Made by a program: the position numbers and the translations under genes. The notes below the pieces were generated by a model that saw only the letters and a list, made by a program, of their open reading frames with translations, was not told the origin of the DNA and searched no databases. From a virus: a DNA stretch of 52,237 nt. This document shows positions 1 through 52,237 of the stretch, in pieces. Within the stretch, counting starts at the first letter, position 1. The number at the start of each line of letters is the position of its first letter. Location: positions 1 to 52,237 of IMG/VR virus record IMGVR_UViG_3300037184_000106; one strand, 5' to 3'.

Positions 1-913
1 AATAAAAGTCTCTAACCATCACTGGACAAGCATTGCCTGTCTTGCACAATCTACTTTAGCTGTTCGGAGTGATGGAACTCTTTGGGGATGGGGAGCAAAT
101 GAATCAGGGCAACTTGGATTGGGTGATGCTGCAACTAGTTCTATCATATATGTCCCAACTCAAGTAGGAAGTAATAGCAATTGGCTACAAGTATCGGTGG
201 GCGCATGTTCATTTGGTATTCAAGCTGATAATACGCTATGGGCTTGGGGTTATAACGATCAATCACAGACTGGAATAAATACTTCCGGATTAAATATTAC
301 GATCCCTACATTGGTTTCATCCAGTGTGTCAATATGGAGAAAACTTACCGGTGGGGGTGGAGCATCTTATGGAATTGCTGATGACGGTACTCTGTGGTCA
401 TGGGGAACAGGAAATAACTATCCAATACAAATGGTTGATTCAGGAAGTTGGAATGATGCTGCTGCCGGAGAAGATTATTTAATAGCAGTTAGTTCCAGTG
501 GACAGTTATGGGAATTCGTGAATCCCGGCCCCGGAATAAGTGGATCTCTTCGCGATTCTGGTTCGTGGATTTCATCGTATTGCGGTGGTTATGTTGCAGG
601 AGCAATAAAGTCTGACGGTACACTTTGGCTCCGTGGTCAAAATAGTTATGGAGAACTTGGACAAGGATATACATCAAGTTTCCATGACGAATTTCAGCAA
701 GTAGGAACAGGTTCTTGGACATATGTTGCTTGTGGATACGAAACATGTTTTGGAATACAGAATGATGGCACCGGTTGGGTATGGGGAAGGAATGGATCTG
801 GAGAATTAGGTATTGGCGACACAGTTGATCACTGGTCTCCCACGAAGATTGGCACTCAAGTTTGGTCTCAGACCTCTAATGGACAAGAATTCGGTGTAGC
901 AATTTTCTCGTAA
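1..913 (+). CDS. RCC1-repeat (beta-propeller) protein, 5' truncated
   Basis: The reading frame is open from base 2 to the TAA at 911-913, so the gene begins upstream of the window; a TTG at 119 is only an internal codon. About six RCC1-type repeats are visible, each with a (S/N)DGTLWxWG core followed by an NxxGxLGxG turn, for example SDGTLWGWG, DDGTLWSWG, SDGTLWLRG and NDGTGWVWG. RCC1 repeats fold as blades of a beta-propeller. In a phage such a domain is most plausibly on the virion surface (fibre or adsorption protein), but that role is inference. No catalytic residues or membrane segment are visible. Confidence 0.8.
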   Translation, partial: IKVSNHHWTSIACLAQSTLAVRSDGTLWGWGANESGQLGLGDAATSSIIYVPTQVGSNSNWLQVSVGACSFGIQADNTLWAWGYNDQSQTGINTSGLNITIPTLVSSSVSIWRKLTGGGGASYGIADDGTLWSWGTGNNYPIQMVDSGSWNDAAAGEDYLIAVSSSGQLWEFVNPGPGISGSLRDSGSWISSYCGGYVAGAIKSDGTLWLRGQNSYGELGQGYTSSFHDEFQQVGTGSWTYVACGYETCFGIQNDGTGWVWGRNGSGELGIGDTVDHWSPTKIGTQVWSQTSNGQEFGVAIFS

Positions 914-975
914 TTCTATGAAAAGCAGGTACGATTTTTGTTGACCGATCTGACATAGAGCATATACTGCTCGAA

Positions 976-1950
976 ATGGGTCTTATTGCTCAGTCAAATT
1001 TAGTGGCTTTTCTGGAACGAATATTGAAGGAATCCGGTCGTATTCGAACCGGAAATAATTTTCAAGTACATTGTCCTTTCTGTCACTATCCCATAGAACG
1101 GAAACTTGAACTTTGTCTCGACCCTCCTTACTATTGGCACTGCTGGCACTGTGATGCTAAAGGAAGAGGATTTTATACTTTTTTAAAAAAACTTAATGCC
1201 TCTCATGATTTGTATGTTGAATTGGAGAGTATAGTCGGCAAACCAGTCAGCAATTTCATCAAGGTAGGAAATTCGTTTGATCCGTTTAATAGGACAGAAG
1301 AAGTTGTAGAAAAAGTTGAAGAATTACATTTACCAGTTGAATTTGCTAGTCTGATGAATGATGATGGATCTAGACAATATAATCAAGCATACAATTATGC
1401 AAAGAAACGTAAGATTACGCCAGCAGATGTTGTGAAATACAACATCGGATATTGTTCAAGTGGGCTCTATCAGGACCGACTAGTATTTCCCTCCTATAAT
1501 AAAGATAATAAACTGAATTTTTTCTCTGCTCGGAGTTATTATGACGACAGTTTTATGAAGTATCGCAACTGTGATGCTTCCAAGAATATCGTTGGATTTG
1601 AGAATCTCATAGATTTTGATTATCCAATTTATTTATGTGAGGGAGCGCTTGATGCTATTTCATTAAGAAGAAATGCTATACCACTGTTTGGCAAGACGAT
1701 AAGCGATGCTTTAAGAATAGCAATTGCAGGTAGTAACTGTCCAGAAGTTAATATAGTATTGGACGACGATGCTCTAAAAGCAGCATTGAATATTTCTGAA
1801 TTTCTAACTTCAATCGGGAAAACGACAAAACTAATTCGATTACAAGGAAAAGATCCGAATGTATTGGGTTTTGATAAGACTATGGAACAAATTCGAAATA
1901 CGGAAAAGCTTGACTTTATGCAGATAATGAGGTTAAGATTGAAGCTATGA
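976..1950 (+). CDS. gp61: DNA primase (DnaG/T4 gp61 type)
   Basis: The 324-aa product should make RNA primers for lagging-strand synthesis with the replicative helicase. An N-terminal zinc ribbon is visible (C33-x2-C36 and C56-x2-C59). A Toprim-like domain follows, with the EGALDA motif near residues 222-227 and an acidic LDDDA at about 262-266. The length is close to T4 primase. ATG 976 is the first ATG after an in-frame stop at 919-921 and has a weak ribosome-binding site. If the five-T run at 935-939 were four T, an ATG at 918 would join the frame and add about 19 plausible residues. The stop overlaps the next start (ATGA). Confidence 0.85.
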   Translation: MGLIAQSNLVAFLERILKESGRIRTGNNFQVHCPFCHYPIERKLELCLDPPYYWHCWHCDAKGRGFYTFLKKLNASHDLYVELESIVGKPVSNFIKVGNSFDPFNRTEEVVEKVEELHLPVEFASLMNDDGSRQYNQAYNYAKKRKITPADVVKYNIGYCSSGLYQDRLVFPSYNKDNKLNFFSARSYYDDSFMKYRNCDASKNIVGFENLIDFDYPIYLCEGALDAISLRRNAIPLFGKTISDALRIAIAGSNCPEVNIVLDDDALKAALNISEFLTSIGKTTKLIRLQGKDPNVLGFDKTMEQIRNTEKLDFMQIMRLRLKL

Positions 1951-2441
1951 TAACAATATTACAACCAAACGAAGTATATATATTTGGATCGAATTCTACG
2001 GGATTTCATGGCGCGGGTTCGGCAGGATTAGCGTGTAGAGGAGAAGCTAAGAATACATGGAGAACCGATCCTTGGTTTCTAAAAGCCATGAAGTCTCCAG
2101 TCGGTTCACCAGATAGAATTGGTAAATGGGCAGTGTATGGCATCGCCCGTGGTTATCAGGTTGGCCGAGAAGGAGCTTCTTATGCAATACAGACAATTGT
2201 ACGACCGGGGCAGAAATGTAGCACTCCTTTATCTGAAATTAAGGATCAATTAATTGAATTATCAGAGTTCGCTCGGGAACATAAAGAACGTCGATTCATT
2301 ATGACACCGGTTGGAACTGGTTTGGCCGGTTGGAAGAAATCGGAAATGAAAGAAATTTGGGATGATGTAGTTCATTATATGCCTTCGACGGTTATTTATC
2401 CCCTTGATTTGTATTCTAACGTAAACGTATTGGAAACATGA
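1947..2441 (+). CDS. Macro-domain-like phage protein with FGSN..G.HGAG motif
   Basis: This 164-aa protein begins with a short strand, then YIFGSNSTGFHGAGSAGLA, a glycine-rich nucleotide-binding-like loop. Later come ASYAIQTIVRPG and FIMTPVGTGLAGW. The order of these segments resembles macro-domain folds that bind ADP-ribose derivatives, and I recall small phage and bacterial proteins with the same FGSN-HGAG signature. No experimental function is known to me. It is translationally coupled by ATGA overlaps to the primase upstream and the SbcCD-like gene downstream, which ties it to the replication/recombination operon. An ADP-ribose or NAD-related role is inference. Confidence 0.6.
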   Translation: MITILQPNEVYIFGSNSTGFHGAGSAGLACRGEAKNTWRTDPWFLKAMKSPVGSPDRIGKWAVYGIARGYQVGREGASYAIQTIVRPGQKCSTPLSEIKDQLIELSEFAREHKERRFIMTPVGTGLAGWKKSEMKEIWDDVVHYMPSTVIYPLDLYSNVNVLET

Positions 2442-5400
2442 TAGACACATTCGAATTAATCGACATAGATCTTCCCGTAGTTTCTACGGTCATGCATCTT
2501 GCAGATATTCATATCCGCCTAACCGATAGACATGGAGAATGGCGCGAGGTTTTCTCTAAAGTATATGAAGATGCCAAGAAACTACCAGAGAGTAGTATTA
2601 TTACTGTTCTAGGCGATGTTCTCCATGGAAAAGTGGACCTGTCGCCAGAAGCCGTTGAACTTTCCAGTGAATTCTTAAAGAACTTGGCCGATATTCGTCA
2701 TACTATTCTCGTTCCCGGAAATCATGATTGTTTGCTTACGAATAAAACGAGACTGGATAGTTTATCCCCAATCGTAAACAATCTAAATCATAAAAAGTTA
2801 CACTATCTTAAGAAGTCTGGACTATACGGAGTAGGTAATATATTGTTTAATAATATGAGCGTCTTTAATGACGTTACCAAATATCTGGACATAAGGAATA
2901 TATCTAAGAAGATTCAAAATACATTTGATTGTAAAGTTGCATTGTTCCATGGTGGGGTGCATGGATCATTAACCGACCTCGGATATTTGATCGAGAATAA
3001 GTTAGTACCAAGAGACTTCTTTGATGGCCACGACATAGTGATGCTGGGTGATATCCACAAAGCTCAAACATTCTTCATAGAAAAGACTATTCCAATAGAA
3101 GAGGTGGAAGAATATAAGCAGTTTAGTGGATGGGAAGTTACTGATATAGAAGTCGGTGTAAGTGCCAGAGCAACTAAAAAACAACCAATCTTCCGTTATC
3201 CCGGTTCGCTTGTAATGCAAAACCACGGCGAGTCTATAACTGGCCATGGTTACTCATTATGGAATATAAAAAATAGAACGTTCGAACATATTGAGATACC
3301 TAATGATCATGGTCATTTTACTATCAATATTGACGGAGGTAAATTGGTAACTGATATCACAAACATGCCTTCTAAGCCAAGGTTACGAGTTCAATATACG
3401 AACAGTGTGGCTACAGAAGTGAAGAAAATTGTAGCTGATGTTAAGGAAGATCGAACATTAGACGATTTAATCTATCTCAGAATGGATGGTGAGAACATTC
3501 AAGATAATATCACCGTAAAAAAAGTAAATAGTTTAAATTCTATTAGTGATGTAGAATATCAAAACAAACTTATCGAGGAATTTCTGAAAAAGAAATATCC
3601 TATGATGGATAACGATACATTAGAGGAAGTCTATAAGATCAGTAAAACTACAAACGAGAGTGTGGGTAAAGATGATAATAGCAGAAATATCCGCTGGAAA
3701 CCCATTAGGTTTGAGTTCTCGAATATGTTTTCATATGGTGAGAGTAACATAGTTGATTTTACCAAATTAAGTGACGTATATGGTCTATTCGCCGCGAACG
3801 CATCGGGCAAATCTTCGTTGATGGATGCACTCTGCTTTATCATTTTCGATAAGTCCGCTCGGGCATTCAAAGCAGCACACGTGATCAACACTCAAAAATC
3901 ATCGTTCTCGGGAAAATTTACGTTTGAAATTAATAGTGTCAAGTACGTCATTGAGAGAGACGGAATTAAAGATAAGAAGAATAACGTAAAAGTGAATGTA
4001 AAGTTCTATAAACTAGATGGAGATAAACAAGTATCTCTGAACGAGGAGGAACGTCGAAGTACCAATGAAGTCATTCGTAATTATCTTGGTTCATACGACG
4101 ATTTCATTTTAACATCCCTCGCCATTCAAGGAAATCAGGGCTCAATCATCGATGAAGGTCAGACAGAATTAAAGGAATTACTGGCTAAGTTTATTGGATT
4201 GACACTATTTGATCGATTGGTAAAGGAAGCAAGTGATAAAGTCAAGGAAACTGCCGGGGCGATTAAGGTGTTCAATAAGGAAGACAATGCCAAGAAGATT
4301 ATAGATATGACGGCAGAGATTCCGGTACTAGAAGAGAAACTCGTTTGGTTAAACGAAGAAAAAGAGAAGTTATCCAACGGAGTGAAAGAATTGGAACAAT
4401 TTATCGTTCATAATAATTCATTAGTTGTTAAACTCGAAAACGTTCCTGAGGATCTTGGACCGCTTATACAACAAAAGAAAAGTATACAAGAAAAAATTCA
4501 ATTGTATAAAGATAGGCAGCAAATAGCGGAAAAAGAAATATCATCAATTAGTGTTTTGATAGAATCATATGATAAAGAGCTAACATCTTATGACATTCCA
4601 GAACTTTTGAAAAAACACGAAATATACGTCAAGCTAGGTGAACAATATAGTAAACTTTCTAGAGAAATGGATCGTTATCGTATTATAATAGAAGAAAAAC
4701 TCAAAAAATTGGCTCATCTTGATGAACACAAGTATGACCCAAACTGTCCGTATTGTATGAACAATGTTTTTGTAAAGGATGCGATCACCACTCGTGAAGA
4801 GTTAAAAAGTGATAAGACATCCGTATCGACTCTACGTGCCTCTATACAGGACGTAGATGAGAAGATGAAAGAATTGGAGAAAGGATCGTTGGACTACAAA
4901 TATTCACTCTCTATAACACAAAAAAGAAATCCACTCGCCGCCAAGAGATCTAGAATGGAATTGGCAGCTATCAGTTACATAGACGAGGTTTCCAATAATC
5001 AGAATAGATTAAAAATAGTCGATGAACAAATTGAACTCTATGAAAGATCTAAAGAAGTGATAGAAAAAAATCATGCAATTGAACGAGGAAATGACGAAAT
5101 AAGAAAGAAGCTGTTTACTACCAATTATGAGTTGAAGACTGTTACGTCTAAATACATGGAAATCTATGGTAGGAAAATATCATTAGTTGACCGTATTTCC
5201 TTATTGAAATCACAGTCCGAAAAAATAGAGAATCTTGAGCATGAGCATGCCGCATATGAATATTATTTAGACGCGGTTGGTCGAGATGGAATTCCTTATC
5301 ATATCATTTCAGATGTTATTCCTCAAATTGAACAAGAGGTAAACAATATTCTGTATCAAATAGTTGAATTCGGGGTAGCTATCGAGACTGATGGAAAGAA

Positions 5401-5728
5401 CGTAAATATATTTATAAAGTACGAAGATCGTAAATGGCCATTGAAAATGTCATCTGGAATGGAAAAATTTATTTGTGCATTAGCACTTCGGGTCGCGTTA
5501 ATAAATATAAGCAATCTTCCAAGACCAAATTTCCTTGTTATTGACGAAGGCTGGGGAGCACTTGATGCAAATAATATGGCTATGGTTCATGCATTGTTTG
5601 ATTACCTTAAGAGTAGTTTTGATTTCATTATCGTAATAAGCCACTTAGATGCAATGCGTGACATGGTGGATAAACAATTAGAGATTAGGAAGGAAAACGG
5701 ATTCTCTAAGATCGATAATACTGCTTGA
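2438..5728 (+). CDS. gp47-gp46: Fused recombination nuclease/ATPase (gp47-gp46, SbcD-SbcC)
   Basis: One uninterrupted 1096-aa frame encodes both subunits of the Mre11/Rad50-type complex. Residues 1-about 400 are a metallophosphoesterase: D23-x-H25, GD at 59-60 with H63, GNHD at 94-97, HGGVH at 171-175 and GDIH at 204-207. Residues about 418-1096 are the SMC-like ATPase: Walker A with GKSS at 457-460, long coiled coils, a CPYC zinc hook at 770-773, an SSGMEKF signature near 1017 and the FLVIDEGWGALD Walker B and D-loop. In T4 these are two genes acting in recombination, DNA processing and host DNA degradation. The fusion should fix a 1:1 ratio. ATGA overlap with the gene before. Confidence 0.93.
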   Translation: MIDTFELIDIDLPVVSTVMHLADIHIRLTDRHGEWREVFSKVYEDAKKLPESSIITVLGDVLHGKVDLSPEAVELSSEFLKNLADIRHTILVPGNHDCLLTNKTRLDSLSPIVNNLNHKKLHYLKKSGLYGVGNILFNNMSVFNDVTKYLDIRNISKKIQNTFDCKVALFHGGVHGSLTDLGYLIENKLVPRDFFDGHDIVMLGDIHKAQTFFIEKTIPIEEVEEYKQFSGWEVTDIEVGVSARATKKQPIFRYPGSLVMQNHGESITGHGYSLWNIKNRTFEHIEIPNDHGHFTINIDGGKLVTDITNMPSKPRLRVQYTNSVATEVKKIVADVKEDRTLDDLIYLRMDGENIQDNITVKKVNSLNSISDVEYQNKLIEEFLKKKYPMMDNDTLEEVYKISKTTNESVGKDDNSRNIRWKPIRFEFSNMFSYGESNIVDFTKLSDVYGLFAANASGKSSLMDALCFIIFDKSARAFKAAHVINTQKSSFSGKFTFEINSVKYVIERDGIKDKKNNVKVNVKFYKLDGDKQVSLNEEERRSTNEVIRNYLGSYDDFILTSLAIQGNQGSIIDEGQTELKELLAKFIGLTLFDRLVKEASDKVKETAGAIKVFNKEDNAKKIIDMTAEIPVLEEKLVWLNEEKEKLSNGVKELEQFIVHNNSLVVKLENVPEDLGPLIQQKKSIQEKIQLYKDRQQIAEKEISSISVLIESYDKELTSYDIPELLKKHEIYVKLGEQYSKLSREMDRYRIIIEEKLKKLAHLDEHKYDPNCPYCMNNVFVKDAITTREELKSDKTSVSTLRASIQDVDEKMKELEKGSLDYKYSLSITQKRNPLAAKRSRMELAAISYIDEVSNNQNRLKIVDEQIELYERSKEVIEKNHAIERGNDEIRKKLFTTNYELKTVTSKYMEIYGRKISLVDRISLLKSQSEKIENLEHEHAAYEYYLDAVGRDGIPYHIISDVIPQIEQEVNNILYQIVEFGVAIETDGKNVNIFIKYEDRKWPLKMSSGMEKFICALALRVALINISNLPRPNFLVIDEGWGALDANNMAMVHALFDYLKSSFDFIIVISHLDAMRDMVDKQLEIRKENGFSKIDNTA

Positions 5729-5732
5729 TTCA

Positions 5733-5740
5733 TATTTATA
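5733..5740 (+). promoter_or_regulatory. TATTTATA late-type element
   Basis: Exact octamer 17 bases before ATG 5758 of the large structural protein, after the stop of the SbcCD-like gene. Confidence 0.5.
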
Positions 5741-5757
5741 CCATAGTTATAAGAACT

Positions 5758-8151
5758 ATGGCGCAGATATTAGACAACGATCCAAATTCAAACGATTTTT
5801 TTTACATAACCGGACTTTCAGACGTGTTCGGGGGTGGAAAGAATTCGTTTATGATTAATACTACCCCGAGAGTGGTGGCGGGAGAAGGTGTTTCCGTGAG
5901 CGTAAAGGATATAAATGGAAACCCTCTTCCAACTAACATCGCAATGCCGTATAATTCAAAATACGGAGGAAAAACGGTAACAGGGACGATTTATGTCACA
6001 GACATATCTCCATCAGTTAAAACAGGTATTGGAACCATAACGATAACTGCCACTGGCCTTGATTCAGACAATACTCAACAACCACTCACATGGACCAGAA
6101 ATATCTTAATAGATCCTAATAGAAACACAGAAACACAGGTAAGTTTTTTTAACTTACCCTATATCAATATAGTTCCAGAGATTTACATGTCAGCACGATA
6201 CCCGAGTGGATCATATGTATTTGGATCTGGATCATTCTATTCAACAGCAATTTCTCCTAAAAATAATTATAGTGGAGATTACGACGCACAATTTACTCCG
6301 ACCGTATATCAAGTTTATCTTACATCTGGAACTGCGTTTTCATCTTCGATGCAAGGCGAAAAAATTAGACTAAAAAACGTATCTGTAAAAAGTTTCACTT
6401 ATACCAATAATGCAAACAATGCATTAACATTTGCCGGTTCTCTTAATACGGATTTTATTGCCACAGTAAAACAGATTATTAATGAAAATACTTTATTGTT
6501 GGACGTTCCGTTCAGTACGGTGTCAAATGTAATAACCACTATAAATCAAAATTCTGAATATGCCAGAAATGATTTAGTTTCTATCGAAGGATATATTGTT
6601 AATAACGATCCATCAAAACAATCAGTTAATTATAAGAAGAATTTTTACATTCTTAGTCTAACCAGCGGAGAGTTTGAAATAATTTATAAAAGCGTTCCCG
6701 ACTTAGTTACAACAGAGACAGGTTCTGCTAAGTCATTACTTAATATTGAATTTAGGAATATTAGAGTAATGGGAGGTAATCTAGATACATACAAAATATT
6801 CGGAAAAAGTTTGAGTGTTCCTCAATCAAGAGTATTATTAGCAGAAGGGGATGTTTCTGCTAACGAGACAATAATATCCACAAATTTTAACAATGGATAT
6901 AAGAATCTACCGGGAGTATTTTATTCATCCGGCCACCTTAGCAGATTTTGGTTAACAAGTAGTAACGATATAACGTTCAAGCAAGATAATTCTATTTTGA
7001 TCAATGGTTCATATCTGTCTTCTTCCAATACAAATGAATCTGATTATGTTATCTTCAAAGACGATTCTATTGAATCTAGTAGAACGAGCGATTATATAAG
7101 TGCAAATATGATCACAAGTTCATATTGGTACGGAGAAAGTCAGGCATTTGGAAATTCATCTGTATATCCTAGTGCTTCTTATCCGAATGCAGTTATTTTA
7201 TCTCCACTGACTCAATTTACAGAATCTCAAGAAAACATTCTTAGCGGGAAATTTCACAACAGTAATCCAGTGAAACTGTGTGGAAACTGCCTGTATAATT
7301 TTACTATGCTTGTCAGGGCGGATACAAAGAATAGAACTAATTCTAAGCTTAATGTTTATTTTGTTAACGGAACCGATCAAACTCAAATTGGTGTAATAGA
7401 TTCATCCTTTAAATTTGGTGCCAATCAATTATACAGTAGTAGCTTTTTTGTTCCAAATACAAGATATGGAACTATTAAACTGGTTCCTTCCGTTGGTGCT
7501 TGGTATCTCGCAGATATCTCAATCAAACCTTATCAAAGTAAAGCATATTCAATTGATTGTTTTTCAATAAAGGTTCCAATTCAGAACTCGGTTCCCAATG
7601 AATTATTTGAAATTGAAGCAGAGTTATATGATGGTTCTGGGAGACTGTGTTACGGAATGGGATCATATACATTCGAAAACAATGTTCTTTATGCTCCGTT
7701 ACTAAAACAAGTATATGTTGACGTTGAAGGAAGGACTAATCTAGCAATTATATCAGATGGAACTGTTTCTTCTTCCATACAAACTATTAACTATTTACAG
7801 GGGTCAAATATTTACTCCAGTTCAGCTCAATTAGATGGCTATCTTATTACGACTGCAAGTTATTCAAGCGGAAGTTCTATAGTAGTTACCTCTAATGGAT
7901 TCTCTTCTTCGTTTTTTTCAGCAAATACGGTACGAACAGGAACTGCATCTTTCGTGGGAGGTTCAGCTTCAATATCCGATCCATATACTTTATATTCTAC
8001 AATAATAGAAATATCGTATATGCATCCAAGCGGAAGTTCTATAGGAGCCGCATATCTGTTTTCTAAAACAAGTGGAAGTGGATTCGTGTTAAAGAGTACG
8101 GCTGGTTCATCCGATATATCTACTGTCTTTTATCGATCTTTCGAATTATAA
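5758..8151 (+). CDS. Large virion structural/fibre protein with C-terminal SSS repeats
   Basis: The 797-aa product is rich in Ser, Thr, Asn and Tyr and in predicted beta strands, typical of a baseplate or fibre component. No enzyme motif was seen. Near its C-terminus it carries DGTVSSSIQ and NIYSSSAQLDG, repeats that recur many times in the fibre encoded at 30787-32274, which suggests shared or exchanged fibre modules. I place the start at ATG 5758 rather than the in-frame TTG at 5725, because a TATTTATA element lies between them (5733-5740). The exact T4 equivalent is not recognised. Confidence 0.6.
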   Translation: MAQILDNDPNSNDFFYITGLSDVFGGGKNSFMINTTPRVVAGEGVSVSVKDINGNPLPTNIAMPYNSKYGGKTVTGTIYVTDISPSVKTGIGTITITATGLDSDNTQQPLTWTRNILIDPNRNTETQVSFFNLPYINIVPEIYMSARYPSGSYVFGSGSFYSTAISPKNNYSGDYDAQFTPTVYQVYLTSGTAFSSSMQGEKIRLKNVSVKSFTYTNNANNALTFAGSLNTDFIATVKQIINENTLLLDVPFSTVSNVITTINQNSEYARNDLVSIEGYIVNNDPSKQSVNYKKNFYILSLTSGEFEIIYKSVPDLVTTETGSAKSLLNIEFRNIRVMGGNLDTYKIFGKSLSVPQSRVLLAEGDVSANETIISTNFNNGYKNLPGVFYSSGHLSRFWLTSSNDITFKQDNSILINGSYLSSSNTNESDYVIFKDDSIESSRTSDYISANMITSSYWYGESQAFGNSSVYPSASYPNAVILSPLTQFTESQENILSGKFHNSNPVKLCGNCLYNFTMLVRADTKNRTNSKLNVYFVNGTDQTQIGVIDSSFKFGANQLYSSSFFVPNTRYGTIKLVPSVGAWYLADISIKPYQSKAYSIDCFSIKVPIQNSVPNELFEIEAELYDGSGRLCYGMGSYTFENNVLYAPLLKQVYVDVEGRTNLAIISDGTVSSSIQTINYLQGSNIYSSSAQLDGYLITTASYSSGSSIVVTSNGFSSSFFSANTVRTGTASFVGGSASISDPYTLYSTIIEISYMHPSGSSIGAAYLFSKTSGSGFVLKSTAGSSDISTVFYRSFEL

Positions 8152-8191
8152 TAAGTAGATAAGTGGTGATTTTCGATTTTACTCTATATAT

Positions 8192-8872
8192 ATGAGTACA
8201 AGACTCGTATATATGAAGAAAAATATTGAAATCGTAAAAGATTATCTTGCAGGAAATCGTCCAATAACTCAATTTGGTTATACCGGTGATGAAAAATATA
8301 TCATTAGAAAAGAGGGAGAAACGTGGATCGATAAAAAAGGAAAACAGTGGATTCAGAAAGAATACGGCCCACAGACCGTAACAAAAGTAATCGACATTGT
8401 TCGAGAACTTTCAAATCAACGCTGTTCTAAATGTAATAGAGAAATTAGATGGGGTTCTCGACAAGACGAGAAGATTCACGCAAAGACTGGTATGTGTCTT
8501 GATTGTCTAGCTGAAGAAGAAACAATGTTAAGAATTACCGGACAATACAAAAATTATGAGAAAAAGAGGGTTCTATCAAATGAACTAGCATGGTTGATGG
8601 ATACAAAACAAAGATTATCCGAAGCCAAGGATTATGTTACGGAACACAAGACGTTCACATATATGAATTCGAATGGAACGACTGAAGAATGGGTCAATGA
8701 AGCTCGTGATGATGTACTAAAAAATCTTCAGAAGGACTTTATTCATTGCCTTAAAGAAATAAACAGAGTTGAAACCGAATTAAAGACGGTGATTGCTGAG
8801 ATGGAAAAGAATAAATCTGTGAAACCAGAAGAAGTTAAAAATGAATCTGACCGACAACTTGCCCCAGCATGA
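8192..8872 (+). CDS. Zinc-ribbon, coiled-coil protein upstream of terminase
   Basis: This 226-aa protein is not recognised. A four-cysteine zinc ribbon is visible (CSKC near residue 77, then CLDC about 26 residues later), followed by a charged, helical C-terminal half likely to form coiled coil. It sits two genes before the large terminase, where T4-like phages often place gp16. A small-terminase role is therefore conceivable but unsupported by motifs. ATG 8213 is an alternative start 21 bases downstream. The end overlaps the next gene by 32 bases in another frame. Confidence 0.6.
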   Translation: MSTRLVYMKKNIEIVKDYLAGNRPITQFGYTGDEKYIIRKEGETWIDKKGKQWIQKEYGPQTVTKVIDIVRELSNQRCSKCNREIRWGSRQDEKIHAKTGMCLDCLAEEETMLRITGQYKNYEKKRVLSNELAWLMDTKQRLSEAKDYVTEHKTFTYMNSNGTTEEWVNEARDDVLKNLQKDFIHCLKEINRVETELKTVIAEMEKNKSVKPEEVKNESDRQLAPA

Positions 8873-9236
8873 GTATATTTTAGCTATTGCGGAACGAGTG
8901 AGTCATCGATATCCTTCTGCAAACGGCCAGTGCGAATTCATGGCAAATGATTTAGTAAAAGAACTTAAAAAGATAGGCGTTCGATCTAATCATGTAATAG
9001 GAAACTTTCATCTAGATGAACCCGCTGCATTTGAATATGTGAGTGAAGAAGACGAAAATAATAAGGACGATTATGTTGTCAATCATGATTGGGTGAATGT
9101 TGAAGGGAAAATTCTTGATATTTCAGCCAAACAATTTAGAAAATATGTAACAGATCCAATTCCCGATATAGTGTTTATCGGATGTGAAGATCCGTTATCC
9201 AACCATTATGAGGAACTAAGTCATGCCACCCAATAA
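8841..9236 (+). CDS. Putative papain/transglutaminase-fold protein
   Basis: The product has 131 aa. A Cys early in a helix (GQCEFMANDLVKEL), a His in NHDWVNVEGK and an Asp in ILDISAKQF are arranged in the order C...H...D seen in small papain-like or transglutaminase-like bacterial and phage proteins. Those three residues could form a catalytic triad, so a peptidase or amidase role is possible, but the specificity is unknown. The gene overlaps both neighbours (32 bases with the gene before, 14 with the terminase gene), so it is likely co-translated with the packaging genes. Confidence 0.55.
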   Translation: MNLTDNLPQHEYILAIAERVSHRYPSANGQCEFMANDLVKELKKIGVRSNHVIGNFHLDEPAAFEYVSEEDENNKDDYVVNHDWVNVEGKILDISAKQFRKYVTDPIPDIVFIGCEDPLSNHYEELSHATQ

Positions 9237-10917
9237 TACTACATCTACTTTAAACATAAAAGACGTTATCCGATCTGAGTACGCGAAGTGTGTTAAAGAT
9301 CCCGTTTATTTTATGAAAAAATATGTGAAGATTCAGCATCCGATGCGAGGAACCATTCCATTTACAACTTATGCTTTTCAAGATAAGACTCTTTCCGAAT
9401 TCATGAAGCATCGGAATAATATTGTGCTTAAGTCGAGGCAAATGGGTATTACAACATTAGTCGCAGCATATTCTCTTTGGTTAATGATCTTTCATAGTGA
9501 CAAAGATATACTCTCCTTATCTATTACACAAGAAACGTCGAAAGCGATTGTAACTAAAGTTAGATTTGCAAACGACAACTTACCGGGATGGTTAAAAGTT
9601 CCTGCTATTGAAGATAATCGTCTATCACTAAAATTGAAAAATGGATCGATGATAAGGGCAGTATCTTCTGCCAGTACATCTGGTAGATCGTCAGCTCTGT
9701 CACTTCTAATTCTGGACGAAGCTGCATTCATAGAAGATGCTGGAGGTATCTGGTTGTCATCTCAATCAGCATTATCTACTGGTGGTAAGGCTATTATCCT
9801 TTCAACTCCGAATGGAGTAGGGAATTTCTTTCATAAAATGTGGTTGGAAGCTGAAGAAGGATCTGGACCAGATAATTTTAATCGAATTACACTCCCTTGG
9901 TATTTAAATCCAGAACCAGATCGTGGACAGGCTTGGAGAGACGGCCAAGAAAAATTACTTGGTGCAAAAGGTGCAGCACAAGAATGTGATTGTGTATTCA
10001 GTACGTCGGGTAATACTGTTATTGAAATTCCAATATTGGAATGGTATGAGAGTAAAGAACGCGGAGGAACACAAGTAAGAGATCCTATTGAAAATAGATA
10101 TATTGATCGTGGATTATGGATTTATGAATATGCTCAAGCAGGTAGAAGTTATATGGTAGCTGCTGACGTTGGCCGTGGAGATTCTACTGACTTTTCTGCT
10201 GCTCAAGTAATAGATATAGAATCTCTTGAGCAAGTTGCAGAGTATATGGGAAAAATACCAACAAAAGATTTCGCTCGGCTTCTCATGACATTGGCAACCG
10301 AATACAATAATGGCTTGTTAGTTATAGAAAATGCTAACGTGGGATGGGCAGTTCTACAGGAAGTAATCGATAAAAGTTATCCAAATTTGTTTTATAGTTC
10401 AGCTGATATGCAATATGTGGATGCAGAATTACAGATGACAAATAAAATAAATTCGCTTGAGAAGAAGTTGGTTCCGGGGTTTACTACATCTAGTAAGTCT
10501 AGGCCACTGCTTATTTCTAAACTTGAAAGCTATTTTAGGAACAAAGAAGTCATTGTCCACTCCAGTAGATTGATCGGTGAGCTAAAAGTCTTTATTTGGC
10601 ACGCAACCGGCACCAGTAGTAGTAAAGCTGAAGCAATGAAGGGTTATAATGATGATCTTGTAATGGCCATGGCGATTGGACTCTGGATCAGGGATACTGC
10701 TTTGAGATTGAGATCTGAATCGGATGTTGTGGTCAAGGCAATCATTGACAGAATAGGAAGCTCTGCTACCGCTACCGATAAAGAAAAGATGCGTCCATTA
10801 TTAGTTCCCGGCGCTCATAATCCTTACGGGATTTATGACGATCCATGGAAGATGAAGATGGGCAATTATGGAGAAGAAGACCTTCGGTGGCTAATTAATG
10901 CACCAGCACGAAAATAA
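9223..10917 (+). CDS. gp17: Terminase large subunit (gp17-like packaging ATPase/nuclease)
   Basis: The 564-aa motor translocates DNA into the prohead and cuts the concatemer. ATPase domain: Walker A-like SRQMGITT at 71-78, Walker B LLILDEA at 161-167 and the coupling motif STPNG near 194-198. RNaseH-fold nuclease domain: D315 in ADVGRGDSTDF, E369 in LVIENANVG and YNDD at 475-478. Size and motif order match T4 gp17 (about 610 aa). It starts inside the end of the preceding gene and is followed by the portal gene, which has its own TATTTATA element. Confidence 0.95.
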   Translation: MPPNNTTSTLNIKDVIRSEYAKCVKDPVYFMKKYVKIQHPMRGTIPFTTYAFQDKTLSEFMKHRNNIVLKSRQMGITTLVAAYSLWLMIFHSDKDILSLSITQETSKAIVTKVRFANDNLPGWLKVPAIEDNRLSLKLKNGSMIRAVSSASTSGRSSALSLLILDEAAFIEDAGGIWLSSQSALSTGGKAIILSTPNGVGNFFHKMWLEAEEGSGPDNFNRITLPWYLNPEPDRGQAWRDGQEKLLGAKGAAQECDCVFSTSGNTVIEIPILEWYESKERGGTQVRDPIENRYIDRGLWIYEYAQAGRSYMVAADVGRGDSTDFSAAQVIDIESLEQVAEYMGKIPTKDFARLLMTLATEYNNGLLVIENANVGWAVLQEVIDKSYPNLFYSSADMQYVDAELQMTNKINSLEKKLVPGFTTSSKSRPLLISKLESYFRNKEVIVHSSRLIGELKVFIWHATGTSSSKAEAMKGYNDDLVMAMAIGLWIRDTALRLRSESDVVVKAIIDRIGSSATATDKEKMRPLLVPGAHNPYGIYDDPWKMKMGNYGEEDLRWLINAPARK

Positions 10918-10941
10918 CAACCGAATATTGAGAGAAACTCA

Positions 10942-10949
10942 TATTTATA
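10942..10949 (+). promoter_or_regulatory. TATTTATA late-type element
   Basis: Exact octamer in the 51-base gap between terminase and portal genes, 19 bases before the portal ATG. Confidence 0.55.
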
Positions 10950-10968
10950 TTTAGTAACTCATACATAT

Positions 10969-12879
10969 ATGGCTGAAGTTAAAACAAAAGATCTGTTTAG
11001 TAGACTGAAAAAGATGTTTTCGACCGATGTAATCGTTCGAAACGTTGGTGGAAAAAAATTGAAGGTTATTGATACTGATGAGCTTCAGTATGCAACTGAT
11101 AGAAATAGCCTTCGAGATAGATATAATCGTCTACGAAGTTCTACATACAATCTTCACAATCGAGATATGTCAATGGCATATCAGGGCGCTCGGTTGGAAT
11201 TATTCCGAGACTATGATGTAATGGATATGGACCCAATTCTAGCTTCTGCATTGGACATTTATGCAGACGAATGTTTGGTTCCTAGCGAACTTGGTAAAGT
11301 TTTGACTATTCGGTCAAATAATGAAAATATTAAAAAAATACTGGAGAACTTATTCTATGACATCCTCAACATCGAATTCAACCTCTGGTCATGGACCAGA
11401 AACATGTGTAAATACGGAGACTTCTTTCTCCGTATGGAAATCTCTCCGGAATACGGTGTCTTCCTTGTACAACCGATTTCTCCTTACGAGCTTACTCGTA
11501 TCGAAGGTTCTGACCCCAATAACATCAATTATGTAAAATATCAACATGATGGTTTAGGTGGTGGAATGGAATATGAGAATTTTGAAATTGCCCATTTCAG
11601 ATTAATTTCAGACAGCAATTTTCTACCATATGGAAAGTCAATGGTGGAACCAGCCAGACGTGTCTGGAAGCAACTTAGCTTAATGGAAGATGCCATGTTA
11701 ATTCACCGTATCATGCGGGCTCCTGAAAAACGTATTTTCAAGATCGACGTGGGTAATATTCCTCCAGCAGATATTGACGCTGCAATGCAAAAGATTATAG
11801 CACAAGTAAAAAAGGTTCCGTACATTGATGAACGGACAGGTGACTACAATCTCCGTTTCAATTTAAATAATATGATCGAAGATTTCTATCTCCCTGTCCG
11901 TGGTGGAGATAGTGGAACATCGATTGATACTCTTCCCGGCATGGAATTTACTGGTATTGATGACTTGGAATACGTTAAGAATAAAATGATGGCGGCATTG
12001 AAGATTCCTAAAGCGTTCTTAGGATATGAAGAGGGAATATCGGGTAAATCTACGTTGGCGGCAGAAGACGTTAGGTTTTCCCGCACAATTGGTAGAATTC
12101 AAAGAATTCTTACTTCTGAATTGACCAAAATTGCAATCATCCATCTGTATGTTCAAGGCTATCAGGATGCTTCACTTGTTGATTTTGAACTTGAACTCAG
12201 TAACCCATCTACAATTTTTGAGAAAGAAAAGATTGAGATTTGGCAGGACAAAGTAAACGTTGCCAAAGATATGATGGAATCCGACCTATTTAGTCGTAAG
12301 TGGATATATAATCAGGTATTCAATATTTCGGAAGATGATGTAGAAGAACTTGAACAAGATGTTATTCGGGACAAAAAGGAAATGTGGAGACGAACACAGA
12401 TTTCTGAAGAAGGAAATGATCCTATGATCAGTGGACAAAAATCTGGTGAAGATGGATTATCAGATGTTGGTGGAGGAGCTGAAAGTGGGGGCGGGGAACC
12501 TGATCTTCCTGACCTCGGAAGTGAATCCGGTGGAGGAGAGGCTGGTGGTGAAGAGAGTGGTGGTCCAGAACTTCCTCCGTTAGAAGAAGACAAAGAAAGG
12601 AAACGTGATCAAACCGGAAATAAAGAGAAGTACACCAATACTTTCGATAAAACACGTGGAGAAGATCCATTGGGAGATATGACTAATTCAGAGAAATCTA
12701 AATCAGATAGATCTCTTGACAGAAAAACACGTAAATCTGCAATGTCAATGAGCGAAGATTTAAGAAGTATAAAACGAACTCTTTCTAAACGATATGATAG
12801 AAATAAAAAGGCGGTGATTATTGAACAGAAATCTCTACTTGATGAATCTAATCTTATCAGCAGTGACAAACCACTGTAA
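10969..12879 (+). CDS. gp20: Portal protein (gp20-like)
   Basis: The 636-aa portal forms the dodecameric ring at the capsid vertex that nucleates head assembly and conducts DNA. Conserved gp20-type segments are visible, for example the helix-rich DPILASALDIYADEC region near residue 90, GDFFLRMEI, and EGISGKSTLAAEDVRFSRTI near 350. The last 130 or so residues are unusual: Gly/Glu/Ser-rich low complexity (GGGE repeats at about 500-545), then a basic Lys/Arg tail. The gene lies directly between terminase and the prohead protease group, as in T4. A TATTTATA element lies 19 bases before the ATG. Confidence 0.93.
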   Translation: MAEVKTKDLFSRLKKMFSTDVIVRNVGGKKLKVIDTDELQYATDRNSLRDRYNRLRSSTYNLHNRDMSMAYQGARLELFRDYDVMDMDPILASALDIYADECLVPSELGKVLTIRSNNENIKKILENLFYDILNIEFNLWSWTRNMCKYGDFFLRMEISPEYGVFLVQPISPYELTRIEGSDPNNINYVKYQHDGLGGGMEYENFEIAHFRLISDSNFLPYGKSMVEPARRVWKQLSLMEDAMLIHRIMRAPEKRIFKIDVGNIPPADIDAAMQKIIAQVKKVPYIDERTGDYNLRFNLNNMIEDFYLPVRGGDSGTSIDTLPGMEFTGIDDLEYVKNKMMAALKIPKAFLGYEEGISGKSTLAAEDVRFSRTIGRIQRILTSELTKIAIIHLYVQGYQDASLVDFELELSNPSTIFEKEKIEIWQDKVNVAKDMMESDLFSRKWIYNQVFNISEDDVEELEQDVIRDKKEMWRRTQISEEGNDPMISGQKSGEDGLSDVGGGAESGGGEPDLPDLGSESGGGEAGGEESGGPELPPLEEDKERKRDQTGNKEKYTNTFDKTRGEDPLGDMTNSEKSKSDRSLDRKTRKSAMSMSEDLRSIKRTLSKRYDRNKKAVIIEQKSLLDESNLISSDKPL

Positions 12880-12906
12880 TTATAAGGTTTTTGCTATTTC
12901 AAGACA

Positions 12907-12914
12907 TATTTATA
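12907..12914 (+). promoter_or_regulatory. TATTTATA late-type element
   Basis: Exact octamer 12 bases before ATG 12927; supports that start over upstream in-frame codons. Confidence 0.55.
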
Positions 12915-12926
12915 AGTAACAACTGT

Positions 12927-13802
12927 ATGAAGAAACTTAAACATTCCAAATTTAAGAACGCTGGTATCCTCTTCGAGCTACTCGTTCGCCAAGTAACAGC
13001 TGATATTCTTAACGGATCAGAGGATTCTAAAGCGAATACCATACTACGAACATTTTTCTCCGAAGCCACCGAGTTAGGCAAGGAGAACAGGATGTATAGA
13101 ATAATACTTGAAGATAAAGTAAAAGATCAGAATTCAGCTGACCGTTTGCTTGAAAGTATTATCAAAGCTAGACAAAAACTGAATGAAGCTTCTTTAAGTC
13201 AACAGAAATACGATCTTATAAAAGAGATCAAAAATAGTTATCCAATTGAGGACTTCTTGAAAGGAAGTATTTCAAACTATAAACTATTAGCTTCAATTTA
13301 TAAAATTTTTGAAGAAGCGGTTCATTCTGTCGAATGTGATCCAAGAGAACTTTTTAAGGCCAAGAGTTGTATTGTTGAGAGTATGGTTGTTAGTAAAACA
13401 CCCACACGTCTTATTACTGAGGAAGAGAAACAAAATTTAATCAAGGTATATCAACAACAGAATGAAGATGTTAGATTACTTGCATATAAATTATTGGTCG
13501 ATTCGTTTAACGAAAAGTATGCTGGATTAGATGATAAACAAAAAATACTTATCCGAGAATACATTAATAATATCAGTAACACTAATTCTCTCCGTCAATA
13601 TATGAATACCGAGATTCCTGAAGTTCGCAAGCAGATTACGGAATTAAAAACCAAGGTATTAAATGACGTTATCCGTATAAAATTGGATGAAACTATAAAT
13701 CAACTGGACAAGATTTCTAGAGGGACGTTAGTTAAAGAAAATCAGGTTATGGCGCTTCTATTGTCTTATGAACTGATTAAGGAATTGAAGGAAATCAAAT
13801 AA
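12927..13802 (+). CDS. Conserved helical protein between portal and protease
   Basis: The 291-aa product begins MKKLKHSKFKNAGILFELL. The ATG at 12927 is chosen because a TATTTATA element (12907-12914) and the conserved-looking N-terminus both support it over an upstream in-frame TTG. It is mostly alpha-helical and charged, without cysteine clusters or catalytic motifs. I recall proteins with this kind of start in marine T4-like phages at the same place, between gp20 and gp21, so a head-assembly role is likely by context only. It overlaps the next gene by one base (TAATG). Confidence 0.7.
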   Translation: MKKLKHSKFKNAGILFELLVRQVTADILNGSEDSKANTILRTFFSEATELGKENRMYRIILEDKVKDQNSADRLLESIIKARQKLNEASLSQQKYDLIKEIKNSYPIEDFLKGSISNYKLLASIYKIFEEAVHSVECDPRELFKAKSCIVESMVVSKTPTRLITEEEKQNLIKVYQQQNEDVRLLAYKLLVDSFNEKYAGLDDKQKILIREYINNISNTNSLRQYMNTEIPEVRKQITELKTKVLNDVIRIKLDETINQLDKISRGTLVKENQVMALLLSYELIKELKEIK

Positions 13803-14302
13803 TGTCCAAAGATAATGCCAGACAACTTTTAAGAGAACTTGTCCAAGAAGTATTGGACGAAATGACCGCAACGGGTGCCGTTCAAGGATATGCAACTCCT
13901 TTTGCTTTCCGTGGACATAAAAGTAAGAAAGCAGCTGCTGAACGTTCAATGCCCGGTGGAAAAGTTGTTGGAAGTGAAGATGAAGCAGATGATACTACGG
14001 TAGGAGAATCTAATGGAAATCTTGGGGTCATTCGCCACGGAGGAAAAATAGCAGAGAGTCGATATAGTAACTTTAAACACAGTGATTTGATGAAAAATCA
14101 CGCTAAAATTTCCTATGGTGTTAAAGAAGCTAAAAAAATTCTACGAGAAATAGATTTTTTAGTTGATATCTGTGGACGTTTGAAAAGCGAATGTGGTGTA
14201 GATAATGATCAACTTTGGAAAAGCACCAAACCCGATCTCATTCGTATTAATCGATATCTTAAAGAAATAGCTAGGAAGATCAATCGTATCGGAAAGCAAT
14301 AA
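13802..14302 (+). CDS. Prohead-region protein with capsid-targeting-like N-terminus
   Basis: This is a 166-aa basic protein of unknown function. Its first 20 residues form an amphipathic helix with repeated (L/V)xE steps (LRE at 10-12, VQE at 14-16, LDE at 18-20), like the tag shared by many proteins in this window. The middle is low-complexity and the C-terminal third is helical (YGVKEAKKILREIDFLVDI). It is coupled to the preceding gene by TAATG and followed two bases later by the next. It is probably an internal or core head protein processed by the prohead protease (inference). Confidence 0.6.
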   Translation: MSKDNARQLLRELVQEVLDEMTATGAVQGYATPFAFRGHKSKKAAAERSMPGGKVVGSEDEADDTTVGESNGNLGVIRHGGKIAESRYSNFKHSDLMKNHAKISYGVKEAKKILREIDFLVDICGRLKSECGVDNDQLWKSTKPDLIRINRYLKEIARKINRIGKQ

Positions 14303-14304
14303 TC

Positions 14305-14889
14305 ATGAAATTAATTACAATTTACAAGTCAATCATTAATGAAGATTCTTGGGGAAACAATCCATCATCAGGTGGTTCAGCCGCTCCCGGAAAAACTCCT
14401 AATGCAACTTCTCCCGCTGCACCAGCCGCTGCTCAAGCAAATGTTAAAATGTATGATGTATTGAAGGATTATCAGACGCTTGAATCAACTATTGAAAAAG
14501 AAGAAGAACAGGCGAAAAAGACCCTGAAGACTTCAGTAGCCCAGCAAGTAGGAAACAAGAAAGTTCAGGCTCGCGCTTCCAAAGGAGCAGTTGGTCAAGT
14601 AGAAAAAGACTATACTATAGATGTAGTAGATGTTGATGTATCTTACCAGAGTGAGAAATTTTATATTATTCTAAAAGGTAAGGATAAGAAGGATTATTAT
14701 ATTAACACCGGATTCAAGATTAAAGTTTTAGGTGCTGCAACGAATACCAATCCAACAAAGGAGACTCCTGCCGAGGAACCTCCAACCGCTCCAACCGCTC
14801 CAAATGCTACCGGTAGAAATCTTGGAATAAAATATCCCCAAAATATGGGTGTATCCACTAATAAGCCAAACACTGTAGGAACTCCATGA
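14305..14889 (+). CDS. Pro/Ala-rich head-region protein with targeting-like N-terminus
   Basis: The 194-aa product begins MKLITIYKSIINE, an amphipathic peptide ending in I11-N-E13, a gp21-type cleavage pattern. Two Ala/Pro/Thr-rich linkers flank a small central domain (about residues 45-140) with beta segments such as YQSEKFYIILKGKDKKDYYI. No known domain is recognised. The last bases overlap the protease start (ATGA), so the two are co-translated. Context suggests a prohead core or internal protein. Confidence 0.6.
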   Translation: MKLITIYKSIINEDSWGNNPSSGGSAAPGKTPNATSPAAPAAAQANVKMYDVLKDYQTLESTIEKEEEQAKKTLKTSVAQQVGNKKVQARASKGAVGQVEKDYTIDVVDVDVSYQSEKFYIILKGKDKKDYYINTGFKIKVLGAATNTNPTKETPAEEPPTAPTAPNATGRNLGIKYPQNMGVSTNKPNTVGTP

Positions 14890-15524
14890 GCAATACAAAA
14901 GACACACGACAACTATTAATTGACTGTATTATGTTTGATATCACGCCTCAAATGATTAATGAGGCCAGAACGAATGATGGAAACAAACCATTCACTCTAA
15001 AAGGTATTTTACAGAAATCAGGTCAAAAGAATCACAACGGTCGGGTATATCCCGATGCTGTATTACGTCGTGAAATAGAAAAGTATCAGGAAGTTATTAA
15101 AGAACAAAGAGCAACTGGAGAATTAGATCATCCAGAAGAAGCGGTTATTAATCTCAAGAACGTTTCTCATAAAATAATCGAATGCCATTGGGAAGGAAGT
15201 GATGTAGTCGGAACATTGGAAGTTCTTAGCACACCAAACGGTAATATTGTTCGTGATCTTATAAAAGGAAACGTTCGTATTGGTATTTCTAGTCGTGGTT
15301 TAGGAACGGTTCGTCCAATCGACGAAAGTACGGTAGAAGTTCAGGATGACTTTGAACTACTTTGCTTTGATCTCGTTTCTTCTCCTTCAACACGTGGTGC
15401 GTTCATGTCACTTAATGAAAGTATAAATCACGGTAAGAAGAACGTTATTGTAGAAGGAAAAGCCATTGACAAATATATGAAGATTGAAGGTATCATTCAT
15501 GATATTCTTTCGGAGACCCGGTAA
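14886..15524 (+). CDS. gp21: Prohead core protease (gp21-like)
   Basis: The 212-aa serine protease should process scaffold, capsid and internal proteins during head maturation. Family segments are clear: LKGILQKSGQKNHNGRVYP near 38-56, GELDHP with candidate catalytic His82, and IGISSRGLGT with candidate Ser135/136, then FDLVSSPSTRGAFM. T4 gp21 cleaves after (L/I)xE; this protein itself has an INE-A sequence near residue 26 that could be self-cleaved. It overlaps the preceding gene by four bases and precedes scaffold and capsid genes as in T4. Confidence 0.92.
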   Translation: MSNTKDTRQLLIDCIMFDITPQMINEARTNDGNKPFTLKGILQKSGQKNHNGRVYPDAVLRREIEKYQEVIKEQRATGELDHPEEAVINLKNVSHKIIECHWEGSDVVGTLEVLSTPNGNIVRDLIKGNVRIGISSRGLGTVRPIDESTVEVQDDFELLCFDLVSSPSTRGAFMSLNESINHGKKNVIVEGKAIDKYMKIEGIIHDILSETR

Positions 15525-15541
15525 AATTATCTGAGAATGAC

Positions 15542-15820
15542 ATGAACGGTCCCAAAAGATTAATAATTAATGGTAAACAAGTAGATTCTAGATCTATAGA
15601 GATAGATGGAATAGATCAAAGAGATTACCCAGATTTTTCGGATGCTTATATATCTTATGCTGAATTTGTTGACGGTACGGCGTTGAATGATTTGGAATTA
15701 GATAAATTGAATAATCAAGAAGGAGAATTAGTTAATAATCTCGCCCATGATAGGTCTATTCGAGAGGTTATAAGAAATACTGTCAAAGAAGTCTTAAAAG
15801 AAAGCGGTTTAACAAAGTAG
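15542..15820 (+). CDS. Small conserved acidic head-region protein
   Basis: The product has 92 aa. The N-terminal part (GKQVDSRSIEIDGIDQRDYP, then FSDAYISYAEFVDGTALND) resembles a small protein I recall from T4-like phages, of unknown function. The C-terminus ends in an amphipathic helix (IREVIRNTVKEVLKESG) similar in pattern to the N-terminal tags of neighbouring proteins, but here at the other end. It lies 17 bases after the protease gene. No enzymatic residues are evident. Confidence 0.6.
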   Translation: MNGPKRLIINGKQVDSRSIEIDGIDQRDYPDFSDAYISYAEFVDGTALNDLELDKLNNQEGELVNNLAHDRSIREVIRNTVKEVLKESGLTK

Positions 15821-15824
15821 GATA

Positions 15825-15832
15825 TATTTATA
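15825..15832 (+). promoter_or_regulatory. TATTTATA late-type element, 3 bases from ATG
   Basis: Exact octamer; spacer CAC then ATG 15836. There is no room for a ribosome-binding site, so any transcript started here would be leaderless. Confidence 0.55.
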
Positions 15833-15835
15833 CAC

Positions 15836-16558
15836 ATGAGCAAACCAATCGGAAATCTATTTCTAAAGCAAATCTTGGCAGACATTTCTAGTCATGCCAA
15901 TGAAGGCAGGTTAACTGTTATCACTGAAGGTAAGAAGCATAAGAAAATCGTTCGTGAAGCTAATCCTGTTCCACCAAAGGAAGACGAAGAGAAACCAGAG
16001 GACGATCAGACAACCGGTGCTCAAGGACCGAATGGTTCTGCTCCCGTTCCTGCGCCCGCCGCTCCAGCCAATGCTGATAAAGGTGCCTCTGATATTGGTC
16101 AAGAAAAAGCTCCAGCTGCATCTCAAGAAGCTCCATCAGAAGCTCCTTCGACCCCTGCTGAAGAAGAACCAGCTGGTGAAGATTCCGAACAAGCTCAAGC
16201 TGATGCTGCTGCTTCTAAAGCAGAATTAGAAAAAGCTAAAGCGGAAAAAGACCAAGCGGAAAAAGAAATAAAGAAACAATCTTATGTGCATCTAGTATCT
16301 CCAACCGGAGTATTCTTTCTCTTACAAAAATTAGTAGATCATGCATTCAAAACCAATACAATTGATAGTTTGGCCGCAGAGATGGCACAGAAATTGAAAA
16401 TTGCTAATCAAGAAGATTTTTCTAATTTCTCGGAAGAGATGATTCCATACAAAGCAATTCCCGGTGTAGCTGAATTGTTGGTGTCCATCAGGGGCATGGC
16501 TGCATCGCAACCAAATCCAGAAACTGATGATACGACTTCAAGAGAAGAAAATACCTAA
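15836..16558 (+). CDS. Prohead core-like protein with low-complexity middle
   Basis: The 240-aa product has three parts. The N-terminus is helical (MSKPIGNLFLKQILADI), with later (I/V)xE sites (ITE, VRE) that could be cleaved by the prohead protease. The middle is a long Ala/Pro/Glu segment ending in a Lys/Glu coiled coil. The C-terminal domain is globular and helical, starting YVHLVSPTGVFFLLQKLV. It is unrecognised but sits in the protease-scaffold block. A TATTTATA octamer (15825-15832) ends just three bases before the ATG and no Shine-Dalgarno site is visible. Confidence 0.6.
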   Translation: MSKPIGNLFLKQILADISSHANEGRLTVITEGKKHKKIVREANPVPPKEDEEKPEDDQTTGAQGPNGSAPVPAPAAPANADKGASDIGQEKAPAASQEAPSEAPSTPAEEEPAGEDSEQAQADAAASKAELEKAKAEKDQAEKEIKKQSYVHLVSPTGVFFLLQKLVDHAFKTNTIDSLAAEMAQKLKIANQEDFSNFSEEMIPYKAIPGVAELLVSIRGMAASQPNPETDDTTSREENT

Positions 16559-16564
16559 GACAAC

Positions 16565-16572
16565 TATTTATA
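16565..16572 (+). promoter_or_regulatory. TATTTATA late-type element, 3 bases from ATG
   Basis: Exact octamer; spacer CTT then ATG 16576, in the 17-base gap between two head-region genes. Confidence 0.55.
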
Positions 16573-16575
16573 CTT

Positions 16576-17001
16576 ATGCAATCTCTAAAATTAAGAAGCT
16601 TACTTGAGGGTTTTAGCTCTCAGAAAAAAGAATGGCCGAAGGAAGAAAAGAAAGCCGCATTGGAGGCCATTGGCCGGTATAATGAATATGGCAATCATCT
16701 TCGTCGTGAACACAATTTAATGGAAATTGCCCACACGCTTTCCAACATTACAGAAGCCGCCGAAAAATTCACGTTGTCTGAAACCGAGGGTTCTTTCGAT
16801 TCAGCAACGGTAAAGAAAAATATTTTAGAACTTCGTAAGATCAGTGATCAATTCGGAAAATTGGCACAAGAAGCTCATGTCACACAACAAAGAATGGAAG
16901 CGTTGTATGAGGATGGTGGACACATATTGAATAGATATTTTGAAATTAAAGATTTAGATGAGGGTGTAGCAGCAGCTGTATCCAAAATCAAAGTTTCATA
17001 A
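16576..17001 (+). CDS. Helical head-region protein with targeting-like N-terminus
   Basis: This is a 141-aa, almost entirely helical, charged protein. It starts MQSLKLRSLLEG, where L9-L-E11 fits the T4 prohead protease rule. The rest includes HNLMEIAHTLSNITEAAEKF and KKNILELRKISDQFGKLAQE, which look like antiparallel helices. No known domain. TATTTATA at 16565-16572 is three bases upstream of the ATG, with no visible ribosome-binding site. Its place between core-like genes and the scaffold suggests an internal or core head protein. Confidence 0.6.
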   Translation: MQSLKLRSLLEGFSSQKKEWPKEEKKAALEAIGRYNEYGNHLRREHNLMEIAHTLSNITEAAEKFTLSETEGSFDSATVKKNILELRKISDQFGKLAQEAHVTQQRMEALYEDGGHILNRYFEIKDLDEGVAAAVSKIKVS

Positions 17002-17068
17002 AATAATAAGAAAAAGTAATATTTCTGTCGTTTTTCATAAATACACAACTACTTATTATTACAAAAAT

Positions 17069-17086
17069 GCATTAATCTTTTAATGC
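17069..17086 (+). other. Hairpin in the scaffold-gene leader
   Basis: Inverted repeat GCATTAA / TTAATGC with a four-base loop, in the roughly 145-base gap before the gp22-like gene. GTTTC/GAAAC repeats at about 17091-17126 could form competing stems nearby. There is no T-run, so a leader structure is more likely than a terminator. Confidence 0.4.
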
Positions 17087-17146
17087 GAATGTTTCCAAAC
17101 CTCATTTGAAACTTCAATAGTTTCACAATTAACAAGGACTTAAACT

Positions 17147-18589
17147 ATGTCAGATCTATTGAAACAAGCCATTGCCGACGCGAAAGCAGTTCGTGCAACA
17201 GCACTCGCAAATGCCAAGGCCGCTTTGGAAGAACATTTCGCACCAAAATTACAGAGCATGCTTGCTACCAGACTTCAACAAGAAGTCGAAGGTGATGAAG
17301 AAGCTCCAGAAGAATTCGGCGCACCCGGAGCTGCACCTGAAGGTGCTCCTGCTCCAGAAGAGAACCCACTCGGAGGGACTGATGAAGTTCCTGTAGCAGA
17401 CGCTCCTGCTGTTCCAGAGGCACCTGTTGGTGAACCAACCGATGTTCCAGCCGATGTTCCACCTCAACAGGACGTAGTTCCTGCTCCAGCTGAAGAGGGT
17501 ATTCCTCCAGTGGGTGAAGAAGGTGAAGATTTTGCAAGAGAAATGGAAGAAGAACTACTTGGTCAAGGAAATCCGAATCCACCAGAAATGACGGATCGTT
17601 TGACCGAAACCGAGAAGGCTTCTCCAGATTATAAGAAAACCACTTCTGGACACAAGACCGAAGATCCCGGTAAGCAAATGATTAAGCCAAAAGGTTCTGC
17701 TCTAAATGGTACTCCCGGTGGACCAAAAGAAGGTCCAGCAGAACGTACTGCAAATTCTAATTATAAGACCGGAGAAACCGGCAAACGTCCCGGTAAGATT
17801 ACAAATATTAAATCCGGTGGAACAGAAGATCCACAAGGTGCAAGTGAAGAACTAGCTGATGGTCCTAAGAAGGATCAGACTAAAGACACTGACAAGAAGC
17901 TCGAAGAGAGCGAAATGGAAGATGTCAATGATGAAACACTTGATGAAATCTTGAAGGAACTCGACGCCGAGGCTAATGGAGGTACATCAGCACCAGTTGC
18001 TCCAACCGCTTCAGCAGATGATCAAGAGGTCAATCTTGCTGAACTATTCGAGTCCGATGATGAAGACAAGAAAGAAGATAAGAAGGACGACGAGGATAAG
18101 GACGAAGACAAGGAAGAGAAGAAAGACGGAAAGAAACTTCCACCTTGGCTCCAGAAAGAAAATATTTCGTTGAAGAAGGAACTACAAGAATACCGCAGCA
18201 CCGTACAATATCTGCGGGACCGAATCAATGAAGTCAACCTGCTTAATGCAAAGTTGCTGTATACGAACAAATTGTTCAAACAGGCCAACTTGACCAACGA
18301 GCAGAAACTCAAAGTAATTGAGTCATTCGATCTTACGAAGTCGGTTCGTGAAGCTCGGCTCATTTATGCTACGCTGACCGAATCCTTTAATTTCGGTGGG
18401 AAGAAAGCTGCATCAGCACCAACTACCAAGAAGGTTGCCGCACTGAAAACCATCACCGAAGGTTTGGCATCGAAGTCGATTGCATCAACTAAGCCGACAG
18501 CCAGTGTATTGAACGAGGGATCAGAAATGGCAAATCGTTTCAAGAAATTGGCCGGTATTCGTGCCCCCATCGTGGCACAAAAGAAGTAA
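17147..18589 (+). CDS. gp22: Scaffold / prohead core protein (gp22-like)
   Basis: The 480-aa acidic protein lies immediately before the capsid gene, the gp22 position. Residues 1-45 form a helix. A long Pro/Ala/Glu/Gly-rich low-complexity segment follows, with a Lys/Asp/Glu run near 305-328. A clear coiled-coil region follows (NISLKKELQEYRSTVQYLRD and onward, about 342-385), then a C-terminal tail with ITEG and RFKKLAGIRAP. Scaffold proteins are degraded by the prohead protease; several (L/I)xE sites are present. A good AAGGA site and a roughly 145-base structured leader precede it. It is longer than T4 gp22 (about 270 aa). Confidence 0.8.
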   Translation: MSDLLKQAIADAKAVRATALANAKAALEEHFAPKLQSMLATRLQQEVEGDEEAPEEFGAPGAAPEGAPAPEENPLGGTDEVPVADAPAVPEAPVGEPTDVPADVPPQQDVVPAPAEEGIPPVGEEGEDFAREMEEELLGQGNPNPPEMTDRLTETEKASPDYKKTTSGHKTEDPGKQMIKPKGSALNGTPGGPKEGPAERTANSNYKTGETGKRPGKITNIKSGGTEDPQGASEELADGPKKDQTKDTDKKLEESEMEDVNDETLDEILKELDAEANGGTSAPVAPTASADDQEVNLAELFESDDEDKKEDKKDDEDKDEDKEEKKDGKKLPPWLQKENISLKKELQEYRSTVQYLRDRINEVNLLNAKLLYTNKLFKQANLTNEQKLKVIESFDLTKSVREARLIYATLTESFNFGGKKAASAPTTKKVAALKTITEGLASKSIASTKPTASVLNEGSEMANRFKKLAGIRAPIVAQKK

Positions 18590-18630
18590 GTTAACCAAAT
18601 TCAACACTCTTAAAAGGAGAAAAATAAACT

Positions 18631-20235
18631 ATGTCAGCAGATATCAAACAACTACTCAGCGAGACCATGAATCCCATGGTCCAGCTCATGGCCCAAACTC
18701 GCGGCCTTGTAAATAAATGGGATAAGACTGGATTGCTTGAAGGCATCAAGACCGATATGGAAAAATCCCATATGGCCATTTTGCTTGAAAACCAAGCAAA
18801 GCAGTTAATCGACGAAGCTACCCGTACAGGTACTTCTGCAAATTCCGAACAATGGGCCGGTGTGGCACTCCCACTCGTCCGTCGTGTGTTCGCCGAAATT
18901 GCTGCTAAGGAGTTCGTATCCGTGCAGCCAATGAACCTTCCATCAGGTCTCGTGTTCTATCTAGACTTCAAATATGGAACAAATCAAGCGGGCAAACCTG
19001 CTTTCTTGAACCAGTCCCTCTTCGGTGGTACTGGCACAAAGCTCGGTTCAACTGACTCAGCCGTTAATGGTTTGTATGGTCAGGGTCGTTTCGGTTATAC
19101 TATCAATGATCAGACGTTGGCTGGTGCAGCGTCTGTCACATCTGTCGCTTCATGGCAGGCAGCAAACTTCGTGGACGCTCTTTCGGGTTCCGCAGACGCA
19201 GGTCAACTGTTCTACTTGTCTGTGGACTTGACTGGTACAAGCTTCGATTTCAATGGTGTTCGCGCCTTCACGGTGTCGGGCTCCGGTATCGTTGACTTCT
19301 ATCCAGCATTCACGACCACAGCTGGTCAGTCAGTAACATTCATCGTTTCGGGTTCGGCTTTGTCCAATCCAACGGTCACGGTTGAATATCAAGTTCAGCC
19401 TTCCGATCAGTCACGTGGTGACTTCGAAGATAAGGGTTCTCCAATTCCTCCACAGGGATTGAATGCTGATATCGGTATCCCCGAAATCAACTTGGAACTC
19501 AAGAGCGAAGCAATCGTTGCGAAGACCAAGAAGCTCAAGGCCGTCTGGACTCCAGAATTGGCACAAGACTTGAACGCATATCACTCAATCGACGCAGAAG
19601 CGGAATTGACTGCATTGCTCTCGGAATACGTTTCAATGGAAATCGACCTCGAAATCCTTGACATGTTGATCGTCAATGCCCCACAGGCAACAACTGAATT
19701 CTGGTCTGCACGTATTGGATCTGAATTTAATCCACAACTCGGAAAATTCGTTGATACGGCAACAAACCGTACAGCTTATGTTAAGAGCACGTGGTTCCAA
19801 ACTCTCGGCAACAAGATCCAAAAGGTCTCGAACAAGATTCACCAGTTGACACTGCGTGGTGGTGCAAACTTCCTCGTTGTATCTCCTGACGTTGCTACCA
19901 TCATCGAATCCATCCCCGGTTTCACGACCAACACAGATGGTGATATGGCAAAGTTTGCAATGGGTGTCGCAAAGGTCGGAGCCCTCTCCAACCGTTGGAC
20001 GGTTTACAAGAACCCATACATGACGGACAACGTAATGCTCGTCGGATTCCGTGGAACAAACTTCCTCGAAACCGGTGCAGTGTACGCTCCATATATTCCT
20101 CTCATCCAGACTCCTCTGGTATACGATCCCGTGAACTTCACGCCACGGCGTGGTGTCATGACTCGTTACGCCAAGAAGATGCTCCGTCCGGAATTCTACG
20201 GAAAGATCATCATCGGCAATCTGAACGAGGTATAA
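18631..20235 (+). CDS. gp23: Major capsid protein (gp23-like)
   Basis: The 534-aa capsid subunit begins MSADIKQLLSETMNPMVQLM and contains WAGVALPLVRRVFAE and FVSVQPMNLPSGLVFYLDF, hallmarks of gp23. The propeptide is probably removed after E62 (QLIDE-A63), matching the (L/I)xE rule and close to the T4 position (after Glu65). It has the strongest Shine-Dalgarno in the window (AAAAGGAG) and noticeably more C-ending codons than its neighbours, consistent with very high expression. A strong rho-independent terminator follows at 20279. Confidence 0.96.
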   Translation: MSADIKQLLSETMNPMVQLMAQTRGLVNKWDKTGLLEGIKTDMEKSHMAILLENQAKQLIDEATRTGTSANSEQWAGVALPLVRRVFAEIAAKEFVSVQPMNLPSGLVFYLDFKYGTNQAGKPAFLNQSLFGGTGTKLGSTDSAVNGLYGQGRFGYTINDQTLAGAASVTSVASWQAANFVDALSGSADAGQLFYLSVDLTGTSFDFNGVRAFTVSGSGIVDFYPAFTTTAGQSVTFIVSGSALSNPTVTVEYQVQPSDQSRGDFEDKGSPIPPQGLNADIGIPEINLELKSEAIVAKTKKLKAVWTPELAQDLNAYHSIDAEAELTALLSEYVSMEIDLEILDMLIVNAPQATTEFWSARIGSEFNPQLGKFVDTATNRTAYVKSTWFQTLGNKIQKVSNKIHQLTLRGGANFLVVSPDVATIIESIPGFTTNTDGDMAKFAMGVAKVGALSNRWTVYKNPYMTDNVMLVGFRGTNFLETGAVYAPYIPLIQTPLVYDPVNFTPRRGVMTRYAKKMLRPEFYGKIIIGNLNEV

Positions 20236-20278
20236 GAAATCCTTCTCGGCAACGAGATTTAAACAGTTACATTAAGTT

Positions 20279-20307
20279 GGGCGACCGAAAGGTCGCCCTT
20301 CTTTTTT
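20279..20307 (+). terminator. Rho-independent terminator after capsid gene
   Basis: Perfect 8-bp stem GGGCGACC / GGTCGCCC with a GAAA tetraloop, followed by TTCTTTTTT. A smaller CTCG-GCAA-CGAG stem-loop lies just before it (20244-20255). Confidence 0.9.
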
Positions 20308-20346
20308 GTATAAACTGTAGGTACATTATAATCTATCACTATAAAC

Positions 20347-20376
20347 AAAAAGCCGCACGTTTCGTGCGGCTTTTTT
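20347..20376. terminator. Bidirectional terminator between convergent genes
   Basis: 9-bp stem AGCCGCACG / CGTGCGGCT with a TTT loop, flanked by an A-run on the left and TTTTTT on the right, so it can stop the capsid transcript and the minus-strand lipoprotein transcript. Confidence 0.88.
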
Positions 20377-20388
20377 GTTCGATATAAA

Positions 20389-20622
20389 TTATCTATGCCT
20401 GTGTGGAGGACCGTAATGTCCTCTCCAACCTATACCAAATTCCCATGACCAAAAAATAGGAACCGGATAGTAAGGATCATATATTACAACCGGAGGAGGT
20501 TGTGGAACGACTACTATGGGTGCAACAGGTGGTGTAATGACTTCCCGATATGGAATATAGACACAACTACACATCACAAATAGTAATGTAGAAGCAATCA
20601 ACGATGTTATTACTTTTTTCAT
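20389..20622 (-). CDS. Small proline-rich lipoprotein
   Basis: The 77-aa product has an N-terminal signal peptide (MKKVITSLIASTLLFVMCSC) with a lipobox-like end and a Cys at 18 or 20 as lipidation site. The mature part is Pro/Val/Tyr-rich (VVVPQPPPVVIYDPYYPVP) with a His/Arg-rich tail. A small Pro-rich outer-membrane lipoprotein beside a lysozyme gene would fit an o-spanin in a lysis cassette, but no matching i-spanin with a transmembrane helix is seen here. Superinfection exclusion is an alternative. It is read toward the capsid gene and ends at a shared hairpin terminator. Confidence 0.7.
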   Translation of the reverse strand: MKKVITSLIASTLLFVMCSCVYIPYREVITPPVAPIVVVPQPPPVVIYDPYYPVPIFWSWEFGIGWRGHYGPPHRHR

Positions 20623-20629
20623 ATTCTAC

Positions 20630-20764
20630 TTATCGACGACCATGTTCTGCCCAATGATATCTATTATATTCGTGCCCATAGTATCCATGAGGAACAACAA
20701 CACATCCGTTTAAGGCAACCATAAGGGCCATAACAGTTAATATTTTGACGACTAATTTTTTCAT
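20630..20764 (-). CDS. Very small lipoprotein (44 aa)
   Basis: A 44-aa frame starts MKKLVVKILTVMALMVALNG and is followed by Cys21, a clear lipobox (ALNGC). The mature part has only about 24 residues, rich in Tyr, His and Arg. A good ribosome-binding site (AATAGGAATAAT) precedes the ATG. The gene ends 7 bases before the next lipoprotein gene, so the two form a pair. A TTGACA-17-GATAGT promoter sits just upstream. Function unknown; a lysis or envelope role is inferred from the signal peptide and the neighbouring lysozyme. Confidence 0.65.
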   Translation of the reverse strand: MKKLVVKILTVMALMVALNGCVVVPHGYYGHEYNRYHWAEHGRR

Positions 20765-20785
20765 ATTATTCCTATTGTTTGACTC

Positions 20786-20814
20786 ACTATCACATAATTT
20801 GTTCCGTTTGTCAA
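20786..20814 (-). promoter_or_regulatory. Sigma70-like promoter for the small lipoproteins
   Basis: On the minus strand TTGACA (20814-20809), a 17-base spacer and GATAGT (20791-20786), upstream of the 44-aa lipoprotein gene. The -35 box overlaps the end of the 243-aa gene. It would allow lipoprotein expression apart from the late lysozyme transcript. Confidence 0.5.
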
Positions 20815-21542
20815 GTCTTCTCTGCTACAACATATACACTGCTAGTATAAGCCATAACTAACTGAATGTGATCTACCCAAGGAGAACCACCCATCCAATA
20901 CATTGGTTGACGCATTTTTCTTTCAGGATAACCTTCAGCAGCAAATACAAACCATCCATTAAATGCCATATTGTATCCCGGTGTAAGAGTAAATTCAATA
21001 ACGTCTTTATAATCAAAACTCTGTGATGCTGGAGATACAACACTTCCCCACACATTGGTATAAACTGGTCCTCGGTTTATATCGTTTGTAATACCACTTA
21101 TCATACTATATGGTTTTACATAATTTCCGGTTAATGATATAACAAGATTATTTAATAGATAAGTTGCTTGTAAAAAATCAGGTCCATAAACAGTCTGAAT
21201 AACAAACGCCAACGGTCCTCCTGAATATGGCGTGATCATTGATCCTGACCAAGACATTGTTGTTGCAGCTGTTCCATCCATTTGGAATGTATCCGAGTTA
21301 GTGGGAGACATAACCTCAAAAACCATAACACTTCCAGTACCTACATACTCAAACAATTGAACATGAAATTCATCTGTATTTATTGCGTCACTGTTAATTG
21401 ATGCTGTTGACCATATCGCGGAAACGTTGCCATAATTGTATGAATAATTATGCGGCAATGACGATGTATCCATTAATACACCATGTGGATTTTCATCTAT
21501 TGGACCAATATTAACACTTGGTAAATTAAAACTGGCACTCAT
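20811..21542 (-). CDS. Unknown beta-rich protein, possibly virion-associated
   Basis: The 243-aa product is rich in Ser, Thr, Asn, Tyr and Val with little charge, the composition of a beta-sandwich or jelly-roll protein. No signal peptide, cysteine cluster or catalytic motif is visible. It begins MSASFNLPSVNIGPIDENPH. It lies three bases downstream of the lysozyme gene on the same strand and is probably co-transcribed with it from the late-type element at 22207. A capsid decoration or tail-surface role is possible by composition only. Confidence 0.55.
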   Translation of the reverse strand: MSASFNLPSVNIGPIDENPHGVLMDTSSLPHNYSYNYGNVSAIWSTASINSDAINTDEFHVQLFEYVGTGSVMVFEVMSPTNSDTFQMDGTAATTMSWSGSMITPYSGGPLAFVIQTVYGPDFLQATYLLNNLVISLTGNYVKPYSMISGITNDINRGPVYTNVWGSVVSPASQSFDYKDVIEFTLTPGYNMAFNGWFVFAAEGYPERKMRQPMYWMGGSPWVDHIQLVMAYTSSVYVVAEKT

Positions 21543-21545
21543 ATA

Positions 21546-22199
21546 TTAAGACGCACTTTTAAATACTTTTGCATTCCATTCCATGCGTTTCTTTATTCCT
21601 CGATTATTTGTACTTCTATATTCTCTATTATTCAGATATTCATCTGCGGCTTCTTTAAATTTATGTTGTGCTAGAAACATTTCTGTCTTAGGACCGAGAT
21701 CTCCACGAAATAATGAATTCAAAACTGCAATCTTTACCGTCATCGGTAATATATCAAAGTTCTTTATTTTAGACTTTATCCTATTTATTTTAAGTTGAAT
21801 ATCTTTATGCAGTAAATCATCGGCTTCAGAATCAGTTATTCCTTCATTAAAATTTTCTCCGGGAAGCATTTTATGTCCATAAGCTATTGTCGGTGTTCCA
21901 CCTTCAAGACTTTTGTGAGGAAACCATCTTTTCTTAGTCTTATCATAACCTCCCCGCACGTTCGACGGATTGTTCTCAAATTGTTTTATGACTTTTGATG
22001 CCTTATCTACGATATTTGAGTCACTGTCTCCAGCATTAAAATCTACATTACCCTGATAATACTGCGCTCCAGCCGCATCAGACGCTGGTTTGGCGTATGC
22101 GTGCCACGCAGGCTTGTTTAAAAAGCTTATAGTTGGAGGAGGTACATCGACTGCCTCTGATAGTAATTGCTTAGATATAAGTGACTTTAATTTGATCAT
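21546..22199 (-). CDS. GH24-type lysozyme with N-terminal targeting-like extension
   Basis: The 217-aa muramidase should cut peptidoglycan. The T4-lysozyme-like core starts near residue 65: catalytic-type Glu75 in IKQFENN, the TPTIAYGH turn at 102-109, the DSEADDLLHKDI helix, and the helix MTVKIAVLNSLFRGDLGP. The extra N-terminal 60 residues include MIKLKSLISKQLLSEA, where L13-S-E15/A16 fits prohead-protease processing; other proteins here share this tag. No signal peptide is seen. It could be the endolysin or a virion-packaged lysozyme. A TATAAATA (TATTTATA on the minus strand) lies 7 bases before its ATG. Confidence 0.78.
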   Translation of the reverse strand: MIKLKSLISKQLLSEAVDVPPPTISFLNKPAWHAYAKPASDAAGAQYYQGNVDFNAGDSDSNIVDKASKVIKQFENNPSNVRGGYDKTKKRWFPHKSLEGGTPTIAYGHKMLPGENFNEGITDSEADDLLHKDIQLKINRIKSKIKNFDILPMTVKIAVLNSLFRGDLGPKTEMFLAQHKFKEAADEYLNNREYRSTNNRGIKKRMEWNAKVFKSAS

Positions 22200-22206
22200 C
22201 TAGATC

Positions 22207-22214
22207 TATAAATA
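22207..22214 (-). promoter_or_regulatory. TATTTATA late-type element on the minus strand
   Basis: Plus-strand TATAAATA, so TATTTATA on the minus strand, seven bases before the lysozyme ATG at 22199. Its orientation follows the gene, which argues that the motif is directional. Confidence 0.55.
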
Positions 22215-22247
22215 TCATCCAATCAACCAATGCTGCCAAATTTGTTC

Positions 22248-22276
22248 TTGACGTTTTTGATTACTGCATCCATATT
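22248..22276 (+). promoter_or_regulatory. Sigma70-like promoter for the AAA-CYTH gene
   Basis: TTGACG, 17-base spacer, CATATT; predicted transcription start within a base or so of ATG 22283. Confidence 0.4.
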
Positions 22277-22282
22277 ATCCCA

Positions 22283-23446
22283 ATGAGTTCTAATACAAAA
22301 CGTATAGTTTCTATAGTTCTTACAGGTGGTCCCTGTGGTGGTAAGACCACAGCTAAAGCAAAAATAAAAGATTACTTCGAACCTCGTGGTTGGCGTGTTA
22401 TTATAGTTCCTGAGTCTGCTACCCAATTAATATTGTCCGGTATAGTTCCGTTCAAAGAGTCATCTATCGCCTTTCAATCAGCACTTCTCTCCACTCAATT
22501 GACTGCTGAATCTGTTGCCAAAACTTTTGCTCAACATTTAAATGAAAATGTTCTTCTTGTGTTTGATCGTGGTATTGTAGATGGAAGTGCTTTTACCCCG
22601 CTTGTAATTTGGCAATCTTTGATTGCCGAAAAAGGTCTTACACCAATCACTGCTAGAGATACACGATATGATGCCGTATTTCATCTGAATACCGCTGCTA
22701 AAGGCGCAGAAGCGTTTTATACATTGGAAAACAACCGTGCTCGGTGGCAGTCACCGGCTGAAGCAATTGAGAAGGATGATCTAATCTTAGCTGCTTGGTT
22801 GGGTCATCCACATTTACGTGTAATTGAGAATACTGGTGATTTTGACATCAAAATAGGAAATCTTTTACGTGAAATATCCACAATTTTAGGAATCCCCGAA
22901 CCTATTGAAAGAGAGCGCAAATTTCTTGTCTGTCTGCATTCGTTACCGTCCGAAGTCGAAAACTCTGCATATACTATCGTCCAAACATATCTACCTAAAT
23001 CTCCGGATTCTGACCAACAATTACGTTTGCGTAGAAGAGGAAGGAACGGTGAATGGATGTACATACAGACCTGTAAACGACCAATTCCGGGAGATCCAAC
23101 TGCTCGTTATGAGGTTGAAGTATTATTATCTGCTCAGGATTATTGGAAAAAGATCACCGAACCACGTGAACTAAAAGAATTGACTAAGCAGCGGGCATAT
23201 GCACTACATCAAGATGGTGGTCAGACACTGTATCTTGAGATTGATCGTTATATGTCATTTGATCCAAAACCACAATGTAATATTCCTATAGATCCATGGG
23301 CTATCGTTGAGGTAGAAACAGATCGTACTGACAACATTACTTTGCCTAACTGGTGTACTATTTTAGAAGAAGTTACCTTGCGCCCCGAGTGGCTTAACGT
23401 CTCGCTTGCACGAGACTATCTATCCAATCCTTATATTAATCGTTGA
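22283..23446 (+). CDS. AAA-type NTPase fused to a CYTH domain
   Basis: The 387-aa product joins two domains. Residues 1-about 200 form a P-loop kinase/NTPase (GGPCGGKTT at 15-23, LVFDRGIVDGS near 92-102). Residues about 205-387 form a CYTH/triphosphate-tunnel domain starting at E209-R-E211-R-K213, the ExExK signature, with Arg/Lys- and Glu-rich strands (QLRLRRRGRNGEW, RYEVEV, LYLEIDRY). CYTH enzymes act on triphosphates such as thiamine triphosphate, polyphosphate or RNA 5' ends. The same pairing occurs in some cellular proteins. Substrate unknown; RNA-end or nucleotide handling is inference. A TTGACG-17-CATATT promoter would start transcription at the ATG. Confidence 0.8.
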   Translation: MSSNTKRIVSIVLTGGPCGGKTTAKAKIKDYFEPRGWRVIIVPESATQLILSGIVPFKESSIAFQSALLSTQLTAESVAKTFAQHLNENVLLVFDRGIVDGSAFTPLVIWQSLIAEKGLTPITARDTRYDAVFHLNTAAKGAEAFYTLENNRARWQSPAEAIEKDDLILAAWLGHPHLRVIENTGDFDIKIGNLLREISTILGIPEPIERERKFLVCLHSLPSEVENSAYTIVQTYLPKSPDSDQQLRLRRRGRNGEWMYIQTCKRPIPGDPTARYEVEVLLSAQDYWKKITEPRELKELTKQRAYALHQDGGQTLYLEIDRYMSFDPKPQCNIPIDPWAIVEVETDRTDNITLPNWCTILEEVTLRPEWLNVSLARDYLSNPYINR

Positions 23447-23476
23447 AGTTCCTTGTACTTTTGCCCTACAGAATAA

Positions 23477-23484
23477 TATTTATA
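23477..23484 (+). promoter_or_regulatory. TATTTATA late-type element, 3 bases from ATG
   Basis: Exact octamer; spacer GGT then ATG 23488 of the Zn/OB-like protein. Confidence 0.55.
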
Positions 23485-23487
23485 GGT

Positions 23488-24903
23488 ATGAAACTTATCC
23501 AGATCATACGAAATATCATTTTAGAGAACGATGACGAAGGTGGATCGCTCGAAGTAGACAAGAAGATGACCGAAAAAACCCTTGACGATACTTTTAATCT
23601 CAATGATAGAGGACTTGATTATGTTAAAACTCAGTTGGAAAAACTTAATAAGAAGGCCAGTCGCATAGGAGTTCCTCCTCTTGAATTAAAGATATTGAAC
23701 GAAAAGTTCGTTAAAGTTACTCATGAAGATTTTCCAAATGGCTTCATGATGATAAAATACTATACGGTTAAAATAGAAGGAAAATCACCGATTATTGACG
23801 GATATGAATTCATTGCCAGTATTGAACATAGCTCCGCAGGGAACATTATAAATATATCTCCCAATGCAAGTGTAAGAGATCTTCCTCCGGAATACAGAAC
23901 GTCTAACACCGATTGCGATTATTGTCATACCAAACGTGATCGATTGAATACGTTTGTTTTGATGAAGACAGATACCAAAGAATTCAAGAAGGTCGGTCGA
24001 TCATGTTTGAAGAACTTTCTTCCCGGAAAAGATCCACAGTCAATTCTCGTTTGGGCAGCAATACTCAGTAGAATGTTGAATAGCCTTATAGGTGGAGAAG
24101 AAATGGAATATGAAGATCGAGATGGACGTGGAGGAGGTGGAGGATGGGGGAAATATTACGATGCCGAAACATATTTCAAGTACATGTGTTTAGCTTATTA
24201 CTTGAACGGAGAAAGATTTACTTCCGGTAAGGTTGCTCGTGAACATGAAGGAATGGTATCAACAGCAAATTTTGCGATGAATTTGATGAATATCAGTCGC
24301 CAGCCCGAGGACTTTAAGAAGGATTACCGAGAGAAAATTGCATCAAATATGCCAAAAGCAGAAGCTTTAGCCAAGAAAGTGGAAGAGTGGAAAGACACCA
24401 AGGATTGGGACGCCGAGATGGAAAAGAAACCGGATATGGCAAACTATTTCCACAATATGAAAGTGCTTTCTAATTCAGAAGCTATTCAATTTAAAAACGC
24501 CGGATATCATGCTTCTTTACTAGGTGTTTATCTCCGAGAGAAGGAATGGGGAGACAAACAGACGGTTGCTAAAGAAAAGGCAAAAACCAAATCTTACATT
24601 GGAAAGATAGGCGATAAGATCACATTCACCGGAGTATTAAAGAAATATACGTCATGGGAGTCTCAATATGGGTGGACACATCTATATAAGTTCTTGGAAG
24701 ATAATACAGAAAATGAAGTAATATACTTCTCAACCAGAGATCTTAACCTAGAAGAAGGAAACCGGTATAAAGTCAAGGCAACAGTCAAGAATCAACAGCC
24801 TTCGAAATATACCGGGGCTCCTGAAACAATTATTACACGTGGCAAGGTTGAACCGGCTGAAGGTACTGTATCGGCTCCTGTTGCCCCTATATCTCCACAA
24901 TAG
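23488..24903 (+). CDS. Zn-finger / OB-fold-like protein with targeting-like N-terminus
   Basis: The 471-aa product starts MKLIQIIRNIILEND, with I11-L-E13 as a possible prohead-protease site. The ATG at 23488 is chosen because TATTTATA ends three bases before it. A conserved-looking segment holds C143-x2-C146 and VGRSCLKNFLPG (C173), resembling a phage family I recall with CxxC and GxxCLxDF motifs. A Gly-rich loop (GRGGGGGWG) follows near residue 225. The C-terminal region (IGDKITFTGVLKKYTSWES and onward) looks like an OB-fold nucleic-acid-binding domain. Function unknown; packaged DNA- or RNA-binding protein is inference. Confidence 0.6.
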   Translation: MKLIQIIRNIILENDDEGGSLEVDKKMTEKTLDDTFNLNDRGLDYVKTQLEKLNKKASRIGVPPLELKILNEKFVKVTHEDFPNGFMMIKYYTVKIEGKSPIIDGYEFIASIEHSSAGNIINISPNASVRDLPPEYRTSNTDCDYCHTKRDRLNTFVLMKTDTKEFKKVGRSCLKNFLPGKDPQSILVWAAILSRMLNSLIGGEEMEYEDRDGRGGGGGWGKYYDAETYFKYMCLAYYLNGERFTSGKVAREHEGMVSTANFAMNLMNISRQPEDFKKDYREKIASNMPKAEALAKKVEEWKDTKDWDAEMEKKPDMANYFHNMKVLSNSEAIQFKNAGYHASLLGVYLREKEWGDKQTVAKEKAKTKSYIGKIGDKITFTGVLKKYTSWESQYGWTHLYKFLEDNTENEVIYFSTRDLNLEEGNRYKVKATVKNQQPSKYTGAPETIITRGKVEPAEGTVSAPVAPISPQ

Positions 24904-24957
24904 TCGTTTTATAGAGGTGTGAGTGCATAATAGCGGTCGCAAACGCTTCGACCGACA

Positions 24958-24965
24958 TATTTATA
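24958..24965 (+). promoter_or_regulatory. TATTTATA late-type element, 3 bases from ATG
   Basis: Exact octamer; spacer GAT then ATG 24969 of the GIY-YIG-like gene. A CGGTCG/CGACCG stem-loop (24934-24954) lies just upstream. Confidence 0.55.
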
Positions 24966-24968
24966 GAT

Positions 24969-25835
24969 ATGTCCATACAGGAAATAATTTCACATAGAAG
25001 CAAAAGATTCTCGGAAGTGTTATCTTATACATATACTATTACTAGAAAGAGTGATGGACAGCAGTATCATGGAGTAAGATACAAAAATGTGAAAGATGGA
25101 ATTTCTCCAGCAGAAGATCTTGGAAAAAGATATTTTACATCAGGAGTATTTAAATCAGATTTTAAATTAGATCCCAATGATTTTGAGGTAAAACTAAGAT
25201 GGACATTCGATAATATAGAAGATGATTTATTATGGGAATCTAGGGTAAATAGTCGGATTATACATAGAGAGACATGGGCCAATATAGCGGTTGGAAAAGG
25301 ATGTAGAGACATTGAAAAATTAAAGGTGAGACGTGAAGAAGCATGTGTTAAAAAGTATGGTGTTCCACATAATATGATGGTTAGAGAAATAAGAGATAAG
25401 AGAGACGAAACATTAGTTAGATTATTTGGAACTAAAAATATTTCTTCTTTGGATATTATAAAAGATAAAGTAAAACAAACATGTTTAAGAAAATTTGGAA
25501 CGGAATATTCATTTCAATCACCTTCGGTCAAGTCAAAAATAAAGAAATCTTTAATAGAAAGATATGGAGTTAGTAATCCAGCATTATGTCCTGCTATATC
25601 AAAAAAGAAAATGGATTCTAATATTAAAAAGTATGGAATGCATTATTTTAAAACAAAGGAATTTCTTGAATTAAATAAAATTAAAAGGGACGATATGTAT
25701 ATTAAATTAGCTAAAATGGATATAATATCTTTTACTCAATATTTATCGACGTTGTCTCAACATAAATCGATTCAAAATCAAAAGAAAACTCAACGAGAGA
25801 TTGGTGTAAAATTATTGGAGACTATAAATGCCTAA
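24969..25835 (+). CDS. GIY-YIG-like homing endonuclease with KYGV repeats
   Basis: The 288-aa product has an N-terminal degenerate GIY-YIG-type segment (YTYTITRKSDGQQYHGVRY, then GKRYFTSGVFK) as found in phage homing nucleases. At least five DNA-binding-type repeats follow, of the form (K/R)(Y/F)G(V/T)xxxxx, for example CVKKYGVPHNMM, CLRKFGTEYSF and LIERYGVSNPAL. It is more AT-rich and lysine-rich than its neighbours, consistent with mobility. It overlaps the following neck-gene start by eight bases. TATTTATA is three bases before its ATG. Some GIY-YIG catalytic residues look substituted, so activity is uncertain. Confidence 0.65.
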   Translation: MSIQEIISHRSKRFSEVLSYTYTITRKSDGQQYHGVRYKNVKDGISPAEDLGKRYFTSGVFKSDFKLDPNDFEVKLRWTFDNIEDDLLWESRVNSRIIHRETWANIAVGKGCRDIEKLKVRREEACVKKYGVPHNMMVREIRDKRDETLVRLFGTKNISSLDIIKDKVKQTCLRKFGTEYSFQSPSVKSKIKKSLIERYGVSNPALCPAISKKKMDSNIKKYGMHYFKTKEFLELNKIKRDDMYIKLAKMDIISFTQYLSTLSQHKSIQNQKKTQREIGVKLLETINA

Positions 25836-27045
25836 CACAAGTATAAATTATACAGTTGATAGTGACCGCGTGAGATGGCCGGGATCTGGGTCTGCTATTA
25901 CAACCGGCAGTGGAAAAACCCCCTTTGGTTTTTATGACGGCGACTTAGCGTTTCAATACCAAGCCCCACGAGCTGCTCAATGGGCAGCACTTATGTTAGG
26001 ATATCCGATTGTTGACGTAGAAATGCTTGATGTCAATTTTTATGCGTGTTTAGAAGCTGCTACTACTGAATATACAGCTCAAGTAAATCAGTTTAACATC
26101 ATTAATAATATCAGTCTTTTACAAGGACAATCTACAGATATTGATGTGACTCAACAGAACATACAGGGGTCTGGTCTTCCTTATTTGATTCGTCTTAGTG
26201 AAGCCTATGGAACGGAGTTTGGAGTAGGAGGGTTTGTCGATTGGAAAAAAGGACATATTCATATTCATCCAAATACACAATCATATGATTTACAAGCTTT
26301 GTGGGGAAACACCGTCGAAAGTGGGTCAAGAATAGAAATTAGAAGAATATTTCATGAAATGGTTCCTGCGGCTGCTCGTATTTACGATCCATTCTCTATG
26401 ACTGGAATGAGTTACAGTAATGTTCTAAATGAAATGGGATTCGCCGGATATTCTCCTGCGACTCAATTCTTAATGACTCCTATTTTTGAAGATCTATTGA
26501 GAATGCAGGCTATTGAATTCAATGACATGGTTAGAAAATCTGCATATAGTTTTGAGTTAGTCAATAATAAATTAAAGATATTCCCGATTCCGACTGTTCA
26601 TATGAAATTGTATTTTGAATATCTCTTGAATTATGAGCGGGACGCTCAGATATATAGTTCAGGTTCCTATTATCAAGTATCTGGTTCATCTAGTTATAGT
26701 GAAATTGGAGATTATAGTAATGTACCATATAACTTAATTCCATATTCAAAGATAAATTCTGTTGGCCAACAATGGATACGAAAATACTTTCTGGCGCTAT
26801 GTAAAGAGTTACTTGGAGCCATTCGTCAAAAATATCAAACTATTCCAATTCCCGGAGCAGAAGTTACTATGGATGGTGGAGAATTAAGACAAGAAGCTCA
26901 ACAAGAAAAAACAGATCTTATTACACAACTTAGAGAGAACTTAACGGCAACAGGCCGTAAGGCTCAGATGGATATGATATCGGCACAATCACAGCAAATA
27001 CAAGATTCTCTTAAAATGACAATGCTTGGAATCTATATCGGATAA
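25828..27045 (+). CDS. Probable neck / head-completion protein (gp13-like)
   Basis: The 405-aa product contains LGYPIVDVEMLDVNFYACLE near residue 50, a segment I associate with neck proteins of T4-like marine phages. A mixed alpha/beta middle follows, then a helical C-terminus with PIPGAEVTMDGGEL and a coiled stretch. Its place before the gp14-like and gp15-like genes supports a connector role joining head and tail. The assignment to gp13 rather than another neck protein is by order and recollection, not by a decisive motif. Translation starts inside the end of the preceding homing-endonuclease gene. Confidence 0.55.
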   Translation: MPNTSINYTVDSDRVRWPGSGSAITTGSGKTPFGFYDGDLAFQYQAPRAAQWAALMLGYPIVDVEMLDVNFYACLEAATTEYTAQVNQFNIINNISLLQGQSTDIDVTQQNIQGSGLPYLIRLSEAYGTEFGVGGFVDWKKGHIHIHPNTQSYDLQALWGNTVESGSRIEIRRIFHEMVPAAARIYDPFSMTGMSYSNVLNEMGFAGYSPATQFLMTPIFEDLLRMQAIEFNDMVRKSAYSFELVNNKLKIFPIPTVHMKLYFEYLLNYERDAQIYSSGSYYQVSGSSSYSEIGDYSNVPYNLIPYSKINSVGQQWIRKYFLALCKELLGAIRQKYQTIPIPGAEVTMDGGELRQEAQQEKTDLITQLRENLTATGRKAQMDMISAQSQQIQDSLKMTMLGIYIG

Positions 27046-27046
27046 C

Positions 27047-27448
27047 ATGGAATCACTTCTAGCTAATTTATTGTCTCCAACAGAAAAGAAACGGCTTAGC
27101 TTTTTAGGCATAAAGAAGTCGTTGCATCCACGCACCAAGTTTACCGGTCTTGAACGAAGATACTACCATATGCTGAAAAGCATGGATGTATTTTTTATAC
27201 CACAATATCCACTCTGTGGTCGTTATTTCGATGCGTATCTTCCAGAACAAAATATATTATTTGAATTTGATGGATCGTTTTGGCATCCAAAAGAAGACAA
27301 AGATTGTAAGTATGGATTTCAAAAAAAGAACATGAAAGTTGATGAATTAAAAAATACCATTGCTAAAGAAAAGGGAATGAAAATTATTAGAATTCGAGAA
27401 GAAGCACCAATAACAGAAAACGAAATGAAGGCACTTATATGGGGTTAA
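27047..27448 (+). CDS. Vsr/DUF559-like endonuclease, probable homing endonuclease
   Basis: The 133-aa product has a compact PD-(D/E)xK/Vsr-like fold: GLERRYYHMLKSMDVFF, then RYFDAYLPEQNILFEFDGSF with the acidic residues expected at the active site, then HP, and IAKEKGMKIIRIRE. Free-standing small nucleases of this type occur as homing endonucleases in T4-like phages. It starts one base after the gp13-like stop and overlaps the gp14-like start by ten bases, so it has been inserted neatly into a conserved structural gene pair. Confidence 0.7.
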   Translation: MESLLANLLSPTEKKRLSFLGIKKSLHPRTKFTGLERRYYHMLKSMDVFFIPQYPLCGRYFDAYLPEQNILFEFDGSFWHPKEDKDCKYGFQKKNMKVDELKNTIAKEKGMKIIRIREEAPITENEMKALIWG

Positions 27449-27912
27449 AAGGACGATATTTTTCACAGCGGGATTTGAATTTCGTTAATTCGGTGAACGG
27501 TGAACTTATGGGAGACATTATTGAGGATCTTGTGTTGGTCTTCAAAATATCTCCCATTGAAACCGAGACCAACATCTACGGAGAAACTTCGGATAAAACA
27601 GGTAAGTGGTATCTACCGGGAATAGAAATATCGTCTCTTACAGATCGTCCAGAAATGACAGCTGAGTATGATGACTTTGGACCATCTCGTAGCCAGACCC
27701 ATATATTTAAATTCCGTGAAAAAATGTGTAGAATGCTCAACTTCTATCCAGAAATCGGAGACATCGTATTCTGGAATGACCGTTATTATGAAATAGATAA
27801 TGTAGTTCAAGAACAGTTACTGGGAGGTATTGCTGAGAAGAGTCATTCAGTTATTTGCAATTCTCACTACACTCGTATTACTTCTCTAAACGTTGTGGAG
27901 CGAAATTCATGA
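27439..27912 (+). CDS. Probable neck protein (gp14-like)
   Basis: The 157-aa product contains RDLNFVNSVNGELMGDIIED and VLVFKISPIETETNIYGE, which I associate with the gp14 neck protein group in marine T4-like phages, then FRFREKMCRML-type and GDIVFWNDRYYEID strands. This fits a head-tail connector, but T4 gp14 itself is longer and similarity cannot be computed here. It overlaps the upstream nuclease gene by 10 bases and the downstream gene by four (ATGA). Confidence 0.5.
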   Translation: MGLKGRYFSQRDLNFVNSVNGELMGDIIEDLVLVFKISPIETETNIYGETSDKTGKWYLPGIEISSLTDRPEMTAEYDDFGPSRSQTHIFKFREKMCRMLNFYPEIGDIVFWNDRYYEIDNVVQEQLLGGIAEKSHSVICNSHYTRITSLNVVERNS

Positions 27913-29069
27913 GTATAATTAAACTAAAATATTTGGTTAAAGAAATAGTCGAAGGAACGACATCGCTTCCTGACGGACTACCTTCTAAATGTATCATATC
28001 ACTTGAGGATTTTCTGATGGGTGTAAATGAATCCGATTTACTTGGATCTAAGAATACTCCTATATCCCCAGACGATCTACATTCATATTTAGGTAGAGTA
28101 AAGAATAAACAGACGGTTCCAACTGACAAATATAAGTTTCCATTTATCCATGCATCGAATATTCCTATTACCGACGAAAATGGAAATACATATGATTTAG
28201 AAGCATTGAAAAAAGACATAACAACAAGACCCGATCACATTCTGAAGCAGAATGCTAAATCTGAACTTACCGGTGGAGGAAAGAAGTTACAGTTGGAAAT
28301 AGGTCTCCCGGCTTTATTAGGTCTGGGGGTAAATGAAAAAACGAGCGAGTTCGTAATTGTTAACACTTGTCCGGGTGCGGGATCATGTAAAATAAATTGT
28401 TACGCCAAAGGAGGGAGCTATATAATGTTCCAACGAAGCCAGTTGAATCAGACTCGTATGCTTAATTTTGTATTGAACGATCCCGACGGGTTTGTGTTTA
28501 AGCTGTCTGAAGAAATAACTGCCCAAACAAAAAAGCTTTCTAAACAGGGAAAAACTCTTATAGTTAGATGGCATGACTCCGGAGATTTCTTCAGTCCCGA
28601 TTATTTAGATATTGCCCGTAAAGTAGCCAATAAGTTCCCGGAAGTAGAATTTATTGCATATACTAAGATGGCCTATGCCATGGGAGATAACCCACCTAAT
28701 TTAATGACTACATTTTCACATGGAGCAACTCCAGATCAAGAGAATAAAATAGATTTTGATACGTCCAAGCAGGCTATAGTTGTTCCATTGATTATGTTCA
28801 AAGACCTTGTTCACATGGCAAAGAATGGAAGACCTAAGAAAGATGAAAATGAAAAGATTCAATTCAACTCAAAAGAATCTTTTGATGAGTTAAGAAAGAG
28901 AGTCAGTGACAAATACCATATAGAATATGATACCATACTCTCATATGATGAACTAATGAAATCACCAGTTGAGAAGAAGAAGACATTTAATGTAATTGTT
29001 GTATCAGGAGATGGTGACGATGCGGCAAGTCGTCCAGACGTTCTTGGGATATATTTATTGGAACACTAA
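27909..29069 (+). CDS. GP88-family-like protein with cysteine motif and targeting-like N-terminus
   Basis: The 386-aa product begins MSIIKLKYLVKEIVEG, with I13-V-E15/G16 as a possible prohead-protease site. The central NTCPGAGSCKINCYAKGGSY (C154, C160, C164) and the following VRWHDSGDFFSPDYLDIA and FIAYTKM segments match my recollection of the phage GP88 domain, first noted in mycobacteriophages, whose function is unknown. The three cysteines could bind an iron-sulfur cluster or zinc (inference). The start at 27909 overlaps the previous stop (ATGA); upstream in-frame codons are not supported. Confidence 0.6.
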   Translation: MSIIKLKYLVKEIVEGTTSLPDGLPSKCIISLEDFLMGVNESDLLGSKNTPISPDDLHSYLGRVKNKQTVPTDKYKFPFIHASNIPITDENGNTYDLEALKKDITTRPDHILKQNAKSELTGGGKKLQLEIGLPALLGLGVNEKTSEFVIVNTCPGAGSCKINCYAKGGSYIMFQRSQLNQTRMLNFVLNDPDGFVFKLSEEITAQTKKLSKQGKTLIVRWHDSGDFFSPDYLDIARKVANKFPEVEFIAYTKMAYAMGDNPPNLMTTFSHGATPDQENKIDFDTSKQAIVVPLIMFKDLVHMAKNGRPKKDENEKIQFNSKESFDELRKRVSDKYHIEYDTILSYDELMKSPVEKKKTFNVIVVSGDGDDAASRPDVLGIYLLEH

Positions 29070-29074
29070 AACAT

Positions 29075-29377
29075 ATGAAAAAATCAGAATTAAAACAACT
29101 CATTCGTGAAGTCGTGGAAGAGCTTAAGGAAGAATGGAGCCGAGTATCCGAAGAATTCAACCGCAGATTAGATGGATTGAACGATCAGCAGAAAAGAGAT
29201 AATGGAATCGTTATTAGCATGATTTCAGATTTTGTAGATGAACTTAAACGAGAAGGATCATATAATGTCCGTGCTGCGAACGATCTTCGTCAATCGCTTA
29301 GAACGCATCAAATTGACTCCGGGTTATTCGATGATGCAATGGAATCGTCTGGAATTAATGATGATGTTGATATTTAA
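29075..29377 (+). CDS. Small helical protein with targeting-like N-terminus
   Basis: The 100-aa acidic helical product begins MKKSELKQLIREVVEELKEE, which contains I10-R-E12 and L17-K-E19 and matches the amphipathic tag pattern seen elsewhere in this window. The rest (residues 40-100) has short helices ending in an acidic tail. No known domain. It lies six bases after the GP88-like gene and six before the gp15-like gene, so it belongs to the late structural transcript. Confidence 0.55.
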   Translation: MKKSELKQLIREVVEELKEEWSRVSEEFNRRLDGLNDQQKRDNGIVISMISDFVDELKREGSYNVRAANDLRQSLRTHQIDSGLFDDAMESSGINDDVDI

Positions 29378-29382
29378 ATAAT

Positions 29383-30543
29383 ATGGCATGGCGTGGACCA
29401 GACAAATCAGTTAATCAAGAACCGAATCCAATAAGTCATGGACCGGAAATGTCCGATATGATTCGAACTAACAATCGTGCCGAACAAGTAAGAAGAGATA
29501 AAGATGAAGTAAAAAATTTCTCTGTTACACTGGCGGATATTGACAATACAATATTCAATTATTTGGATACGGTTATCAATCCTTCAGTTGTTACCGAGGG
29601 AAGGACAATCAAAGTTCCTGTCATTTTTTCATCTCAAGAGCGGTGGAAATCGATCAAGAAAGACGGTTATATTCGAGATAAACAGGGAAAAGTACAGTGT
29701 CCTGTCATTGCGTTCCGTAGAACTACAACTCAGCGCAATGACAATTTAACAACTCTCAATCGTTATCTACAATATCCAGCAGTCAAAAGATTTTCTGAGA
29801 AAAATCAATACGATAAGTTTTCTCTCATGAGTGGATTTGAACCTCTACAAGAGGTGTATTCTGTGGCATTACCGGACCATGTTATTATAAATTATGATTT
29901 CATAATCTGGACGGAACTCACTACACAAGGGAACTCTGTTATAGAAAAAATAAATTTCTCCAGTGAAGATTATTGGGGAGATATGAAACGATTTAAATTT
30001 CGTACAAGCATTCCAGATTTTAACCACCAAGTAGAGATAAGCGCAGATCAAGACCGCGTTGTAAAAACCACGTTTAGTATGATGACTTACGCATATCTTT
30101 TGCCTGACATATATGAAAATTACAAAAGCGTTGTACAAAAAGCATTCACTCAAAGAAAAATTGTATTTGATGTTGAACTGACCGGAGACTCTATAAAAAA
30201 TATCAACAATCAGAAAAAAGTATCAAAGACAACAAAACTGGGAAAGGACACTGTTCCAGACATCGACATAATTGATCCTATCCCATACAAAAATAGGAGT
30301 AGAACAATACGACCTTCAAATATAGAAGTAACGGAATGTTCTCAAGCAGTATTTGCTGGAATAACATCTAGTTATGCACTAGATGCAAAGATTTCAGACT
30401 TTGCTATAACTGCTAGTTATGCAACATTTCATACCGGTAGTTTCGTTGTTACTGCAAGTGGAGTTCTTTCTGATGAAACCGCAAGCTATGCATTAACGGC
30501 CAGTTATGCAGAAGACGTTGTTGCCGATGGAGGTACGTTCTAA
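29383..30543 (+). CDS. gp15: Tail completion/sheath stabiliser (gp15-like) with C-terminal repeat extension
   Basis: Of the 386 residues, about 1-310 line up in order with T4 gp15: KVPVIFSSQERWKS, PVIAFRRTTT, VALPDHVIINYDFIIWTEL, and the FSMMTYAYLLPDI strand, where T4 gp15 has comparable segments. gp15 caps the tail tube and sheath. The last 60 or so residues are different: SSYALDAKISDFAITASYA and LSDETASYALTASYAED, the TASYALTASY-type repeats otherwise found in the downstream fibre. An in-frame TAA at 30541-30543 separates it from a second copy of that extension. Confidence 0.65.
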   Translation: MAWRGPDKSVNQEPNPISHGPEMSDMIRTNNRAEQVRRDKDEVKNFSVTLADIDNTIFNYLDTVINPSVVTEGRTIKVPVIFSSQERWKSIKKDGYIRDKQGKVQCPVIAFRRTTTQRNDNLTTLNRYLQYPAVKRFSEKNQYDKFSLMSGFEPLQEVYSVALPDHVIINYDFIIWTELTTQGNSVIEKINFSSEDYWGDMKRFKFRTSIPDFNHQVEISADQDRVVKTTFSMMTYAYLLPDIYENYKSVVQKAFTQRKIVFDVELTGDSIKNINNQKKVSKTTKLGKDTVPDIDIIDPIPYKNRSRTIRPSNIEVTECSQAVFAGITSSYALDAKISDFAITASYATFHTGSFVVTASGVLSDETASYALTASYAEDVVADGGTF

Positions 30544-30549
30544 TTGCCC

Positions 30550-30756
30550 ATGTTTGCACCTATTACTGCCAGTTATACGTTGGATGCACAGACTTCAGAT
30601 TACGCCGTATCAGCCGGTTACAGTCTTAATATAACCACTATTCCTACTGGTGCTTTTGTACTCGTTGCTAGTGGTGCTCTTTCAGATGAAACAGCAAGCT
30701 ACACTATGACGGCGAGTTATTATGAACCGATTATATTAAATGCCGGAACGTTTTAA
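30550..30756 (+). CDS. Stand-alone copy of the gp15 C-terminal repeat domain
   Basis: A 68-aa frame (or 70 aa from the TTG at 30544) is in the same frame as the gp15-like gene and begins directly after its TAA. It closely copies that protein's last 60 residues: ITASYTLDAQTSDYAVSAGY, ASGALSDETASYTMTASY and a shared AGTF/GGTF end. It could be made by stop-codon readthrough, by re-initiation, or be a remnant of an in-frame duplication. No ribosome-binding site is visible. Confidence 0.6.
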   Translation: MFAPITASYTLDAQTSDYAVSAGYSLNITTIPTGAFVLVASGALSDETASYTMTASYYEPIILNAGTF

Positions 30757-30770
30757 TTCTTACACGTACA

Positions 30771-30778
30771 TATTTATA
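30771..30778 (+). promoter_or_regulatory. TATTTATA late-type element
   Basis: Exact octamer eight bases before ATG 30787 of the repeat-rich fibre gene. Confidence 0.55.
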
Positions 30779-30786
30779 AAGATACA

Positions 30787-32274
30787 ATGAGTAAGATCCA
30801 AATAAAGAGAGGTTTAGATTCAAATCGACACAATATCGTTCCAGATGTAGGTGAATTGATTGTAACTACCGATACTCATACACTTTTTATTGGAGATGCA
30901 TTAACTTCTGGTGGTCTCGAAATAACTTCAAGTTATTCTGTTACGGCTTCTTATGTTGATTCGGCTTCATACTATCCGAGTGTAGCATCTCAATCATGGG
31001 AAGGTCTTCTAAACAAACCCACCGTTGTAAGTTCATCCACTCAAGTAGATTATAATCAGATTCAAAACCAACCAACGGAAATAGAGTCTTCTTCGGTATC
31101 GGTGTCATCTTCTTATTCTGAAACTGCTTCCTATTCTTTCACTTCATCATATGCAGTCAATATAACTCTTCCTGATGGTGTAATATCGTCATCTAACCAG
31201 CTTCCAAGTGAAATCGTATCAAGTTCGAACCAGATTATAACAGACATTCAAGGGTTAGGAATATTTTCTTCGTCTGCACAGCTTCCCGGTGGATTAGTGT
31301 CTTCGTCAGATCAGGTATTACTTGATACTCAAATTGTATCTTCGTCAGCTCAGATCATAACGGATATTCAAGATTATGGAATTTTCTCTAGTTCCGATCA
31401 ATTACCTTCTGGCATTGTTTCTAGTTCTGATCAGGTATTATTCAATAGCAACATTATATCCGGTTCAGCACAAACAATAATCAATCTTCAAGAATCTAAT
31501 GTATATTCAAGCTCCGCTCAATTGCCCGATGGATTGGTTTCAAGTTCTGATCAGTTACCCACAGCATCTTATGCGTCCCAATCTATCAGTTCTTCATATT
31601 CCTTATATGCAGAAACGGCATCATATGCATTGACAGCATCATATGAAATATCAAATTCATATGCATTATCAGCTTCTAATGCTCAGACGGCATCATACGT
31701 CTCTCAATCAACTACTCTTTTATCTATAATTGAAACGAATATTTTTTCTTCGTCTGCTCAGTTTCCAGATGGAACGGTGTCAAGCTCGTTACAGGTATTT
31801 CAGGGATCAAATATTTATTCTTCGTCAGCACAATTACCAGATGGAACCGTATCGTCGTCTATTCAAATTTTACAAGGGACAGATATAGTTTCAAGTTCAG
31901 CACAGATATTAACTGATCTTCAGTTATCAGAAATCTATAGCAGTTCAGCTCAATTGCCTTCCGGAGTCGTATCTAGTTCGACTCAAGTTGATTTCAATTT
32001 TATACAAAATCAACCGACAACAATATCTACTGCGTCGTATGTACAGTCAGCGTCATATGCTCCAACTATCCTTCCAAGTGGAACGGTGTCAAGCTCTGAT
32101 CAAATTCTTTTTGGAACTAACATTGTATCGTCTTCAGCTCAGCTTCCATCATCATCGTGGGCATCTCAATCAGTCTCTGCATCATACTCTTCAACGGCAG
32201 ACACAGCTTCATTTTTAACAGCTGCACCTTGGAATATTTACACGATTTTGGCATTTCAAGTAGCAATGGCTTAA
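30787..32274 (+). CDS. Repeat-rich tail/head fibre protein
   Basis: The 495-aa product has an N-terminal attachment-like domain (KIQIKRGLDSNRHNIVPDVG, then GELIVTTDTHTLFIGD), like the N-termini of several phage fibre and tropism proteins. The rest consists of short Ser-rich repeats of the form (I/V)(V/Y/F)SSSAQLPDGxVSSS(D/T/I)Q (at least eight SSSAQ cores) interspersed with TASYALTASY repeats, then a short C-terminal end. It is a probable fibre stalk; the receptor-binding tip may be another protein. TATTTATA is eight bases before the ATG. Confidence 0.7.
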   Translation: MSKIQIKRGLDSNRHNIVPDVGELIVTTDTHTLFIGDALTSGGLEITSSYSVTASYVDSASYYPSVASQSWEGLLNKPTVVSSSTQVDYNQIQNQPTEIESSSVSVSSSYSETASYSFTSSYAVNITLPDGVISSSNQLPSEIVSSSNQIITDIQGLGIFSSSAQLPGGLVSSSDQVLLDTQIVSSSAQIITDIQDYGIFSSSDQLPSGIVSSSDQVLFNSNIISGSAQTIINLQESNVYSSSAQLPDGLVSSSDQLPTASYASQSISSSYSLYAETASYALTASYEISNSYALSASNAQTASYVSQSTTLLSIIETNIFSSSAQFPDGTVSSSLQVFQGSNIYSSSAQLPDGTVSSSIQILQGTDIVSSSAQILTDLQLSEIYSSSAQLPSGVVSSSTQVDFNFIQNQPTTISTASYVQSASYAPTILPSGTVSSSDQILFGTNIVSSSAQLPSSSWASQSVSASYSSTADTASFLTAAPWNIYTILAFQVAMA

Positions 32275-32291
32275 AAATGTAGATCGTCCCA

Positions 32292-32299
32292 TATTTATA
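32292..32299 (+). promoter_or_regulatory. TATTTATA late-type element
   Basis: Exact octamer 23 bases before the GTG start at 32323. Confidence 0.5.
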
Positions 32300-32322
32300 A
32301 CCAATACCAATAAAAATATACT

Positions 32323-33879
32323 GTGAAAAAACTAATAGGACATGACATAGGAAGTTATACTTTTAATCCATCGGCAAAAACGATTATTTTTTCTGGTGTA
32401 TCATTAACTCTTGACCAACTTCTCATAGTTACTAATGTAACAAGTGGATCTATTATTTATAATTTTGCGAATCCTTCTATGACCGGAAGTTTAGTCGGAA
32501 GCGTATTAACCCTCGCAACTGATACAACTGCAATGAATGGGTCAGACGCATTGCAGATCTATGTTGATACTCCGGGTACAAATGACGCAACTTATTTATT
32601 TACCGGATCGGTATCTGTTAAGGGGTCGGGAACAGCAATCGATACCACAGGATATCAATCTATAATTATTCAGGTTGATTCCGATAGTTCTTCTCTTTGG
32701 AATGGAACAGTAATGTTAGAAGGATCGAACGACCAATCTACTGGGTCTTGGAATGAACTGTTCATGACATCCATTGATGATTTTATTATATCGGATACTA
32801 TAACAGAGGAAGGCCAGTACATTATCAGAGCTTCAACCAAATATATCAGATATAATGTATATTCGTTACAGACAGGATCTATAGCTTTCAGTATAATCGG
32901 AAGAACCATGTCCGATGGTGCAGATGCTGCCAACCGTTTGGCGATTGCATTAGATCAATCAAGTGGAGTTAATTTATCTGTCGCTGTTCAAAATTTAAAT
33001 ACAGATGGTCAAGGAGGATTAATACTTAGTGATGCTCCCGCGAATAAAATGGCGACAGGAGTTGGCGCAGCTGCTTCGGCGGGGTGCCCACATCCATTAT
33101 TTACATTGGATACTGCTGGTTATGAAAGTGTGGCGCTTCAACTCTACGGAACGTGGGCGGGAACAATAACTTTTCAGGTTTCTAATGATGGTGCTAATTG
33201 GTTTTCGGTTTCCGGTTGGAATACAAACGTTCCTACTGCTGCTGTTATATCTTCAACTACGAACGGAATGTTTTCAATTCCATGTGTAGGTAGATGGTTT
33301 AGAGCAACGCAAACGGCGTGGACATCTGGAATAACACAAGCAACTGCATTTTTACGACTCCAACCAGCAAGTCCAATGTTGGCATCTCCAAGTATGGCCG
33401 CTAATTCAACTATTAACGTTGCTCAATGGTCAGGCTCTTCGATTATAAGTACGGGTGTGAGTGGATCGGTTGCTATAGGTGGATCGGCTACACTAGGCGG
33501 TCTTCCGGGTAATATAAACCCAGTTACAATTGGAGGTGTTAGTTATATATCTGGATCGGGCATAGGTGGGGCATCAGTTGCCGGTCCACAATATCCGGTA
33601 CAAGCAGTTCGTCGTTTATCGTTAGATCAGTTTGGTAATATCATATTATCGGGAGTCCCTGCCGCATCAAGCTTTCTAAATCTACCGGTTGCACCGGTAA
33701 GTGACATTACACAGTTAGAAGGTCAGTCGGCAATAGAAATTTTAAATCAAATATTAATTGAACTTAAAATAAGCAATCAATACTATGCAGATTTACCTTG
33801 GCAGCTTCAACATGGGGACTCTTATTACAATGACGCTCCTGAAGTTTTTCGAAATGATCCATCATTTTTTAAGACTTAA
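32323..33879 (+). CDS. Virion structural protein (fibre/decoration type)
   Basis: The 518-aa product starts at GTG 32323, 23 bases after a TATTTATA element. Its N-terminal 90 residues (GSYTFNPSAKTIIFSGVSLT, SIIYNFANPSM) resemble a domain I recall from large-phage structural proteins. The middle has beta-sandwich-like stretches (WAGTITFQVSNDGANWFSVS), and the C-terminal part is Gly/Ser/Ala-rich before a helix (SAIEILNQILIELKISNQYY). No enzyme motif. It is probably part of the fibre or surface module. Confidence 0.6.
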   Translation: MKKLIGHDIGSYTFNPSAKTIIFSGVSLTLDQLLIVTNVTSGSIIYNFANPSMTGSLVGSVLTLATDTTAMNGSDALQIYVDTPGTNDATYLFTGSVSVKGSGTAIDTTGYQSIIIQVDSDSSSLWNGTVMLEGSNDQSTGSWNELFMTSIDDFIISDTITEEGQYIIRASTKYIRYNVYSLQTGSIAFSIIGRTMSDGADAANRLAIALDQSSGVNLSVAVQNLNTDGQGGLILSDAPANKMATGVGAAASAGCPHPLFTLDTAGYESVALQLYGTWAGTITFQVSNDGANWFSVSGWNTNVPTAAVISSTTNGMFSIPCVGRWFRATQTAWTSGITQATAFLRLQPASPMLASPSMAANSTINVAQWSGSSIISTGVSGSVAIGGSATLGGLPGNINPVTIGGVSYISGSGIGGASVAGPQYPVQAVRRLSLDQFGNIILSGVPAASSFLNLPVAPVSDITQLEGQSAIEILNQILIELKISNQYYADLPWQLQHGDSYYNDAPEVFRNDPSFFKT

Positions 33880-33915
33880 CTAATACTTATAACCAGAACC
33901 TAAATAACTTTTACT

Positions 33916-34551
33916 ATGCTAGTACAAAATCAAGTCGGTCCAATCGCTGCTGCAACGTCTTTAACTGCTGGTACACAAGTACCCGGACGTGCAGGTCAAC
34001 TCGGTGACTACATCTTTTCCAAGTTGAGTCCCGATTATTACGAAGCGGCATACCGCCGACTTTCTTTTAATGCTGCCAACCAAGCCGGTGCTGTTACTAC
34101 TGTAGGTTTAGCTGCTACCTATACAGGACTTGCAATTGCAAATCCAGTAGGTTCATCGGTAAATGCTGTATTGACAATGGCTGGATATGCTTTTCCTGTA
34201 GCTCCTGCTGCTGACGTTGTTGTTGGTATTATGGTCGGATTCAATGCCGGTACTCAGATTACCAATACTACTGCCGGTGTTGTTCACAGTAATTTCTGGG
34301 GTGTCGGTTCGATTGGTCAGGTCGTTGCGTCCGTATCGGCTACATTTCCAACTGCTCCGTTTTTGGCAAAAGTATTGGGTAAGGTTGATACTGGTGCCAT
34401 CTCAACGATGACACAAGTTGCTCCTGCACTCGTCGATCTTAAAGGATCTATCGTTCTTCCTCCCGGAGCATACGCTGCATTTTATACTTCAACTGTTGCT
34501 AATACAGCGGGTTTCTTCGGTTCATTTGATTGGTTCGAAATCCCAGTATAA
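33916..34551 (+). CDS. Tandem-duplicated structural protein, copy 1
   Basis: The 211-aa beta-rich, Ala/Val/Gly-rich product begins MLVQNQVG and ends FFGSFDWFEIPV. It is a clear paralogue of the next gene: shared SPxYYE(A/S), A(I/N)P-G, SFDW(F/Q)EIP and L(V/I)LPPGAYAA segments at the same positions. Likely a surface or decoration protein of the virion; no known domain is recognised. A degenerate TACTTATA lies upstream, so transcription may come from the preceding gene. Confidence 0.65.
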   Translation: MLVQNQVGPIAAATSLTAGTQVPGRAGQLGDYIFSKLSPDYYEAAYRRLSFNAANQAGAVTTVGLAATYTGLAIANPVGSSVNAVLTMAGYAFPVAPAADVVVGIMVGFNAGTQITNTTAGVVHSNFWGVGSIGQVVASVSATFPTAPFLAKVLGKVDTGAISTMTQVAPALVDLKGSIVLPPGAYAAFYTSTVANTAGFFGSFDWFEIPV

Positions 34552-34560
34552 TATTATACA

Positions 34561-35199
34561 ATGATCATTCAGAATCAAGTTGGCACAAACGCAATTGTAA
34601 ATTCTCTTCCCCCCGGTTCTACCATTGTGGGAAGAGCAGGTGGATTAGGAGAAGGAATTGGTTCTGTCCAATCTCCTAATTACTACGAATCCGTATACAG
34701 AAAAGCTTCGTTTTTTACTTGTAACTCAGTACCAACGCAGGTAACAGGGGGATTAACTTCCTCATACTCTGGATTAGCGATTTCAAATCCTCCGGGATCA
34801 ACTATTAACGCAGTGCTTCAAAATATAGGATACTCTTTTCCATCGGCTTCTTTCACCGGTAGTGCGGCTGTGATAGGACTTATGGTTGGATATAATGCTA
34901 CGGCCCCTATCACAAACAGCGTTGCGTCTACCATTAGAAACAGTTTTGTCAACGGTCCTGTGGGTCAAGTAATCGGTTCAACTAGTTGCACATTTCCTAA
35001 CACTCCGGTTCTTACCAAAGTATTTGGAAAAATTGATACAGGGTCGATTACAGTTTCAACTCAGGCTCCTATGGGATTTGCGGAATTAAAAGGAACCCTC
35101 ATTCTTCCTCCCGGAGCATATGCCGCAATTTATTCATCAATATCTTCGTCAAACGCCGTATTGCTCGGTTCGTTTGATTGGCAAGAGATTCCTATTTAA
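34561..35199 (+). CDS. Tandem-duplicated structural protein, copy 2
   Basis: The 212-aa paralogue of the preceding gene begins nine bases after its stop: MIIQNQVG at the start, SPNYYESVYRKASF, LPPGAYAAIYSS and LLGSFDWQEIPI at the end. The two copies have the same length and architecture but many substitutions, so the duplication is old enough for functional divergence, for example two related surface subunits. A stem-loop with a T-rich tail follows at 35206-35245. Confidence 0.65.
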   Translation: MIIQNQVGTNAIVNSLPPGSTIVGRAGGLGEGIGSVQSPNYYESVYRKASFFTCNSVPTQVTGGLTSSYSGLAISNPPGSTINAVLQNIGYSFPSASFTGSAAVIGLMVGYNATAPITNSVASTIRNSFVNGPVGQVIGSTSCTFPNTPVLTKVFGKIDTGSITVSTQAPMGFAELKGTLILPPGAYAAIYSSISSSNAVLLGSFDWQEIPI

Positions 35200-35205
35200 A
35201 TTTAT

Positions 35206-35245
35206 TATTATTTAGACAAACGTGTCTAATAATAGTGTTTTTGTC
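35206..35245 (+). terminator. Probable terminator after the duplicated structural pair
   Basis: TAGACA-AACG-TGTCTA stem extended by A/T pairs across one bulge, followed by a T-rich stretch (GTTTTTGTCTTTC). Confidence 0.6.
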
Positions 35246-35271
35246 TTTCTCAGTTCTATATATATGGTATT

Positions 35272-35568
35272 ATGGAACAATCTACGATAAAAGAAACACT
35301 TCCTACAACGTTGACACCAACTAAGTTCACTGTTGATGAACAGGGAGAAATTAAAAGTATTCGAGATGGATTTGACCGTGCAACGGTAACATTTGGAAAT
35401 CTATATCTTCAGAAATTAGATTTAGAGAAGCACGAAAAACAATTACAGAAGGAATTTGAACTTCTTCAAAGTCAAGAAAAAGCTTTTCTTGACAAGATAG
35501 TTGCTAAGTACGGAGAAGGAACATACGATCAATCAACTGGAGTATTTACTTCAAGAAAAAAATCTTGA
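35272..35568 (+). CDS. Small coiled-coil protein upstream of sheath
   Basis: The 98-aa product has a Thr/Pro-rich start, a short TKFTVDEQGEIKSIRDGFD segment and a helical heptad-like stretch (LDLEKHEKQLQKEFELLQSQ) before a basic end. I recall similar small proteins near tail genes of T4-like phages, without known function. No ribosome-binding site is evident; it lies downstream of a hairpin terminator, which suggests its own promoter in the AT-rich 35240-35271 stretch. Confidence 0.55.
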   Translation: MEQSTIKETLPTTLTPTKFTVDEQGEIKSIRDGFDRATVTFGNLYLQKLDLEKHEKQLQKEFELLQSQEKAFLDKIVAKYGEGTYDQSTGVFTSRKKS

Positions 35569-35611
35569 TCGACTTTTTCTTACATTTTAGTGGTTTTGAT
35601 CTTTTGAACAA

Positions 35612-35619
35612 TATTTATA
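35612..35619 (+). promoter_or_regulatory. TATTTATA late-type element before tail sheath
   Basis: Exact octamer 42 bases before the sheath ATG. Here the leader is long enough to include the strong TAGGAGA ribosome-binding site. Confidence 0.6.
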
Positions 35620-35661
35620 CATAGACTTTTCATCTCTTCAATTTTATAGGAGAAAACACAT

Positions 35662-38646
35662 ATGGCACTGACAAAAAATGGCAATTACACACCCGACGAG
35701 CGAATTGTTTCGCCCGGTGTATTCACGAGAGAAAACGACCAATCCTTTTTGGCACAGGGAGTAGCTCAAATCGGCGGTGTTGTTGTGGCTCCTTTTCCAA
35801 AAGGTCCGGGATTTTATCCTACCGTTATCACAAACGCAAATGACCTGAGTAGCATCTTTGGTGATCCAGACGGAGTTCTTTATGGTCCATATACTGCACA
35901 ACAATATCTCGCTCAACAGGGTCAGGTAACAATCTGTCGTGTAGGTGGGCTTGCTGGGTATACGCAAAAAGGTGCATTAGTCATTTCGGCCTTCCCCGGC
36001 CAATATGATCGATTTGTTGAATCAGGTTCATTCTCTGGTTCAACGCTTGGTACGGTCATTACTACAGATGGACTCGGTAATTTTAGTATCCAAGGTACAT
36101 TGAGCGCTAAATTCACAACGGGTGAATATGCTGGTGATACATTGGTGGTAGGACAAATTAGTGGATCGGTCATAACTCCGGTGTATTCTGCAAGCGTATT
36201 ACAATCTGGTGTTTTCAACGGTATTCTTTATAATCAAACTTTACCGATTGATCCAAACTTCCCAACAACGGTTGTTTCTTCTAGTTTTGTTATTGTAAAT
36301 GTAAGCCCGTGCAAACAAGAAGCTCAATTCAATGGAAACATTGTTGGAGCATATGGTGTTCTTAATGCTGCAAGTTGGACACCCGGCACGGCTTCATCTG
36401 AAGATGATTGTGGTGGAGTAACCGGTTCTGGTACTCGTGATGAAGTGGTTCTAGCTGTATTGGCTAACACCGCTCTTGATCGTGGTCAGGAACTATATGG
36501 ATTCAGTGGATCTATTCTAACTCCAACAAACGAAGCATTGAGTTCTGTTTATCAGCTCGCATTAAATGAAACCTATTTCGACGTAGCACTTGGTCAGTAT
36601 ATTTCAAGTTCTTATGGAACATATACTTTCTCAGTCGATCCTTCCAATCCATCGTATATTACGGCGGTCTTTGGAACTAATCCAGAAGCTGGTTATGTTG
36701 CCGTTGCTACTGGTCAAAAAGTTGAAGCAGCATATACCTATGTTCACTTCGATAACTTGGCGCAGAAAATTGTAAACGAAATGCTTGCATCAGGAAGCTG
36801 GAAAATACAAGTTTCTGTTCGTGATGATGCATTGACATTTGCTGATGGTATTACACCTGATGTTGGAACGTCTGCTTATGATTTACGTGAAGCAGTAACT
36901 CCATTTATTCGTTCACAACAGATTTCTCCATATAGTGGATCTGGTCCACAAACTGCTGCTGAATATGATCTGTTTGCTGTTCATACTCTTTCTGATGGTA
37001 CGAATATGAATACGACATACAAGATTGAAATCTCCAATGTCAAATCTCCGGGATCAATTCCAAATTCAGACTTCGGTGCGTTTGACTTAACCGTTAGAAA
37101 CTTCTATGATACGGATCAACGTACCAACATTCTTGAAAGCTATCCTAACTTGTCGCTTGATCCAAACAGCGCCAATTTCGTTGCTCGGAAAATCGGTGAC
37201 ACGTACAGTTATATCGATTTCAATGGTAAAATCACAGAATATGGAACCTATGCCAACGTAAGTAAACTAATTCGTATTGAGATGGCATCTTCGCCATATC
37301 CAGATAATTCAATTCCATTTGGTTTCGGGCCATATTCAACACCAGTAGGTGGAGATTATGCTCGCCTTGGAAAGTTACCTAGCATCCAATACACTAGCGC
37401 GTCGATCTGGTCGGAAAGTCCCGGACGTTATGCTTCCGGAATCGCATTTAATCCGGCTCCAGCGAATTCTGATGATGAATTAGCTGCACTCTATCCAAAC
37501 GGAACCGAAGTTGGTCCTGAACGTGATAATTTTGAGTATTTCAATCCAATTCCAATTGGTGCCGCCACCAAAGGTGCTGGATTCAGTCTCCAAAACATTG
37601 GAGTTACTCCAGATTACGTTCCTACGAACGAATCAGTTAATCGTGATATGCGTCGTTTCGTCCTCGGTTTCCAAGCCGGTTTTGATGGCCAGAGTCCTTC
37701 TATTCCGATCTTGGTTGGAAACGACATTATTCCAACCAATCAACAGGGTCTAGACTGTTCGACTAATAAGAGTTTCGGAACTTATGCTTACAAACAAGCC
37801 TTGGCCGCTCTCGGAAATGCTGATGAGTGGGATTTCAACTTAATCGTTATTCCCGGAATCAACTATCAATATCATCCATATGTCGCAACTCTTGCAGTCA
37901 ATGTTTGCGAAACCCGTGGTGACGCTTTCTACATCATGGACATCGCTCCAAATCAAGTAGCTGGTGACGCTTCTATTAATAACGTAATCGAACTCGCTTC
38001 CGATTTCGATACTAATTATGCCGCGACCTATTATCCTTGGATAAAGATTTTGGACTCGAATACCAATAAGATCATTCCTGTTCCACCGTCTGTTCCAATG
38101 ATGTCGGTTTATGCAGCGAACGATGCTGTAGCCGCTGAATGGTTTGCTCCAGCTGGTCTAAATCGTGGTGGTCTCCCAGCTGCAAAGCAAGTTATAGACC
38201 GTCTCACTCACCGTGATCGTGATAGTCTTTATGAAAATAAAGTCAATCCAATCGCTGCCTTCCCCGGACAAGGGATCGTTGCATGGGGAAACAAGACACT
38301 TCAACAGAAGCCATCAGCACTTGACCGAATCAACGTTCGCCGTCTATTGATTGCTCTTAAGAAGTTCATTGCTTCTTCATCTCGTTACTTGGTATTCGAA
38401 CAGTCTGTTTCGACTACATGGTTGAAATTCACAAATATGGCAAATCCATACCTTGAAGGAGTTCAACAACGTAGTGGTCTTTATGCCTTTAAGGTAGTTA
38501 TGGATTCATCTAATAACACACCAGATAAGATCGATCAGAATATCATGTACGGTCAAATTTGGTTGCAGCCCACGAAGACAGCTGAATTTATAATATTAGA
38601 CTTCAATATAACCCCTACGGGTGCCCAGTTTGGGACCGGAGTATAA
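35662..38646 (+). CDS. gp18: Tail sheath protein (gp18-like)
   Basis: The 994-aa contractile sheath subunit begins with the typical N-terminus ERIVSPGVFTRENDQSFLAQ, followed by IGGVVVAPFPKGPGFYPTVI. It ends with the conserved core: LRGIYAFKVV-type strand (here QRSGLYAFKVVMDSSNNTP), IMYGQIWLQPTKTAEFIILD. It is about 330 residues longer than T4 gp18 (659 aa); the extra sequence lies in the Ser/Gly/Thr-rich middle, probably surface-exposed insert domains. It has a strong Shine-Dalgarno (TAGGAGA), TATTTATA 42 bases upstream and a strong terminator downstream. Confidence 0.93.
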   Translation: MALTKNGNYTPDERIVSPGVFTRENDQSFLAQGVAQIGGVVVAPFPKGPGFYPTVITNANDLSSIFGDPDGVLYGPYTAQQYLAQQGQVTICRVGGLAGYTQKGALVISAFPGQYDRFVESGSFSGSTLGTVITTDGLGNFSIQGTLSAKFTTGEYAGDTLVVGQISGSVITPVYSASVLQSGVFNGILYNQTLPIDPNFPTTVVSSSFVIVNVSPCKQEAQFNGNIVGAYGVLNAASWTPGTASSEDDCGGVTGSGTRDEVVLAVLANTALDRGQELYGFSGSILTPTNEALSSVYQLALNETYFDVALGQYISSSYGTYTFSVDPSNPSYITAVFGTNPEAGYVAVATGQKVEAAYTYVHFDNLAQKIVNEMLASGSWKIQVSVRDDALTFADGITPDVGTSAYDLREAVTPFIRSQQISPYSGSGPQTAAEYDLFAVHTLSDGTNMNTTYKIEISNVKSPGSIPNSDFGAFDLTVRNFYDTDQRTNILESYPNLSLDPNSANFVARKIGDTYSYIDFNGKITEYGTYANVSKLIRIEMASSPYPDNSIPFGFGPYSTPVGGDYARLGKLPSIQYTSASIWSESPGRYASGIAFNPAPANSDDELAALYPNGTEVGPERDNFEYFNPIPIGAATKGAGFSLQNIGVTPDYVPTNESVNRDMRRFVLGFQAGFDGQSPSIPILVGNDIIPTNQQGLDCSTNKSFGTYAYKQALAALGNADEWDFNLIVIPGINYQYHPYVATLAVNVCETRGDAFYIMDIAPNQVAGDASINNVIELASDFDTNYAATYYPWIKILDSNTNKIIPVPPSVPMMSVYAANDAVAAEWFAPAGLNRGGLPAAKQVIDRLTHRDRDSLYENKVNPIAAFPGQGIVAWGNKTLQQKPSALDRINVRRLLIALKKFIASSSRYLVFEQSVSTTWLKFTNMANPYLEGVQQRSGLYAFKVVMDSSNNTPDKIDQNIMYGQIWLQPTKTAEFIILDFNITPTGAQFGTGV

Positions 38647-38664
38647 TCTAAACTCTCCTCTGAA

Positions 38665-38695
38665 AGTCCGTCCCTTCTGGGACGGATTTTTTTTT
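38665..38695 (+). terminator. Rho-independent terminator after tail sheath gene
   Basis: About ten base pairs (AGTCCGTCCC / GGGACGGATT with one G-T pair), TTCT loop and a run of nine T. Confidence 0.9.
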
Positions 38696-38758
38696 GCTCT
38701 TATTTATGTGTTTGATATTTCTACTTACTATTTATCTAGTAGGATTTTAATAATACAC

Positions 38759-39745
38759 ATGAAAAACACAGAATCATTTCGATATAAACATTATTTAAGA
38801 GTCATGAAACGTTTAACTATGGGAGGAGTTATTCCAGCATTCAATTTCGAAAATTACACCGGAACTAAAAATGTTGAATATAAATTTAAATGTATTTCTT
38901 GTGATTTTGAATTTTCTGGTACTCTCGATAATGGCCACACACCATTATGTCCGAAATGTCATCCGAATAGATTGACTATAAATCTTGGCCATCCAGACAC
39001 CATAGTCAAAAAATGTGAAGAATGTAATAAATATTTTTTAGTAATATGGAAAAACCGCAATCAGAGATTTTGTTCAGTATCATGTAAAAGAACCTTTATC
39101 TCAAAGAGTGTCAGAGAAACGGTTAATTGTTTAAATTGTGGAAAACCATTTGTACGACGTAAAAAAGCTGATAGTGGAAGAGAAAACCCAAGACAATATT
39201 GTTCAAATCATTGTTCAGTTATTTCATTAGAGAACCGAAATAAGCGCAGGGAGTGGGGATTATCAGGAAATAACCATTGGAGAAAATCAGAGTGTCAAGC
39301 CAAAGTATCAGAAACAAAATTGAAAAGATACGGAAATAAAAAATATAATAACACTGATAGACAACTAAAAACTATAAAAGATAGATATGGAGTTTATTGT
39401 TCTTTCGATTTACCACAATCAAAATCAGGTGGCCACAGAGTCTCAAAATTTCAAAAAATTACCTATGAGAGAATTTTAAAAGACAATCCAGATGCACTCT
39501 TAGAAGAATATCTTAGCGACGTAGAAAGATCGGTTGATATCTATATTCCTTCTAAAAAACACATCGTTGAGTGCAACGGAGATTATTGGCATTGCAATCC
39601 AAAAATTTACGGTCCAGATTACTATAACAAATTAGTCCACTTGACGGCGCAAGAAATATGGGACAAGGACGAAGAAAAATATAGACAATTACGATCTAAT
39701 GGATATTCTGTTGACATTGTTTGGGAAAACTCCCGAAACCATTAA
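38759..39745 (+). CDS. Zinc-finger, Vsr-like homing endonuclease
   Basis: The 328-aa product starts at ATG 38759; upstream in-frame codons run through the sheath terminator and are rejected. It has several CxxC pairs (CISC, CPKC, CEEC, CLNC, FCSVSC, YCSNHC), a DNA-binding repeat region (KLKRYGNKKYNN, IKDRYGVYCSF) and a C-terminal Vsr/EDxHD-type nuclease core (SVDIYIPSKKHIVECNGDYW, then H, then DEEKYRQLRSNGYSVDIVWE). The architecture matches free-standing homing endonucleases of T4-like phages. It sits directly after the sheath gene, a typical position next to a conserved target. Confidence 0.78.
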   Translation: MKNTESFRYKHYLRVMKRLTMGGVIPAFNFENYTGTKNVEYKFKCISCDFEFSGTLDNGHTPLCPKCHPNRLTINLGHPDTIVKKCEECNKYFLVIWKNRNQRFCSVSCKRTFISKSVRETVNCLNCGKPFVRRKKADSGRENPRQYCSNHCSVISLENRNKRREWGLSGNNHWRKSECQAKVSETKLKRYGNKKYNNTDRQLKTIKDRYGVYCSFDLPQSKSGGHRVSKFQKITYERILKDNPDALLEEYLSDVERSVDIYIPSKKHIVECNGDYWHCNPKIYGPDYYNKLVHLTAQEIWDKDEEKYRQLRSNGYSVDIVWENSRNH

Positions 39746-39753
39746 AACAGTTA

Positions 39754-39761
39754 TATTTATA
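39754..39761 (+). promoter_or_regulatory. TATTTATA late-type element
   Basis: Exact octamer five bases before ATG 39767 of the HAD nucleotidase-like gene. Confidence 0.55.
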
Positions 39762-39766
39762 AGCAT

Positions 39767-40378
39767 ATGCAGATTCTATTACGAGATATACTTTCGGAAA
39801 TTACCTCTACAGAAGATCCGAAAGACACGCCATTAAAAGTTCAAATCTATTGTGATATGGATGGAGTCCTCGTGGACATGGACAAAGGATTCAAGGAGCT
39901 TTCCGGAGGTTATACTGTAGACAATTATGTGGACAAATTTGGTGGTGATCGAAAGATCGCTCAAAAGAATTTTTGGAAACTTATCGGAAGAAAAGCGGAT
40001 TTCTGGAGTTCACTTGATCCAATGCCAGATGCATCGATACTATGGAAGTTTATTACTGACAACTTCAAAGATCCCGTTCCAGTTGTATTGAGTGCCGGTC
40101 AAGGTTCTAAATTAGCACAGCAAAAAACTGAATGGATTCATAGACATTTTGGTCCACATGTTCGCGTAATAATTGCAACTAAAGGAGTAGATAAACCGAA
40201 CTACATTCTTGATAATGGAACTCCAGAAGAAGGACAATATATTACTAATGTTCTAATTGACGACACTCAGAAAAATATCAATGCTTGGGATAGCGAACCA
40301 AAACATAGAATTGCTATATTTCATAAGAATGCTGCTGAAACGATCAAGGCATTACAGCCGTTCATCGATAAACAATAA
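39767..40378 (+). CDS. HAD-family 5'-nucleotidase-like enzyme with targeting-like N-terminus
   Basis: The 203-aa product begins MQILLRDILSEITS, with L9-S-E11 as a possible prohead-protease site, then an HAD phosphatase core: nucleophile motif YCDMDGVLVDMD (D30, D32), a Ser in VVLSAGQGS and NVLIDDTQKNINAW with the acidic motif IV. This resembles deoxyribonucleotidases (NT5C type) that remove 5' phosphates. TATTTATA is five bases before the ATG. It overlaps the following nucleotidyltransferase gene by one base (TAATG), suggesting a functional pair. Confidence 0.75.
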   Translation: MQILLRDILSEITSTEDPKDTPLKVQIYCDMDGVLVDMDKGFKELSGGYTVDNYVDKFGGDRKIAQKNFWKLIGRKADFWSSLDPMPDASILWKFITDNFKDPVPVVLSAGQGSKLAQQKTEWIHRHFGPHVRVIIATKGVDKPNYILDNGTPEEGQYITNVLIDDTQKNINAWDSEPKHRIAIFHKNAAETIKALQPFIDKQ

Positions 40379-41091
40379 TGAATTATCCATTATACAGCGA
40401 CACACTCTGTCTTGATATCTGGAATAAAGACGGTGAAAACTATGTGATGAAACCGGAGATTCGAAAAGATCTTCTTCAAATTGCTCAAGATTTCATCAAA
40501 GAGGATCTTAAAGACGCAAAGATTACGATTGGTATAAAAGATGTAGTCATTATCGGATCATCGGTTAATTACAATTGGACGCCATATTCTGATATAGATT
40601 TGCACATCTTAGTAGATTTCTCAGAACTGGATATGTCTGAACAGGACGCCGAGGCTTTTCTTGGAGCAATTAAAGCAAATTGGAATAAGAAACATCATAT
40701 TACAATAAAAGGTCACGATCTAGAAATTTACGTTCAAGGAATAAGTCAAAAAGTGGATTCTTCGGCAGCATATTCTATAAAAAATGGTAAATGGATCAAG
40801 CCTCCAATAAAAAATAGACCTTCGTTTAACAAAGAACTAATCAAGAAGAAGCATAAGGATCTTAAAGCCCGCATAGATGCCGTTATAAACGACAGGAACG
40901 AGGAAGAATTGAGAAAGATACTGGAGAAGCTGTTTGTTATACGACAGGCTGGATTGGACAAGAAAGGCGAATTCTCCGAAGAAAATATTGTATTCAAGAT
41001 CCTGAGGGCGCAAGGGTATCTTGATAAATTAAAAGATTACATTGTAAAAATTTACGATAAAGAACGGTCTATCTCAGAATTATCAATTTAG
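40378..41091 (+). CDS. Pol-beta-fold nucleotidyltransferase
   Basis: The 237-aa product carries the minimal nucleotidyltransferase signature GSSVNYNWTPYSDIDLHILVD-like segment at about 60-80 (GSS followed by D72-x-D74), with a possible third acidic residue in DLEIYVQ. The C-terminal third is helical and basic. Such enzymes transfer nucleotides to RNA, proteins or small molecules. The target cannot be told from sequence. Coupled to the HAD gene before it by TAATG; together they may edit nucleotides or RNA ends (inference). Confidence 0.75.
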   Translation: MNYPLYSDTLCLDIWNKDGENYVMKPEIRKDLLQIAQDFIKEDLKDAKITIGIKDVVIIGSSVNYNWTPYSDIDLHILVDFSELDMSEQDAEAFLGAIKANWNKKHHITIKGHDLEIYVQGISQKVDSSAAYSIKNGKWIKPPIKNRPSFNKELIKKKHKDLKARIDAVINDRNEEELRKILEKLFVIRQAGLDKKGEFSEENIVFKILRAQGYLDKLKDYIVKIYDKERSISELSI

Positions 41092-41128
41092 TGTTGACAT
41101 TTGATAAAAGTCAATCAAACTGTCCGGT

Positions 41129-41899
41129 ATGAGTAAATATGACATTCGTAAAACCAGCAAACTAAAATTTGCTCGGTTTGGGGGTCTGTCTTCCGTTAAT
41201 CAACGAGGCTATAAAAACCATCCGAAAAGTTTTCACAGTCCTCCAGCACACCGTGGATTTTATGCTTTCGTGTGGCCATATTACGAATTTTTTCTACTCG
41301 GCGCTCCCGAAACCGATGATCCGAAGGTTCCCGGTTCAAAGTTTTCTTATGTTAGGGACGATAATGGAGATATCATTACCGACAAACATCCTGAGTACGA
41401 AGCATTAACCGAAAGATGGAAATGCTGGTCTGTTGATAGTAGCGAATACACTAAATACAAAAAAGATCATTATCCAGAAGGAGAACCGGATTATGAAGCC
41501 AGTGACACAGTATGGAATGCTTGGAGACCAAAACGAGATGCTTTTTATACTGCATGGGAGAAAACCGGCCCCCCTCGTTCGGTGCTCGTTACCAAACCTC
41601 ATCCTCGAATCTTCACTCACACCGGACAACTTTGGCATCATCTGGAATCATCCATGAGTCCCGGAAGAATCTTAGGTCGTCACGGAAGCTGGGTAAAGTC
41701 GGATGTAAATGATTATCGGGATGCACTGGAGAAAGAAATGCATGCCGCTCGACGGGATACTGTGAGCATTGGGCATAGCACATTTAAAGAATTCGGAGGA
41801 AATGATTCGTTAGTGAATACTTATTTCTCTCCAAATTCCAAAAATCCATTTCGGAATTACGACAAATGCATGCTCGAAGTTTTTATCGAGAAACTCTAA
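41129..41899 (+). CDS. Unknown protein with aromatic N-terminal motif
   Basis: This 256-aa protein has no recognised domain. Notable segments are PPAHRGFYAFVWPYYEFFLL near residue 38, a charged Trp/Tyr-rich middle, and RIFTHTGQLWHHLESSM near 155, followed by ILGRHGSWVKSDV. The His/Arg/Trp-rich conserved-looking motifs suggest an enzyme rather than a structural protein, but no catalytic assignment is justified. TTGACA lies 29 bases before its ATG. The last 17 bases overlap the convergent minus-strand gene. Confidence 0.55.
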   Translation: MSKYDIRKTSKLKFARFGGLSSVNQRGYKNHPKSFHSPPAHRGFYAFVWPYYEFFLLGAPETDDPKVPGSKFSYVRDDNGDIITDKHPEYEALTERWKCWSVDSSEYTKYKKDHYPEGEPDYEASDTVWNAWRPKRDAFYTAWEKTGPPRSVLVTKPHPRIFTHTGQLWHHLESSMSPGRILGRHGSWVKSDVNDYRDALEKEMHAARRDTVSIGHSTFKEFGGNDSLVNTYFSPNSKNPFRNYDKCMLEVFIEKL

Positions 41900-42101
41900 T
41901 CACTCGGTGTTTGATCTCTATTATTGATCCAAATTCTTTAGCAATACGGCGTAATTCTTCATAAAGAGCTGCCATCGTCTCATATTCATTAGGAGAAAGT
42001 TTCGATGGCTCAATTCCATTTACATAATCAATAATTTGAGCCCCATTGTCTTCAGGATAACGCCGAGTAAATGAGATAGTAGTGTCAGGTAGTAGTTTCA
42101 T
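41883..42101 (-). CDS. Small unknown protein, last gene of a minus-strand trio
   Basis: The 72-aa product starts MKLLPDTTISFTRRYPED and has an acidic helical middle (LSPNEYETMAALYEELRRIA). No known domain. It overlaps the upstream zinc-ribbon gene by 17 bases and the convergent plus-strand gene by 17, which supports it as a genuine, tightly packed gene rather than a chance frame, although it is short. Confidence 0.5.
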   Translation of the reverse strand: MKLLPDTTISFTRRYPEDNGAQIIDYVNGIEPSKLSPNEYETMAALYEELRRIAKEFGSIIEIKHRVIRVSR

Positions 42102-42324
42102 ATGTAATTAGTTTCTTTAATTCCTCACGTAATTTTTGTCTAACCGGTCTTCCGTCGATAGATGGTTCGGCCAAATATTCTCGTAGTTTTTCTTCCAACG
42201 TAGCCAATCTAATTGACGCTGGAGACGTTGAACATGACCAGCACACTTGAGCACTAGAAAACCCTCCACATATCCGACACTTCATTTCGGTGCGTTGGAC
42301 TGGACGTAATTCGTCTATATTCAT
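42085..42324 (-). CDS. Small zinc-ribbon protein
   Basis: The 79-aa product has CRICGG...CWSC, a four-cysteine zinc-binding pattern at about residues 16-30, then a helical segment (LEEKLREYLAE and QKLREELKKLI). It may bind nucleic acid or a protein partner. Coupled to the upstream SLOG-like gene by an ATGA overlap, so the two are co-translated. Confidence 0.55.
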   Translation of the reverse strand: MNIDELRPVQRTEMKCRICGGFSSAQVCWSCSTSPASIRLATLEEKLREYLAEPSIDGRPVRQKLREELKKLITYETTT

Positions 42325-42881
42325 GATTTGAAAGTATTTTCGTAAACGGCTTTAATTGCATTTATGCCGTTAGCATTAATTTCACGTGTACCGATCCCGG
42401 CAAAGTTTTCTGTTAGAAGTGGTGTATATGGATAGTTAAAAAAGACATCCTCATCAAAAGAGAACCTATACCACGTTCCTTCGTTCTGTTCATAGAAACA
42501 AATTGGTTTATTATTGTTTATAGCCATCTGTACAGCCCACCCGGTTCCTCCATTAACCAGTTTTTTTGATCCTTTAATGAATGTACCTATTGGAAATATG
42601 CACTCGGAATTTTTTACCTGAAACCAGTTTCTTGCAATAAGATTCCTCACGTAACGTTTATCTACCACATAATTCCAAGGACGTTTTAAAATTATTGAGG
42701 CAGATTCTGCTTGTTCGGCACCTTCATCCAATTCGGTCGAAGTAAGTATTTGACGGTTCTTTGAATATTGAGTGTGACCAAGGAAAGAATAACCAATGGA
42801 TTTAACTCCGTATTTATATCCTTCATTTTCCCACGTCATGTCTGCACCCGGACAACCTCCACTGTGATTAACATAGTTCAT
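42321..42881 (-). CDS. SLOG-like nucleotide/ligand-binding protein
   Basis: The 186-aa product, taken from ATG 42881, begins MNYVNHSGGCPGADMTWENE. This has the SGGxxGAD loop typical of SLOG/Rossmann proteins related to DprA and YspA, and a second glycine loop NGGTGWAVQMAINNNKPI. Conserved-looking segments include GYSFLGHTQ, RNWFQVKNSECIFPIGTF and NFAGIGTREI. SLOG domains often bind nucleotide-derived signals. A stand-alone phage copy could sense or sequester a defence signal (inference). An in-frame extension to 42950 is possible but looks unlike coding sequence. Confidence 0.7.
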   Translation of the reverse strand: MNYVNHSGGCPGADMTWENEGYKYGVKSIGYSFLGHTQYSKNRQILTSTELDEGAEQAESASIILKRPWNYVVDKRYVRNLIARNWFQVKNSECIFPIGTFIKGSKKLVNGGTGWAVQMAINNNKPICFYEQNEGTWYRFSFDEDVFFNYPYTPLLTENFAGIGTREINANGINAIKAVYENTFKS

Positions 42882-42963
42882 TTTGACATAAGTGTCATAT
42901 AAAATGTTCGTTTTGTCAAGAAAAATCCCTAGAATCGTGATACTTATCATCTAGGAGAATATT

Positions 42964-43683
42964 ATGACAAAAGTATGTACTAAATGTAGAACCGAAAGAT
43001 CTATTGAAGAATTCAACAATTGGAGTCGTGGAAAAGATGGAAAGTTTCACCAATGTAAAATATGTTGTTACGAGAGATATAAGAATTATAGAAAAAATAA
43101 TCGGAGTAAGTTACTTCTATATGGAAAAAATTATTATAAAACATATTACAAGAATAATAAAGAAAGTGTCATAGCAAGTCATAAGAAAGATTACGAACAA
43201 AATAAAGAAAAATGGAAATTGACCAGAAAAAAATATTATGAAGAGAATAAAAGTAGATTATTAAAAATTCAAAAAGAGAGATTGAAAGACCCAGTGGTGA
43301 GAGTTAATAGATTAAAAAGATCAGCTATCCGTGAGAAAGAAAGATGTAAAGAGGATATAAATTTCAAACTTAAGAAATATTTGCGAACACGTGTTTGGAA
43401 CGCACTTAAAGGAAGAGTCAAATCAAAAAGAACACGAGAACTCCTTGGAGCAACAATAGAAATTATAAAAGACCATTTACAATCGAAGTTTGTCGAAGGA
43501 ATGTCGTGGGAAAATTATGGAAAATGGCACGTTGACCATATTATTCCTTGTGATTCATTTGATTTATCAATAGAAGAAAATCAAAAGAAATGTTTTCATT
43601 ATACAAATTTACAGCCTCTCTGGGCTATAGATAATATACTAAAAAGTAATAAATTAGTCAGTCCATTGACCTATTCTTTTTAA
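42964..43683 (+). CDS. HNH homing endonuclease
   Basis: The 239-aa product opens with a zinc finger (VCTKCRTERSIEEFNNWSRG, then CKIC) and a long Lys/Tyr/Asn-rich helical region. It ends with a beta-beta-alpha HNH core: WHVDHIIPCDSFDLS (His-Asp-His), then HYTNLQPLWAIDN with the Asn, and a final Lys. It is strongly AT- and Lys-rich compared with neighbours, as expected for a mobile gene. Good ribosome-binding site (AGGAG). It is the only plus-strand gene in this minus-strand accessory region, and its 3' end overlaps the convergent HAD gene by 30 bases. Confidence 0.8.
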   Translation: MTKVCTKCRTERSIEEFNNWSRGKDGKFHQCKICCYERYKNYRKNNRSKLLLYGKNYYKTYYKNNKESVIASHKKDYEQNKEKWKLTRKKYYEENKSRLLKIQKERLKDPVVRVNRLKRSAIREKERCKEDINFKLKKYLRTRVWNALKGRVKSKRTRELLGATIEIIKDHLQSKFVEGMSWENYGKWHVDHIIPCDSFDLSIEENQKKCFHYTNLQPLWAIDNILKSNKLVSPLTYSF

Positions 43684-44082
43684 TTCTTGCTCTATTAAAT
43701 ACCAATCATTTTTTTCAAAGCAACTTTTATCATCAAGTAAGATGTTAAAATAAAATTTCCTATCGAAATTGCATAGTTCATTGCTTGGACAGTCTAAATT
43801 TTCATTTACGAACTTGAAATAAACTTCTTCTTTTCGTAAATTTTCTAATACAGTACGTGTTGGCTCGCCATGAGAGGAAGTCCAGAGTATCAAAACAGTA
43901 TCAGACCGTTTCGATAAATACCGAAGCACTTTTAGAGCATTGGGAAGATATCTAGCTCCGTCATTGTTCTTCTTGTAAACCCCCTCAAGGATGACATCAT
44001 GAACGTCAATGCACCAATACAACTTCTCCCATCCACGTTCCTTTTTGTCTTTAAATGCCCGTTCTATATTAAAAATATTCAT
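43654..44082 (-). CDS. HAD-like phosphatase
   Basis: The 142-aa product has the HAD motif I variant WCIDVHDVILEG near 23-34 (Asp-x-His-Asp instead of the usual DxD), motif II VLILWTSSHG and a motif IV-like NILLDDKSCF. It differs from the HAD gene at 39767, so the phage has two members of this superfamily. The substrate is unknown; nucleotide or nucleic-acid end dephosphorylation is likely by family. TTGACA lies 29 bases before its ATG on the minus strand. Confidence 0.6.
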   Translation of the reverse strand: MNIFNIERAFKDKKERGWEKLYWCIDVHDVILEGVYKKNNDGARYLPNALKVLRYLSKRSDTVLILWTSSHGEPTRTVLENLRKEEVYFKFVNENLDCPSNELCNFDRKFYFNILLDDKSCFEKNDWYLIEQELKRIGQWTD

Positions 44083-44123
44083 GCAAAACAGCTTGAACGA
44101 GACTTATAAAATGTCAAGAACAA

Positions 44124-44291
44124 TTATTCTCCAGAGCTATACTGAAGATAATCTTCTTCATCCTGACACCATTTTATGAGTTGATTTCTGCACTCGGGCG
44201 TAATAGCTTGACTCATCTGACGAAGACCAGCACGGACAACCGAGATAACTTCCAATAAATGTTCTTCAGGTATAGCAAGTATTTCGTTCAT
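44124..44291 (-). CDS. Small acidic protein (55 aa)
   Basis: A 55-aa frame begins MNEILAIPEEHLLEVISVV and ends in an acidic tail (DEEDYLQYSSGE). It overlaps the stop of the gene upstream by four bases (ATGA), the same coupling used throughout this operon. That supports it despite its small size. No motif is recognised. Confidence 0.5.
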   Translation of the reverse strand: MNEILAIPEEHLLEVISVVRAGLRQMSQAITPECRNQLIKWCQDEEDYLQYSSGE

Positions 44292-44473
44292 TGTTCTTTT
44301 TTTCTAAAATCACTGGCTCTATAGGATGACCATCCAAGTGCGAATATCTGATTAGGTGGTAGTTTTTCAATTTCCTCTCTAATACTATCATTTCCACTCG
44401 ACCACCATTCTTTTGCAGCTTCTCCGTTCCATCTAGCTATAATTGACAATTCTTCTTCGGTAAAATTTTTCAT
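44288..44473 (-). CDS. Small helical protein (61 aa)
   Basis: The 61-aa product begins MKNFTEEELSIIARWNGEAA and continues with WWSSGNDSIREEIEKLPPNQ, helical and Trp-rich. Function unknown. It is coupled by ATGA overlaps on both sides (44288-44291 and 44470-44473), strong evidence that it is translated as part of the minus-strand operon. Confidence 0.5.
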   Translation of the reverse strand: MKNFTEEELSIIARWNGEAAKEWWSSGNDSIREEIEKLPPNQIFALGWSSYRASDFRKKEQ

Positions 44474-44904
44474 CCGAATGATGCCTCTACATTGAAGATT
44501 CCTTTAAGATGTTCGATTGTTGACTTGATTTCCACTGCCTCTGGAGCATCTGTTTTACAGATAACTCGAAATTGACTATTTCCATATCTGTCATATTTCT
44601 CTGGACGGATCAATCTGTCAGCTTCTTTCTCCGTTACAATACCTTCTTCAACAGCTGATTTAAGTTCTTCCTCAGTCATAAGTTTTTCGGCATATTTCTC
44701 ATCAATATAGGTATCCACAGCATACGCAACATCGATAGTGAACAGATCTTCGGATTTTTTAGTTGATTCGGCAAGTTTCAATATATTGTTAATTAGAGCA
44801 TGAACCATATTGACCGAGCCATCGTCAACGGACATGAATACTTGACTACTGGAATTAGTAATCAAGTCAACGAAACTATGATATGGAATTGAGAATGTAT
44901 ACAT
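44470..44904 (-). CDS. ITNSSSE-family paralogue 5 (144 aa)
   Basis: Most divergent and last-transcribed member of a five-gene tandem family. N-terminus YTFSIPYHSFVDLITNSSSQ carries the family signature (HSxVDxITNSSS), here with Gln in place of the usual Glu. A helix (VHALINNILKLAESTKKS), the SEDLFTIDVAY strand, and a C-terminal alpha/beta unit (SQFRVICKTDAPEAVEIKST) follow. No known fold or function recognised. Two bases separate it from the next paralogue. Confidence 0.65.
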   Translation of the reverse strand: MYTFSIPYHSFVDLITNSSSQVFMSVDDGSVNMVHALINNILKLAESTKKSEDLFTIDVAYAVDTYIDEKYAEKLMTEEELKSAVEEGIVTEKEADRLIRPEKYDRYGNSQFRVICKTDAPEAVEIKSTIEHLKGIFNVEASFG

Positions 44905-44906
44905 AA

Positions 44907-45434
44907 TTAGTTATACGTCGCTTCGATTTCAAACAATGCGGTGAGATCGGACAACACTTTGGCCGCAGCAACCGCAGATTTGTTGGTCTTGTCCTTTACC
45001 GTAACACGAATTTGAGATCTTGGATACCCTTCACCATCGTCATCATTAAATGACCACGTTTCCAGCTCTTCGATCTTGCCAGTCAAATCTTCACGTTCCT
45101 TACTAGAACCATCAGGAAGCTTTTCTAACTCATTCGAATATTTTTCGATAAGATCGTCGATTTCCTTTTTCTTTACCTTTATTTCTTTTTCGGTAAGAAA
45201 GACTTCATCGTACCCTTCATCAGTACAACTAAAAACAATTTCAAAATCAAAAAGTTCGTCAACCGTGTATGGGATATGATCTCCGGTAGGTTCCTTCTGA
45301 CCAGCATTAATTAAATCATTTACCAATTTCTTGATAGCTTTGACAGTGCTTTTATTTGCAGCAACGAAGATTTCGCTGCTTGAATTCGTAATAACGTCCA
45401 CGATACTATGGACTGGAATGAGTAATGTTTTCAT
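44907..45434 (-). CDS. ITNSSSE-family paralogue 4 (175 aa)
   Basis: The longest family member. Start taken at ATG 45434, giving MKTLLIPVHSIVDVITNSSS, aligned with the other copies; an in-frame upstream start at 45503 would overlap the neighbouring gene. Then EIFVAANKSTVKAIKKLVND, VDELFDFEIVFSC and a Lys/Glu-rich helical insert (FLTEKEIKVKKKEIDDLI) shared with paralogue 1. The C-terminus is IRVTVKDKTNKSAVAAAKVL followed by LTALFEIEATYN. The insert is the main length difference between members. Confidence 0.7.
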   Translation of the reverse strand: MKTLLIPVHSIVDVITNSSSEIFVAANKSTVKAIKKLVNDLINAGQKEPTGDHIPYTVDELFDFEIVFSCTDEGYDEVFLTEKEIKVKKKEIDDLIEKYSNELEKLPDGSSKEREDLTGKIEELETWSFNDDDGEGYPRSQIRVTVKDKTNKSAVAAAKVLSDLTALFEIEATYN

Positions 45435-45444
45435 GTTTTTAGTT

Positions 45445-45864
45445 TTATTGTTCACATTGTTCCGCCGATGTTGATACACCAAATTCTTCCAGCAACTTGG
45501 CAATTTTCTTTAGACTTGCATCAGTGCCTTTCTTAGCAGTGATCTTAAGAACATTCCATTTCTTTGTATATTCGTCGTCAATTTCGATGTTGTTCTTATC
45601 AAAAAATCTACTCGCCGCAGCCCTGTCAGGAAATTCTTTTTCTTCACGATCATAATTGTCACCGACTGGATATCTAACCCAATAGGCGAGCGATACATCG
45701 AATAATTCATCGACCGTTTGAGTCGATCCAGTAGCCTTGAGAATAGCGGTAAGAACGCTTTTAGCAGCCGTGACTGTTTGTTCCGTAGCCTCAACATACA
45801 GTTCGGTAGAACTGTTGGTAATTACGTCTATCACGGAATGAATAGGTATAATGATTGATTTCAT
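45445..45864 (-). CDS. ITNSSSE-family paralogue 3 (139 aa)
   Basis: N-terminus MKSIIIPIHSVIDVITNSST, then ELYVEATEQTVTAAKSVLTA and VDELFDVSLAYWVRYP. The middle is an acidic/aromatic insert (FPDRAAASRFFDKNNIEIDD). The C-terminal unit (VLKITAKKGTDASLKKIAKL) matches the family in position. It lies 11 bases from the next copy on either side. Confidence 0.7.
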   Translation of the reverse strand: MKSIIIPIHSVIDVITNSSTELYVEATEQTVTAAKSVLTAILKATGSTQTVDELFDVSLAYWVRYPVGDNYDREEKEFPDRAAASRFFDKNNIEIDDEYTKKWNVLKITAKKGTDASLKKIAKLLEEFGVSTSAEQCEQ

Positions 45865-45875
45865 AGAGATTAAAA

Positions 45876-46184
45876 TTATCTATCGGTTTCAGCGGTAATA
45901 TCAAACAATCCACTTAGATTGCTTAAAGTCATCGCTGCTTCCTTTATTTTACTTAGGTTCGGAACATCGCCATCTGATTTGGGTGTTACAACAACTCTGT
46001 TACGATGTAGACTTATTACAAACAAGTCATCGAATTTATACGTTGACCCGGCCCCGTCTAGAATATTATCTACCAATTCTTTTACCGAACTAACCGTGCC
46101 CTCATCGGCATGAATATACACTTCAGTAGAACTGTTTGTGATCATGTTAACGAAACTATGGATCGTAAGATTTAAACTTTTCAT
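45876..46184 (-). CDS. ITNSSSE-family paralogue 2 (102 aa)
   Basis: The shortest copy and probably closest to the minimal domain. Start at ATG 46184 gives MKSLNLTIHSFVNMITNSST, then EVYIHADEGTVSSVKELVDN, YKFDDLFVISLHRNRVVVTP and a C-terminal IKEAAMTLSNLSGLFDITAE. It lacks the charged helical insert of copies 1 and 4. It begins one base after the stop of paralogue 1. An upstream in-frame start at 46217 would lie inside that gene. Confidence 0.7.
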   Translation of the reverse strand: MKSLNLTIHSFVNMITNSSTEVYIHADEGTVSSVKELVDNILDGAGSTYKFDDLFVISLHRNRVVVTPKSDGDVPNLSKIKEAAMTLSNLSGLFDITAETDR

Positions 46185-46185
46185 A

Positions 46186-46632
46186 TTAACAAGATCGTTC
46201 TCCGAGTGTATATGCACCGATCAGTCCAGACAATGATTTTGCTGCTTTAACTGCTTCTTTATTCGTTTCGTCTGTGGCTTTAACCTCAACGACACATGTG
46301 TAATATTCACTTTCCTCGGTTGGAAAGTTCCACTCATCAATCTCGTCGTCAGTTTCATCAGCTTCATAACGCTTCTCCAATTCAGCCTTTTTAGCGGTGA
46401 TTTCTTTCTTGGTCAGGAATATTTCCTTACCCGTTGGATCATCACAGGCATAAACCAGACGAAAGGTGAATAGATCATCAGGAATTACACTGCTACCGGC
46501 AGCAGACAGTATATTAGCAGTAACTTTCTTTAGAGCAGTGACAGTCTCGCTTGTTGCAGCGATGAATGCCTCGGAGGACGAATTCGTGATAAGATCAACG
46601 AATGAATGTATAGGAACGAGTATTGGTTTCAT
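46186..46632 (-). CDS. ITNSSSE-family paralogue 1 (148 aa)
   Basis: First-transcribed copy: MKPILVPIHSFVDLITNSSS, EAFIAATSETVTALKKVTAN, IPDDLFTFRLVYACDDPTGK. Then the helical insert FLTKKEITAKKAELEKRYEA, a clear relative of the insert in paralogue 4, and YTCVVEVKATDETNKEAVKA before the C-terminal helix. The shared insert shows that copies 1 and 4 are the most closely related pair, so the array did not arise only by duplicating adjacent neighbours. Confidence 0.7.
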   Translation of the reverse strand: MKPILVPIHSFVDLITNSSSEAFIAATSETVTALKKVTANILSAAGSSVIPDDLFTFRLVYACDDPTGKEIFLTKKEITAKKAELEKRYEADETDDEIDEWNFPTEESEYYTCVVEVKATDETNKEAVKAAKSLSGLIGAYTLGERSC

Positions 46633-46636
46633 ATTT

Positions 46637-46825
46637 TTAGAGAAAATTTATGTTAGGCGTATAAACGGAAATTTTTAGAAGAGTTCCATCTGGACACGCA
46701 AATACAAACGGTTTCTTCTTGGCTTCAGTAGCCATTTTAGAAATAAAAACTCTCATTCCACGTTGTTCTTCCCAAGACGGGGTTTCTTTGAGATTTTTCA
46801 AATAGTCAAATGGTGTTATATTCAT
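46637..46825 (-). CDS. Small unknown protein (62 aa)
   Basis: The 62-aa product starts MNITPFDYLKNLKETPSWEE and ends in a beta-rich segment (KKPFVFACPDGTLLKISVYT). It is four bases upstream of the paralogue array and three bases downstream of the next gene, so it is part of the same transcript. No family recognised. Confidence 0.5.
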   Translation of the reverse strand: MNITPFDYLKNLKETPSWEEQRGMRVFISKMATEAKKKPFVFACPDGTLLKISVYTPNINFL

Positions 46826-46828
46826 AAT

Positions 46829-47131
46829 TTATTTCTTATCGGGAGCGATAACATAATCGATTACGATCCACTCCTGCCCCTGTTCAGTTTGTATTCCAAC
46901 ACAACCGGTAAGCGAATTTTCAGATTGATCTGGATTGACGAATACTTTGTAATCGAATAGTTTGGATTTGGCTTTCAATCGACCGATCTCTTCACTTACC
47001 TTTTCAACAAATATGTTCGTATTATCCTCTTTATTGTCAAAGAGAAGTTTTTCACCAACATCAGAAATTACTTTCTGGATGGCTTCAATTTGTTTCTTTA
47101 CGGTGGGGTTCTTGAGTGGATCTTTTTTCAT
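46829..47131 (-). CDS. Unknown protein (100 aa)
   Basis: The 100-aa product has a Lys-rich helical N-terminal part (TVKKQIEAIQKVISDVGEKL) and a beta-rich C-terminal part (LTGCVGIQTEQGQEWIVIDY). No catalytic or metal-binding motif is visible. Located between two small genes in the minus-strand operon, with a 63-base gap upstream that shows no clear promoter or hairpin. Confidence 0.5.
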   Translation of the reverse strand: MKKDPLKNPTVKKQIEAIQKVISDVGEKLLFDNKEDNTNIFVEKVSEEIGRLKAKSKLFDYKVFVNPDQSENSLTGCVGIQTEQGQEWIVIDYVIAPDKK

Positions 47132-47194
47132 ATTTTCTTTACTTTTCGATTATATTCTCGTTCGAGTTTATTCAGTTCTTTATCACACTTGGAT

Positions 47195-47413
47195 TTAATT
47201 CTCTATTGCTTTATCATTAGCTCGACGCAACGCTTCCAATTTTCTCGTTGTACGCTCACAATCGGCTGGAACTTCCTCTACGGTATCTGCTCTATCTTGA
47301 CCAGTATGTTTTGCATCTATAATAGACCGAGCTTCGTCTAAGGAATTCGCCTTCAAAAATTCCTCCCAACCCCAACCACCCGGTCTATCTAGATATGCCC
47401 GAAAATGTTTCAT
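47195..47413 (-). CDS. Small unknown protein downstream of RNA ligase (72 aa)
   Basis: The 72-aa product begins MKHFRAYLDRPGGWGWEEFL, followed by charged helical sequence (NSLDEARSIIDAKHTG). Its start overlaps the RNA ligase stop by four bases (ATGA), so it is coupled to that gene. The sequence pattern (strand, Gly turn, DEAR helix) is that of a small alpha/beta domain; function unknown. Confidence 0.5.
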   Translation of the reverse strand: MKHFRAYLDRPGGWGWEEFLKANSLDEARSIIDAKHTGQDRADTVEEVPADCERTTRKLEALRRANDKAIEN

Positions 47414-48429
47414 TTGAACGACATTTCATTCTTGAAGAACCACGCCTTCGCGGCCTTCGTAATTTCACCACCGGCTTTCTTGATATCCAAACCAGAAGCC
47501 TTGGCAGTATCGGATTCTTCCTTTTCCACGTCGGCAACAATCCATTTTATAAATTCGCCGATTGAAGTACGATCCAACTGTTTGCCAGCTTCACGAAGTT
47601 TGTCAATGCCTTGACGGCAACGATTCTCCGTAACAGTCTTTTCGGCAAATTCCCGTTGAGAGTTGACTAACTCAACATCGACGGCAGCAAGGGTCTTGAC
47701 CTTGGAAGAGGAATGTTTCACTCCCTTAACCTTGAAATAGAACTGTGGATCTTCCCATCCGGGAGTAATACACTTCCAAACAATTCCTTCGCCGATACCA
47801 TCAACACCCATTGCCTTGGCAACAGGACAGGATTCCTCGACTTTGATCGTCAGTTCAGACAACTTGTTCTGGGACAACTCAGGACGATTAAAATCAATAT
47901 CAATGGTTTCAGTCTGATAATCGTAGATATTGTAAACACCAATAGATTCATATTTGACCTTGCTGACAAACTCACGGGGAAGCCATTTACCATCAACAAC
48001 AATGTTAAAGATAACAAATCGCTTGGATAGCTGAGCTAAAGCAACAGTGGGCTGAATACTGCCTCCGCACCACTCACCGTAAATGATCACTTCATTGAAT
48101 AGAGGAAAGTTCTTGATGAAACTCAAATCCTTGTCACCAGTCAGAAAATGACGAACAAATCCAGCATTGTCTTTCTCCAACGTGAGAATGGTATCCCGAG
48201 ACTGAAACCATAGTTCAGAAGTCGTGGCGTTCCAACAAATAGCTGCATTCGTTCCATGCAATTTGACCGTTCCTTCGTAGGTCAAAACGGGCAAAACTTT
48301 TGTGTGATCATAAATTGGATCTCCACCATTATCCACACCAATATGGCGGGCGGCACAAGTAACCTTGTGAATGGCATTTCGGAATTGTTCGATCTCTGGA
48401 TAGCGAATATGTCTCATAATTTGGCCCAT
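47410..48429 (-). CDS. RNA ligase, Rnl2-like
   Basis: The 339-aa product shows the nucleotidyltransferase ligase motifs in order: K56-L-H-G59 (adenylated lysine) in EGTVKLHGTNAAI, motif III VIIYGEWCGG at about 114-123, motif IV GEGIVWK at 213-219 and motif V FKVKGVKH (K233, K235). The C-terminal helical domain fits Rnl2-type ligases. Such enzymes seal nicks in RNA, for example repairing tRNAs cut by host anticodon nucleases. ATG 48417 (MRHIRYPEIE) is an alternative start. The phage also has CYTH- and HAD-type enzymes that might process RNA ends. Confidence 0.88.
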   Translation of the reverse strand: MGQIMRHIRYPEIEQFRNAIHKVTCAARHIGVDNGGDPIYDHTKVLPVLTYEGTVKLHGTNAAICWNATTSELWFQSRDTILTLEKDNAGFVRHFLTGDKDLSFIKNFPLFNEVIIYGEWCGGSIQPTVALAQLSKRFVIFNIVVDGKWLPREFVSKVKYESIGVYNIYDYQTETIDIDFNRPELSQNKLSELTIKVEESCPVAKAMGVDGIGEGIVWKCITPGWEDPQFYFKVKGVKHSSSKVKTLAAVDVELVNSQREFAEKTVTENRCRQGIDKLREAGKQLDRTSIGEFIKWIVADVEKEESDTAKASGLDIKKAGGEITKAAKAWFFKNEMSFK

Positions 48430-48444
48430 AATGACTTTTTATTG

Positions 48445-48780
48445 TCAGTTGTCAAGCACAATTTCGGAATTAATGCTATGTTGTTTAATTTCAAAATTGA
48501 GCAGAACCGGATCTCTCATGTAAGGCGAAGAGAGTTGAAGAGTTCCGTGGAGATATTCCTGTTCAGGATCTGACATAATCACTAGAACATGCTTAAGATA
48601 ACATCCTCGTTTCTGAAGATCGACCATATAATCATCGATCATCCGATAAAGTTTATCTACAGTTTCCTTTCCCAGTCGTTCTCCAAAGGCGAATTCCGTT
48701 AGAAAAGAAATAACCGATCTTCGAATATAAACCATATAGCGCCGAACACCTACTGTATTAAGTGTGCCGTCGTATTTCAT
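48445..48780 (-). CDS. Unknown helical protein (111 aa)
   Basis: Start at ATG 48780 gives MKYDGTLNTVGVRRYMVYIR; a longer in-frame version to 48924 would overlap the next gene extensively. Helices include FAFGERLGKETVDKLYRMID and a beta segment KHVLVIMSDPEQEYLHGTLQ. No family recognised. It is one base downstream of the neighbouring gene and 15 bases upstream of the RNA ligase gene. Confidence 0.5.
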   Translation of the reverse strand: MKYDGTLNTVGVRRYMVYIRRSVISFLTEFAFGERLGKETVDKLYRMIDDYMVDLQKRGCYLKHVLVIMSDPEQEYLHGTLQLSSPYMRDPVLLNFEIKQHSINSEIVLDN

Positions 48781-48781
48781 C

Positions 48782-49207
48782 TTATTGGAGTCTCTTTGCT
48801 GCTGCGGAAAATGACATCGATGTAATATCCATTCCCCAATCGCCAATGTCTCCCCAAACTTGTAATTCCCACGTGTTCCATTTATTCTTCTCGAATACAT
48901 GCTCACCGTCATCTCCACGTTCAATGTTATTTGGGTAATTCGACACTATCATATGCCCCTGTGGATATGGTTCGTATATGGAACCATTGGCAAACATAAA
49001 TTTTGAATTCTTGGTGATCTTGTAAAACTTTTTCGGAATCATGTATGGATACCATGTAGCATGCAATGATTCGGCTAGACTCTTTCCCTTCATAAACAAC
49101 CTGTTGGCAATTTCGATTCGTCTAGTATGGCTATCTCGCGAGCGGGATTCTTTCTTACTGGAGAAGACGATCCCATCGTCAGAAGTATATGTCGTGGTAG
49201 TTTTCAT
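48782..49207 (-). CDS. Unknown protein (141 aa)
   Basis: The 141-aa product begins MKTTTTYTSDDGIVFSSKKE, has a basic helical part and Tyr/Trp-rich beta segments (WYPYMIPKKFYKITKNSKFM and NTWELQVWGDIGDWGMDI). No known domain. Its start overlaps the preceding ribbon-helix-helix gene stop by four bases, so translation is coupled. Confidence 0.5.
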   Translation of the reverse strand: MKTTTTYTSDDGIVFSSKKESRSRDSHTRRIEIANRLFMKGKSLAESLHATWYPYMIPKKFYKITKNSKFMFANGSIYEPYPQGHMIVSNYPNNIERGDDGEHVFEKNKWNTWELQVWGDIGDWGMDITSMSFSAAAKRLQ

Positions 49208-49476
49208 TGGAAATATACTTTCTCCATTCGAGGCGCAAACATACGAAACTTCTCTCCGGGATATGCTTCGTCAACACCTTTAATACCGGGGTACTTAAAA
49301 TAAAGCTCTACTTTGTACGTTCTATTCTCCGTAACGTATAACCTATACAACTCAATTGCTCTACGAACCGCTTCGGATCTATCCATACACCCCCATTCTT
49401 CAATTACTCTTAAAGCATATTCTGTACTCTGTGGTACAGTTGCTGTAATTTCTGTTGTATATAATTCTTCACTCAT
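49204..49476 (-). CDS. Ribbon-helix-helix-like protein
   Basis: In the 90-aa product, residues 5-45 fit a ribbon-helix-helix DNA-binding domain: a strand (TTEITATVPQSTEYALRVIE) followed by DRSEAVRRAIELYRLYV, where the SEAVRRAI helix is typical. Such proteins are dimeric transcription repressors, sometimes antitoxins; no toxin partner is evident. It could regulate the minus-strand accessory operon (inference). ATGA overlap with the upstream homing endonuclease gene. Confidence 0.6.
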   Translation of the reverse strand: MSEELYTTEITATVPQSTEYALRVIEEWGCMDRSEAVRRAIELYRLYVTENRTYKVELYFKYPGIKGVDEAYPGEKFRMFAPRMEKVYFQ

Positions 49477-51083
49477 GGTATCTGCACTGTAGAGGGTTTT
49501 TGTGATTTGTCAACCCAAATCCACTTGGAATGCCCGCAATCCCAAATTCGGTCGAATCCATTGACCTTCATGTTTTCCCATTCGGAGAGGGCGGGGTCGA
49601 AAAACGTCAATTTCTTTTCTAGCTTGGCTTTCTGCCAGTTGACATTGTTTTCTAGAACATCATATGATTCAATAATATATTGATAATCAGGAGCTAGGTT
49701 TTCAACAAATGTGAATCCTAGTTTCAAAAATGATTCACCAGAGAAATATCTTCTGTCAGTATAAGCAGCTACGATTTCTGGTTTGAAGTGTTTAATGAAA
49801 TATGAAAACAGTTTCGACATTCCACCTACAACGGTGACACCTAATAAAGAACAATATCTACTGATTTCCCAATGTTCCTTCTCTGTAAATTTAGAAGACG
49901 AAAATGTCATCGCCGCAATCAACCGATCTTCATCGAATAGTCCCAACCGAATCATGGCAGTATCATTGCCATGAAGACTATTTTGCTCTAGAAACTCAGA
50001 TTTTTGGATTGGATCTATTTCTTTTATAGAGCATTTTCTGGCATAAATAATTCGGTTCTCTTTCAGCAGGAGTGTTTTTAATATAGACTTGACTATATTC
50101 TTACAATGATTCCAGTCATTTTCAAATATATGAACGAGCCGGATACCTTTCATAGCACACAACTTAGTCTTATTTAAGTGATAATTCTTGTTTCTTGTAC
50201 CTGACACTTCGGAATGATAATAAATACCGTCCGCTTCAATTGCTATGTTTTTTCCGGGAATGTATATGTCTAATTCTAACGGACTAAGCACCGCTCGATT
50301 ATTGATTACAATTGGTTCACTTGGAAGTAACTGTTTAACATAGTCAACTATTTCTGTTTGAAATATTGACATCGATGCATCACATACCGAACATCGAAGA
50401 GCGTAACGAGTCAGATCAAAATCTTGTTCTTTATTACATCGATTACATTTAAACGTATATTTTTTATTGAACTGGACGGTTATACCGTCATATTCGTCTA
50501 TCGAGAAACACGGTGTAAAATTCTTGAATCGTTCAGATTCAATGAATTTTTTGAACATGGCTTTTTTATGACTTTGTTTGAAAGTGCTGCTGTTGATCTG
50601 TTCTTTTCTGTCTCCTTGCATGGAAGCATGTGGAACACCGTATTTCTTCAAACATGTTTCTTCATATTTCTTACGACATTCATCTGTCTTCTTGTAATTG
50701 TCTGCCCCATATCGCTCCAAACATGTTTGTTTCATTTGATCGATATTATTATATCTCTCATCTCCATATCTTTCAAGTTTGGTGGCTTTAGTTTTATCAA
50801 CGAATTCATCGGTCTGGCTAAACCATGCCTTTCCGTGTCGTTCTATCATCGTTAGAGTGAGTTTTTCCTTTGTTTGAGGATTCACTGCCATTGGATGGCC
50901 ACCATATTTAGAATCAAATGCTTTGGCTACACCAATGCGATTTTTCTCTTTCACAGCTGGATCGTTTACTGCACATTTTTTACAGCAATAAGTCTTTTCT
51001 TTTCGCCGTTCACAAGTAAATGGTTGTTTACACGTGGGACATGTCTTGTGTAGCGTATTATTTGGATCTTTAGGTCTAGCCAT
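49473..51083 (-). CDS. Large Vsr-like homing endonuclease with KYG repeats (Hef-like)
   Basis: The 536-aa product starts at ATG 51083 (MARPKDPNNTLHKTCPTC). Order of parts: N-terminal zinc finger (CPTC, CCKKC); a series of DNA-binding repeats (AFDSKYGGHPM, MIERHGKAWF, KLERYGDERYN, CLERYGADNYK, CLKKYGVPHAS); a second zinc finger (CNRC, CSVC); a Vsr-type nuclease core (LELDIYIPGKNIAIEADGIY, H, then MKGIRLVHIFENDW); and a long C-terminal domain of unknown role. This matches T4-type Hef homing nucleases. A TTGACA-16-TATTAT promoter lies upstream. Confidence 0.82.
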   Translation of the reverse strand: MARPKDPNNTLHKTCPTCKQPFTCERRKEKTYCCKKCAVNDPAVKEKNRIGVAKAFDSKYGGHPMAVNPQTKEKLTLTMIERHGKAWFSQTDEFVDKTKATKLERYGDERYNNIDQMKQTCLERYGADNYKKTDECRKKYEETCLKKYGVPHASMQGDRKEQINSSTFKQSHKKAMFKKFIESERFKNFTPCFSIDEYDGITVQFNKKYTFKCNRCNKEQDFDLTRYALRCSVCDASMSIFQTEIVDYVKQLLPSEPIVINNRAVLSPLELDIYIPGKNIAIEADGIYYHSEVSGTRNKNYHLNKTKLCAMKGIRLVHIFENDWNHCKNIVKSILKTLLLKENRIIYARKCSIKEIDPIQKSEFLEQNSLHGNDTAMIRLGLFDEDRLIAAMTFSSSKFTEKEHWEISRYCSLLGVTVVGGMSKLFSYFIKHFKPEIVAAYTDRRYFSGESFLKLGFTFVENLAPDYQYIIESYDVLENNVNWQKAKLEKKLTFFDPALSEWENMKVNGFDRIWDCGHSKWIWVDKSQKPSTVQIP

Positions 51084-51103
51084 AGTTTTGGTTCTTATGC
51101 AGA

Positions 51104-51131
51104 ATAATAGACGAAAATACATAGATGTCAA
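51104..51131 (-). promoter_or_regulatory. Sigma70-like promoter for the large minus-strand operon
   Basis: On the minus strand TTGACA (51131-51126), a 16-base spacer and TATTAT (51109-51104), 20 bases before ATG 51083. It is the best sigma70-like match seen and is placed to drive the homing endonuclease, ribbon-helix-helix, RNA ligase and paralogue-array genes. Confidence 0.6.
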
Positions 51132-51153
51132 GAACTTTTTTTCCAACACTGTT

Positions 51154-51161
51154 TATTTATA
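51154..51161 (+). promoter_or_regulatory. TATTTATA late-type element before tail tube
   Basis: Exact octamer 50 bases before the tube ATG, with a GGAG site in the leader; the same arrangement as the sheath gene. Confidence 0.6.
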
Positions 51162-51211
51162 TTCGTGAGACAAATTACCAGCGATAACAATCAACTCGGA
51201 GATAAATAATT

Positions 51212-51706
51212 ATGGCAGACCTACTATCAGCACAAGAAATCTTCTTTACGGCCTATGAACCGAAGGTCCAGAATAGATTTATAATGTACATCGACGGCAT
51301 TCCCGCGTACATGATCAAAGCCGCATCCCGGCCCAATATCAACAATAACGTGATCACACTTGACCACATCAACCTAAAGCGTAAGCTGAAGGGTAAGTCC
51401 GAGTGGCAGGATCTCGAAATTACTCTTTATGATCCCATCGTTCCTTCGGCTGCACAAGCTGTCATGGAATGGGTTCGTTTGTGTCATGAATCTGTTACCG
51501 GTCGTAACGGTTATGCTGACATGTATAAGAAAGATGTTACCATCGATGTTCTAGGACCGGTAGGTGATAAAGTTGAAGAGTGGCAAATCAAGGGCGCATT
51601 CCCATCACAAGTTAACTTCAACGGAAGTGCCTTGGACTGGTCTGCACAGGAAGCGTTACTCATTACTGTCACTTTGTCGATGGACTACGCGATTTTACAA
51701 TTTTGA
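51212..51706 (+). CDS. gp19: Tail tube protein (gp19-like)
   Basis: The 164-aa product has the size and segments of T4 gp19: NRFIMYIDGIPAYMIKAASR near 21-40, the KRKLKGKSEWQDLEITLYDP strand region, AVMEWVRLCHESVTGRNGYA and a C-terminal AQEALLITVTLSMDYAIL. It polymerises into the inner tube through which DNA passes. GGAG lies about ten bases before the ATG, and TATTTATA 50 bases upstream. It is separated from the sheath gene by 12.5 kb of accessory genes, unlike T4 where 18 and 19 are adjacent. Confidence 0.93.
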   Translation: MADLLSAQEIFFTAYEPKVQNRFIMYIDGIPAYMIKAASRPNINNNVITLDHINLKRKLKGKSEWQDLEITLYDPIVPSAAQAVMEWVRLCHESVTGRNGYADMYKKDVTIDVLGPVGDKVEEWQIKGAFPSQVNFNGSALDWSAQEALLITVTLSMDYAILQF

Positions 51707-51739
51707 TATAACATTATCTATTTTAATCGTTTGAAGAGG

Positions 51740-51771
51740 CTCCTTGCTATTTATTTAGTAAGGAGTTTTTT
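51740..51771 (+). terminator. Terminator after tail tube, containing the next gene's ribosome-binding site
   Basis: Stem CTCCTTGCT / AGTAAGGAG (one G-T pair), eight-base loop, then TTTTTT. The AGGAG of the right arm is the only Shine-Dalgarno for ATG 51772, six bases further on. Confidence 0.82.
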
Positions 51772-52237
51772 ATGATTAAATGTGAAATAGATGGAAAAGA
51801 ATTTACTAACGGTGGTGTAATGGCTAGGCACATAAAAAAGAATTACAAACTAACATATAAAGAATATTATCATCGGTATATTCTAAAAAGCGACGTAGTT
51901 CCAAAATGTAAATGTGGATGTGGAGGTGATCTTCCATGGACACCTATTGGTTATAGAAATTATCTGAAAAATCATTTGATCCGTCTAAATAATAAAATCA
52001 ATAATCCATGGGGATGTAATCCAATTGCCATTCAAAAAAGTGCAGAAACGAGACGAGAACAGTTTAGAACTGGAGAGCGGGTAACGTGGTCAAAAGGGAG
52101 ATCCGTTGAAACCGATCCATCTCTTCAATCTGCTGCAAGAAAATTATCCGAAAGATTTACACCTAAAATAAAACAAGAATACTCCAATAGAATGAAACAA
52201 CAATGGGAAGATAAGCAAATAATAGGTTTGAAAGGAA
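51772..52237 (+). CDS. Truncated homing-endonuclease-like protein (3' end beyond window)
   Basis: An open frame of 155 codons from ATG 51772 runs off the window without a stop. It begins MIKCEIDGKEFTNGGVMARH (a C2H2-like finger), then YKEYYHRYI, CKCGCGGDLPW and a Lys/Arg-rich region. N-terminal fingers of this kind and composition occur in phage homing nucleases, and its place directly after the tail tube gene mirrors the nuclease after the sheath gene. The catalytic part is not in view. Its AGGAG site lies inside the terminator stem of the tube gene. Confidence 0.6.
   Translation, partial: MIKCEIDGKEFTNGGVMARHIKKNYKLTYKEYYHRYILKSDVVPKCKCGCGGDLPWTPIGYRNYLKNHLIRLNNKINNPWGCNPIAIQKSAETRREQFRTGERVTWSKGRSVETDPSLQSAARKLSERFTPKIKQEYSNRMKQQWEDKQIIGLKG

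Follow-up and report, generated by a model that had tools for sequence, protein, structure and literature searches.

The Mre11-Rad50 fusion gene

The stretch of viral DNA analysed here (52,237 nucleotides, hereafter the window) carries on its plus strand a frame that begins with an ATG at 2438, terminates with a stop at 5726-5728, and encodes 1096 amino acids without an internal stop in the ORF listing of the window. A search of the window's own record with the encoded protein returned a single uninterrupted match.

2438..5728, plus strand: Mre11-Rad50 fusion gene, 1096 aa (ORF listing and own-record search)

Pfam placed a Metallophos domain (PF00149) at residues 17-184 (E 1e-9) and SMC_N/Rad50-type matches over about residues 428-1089 (E 2e-17); PHROGs assigned both an SbcD-like and an SbcC-like family to the chain, with the SMC/SbcC-type ATPase following residue ~425; and the PDB sequences matched by phmmer were mainly Rad50, SbcC, and Mre11 chains. 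The order within the single chain, an Mre11-type nuclease and then a Rad50-type ATPase, is that of the Mimivirus R555 type of fusion. The earlier note had proposed Mre11/Rad50 (gp47/gp46) in one frame without a stop, a reading borne out by the ORF listing, Pfam, PHROGs, and the motifs described below. As read from its sequence, the gene is a gp47/gp46 (Mre11/Rad50, SbcD/SbcC) fusion with both sets of catalytic residues, and it belongs to a known type of protein, whose architecture has been published since 2011. For the structural comparisons, an AlphaFold2 model of the single chain was built with 60 sequences (mean pLDDT 83); the relatives in this 60-sequence alignment are 37-57% identical to the window protein.

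The nuclease half

The Mre11 half comprises the following features.

2486..3067, plus strand: Mre11-type nuclease (metallophosphoesterase) domain, residues 17-210 (Pfam PF00149)
2504..2512, plus strand: nuclease motif I, DIH, Asp23-Ile-His25 (D23 and H25 invariant in 60)
2612..2626, plus strand: nuclease motif II, GDVLH, residues 59-63 (D60 and H63 invariant in 60)
2717..2728, plus strand: nuclease motif III, GNHD, residues 94-97 (N95 and H96 invariant in 60)
2948..2956, plus strand: nuclease motif IV, HGG, His171-Gly-Gly, residues 171-173 (H171 invariant in 60)
3047..3058, plus strand: nuclease motif V, GDIH, residues 204-207 (D205 and H207 invariant in 60)
3068..3184, plus strand: long variable loop after motif V (alignment; low-confidence model)
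3185..3487, plus strand: Mre11 capping domain, residues 250-350 (inside the model range 16-349 that matches SbcD)
3551..3661, plus strand: helix-loop-helix, residues 372-408, candidate Rad50-binding domain of Mre11 (model helices 372-386 and 392-408)

Residues 16-349 of the model fit the nuclease and capping domain of S. aureus SbcD (7dog_B; Z 25.3, rmsd 3.4, 278 residues), and the position and order of the helix-loop-helix match the description of T. maritima Mre11 (PMC3175470). Among the seven expected metal ligands (D and H of motif I, D of motif II, N of motif III, H of motif IV, and two H of motif V), six are present; the exception lies in motif V, which reads GDIH rather than the usual GHxH and places Asp205 at the position of Pyrococcus Mre11 His206. 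Since Asp205 is found in 60/60 aligned sequences, it is a family feature and not decay. The same Asp for His206 has been reported for Mimivirus R555, as has a second peculiarity of its nuclease, the His in the GDxxH motif, which the window protein likewise has (PMC3175470).

The exchange of a metal ligand, complete in our alignment and shared with R555, could be taken to mean that catalysis by the Mre11 half is altered or weak and that this half works chiefly as a DNA clamp or structural element. We consider this unlikely: all other Mre11 metal ligands are invariant, Asp can bind Mn, a split homologue in a Vibrio phage also has GDxH, and the strict conservation of Asp205 points to use. To judge from the sequence, the invariant Asp could alter metal use or activity.

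The loop after motif V is ~28 residues longer in the window protein than in most relatives in the alignment, with a Q210-P250 span of 41 residues versus 7-16 in 58/60 sequences, and residues 217-246 within it have a pLDDT below 50 in the AlphaFold2 model. Long inserts after motif V also occur in the fusion gene of locus L033 and in the interrupted gene of locus L003 (LR756508.1, a 484 kb uncultured phage); they are loosely alike and end in GW or GEW. At this same loop, the L003 fusion gene is interrupted by a 305-aa gene (3671-4588) that encodes a TnsA-like endonuclease domain and splits the fusion gene into frames of 243 and 861 aa, the second of which still spans the capping domain and Rad50. 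No Rfam match above threshold to a group I intron or other RNA was obtained in L003.

The ATPase half

The remainder of the chain has the layout of a Rad50/SbcC protein.

3692..4237, plus strand: Rad50 N-terminal ATPase half, residues 419-600 (VIA-align to SbcC/Rad50 heads, Z 31.5)
3791..3814, plus strand: Walker A, AANASGKS, residues 452-459 (N454, G457, K458, and S459 invariant in 60)
4238..4732, plus strand: coiled coil, outgoing arm, residues 601-765 (long model helices)
4745..4756, plus strand: zinc hook CPYC, residues 770-773 (C770 and C773 invariant in 60)
4784..5227, plus strand: coiled coil, returning arm, residues 783-930 (long model helices)
5228..5725, plus strand: Rad50 C-terminal ATPase half, residues 931-1096 (phmmer to Rad50 chains)
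Plus strand, motifs of the C-terminal half: signature SSGME, residues 1005-1009; Walker B FLVIDE, residues 1032-1037; His1069 (pattern search)

The Rad50/SbcC set is present, namely Walker A, Q-loop, signature, Walker B, D-loop, His switch, and an antiparallel coiled coil with a CxxC hook. S1006, G1007, E1009, D1036, E1037, D1043, and H1069 are invariant in the 60 aligned sequences, and residues 420-1096 of the model fit the Rad50 head of E. coli SbcCD (7yzo; Z 31.5, rmsd 3.4, 348 residues). The signature reads SSGME instead of LSGGE, and since Met1008 is conserved in 51/60 sequences, this departure too is a family feature and not decay. The earlier description of complete motifs thus holds insofar as the usual motifs of both halves were located by pattern, but not to the letter, with GDIH standing for GHxH and SSGME for LSGGE.

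The joint between the two halves

The two halves are connected by a short modelled linker.

3662..3691, plus strand: linker from the Mre11 part to the Rad50 part, residues 409-418 (between the helix end at 408 and the Rad50 strand at 419)

The linker falls where the earlier note had put the joint, near base 3660-3700. It follows a retained capping and helix-loop-helix region, and its 10 residues fit the length of about 9-12 that characterizes R555-type fusions. Across the joint, the distance from N406 to F425 is exactly 20 residues in 60/60 aligned sequences. In comparison with the 11 closest relatives, the linker codons are 59% identical at the amino-acid level, and of the residues that are identical, 58% show synonymous changes. 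The constant length of the joint and the mostly synonymous change within it indicate purifying selection on the joint.

That the fusion forces a 1:1 stoichiometry, as had been proposed, follows from the single chain unless an internal start in the fused frame yields extra free Rad50. We searched for such starts and found candidates at 3602, 3605, and 3725 (ATG) and at 3662 (GTG); however, none of the candidates near the joint is preceded by a clear Shine-Dalgarno-like sequence, and residues 390 and 409 show no conservation as starts. Met430, the sole internal Met that is conserved, is situated beyond the opening residues of the Rad50 fold, and translation from it would give a truncated product. 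An additional Rad50 product is therefore very unlikely, and we regard none of the internal starts as credible.

A fixed geometry, also attributed to the fusion, does not follow. The normal Mre11/Rad50 complex is 2:2, and the helix-loop-helix normally clamps Mre11 to Rad50. The unfused complex is thus already 2:2, and it is mobile as well, moving between closed, partly open, and open states (PMC8824468), while the joint of the window protein is a 10-residue linker after that helix-loop-helix. Our model, with a whole-chain pTM of 0.47, does not establish how the two halves sit against each other. In known fusions, the linkers measure 9-12 residues, and the distance that they bridge is already present in the T. 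maritima complex (PMC3175470), which makes the fusion compatible with the normal contacts.

Distribution of the fusion in phages

A search for the same architecture in other phages found both halves in one frame in 152/155 fetched loci, a set that includes some duplicates as well as the window itself and whose ranking rested on similarity to the whole fused query, which leaves split relatives under-sampled. The three loci outside the 152 are the window's own (left out), L025 (a short partial match), and L155 (whose contig ends inside the gene). L003, with its interrupted gene, is a special case. After removal of identical genes, 117 distinct fused genes remained. Altogether, hundreds of aquatic phage sequences have a relative, and nearly all of those examined are fused. 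The rarity implied by the earlier note is thus contradicted: the fusion is widespread in aquatic phages and has been in print since 2011 (PMC3175470).

These relatives also bear on whether the fusion is an assembly or sequencing artefact, in which a missed stop or a frameshift merged adjacent genes. Since the two genes lie side by side or near each other in T4, E. coli, and several phages, a single indel could merge them. However, because 152/155 loci, from many metagenomes and with an isolated Microcystis phage, Mel-JY01, alongside, carry both domains in one frame, and because the joint is identical in length in 60 sequences with synonymous-dominated change across it, we regard chance or artefact as ruled out, with a negligible probability left to it.

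A collection of named phages gave 26 matching records. Four match over both halves and represent three distinct phages (H3 and H4 look like duplicates), whereas the other 22 match in the Rad50 half only; four of the latter were opened, and all four have separate genes. A fusion has also been published for Bacillus phage 0305phi8-36, which has no NC_009760 entry in this collection. On the bacterial side, two scans of genome contigs turned up a relative in two short MAG contigs only. The related Flavobacterium phage immuto, whose capsid is 57% identical, matched neither the SbcC nor the SbcD phage families and hence gives no contrast between fused and split genes.

The fusion is the sole full-length Rad50-family match in 10 large relatives and in two named phages, although the viral records surveyed, except that of Mel-JY01, may be fragments; in one 735 kb phage there is another Rad50-like stretch at a different site. 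The genome of Mel-JY01, which is recorded as complete, has a single full-length match to the Rad50 family and a single Metallophos match, and both fall within the fusion. The window being a 52 kb fragment, its phage may carry a separate gp46/gp47 pair elsewhere.

Genomic neighbourhood

Two genes upstream of the fusion are of interest.

976..1950, plus strand: phage DNA primase gene, upstream neighbour (phrog_47, E 1.7e-38)
1947..2441, plus strand: small gene in the interval between primase and fusion (phrog_2072, unknown, E 5e-20; phrog_335, phosphatase, E 8.8e-6)

A primase homologue lies directly upstream of the fusion in 103/105 loci with enough upstream sequence; in L003, one of the two exceptions, a primase-looking frame ends where the first half begins. 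The small gene, phosphatase- or macrodomain-like by weak match, is a neighbour outside the fusion; it recurs in L019/L115 (65% identity) and is inserted between primase and fusion in the window and in L019. The surroundings are those of a T4-type contractile-tailed phage, with terminase, portal, head protease, gp23-like capsid, sheath, and tube genes, and the window capsid protein is 57% identical to that of Microcystis phage Mel-JY01.

Relation to known Mre11/Rad50 proteins

Mre11/Rad50 fusions have been described in Mimivirus (R555), a Bacillus phage, plasmids, bacteria, and eukaryotes, and some R555-like metagenome sequences were suggested to be phage-derived (PMC3175470). The full-length fused genes in phage contigs bear out that suggestion of 2011, which came from short reads. 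The R555 type and the window protein share (i) the order of Mre11 followed by Rad50, (ii) the succession of nuclease, capping domain, helix-loop-helix, and short linker, and (iii) both the GDxxH motif and the Asp for His206. They differ in that R555 belongs to a giant virus and has 1351 aa, whereas the window protein belongs to a phage and has 1096 aa, a difference that probably lies mostly in the length of the coiled coil. In a Foldseek comparison with the predicted viral structures of BFVD, in which giant-virus relatives stood in for R555 itself, proteins of Tupanvirus, Harvfovirus, and Catovirus matched over the full length (E 1e-59 to 1e-75). Giant-virus proteins ranked best in this comparison, with Tenacibaculum and Listeria phage proteins lower; the window protein is about 20-23% identical to its best giant-virus structural matches.

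Closer in sequence is WWT39521.1 of Mel-JY01, which is fused over its full length, 36% identical, and encoded just downstream of a primase-like gene, but which is annotated only as 'AAA domain containing protein' and is without the long loop after motif V. The gp47/gp46 proteins of T4 and cyanophages are homologous to the parts of the window fusion and very likely do the same job, and the phage of the window has a T4-type structural module, as T4 does. In contrast to the single chain of the window, T4 uses two genes (339 and 560 aa) with two small genes between them, and the Rad50 half is longer in the window than T4 gp46. E. coli SbcD/SbcC has the same domain set and the folds of both halves, but is encoded by two overlapping genes, with GHIH as motif V and an SGGE signature.

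Trees built for the Mre11 part and for the Rad50 heads set 30 fused proteins apart from six split pairs (support 98/95 and 99/96), although with only six split rows on long branches, the trees do not establish a single origin of the fusion. Using other sampling, Yoshida, Claverie and Ogata favoured several fusions in 2011 (PMC3175470).

Proposed function

The window protein is very probably a one-chain phage Mre11/Rad50 (T4 gp47/gp46, SbcD/SbcC) nuclease complex of the Mimivirus R555 kind. In phages, end resection by the Mre11/Rad50 complex (T4 gp47/gp46) serves recombination-dependent replication and repair (PMC3175470), and it is because of this role of the Mre11/Rad50 families that we assign a likely function to the fusion. 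Two fused chains would most likely form the usual M2R2-type particle, in which (i) the Mre11 parts dimerise, (ii) the Rad50 heads engage on ATP, and (iii) the coiled coil and zinc hook tether DNA ends. Through the short linker, each helix-loop-helix would most likely hold the coiled-coil base of its own chain, that is, in cis. The nuclease of the fused dimer would most likely resect or trim DNA ends, making 3' ends for recombination-dependent replication and repair, and in this it would presumably work alongside the primase whose gene lies upstream.

The Foldseek matches included Lamassu and Jet SMC chains, and an SMC-nuclease of this sort (Lamassu- or Wadjet-like) would act in defence or counter-defence and not in replication and repair. 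These matches, however, reflect general similarity of SMC heads: the top structural alignments of the Rad50 half are to Rad50/SbcC, the nuclease is of the Mre11/SbcD type, and the fusion gene adjoins a phage primase in nearly all relatives. We therefore consider a defence role highly improbable and retain the end-processing role in replication and repair. A more specific scenario, in which a single fused Asp-ligand Mre11-Rad50 replaced the gp46/gp47 pair in a large clade of aquatic T4-type phages and, co-expressed with the primase, couples altered metal use or cleavage to priming, is speculative and rather doubtful.

The fusion leaves the picture of the Mre11/Rad50 mechanism unchanged. It is mildly interesting for its commonness in phages, its strict primase linkage, and its invariant Asp ligand, and a one-chain Mre11-Rad50 with a fairly short coiled coil would be handy for structural and single-molecule work.

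Other genes in the window

Three genes with matches to homing/HNH endonuclease families (24969-25835, 38621-39745, and 49473-51149) are interspersed with the structural genes, beside those for neck, sheath, and tube. At 2-913, a frame that runs off the window start has RCC1-type propeller repeats and is perhaps part of a tail fibre or adhesin. A 387-aa protein (22283-23446) combines an AAA_28/thymidylate-kinase-like domain with a CYTH domain, and in the 994-aa tail sheath protein (35662-38646), the best match to a sheath is confined to roughly the C-terminal 300 residues.

Follow-up and report, generated by a model that had tools for sequence, protein, structure and literature searches.

Results

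The window (the whole 52,237-nucleotide stretch analysed here, from an uncultured T4-like virus, IMG/VR record IMGVR_UViG_3300037184_000106) carries a block of head genes, including those of a prohead protease and the major capsid protein, and several enzyme-like genes downstream (Table 1). The first-pass annotation had picked out nine similar N-termini, and we found all nine in the window sequence at the expected start and strand, each beginning an ORF that the gene caller had chosen independently. These tags are 9-15 aa long, end in (L/I/V/F)-x-E and sit at the N-termini of several otherwise unrelated proteins; their length fits the 10-20 residues of a capsid-targeting sequence (CTS).

Table 1. 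Head-block features and tagged N-termini in the window (arrows, presumed cut site).
Coordinates	Strand	Feature	Basis
13802..13837	+	Tag MSKDNARQLLRE of head-core-type protein (ORF 13802-14302)	Orthologs MNDAKKIIRELVEEV, MKDTKQIIRELVEEV
14305..14343	+	Tag MKLITIYKSIINE of ORF 14305-14889, head block	Orthologs MNLTDIAKKILKE↓DTWG, MNLTDIAKKIINE↓DSWG, MNLTNIAKKILNE↓RQYR keep (I/L)xE
14886..15524	+	gp21-type (S77) prohead protease, presumed processing enzyme	phrog_207 head maturation protease, E 2.3e-50
15836..16558	+	Head-core protein	Orthologs begin MNNKITNPLLKQLISE↓; window copy has LKQILAD at that place
16576..16608	+	Tag MQSLKLRSLLE of head-core-type ORF 16576-17001	Orthologs MKILKLRPLIE↓G, MNTLKLRPLIE↓N, MNVLKLRNLIE↓G
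17147..18589	+	gp22-like scaffold candidate, directly 5' of capsid gene	Position; conserved in 77 family members
18631..18663	+	MSADIKQLLSE, N-terminus of major capsid protein precursor (ORF 18631-20235)	phrog_138, E 2.2e-70; orthologs MSDIKSLLSE↓TSNP
22155..22199	-	Tag MIKLKSLISKQLLSE of T4-lysozyme-fold protein (ORF 21546-22199)	Orthologs and structure model
23488..23526	+	Tag MKLIQIIRNIILE of Zn/OB-type protein (ORF 23488-24903)	Orthologs MKLKEIVDRIYLE↓ND, MIKLLEIASQIISE↓ED
27909..27953	+	Tag MSIIKLKYLVKEIVE (Glu12 or Glu15) of GP88-domain protein (ORF 27909-29069)	GP88 PF17338, E 4.9e-29
29075..29110	+	Tag MKKSELKQLIRE of 100-aa protein (ORF 29075-29377)	Tag type as in relatives (MKKSELKQLIKE etc.)
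39767..39799	+	Tag MQILLRDILSE of NT5C-type HAD nucleotidase (ORF 39767-40378)	PF06941, E 9.9e-05, slightly under the curated cut-off

The weak rule by which the N-termini had been described, (L/I)xE with the Glu at residue 11-15, was matched by 10 of the 59 window genes versus 15 of 338 internal positions (4.4%; p = 0.0014). The ten are the nine listed proteins and the gene at 46637, whose match looks like chance, and because 4.4% of internal windows fit, the rule was dropped as sole evidence. A strict motif, [ILVMFY]xx[ILVMF][ILVMF]xE with the Glu at 9-16, was built on the T4 CTS, which has hydrophobic residues at 4, 7 and 8 and Glu at 10; it was present in 7/59 genes versus 7/338 internal positions (odds ratio 6.4, p = 0.0017), and all seven genes lie between 10.9 and 41 kb, with none among the other 28 genes. 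The strict form misses two listed N-termini, MQSLKLRSLLE at 16576 and that at 22199, both of which have (L/I)xE and keep it in their orthologs. By itself, the window is only modest evidence of a shared tag.

The evidence from relatives is overwhelming. Across 80 environmental loci with the same capsid gene, the strict motif stood at 119 of 1152 N-termini versus 77 of 6934 internal positions (p~1e-52). At the family level it was found at 76/633 N-termini versus 40/2811 internal positions (p 4e-30), with bodies that are unrelated by BLAST. Flavobacterium phage immuto (16/207 versus 12/1084) and the 484-kb phage LR756508 (55/608 versus 32/2527) behaved likewise; the signal in Microcystis phage Mel-JY01 was weak (7/222, p 0.05). 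The shared N-terminal tag on unrelated proteins is confirmed. Nor is the pattern equally common in early proteins, the outcome that had been named as fatal to the idea: in immuto it marks 4 of the 129 genes below 79 kb versus 12 of 78 in the virion half, and in a neutral viral sample 17 of 818 genes (2.0%). When one tag dialect was scanned for without anchoring to gene starts, 62 of 69 viral ORFs (two conserved families left out), falling into 35 body clusters, carried it at most 15 aa from the first ATG, compared with 5/63 in bacterial and archaeal genomes; the core KLKx(L/I)(L/I/V) occurred 44 times at N-termini versus 13 times in 434,706 other positions. All tag counts are underestimates, since wrong start calls hid the tags of three lysozyme orthologs.

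At the end of the tag, Glu is enriched 9.3x and Asp 1.4x at the same place, and Asn, Lys and other residues at this register are far less enriched than Glu. In the T4 CTS, targeting falls to residues 4 and 7 and processing to residues 8 and 10, with Asp at position 10 inhibitory to the latter step (PMC9026906). The Glu-specific enrichment matches this finding and is what cleavage by a gp21-type enzyme would require. The tag therefore has hydrophobic residues at the T4 targeting and processing positions and Glu, not Asp, at the presumed cut site, and the window phage encodes a protease of this type. The S77 protease was present in 15 of 21 tagged environmental contigs measuring 40 kb or more, versus 4 of 31 contigs in the neutral sample (p 2e-5), an association that shares a common phylogeny (T4-like lineages) with the motif enrichment, so that the two are not mutually independent. 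All ten tagged contigs of at least 100 kb have the protease. The six protease-negative tagged contigs look like fragments, because the capsid gene is missing from them too. One 188-kb record carries a tagged GP88 protein, yet neither an S77 protease nor a T4-like capsid was detected in it.

In orthologs of the nucleotidase, GP88, lysozyme and Zn/OB proteins the tag persists, with drifting letters. All eight lysozyme orthologs examined begin M..IKLKD(L/I)L.. once in-frame starts are checked; an apparent loss in three was rejected, because the start had been miscalled and the peptide is present upstream in each. In the lysozyme structure model, residues 1-50 are disordered and apart from the body, which has the T4 lysozyme fold. 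Homologs of the Zn/OB protein, from large Vibrio phages among others, align only from about residue 32; one ortholog has Tyr where (L/I) is expected (RIYLE), and the structure model is poor (pLDDT 52). The GP88 orthologs begin MKLIDLLTE↓, MRIKEFLFE↓, MKITDLLLE↓ and MKKIELKKIIKE↓, and those of the nucleotidase MGNLADLLLE↓, MKKSLKELLNE↓ and MKSLVELLLTE↓. The five homologs examined from other kinds of phage, all GP88 or NT5C, are tagless, as in Streptomyces and archaeal viruses (GP88) and a Schitoviridae phage (NT5C), whereas the T4-like Melnitz has the tag. Together with the lysozyme tag lying outside the fold, this marks the tag as a detachable extension missing from homologs in phages without this head system. 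Pfam scans of the tagged window proteins returned GP88, NT5C or nothing, and no homology to IPI-III or Alt; they may work like internal proteins (IPs), though not of IP families.

Judged from sequence, the lysozyme (21546), Zn/OB (23488), GP88 (27909) and nucleotidase (39767) proteins are likely head cargo. The first-pass annotation had inferred delivery into the host for these four. As members of the head-core gene block, 13802, 14305, 16576 and the capsid protein are more likely processed head precursors than delivered enzymes. The 29075 protein is ambiguous in this respect. The PHROG search gave no match for the scaffold candidate.

Tagged proteins across phages include GP88, NT5C, cytidylyltransferase, Fic, S-AdoMet lyase, YkuD, amidoligase, PolyA polymerase/HD and lysozyme-type domains, and many others are small and have no known domain; part of the small ones could be core structure, not cargo. 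Examples of tagged enzymes are the NT5C protein of immuto (109856) and the cytidylyltransferase of Mel-JY01 (11243). Two dialects of the tag are MKLK.LL.E and MK..(E/Q)L(K/R).IIRE. LR756508 has about 50 tagged proteins, including a block of tagged paralogs that, from motifs only, might be ADP-ribosyltransferases; a profile search of solved structures returned only unrelated helical proteins for them. The S-AdoMet lyase, Fic, amidoligase, cytidylyltransferase and L,D-transpeptidase domains belong to tagged proteins of other phages.

Discussion

We consider it highly probable that the shared N-terminus is a T4-type CTS used in a modular way, loading the lysozyme, nucleotidase, GP88 and Zn/OB proteins into the head, with some of the listed proteins being head-core parts. 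We infer cleavage, packaging and ejection of the window's proteins along the following lines. The 9-15 residue amphipathic helix, ending hydrophobic-hydrophobic-x-Glu, would bind the assembling prohead core, and its carrier would be trapped within the closing capsid shell. A cut behind the Glu by the phage's own S77 protease would then leave the mature protein free inside the head, to exit along with the DNA; the head-core proteins and the capsid precursor would rely on this signal too, as structural precursors. Our literature search found no virion proteome of the window phage or close relatives, nor proteomics of immuto, and the first 50 kb of the records of Sinorhizobium phages phiN3 and phiM9 hold no proteome notes.

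The tag might instead belong to structural head-core proteins only, as a helix that co-assembles with the scaffold and that gp21 chops, in which case nothing would be delivered and the enzyme-like bodies would act inside heads or during assembly. The tagged 13802, 14305, 16576 and capsid precursors, located in the head block, and the many small tagged proteins without known domains fit this, but GP88, NT5C, cytidylyltransferase, Fic and similar domains, whose homologs elsewhere are ordinary enzymes, speak against it, as does a tagged cytidylyltransferase (T4-GC190) of cyanophage S-SM1. That enzyme, one of only two strict-motif genes among 187, begins MKKFSAFLNE↓A and was detected in purified virions (PMC3037559), and we regard a purely structural role as unlikely. 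The same paper records that S-PM2 also encodes the enzyme, which was not seen in an earlier S-PM2 proteome.

A generic amphipathic membrane helix or a phage-specific localisation signal, its acidic end due to helix-capping preference, would account for amphipathic N-terminal peptides, and T4 proheads do leave the membrane after maturation (PMC9026906). Such a helix needs no rule favouring Glu over Asp, Asn and Lys at one register, and the tag goes along with the S77 protease and hardly occurs at bacterial N-termini; we have set this very improbable explanation aside. Chance, start-codon context (AT-rich N-terminal codons favour K, I and N) or inheritance in one duplicated gene family would fit the window's own p of only ~0.002 but is hardly credible, being refuted as sole explanation by the family-level controls; the unrelated bodies, the N-terminal KLK core and the scarcity of the pattern in bacteria and neutral viruses also speak against it.

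The targeting mechanism is known, and its reach, cargo and scale look new. In T4, the CTS of IPI, IPII and IPIII and the Alt N-terminal propeptide have 10-19 residues, the same hydrophobic positions, Glu at 10 and a gp21 cut, and the signal is modular, functioning on foreign proteins (PMC9026906). Like T4, the window has a gp21-type protease; unlike the T4 IPs and Alt, its tags have different letters on bodies of no IP or Alt family, many enzymes would serve as cargo, and up to ~50 genes are tagged in a single genome elsewhere. The polymorphic T-even internal proteins, found through a leader common to unrelated bodies (Repoila 1994, as cited in PMC12373910, which also has three T4 internal proteins blocking GmrSD restriction enzymes), have been described as small proteins in T-even coliphages, whereas the present leader reaches into distant T4-like phages and huge phages with other hosts. 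S-SM1 is a more distant T4-like phage with a tagged enzyme in its virions, and the tag is not pointed out in the part of that report available. In P1, N-terminal residues of DarB are likewise enough for head targeting of a foreign protein, but the signal is not the (L/I)xE tag, and P1 appears to have no separate T4-type scaffold (PMC9024508). SPN3US and phiKZ also have N-terminal propeptides on ejected proteins, cut after x-x-Glu by the prohead protease (PMC5694885); those, however, mostly exceed 100 residues, have A or S three before the cut and depend on a more distant protease, and the short window tags with (L/I/V/F)-x-E do not resemble them.

More tentatively, S77-protease phages of many hosts possibly share the CTS as a delivery code that is general and blind to protein family, written in a few dialects, each large phage having a whole injected arsenal. 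If so, the proteins that an uncultured phage ejects could be read by their tag straight from its sequence, and a ten-residue rule would single out what environmental and giant phages deliver to the cell ahead of all phage gene expression. It is among these proteins, now mostly labelled 'hypothetical protein', that one expects fast functions in anti-restriction and host takeover, and the tag would point to variants of the T4 protein-delivery signal that occur naturally in phages of diverse hosts.

A recurrent N-terminal tag in T4-like relatives

The T4-like head block of this 52,237-base environmental virus record is listed below. Judged by capsid protein, the record is closest, among named phages, to Microcystis phage Mel-JY01, Flavobacterium phage immuto and the uncultured 484-kb LR756508 (56-58% identity), with Rhodothermus phage RM378 next. 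In the Mel-JY01 head block a ribosomal protein S21 gene lies between the protease and capsid genes (L005:22183-22410), as reported likewise in other phages (PMC9723584).

Genes of the head block, by ORF start in the window
Feature	Start	Match
Terminase	9223	
Portal	10969	phrog_213
Protease	14886	phrog_207, E 2.3e-50
Scaffold candidate	17147	
Capsid	18631	phrog_138

The first-pass annotation had listed proteins sharing an N-terminal peptide that ends in (L/I)xE. All nine quoted N-termini are present in the window, and an independent gene caller picked each of their ORFs as well. The head-block proteins in that list are better taken to be precursors of the head core. We derived a strict motif from the T4 capsid-targeting sequence (CTS; hydrophobic-x-x-hydrophobic-hydrophobic-x-Glu, Glu at residue 9-16) and, as control, slid the same residue span to internal positions within the same proteins. 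The motif matched 7/59 N-termini versus 7/338 internal positions in the window (p = 0.0017), 16/207 versus 12/1084 in immuto, 7/222 versus 17/1303 in Mel-JY01 (p = 0.05) and 16/55 versus 3/287 in 41 kb of LR756508; in 80 environmental loci that also carry this capsid gene, the counts were 119/1152 versus 77/6934 (p = 1e-52). When protein bodies were clustered after removing the first 22 residues, 76/633 families were mostly tagged versus 40/2811 control positions (p = 4e-30); a neutral environmental virus sample gave 17/818. With other residues in place of Glu in the motif, the enrichment largely disappeared: it was 9.3-fold for Glu and 1.4-fold for Asp.

Environmental viral contigs were also scanned for sequence that codes for a single dialect, L(K/R)xIIREE, using a pattern without a start codon. 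Once two conserved families were set aside, portal and terminase (the terminase's own N-terminal helix matches), the peptide lay at most 15 residues from the first ATG in 62/69 viral ORFs, which fall into 35 body clusters. Bacterial and archaeal genomes scanned in the same way gave 5/63, three of the five resembling phage sequence within metagenome bins.

Genomic position and link to the S77 protease

All strict matches in the window (7/7) lie at 10.9-41 kb, immuto carries the tag in 12/78 genes of its virion half versus 4/129 below 79 kb, and LR756508 in 47/221 genes at 143-340 kb versus 8/387 elsewhere. Given this concentration, the pattern is not equally common in early proteins, a case that the first-pass annotation had raised against itself.

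The S77 prohead protease is encoded in 15/21 tagged contigs of at least 40 kb versus 4/31 of the neutral sample (p = 2e-5), and at 100 kb or more in 10/10 versus 2/7. In the six protease-negative tagged contigs a T4-like capsid gene was also not found, as expected for fragments; in L279, a 188-kb record whose GP88 protein is tagged, neither gene was found. The S77 gene of LR756508.1 (L010:4610-6334) is split by an intein, with Intein_splicing and LAGLIDADG_3 inside Peptidase_S77, and the S77 match in the 368-kb record of locus L166 is similarly split.

Conservation of the tag on unrelated proteins

Nucleotidase orthologs begin MGNLADLLLE, MKKSLKELLNE, MKSLVELLLTE and MQSLLKIYSVIKE, and GP88 orthologs MKLIDLLTE, MRIKEFLFE, MKITDLLLE and MKKIELKKIIKE. 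After checking in-frame starts, M..IKLKD(L/I)L was found in 8/8 lysozyme orthologs examined, even where bodies share only about 27% identity; lysozyme residues 1-50, tag included, are predicted to fall outside the T4-lysozyme fold. Zn/OB orthologs keep Glu13, and in head-block proteins 14305 and 16576 (I/L)xE is constant while adjacent letters vary. In the T4-like Methylophilales phage Melnitz, MKSIVEVTSINE precedes the nucleotidase. No such tag is present on the small number of homologs examined from phages of other kinds: GP88 of two Streptomyces phages and one archaeal virus, and NT5C of a Schitoviridae phage and of the 44-kb Sinorhizobium phage phiM5, the latter with a long, unrelated N-terminus.

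In the neutral viral sample, a HAD-like protein (L315) begins MLSFKEFLTEAKKKPMVYLDMDGV, a T4-like tag borne by the same enzyme fold in a different lineage, and another locus (L355) has four tagged genes within 14 kb. Elsewhere in the window, five tandem genes at 44470-46632 (-) are a paralogous array whose common N-terminus, M..(I/F).(V/I)P.HS.VD(V/L)ITNSS(S/T)E, differs from the tag; the two proteins tested gave no Pfam match. An RNA ligase domain protein (47410-48429 (-); PF09414, E 8e-11) adjoins an array of small unknown genes, and two DUF7487 proteins, possibly homing-type nucleases, lie amid virion and accessory genes (24969-25835 and 49473-51149).

Range of tagged proteins and comparison with T4

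Tagged families in the relatives include GP88, NT5C, cytidylyltransferase, PolyA polymerase with HD, amidoligase, ADP-ribosyltransferase domain (ART-PolyVal), Fic, S-AdoMet lyase, HAD_SAK_1, HD_4, YkuD and lysozyme-like domains. In cyanophage S-SM1, the cytidylyltransferase (T4-GC190), which was found in purified virions (PMC3037559), starts MKKFSAFLNE followed by A, near the T4 pattern, in a genome where only 2/187 genes carry the strict motif; a Mel-JY01 cytidylyltransferase-domain protein has a different dialect, MGKLINILLSE.

Of the 608 genes of LR756508, 55 carry a strict tag. They include a block of paralogs, 17 of which, when aligned, keep invariant only tag Lys4 and Glu9 plus two Arg and two Pro. 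A large set of tagged paralogs of LR756508.1 (L010, L521, L523, L525, L527, L532) conserve LYRG ... PKR..S.FA ... YG ... EV, motifs that recall the R-S-E layout of ADP-ribosyltransferases, a tentative identity at motif level that a profile search did not confirm. Other tagged proteins, of Mel-JY01 (L006:10276-12715) and LR756508 (L521:13149-14408), carry RVWHLTT or LLYHVT after the tag, with H-x-T invariant, and are possibly another transferase family.

In the T4 CTS, residues 4 and 7 matter in targeting and 8 and 10 in processing, Asp at 10 inhibits processing, and CTSs were suggested to allow T4-like phages to load varied proteins (PMC9026906); the mechanism is therefore already known. In the literature searched we found no report of the CTS code reaching these distant and giant phages, marking dozens of unrelated protein families, being tied statistically to the S77 protease, or occurring on a virion-confirmed cyanophage enzyme. 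The shared N-terminus is probably a T4-type CTS used modularly, and in the window the lysozyme, the nucleotidase and the GP88 and Zn/OB proteins would then be packaged, cleaved and ejected. Since the Alt that T4 packages is itself an ADP-ribosyltransferase and T4 IPs inhibit restriction enzymes (PMC9026906, PMC12373910), the list of tagged cargo would suit early counter-defence and takeover.
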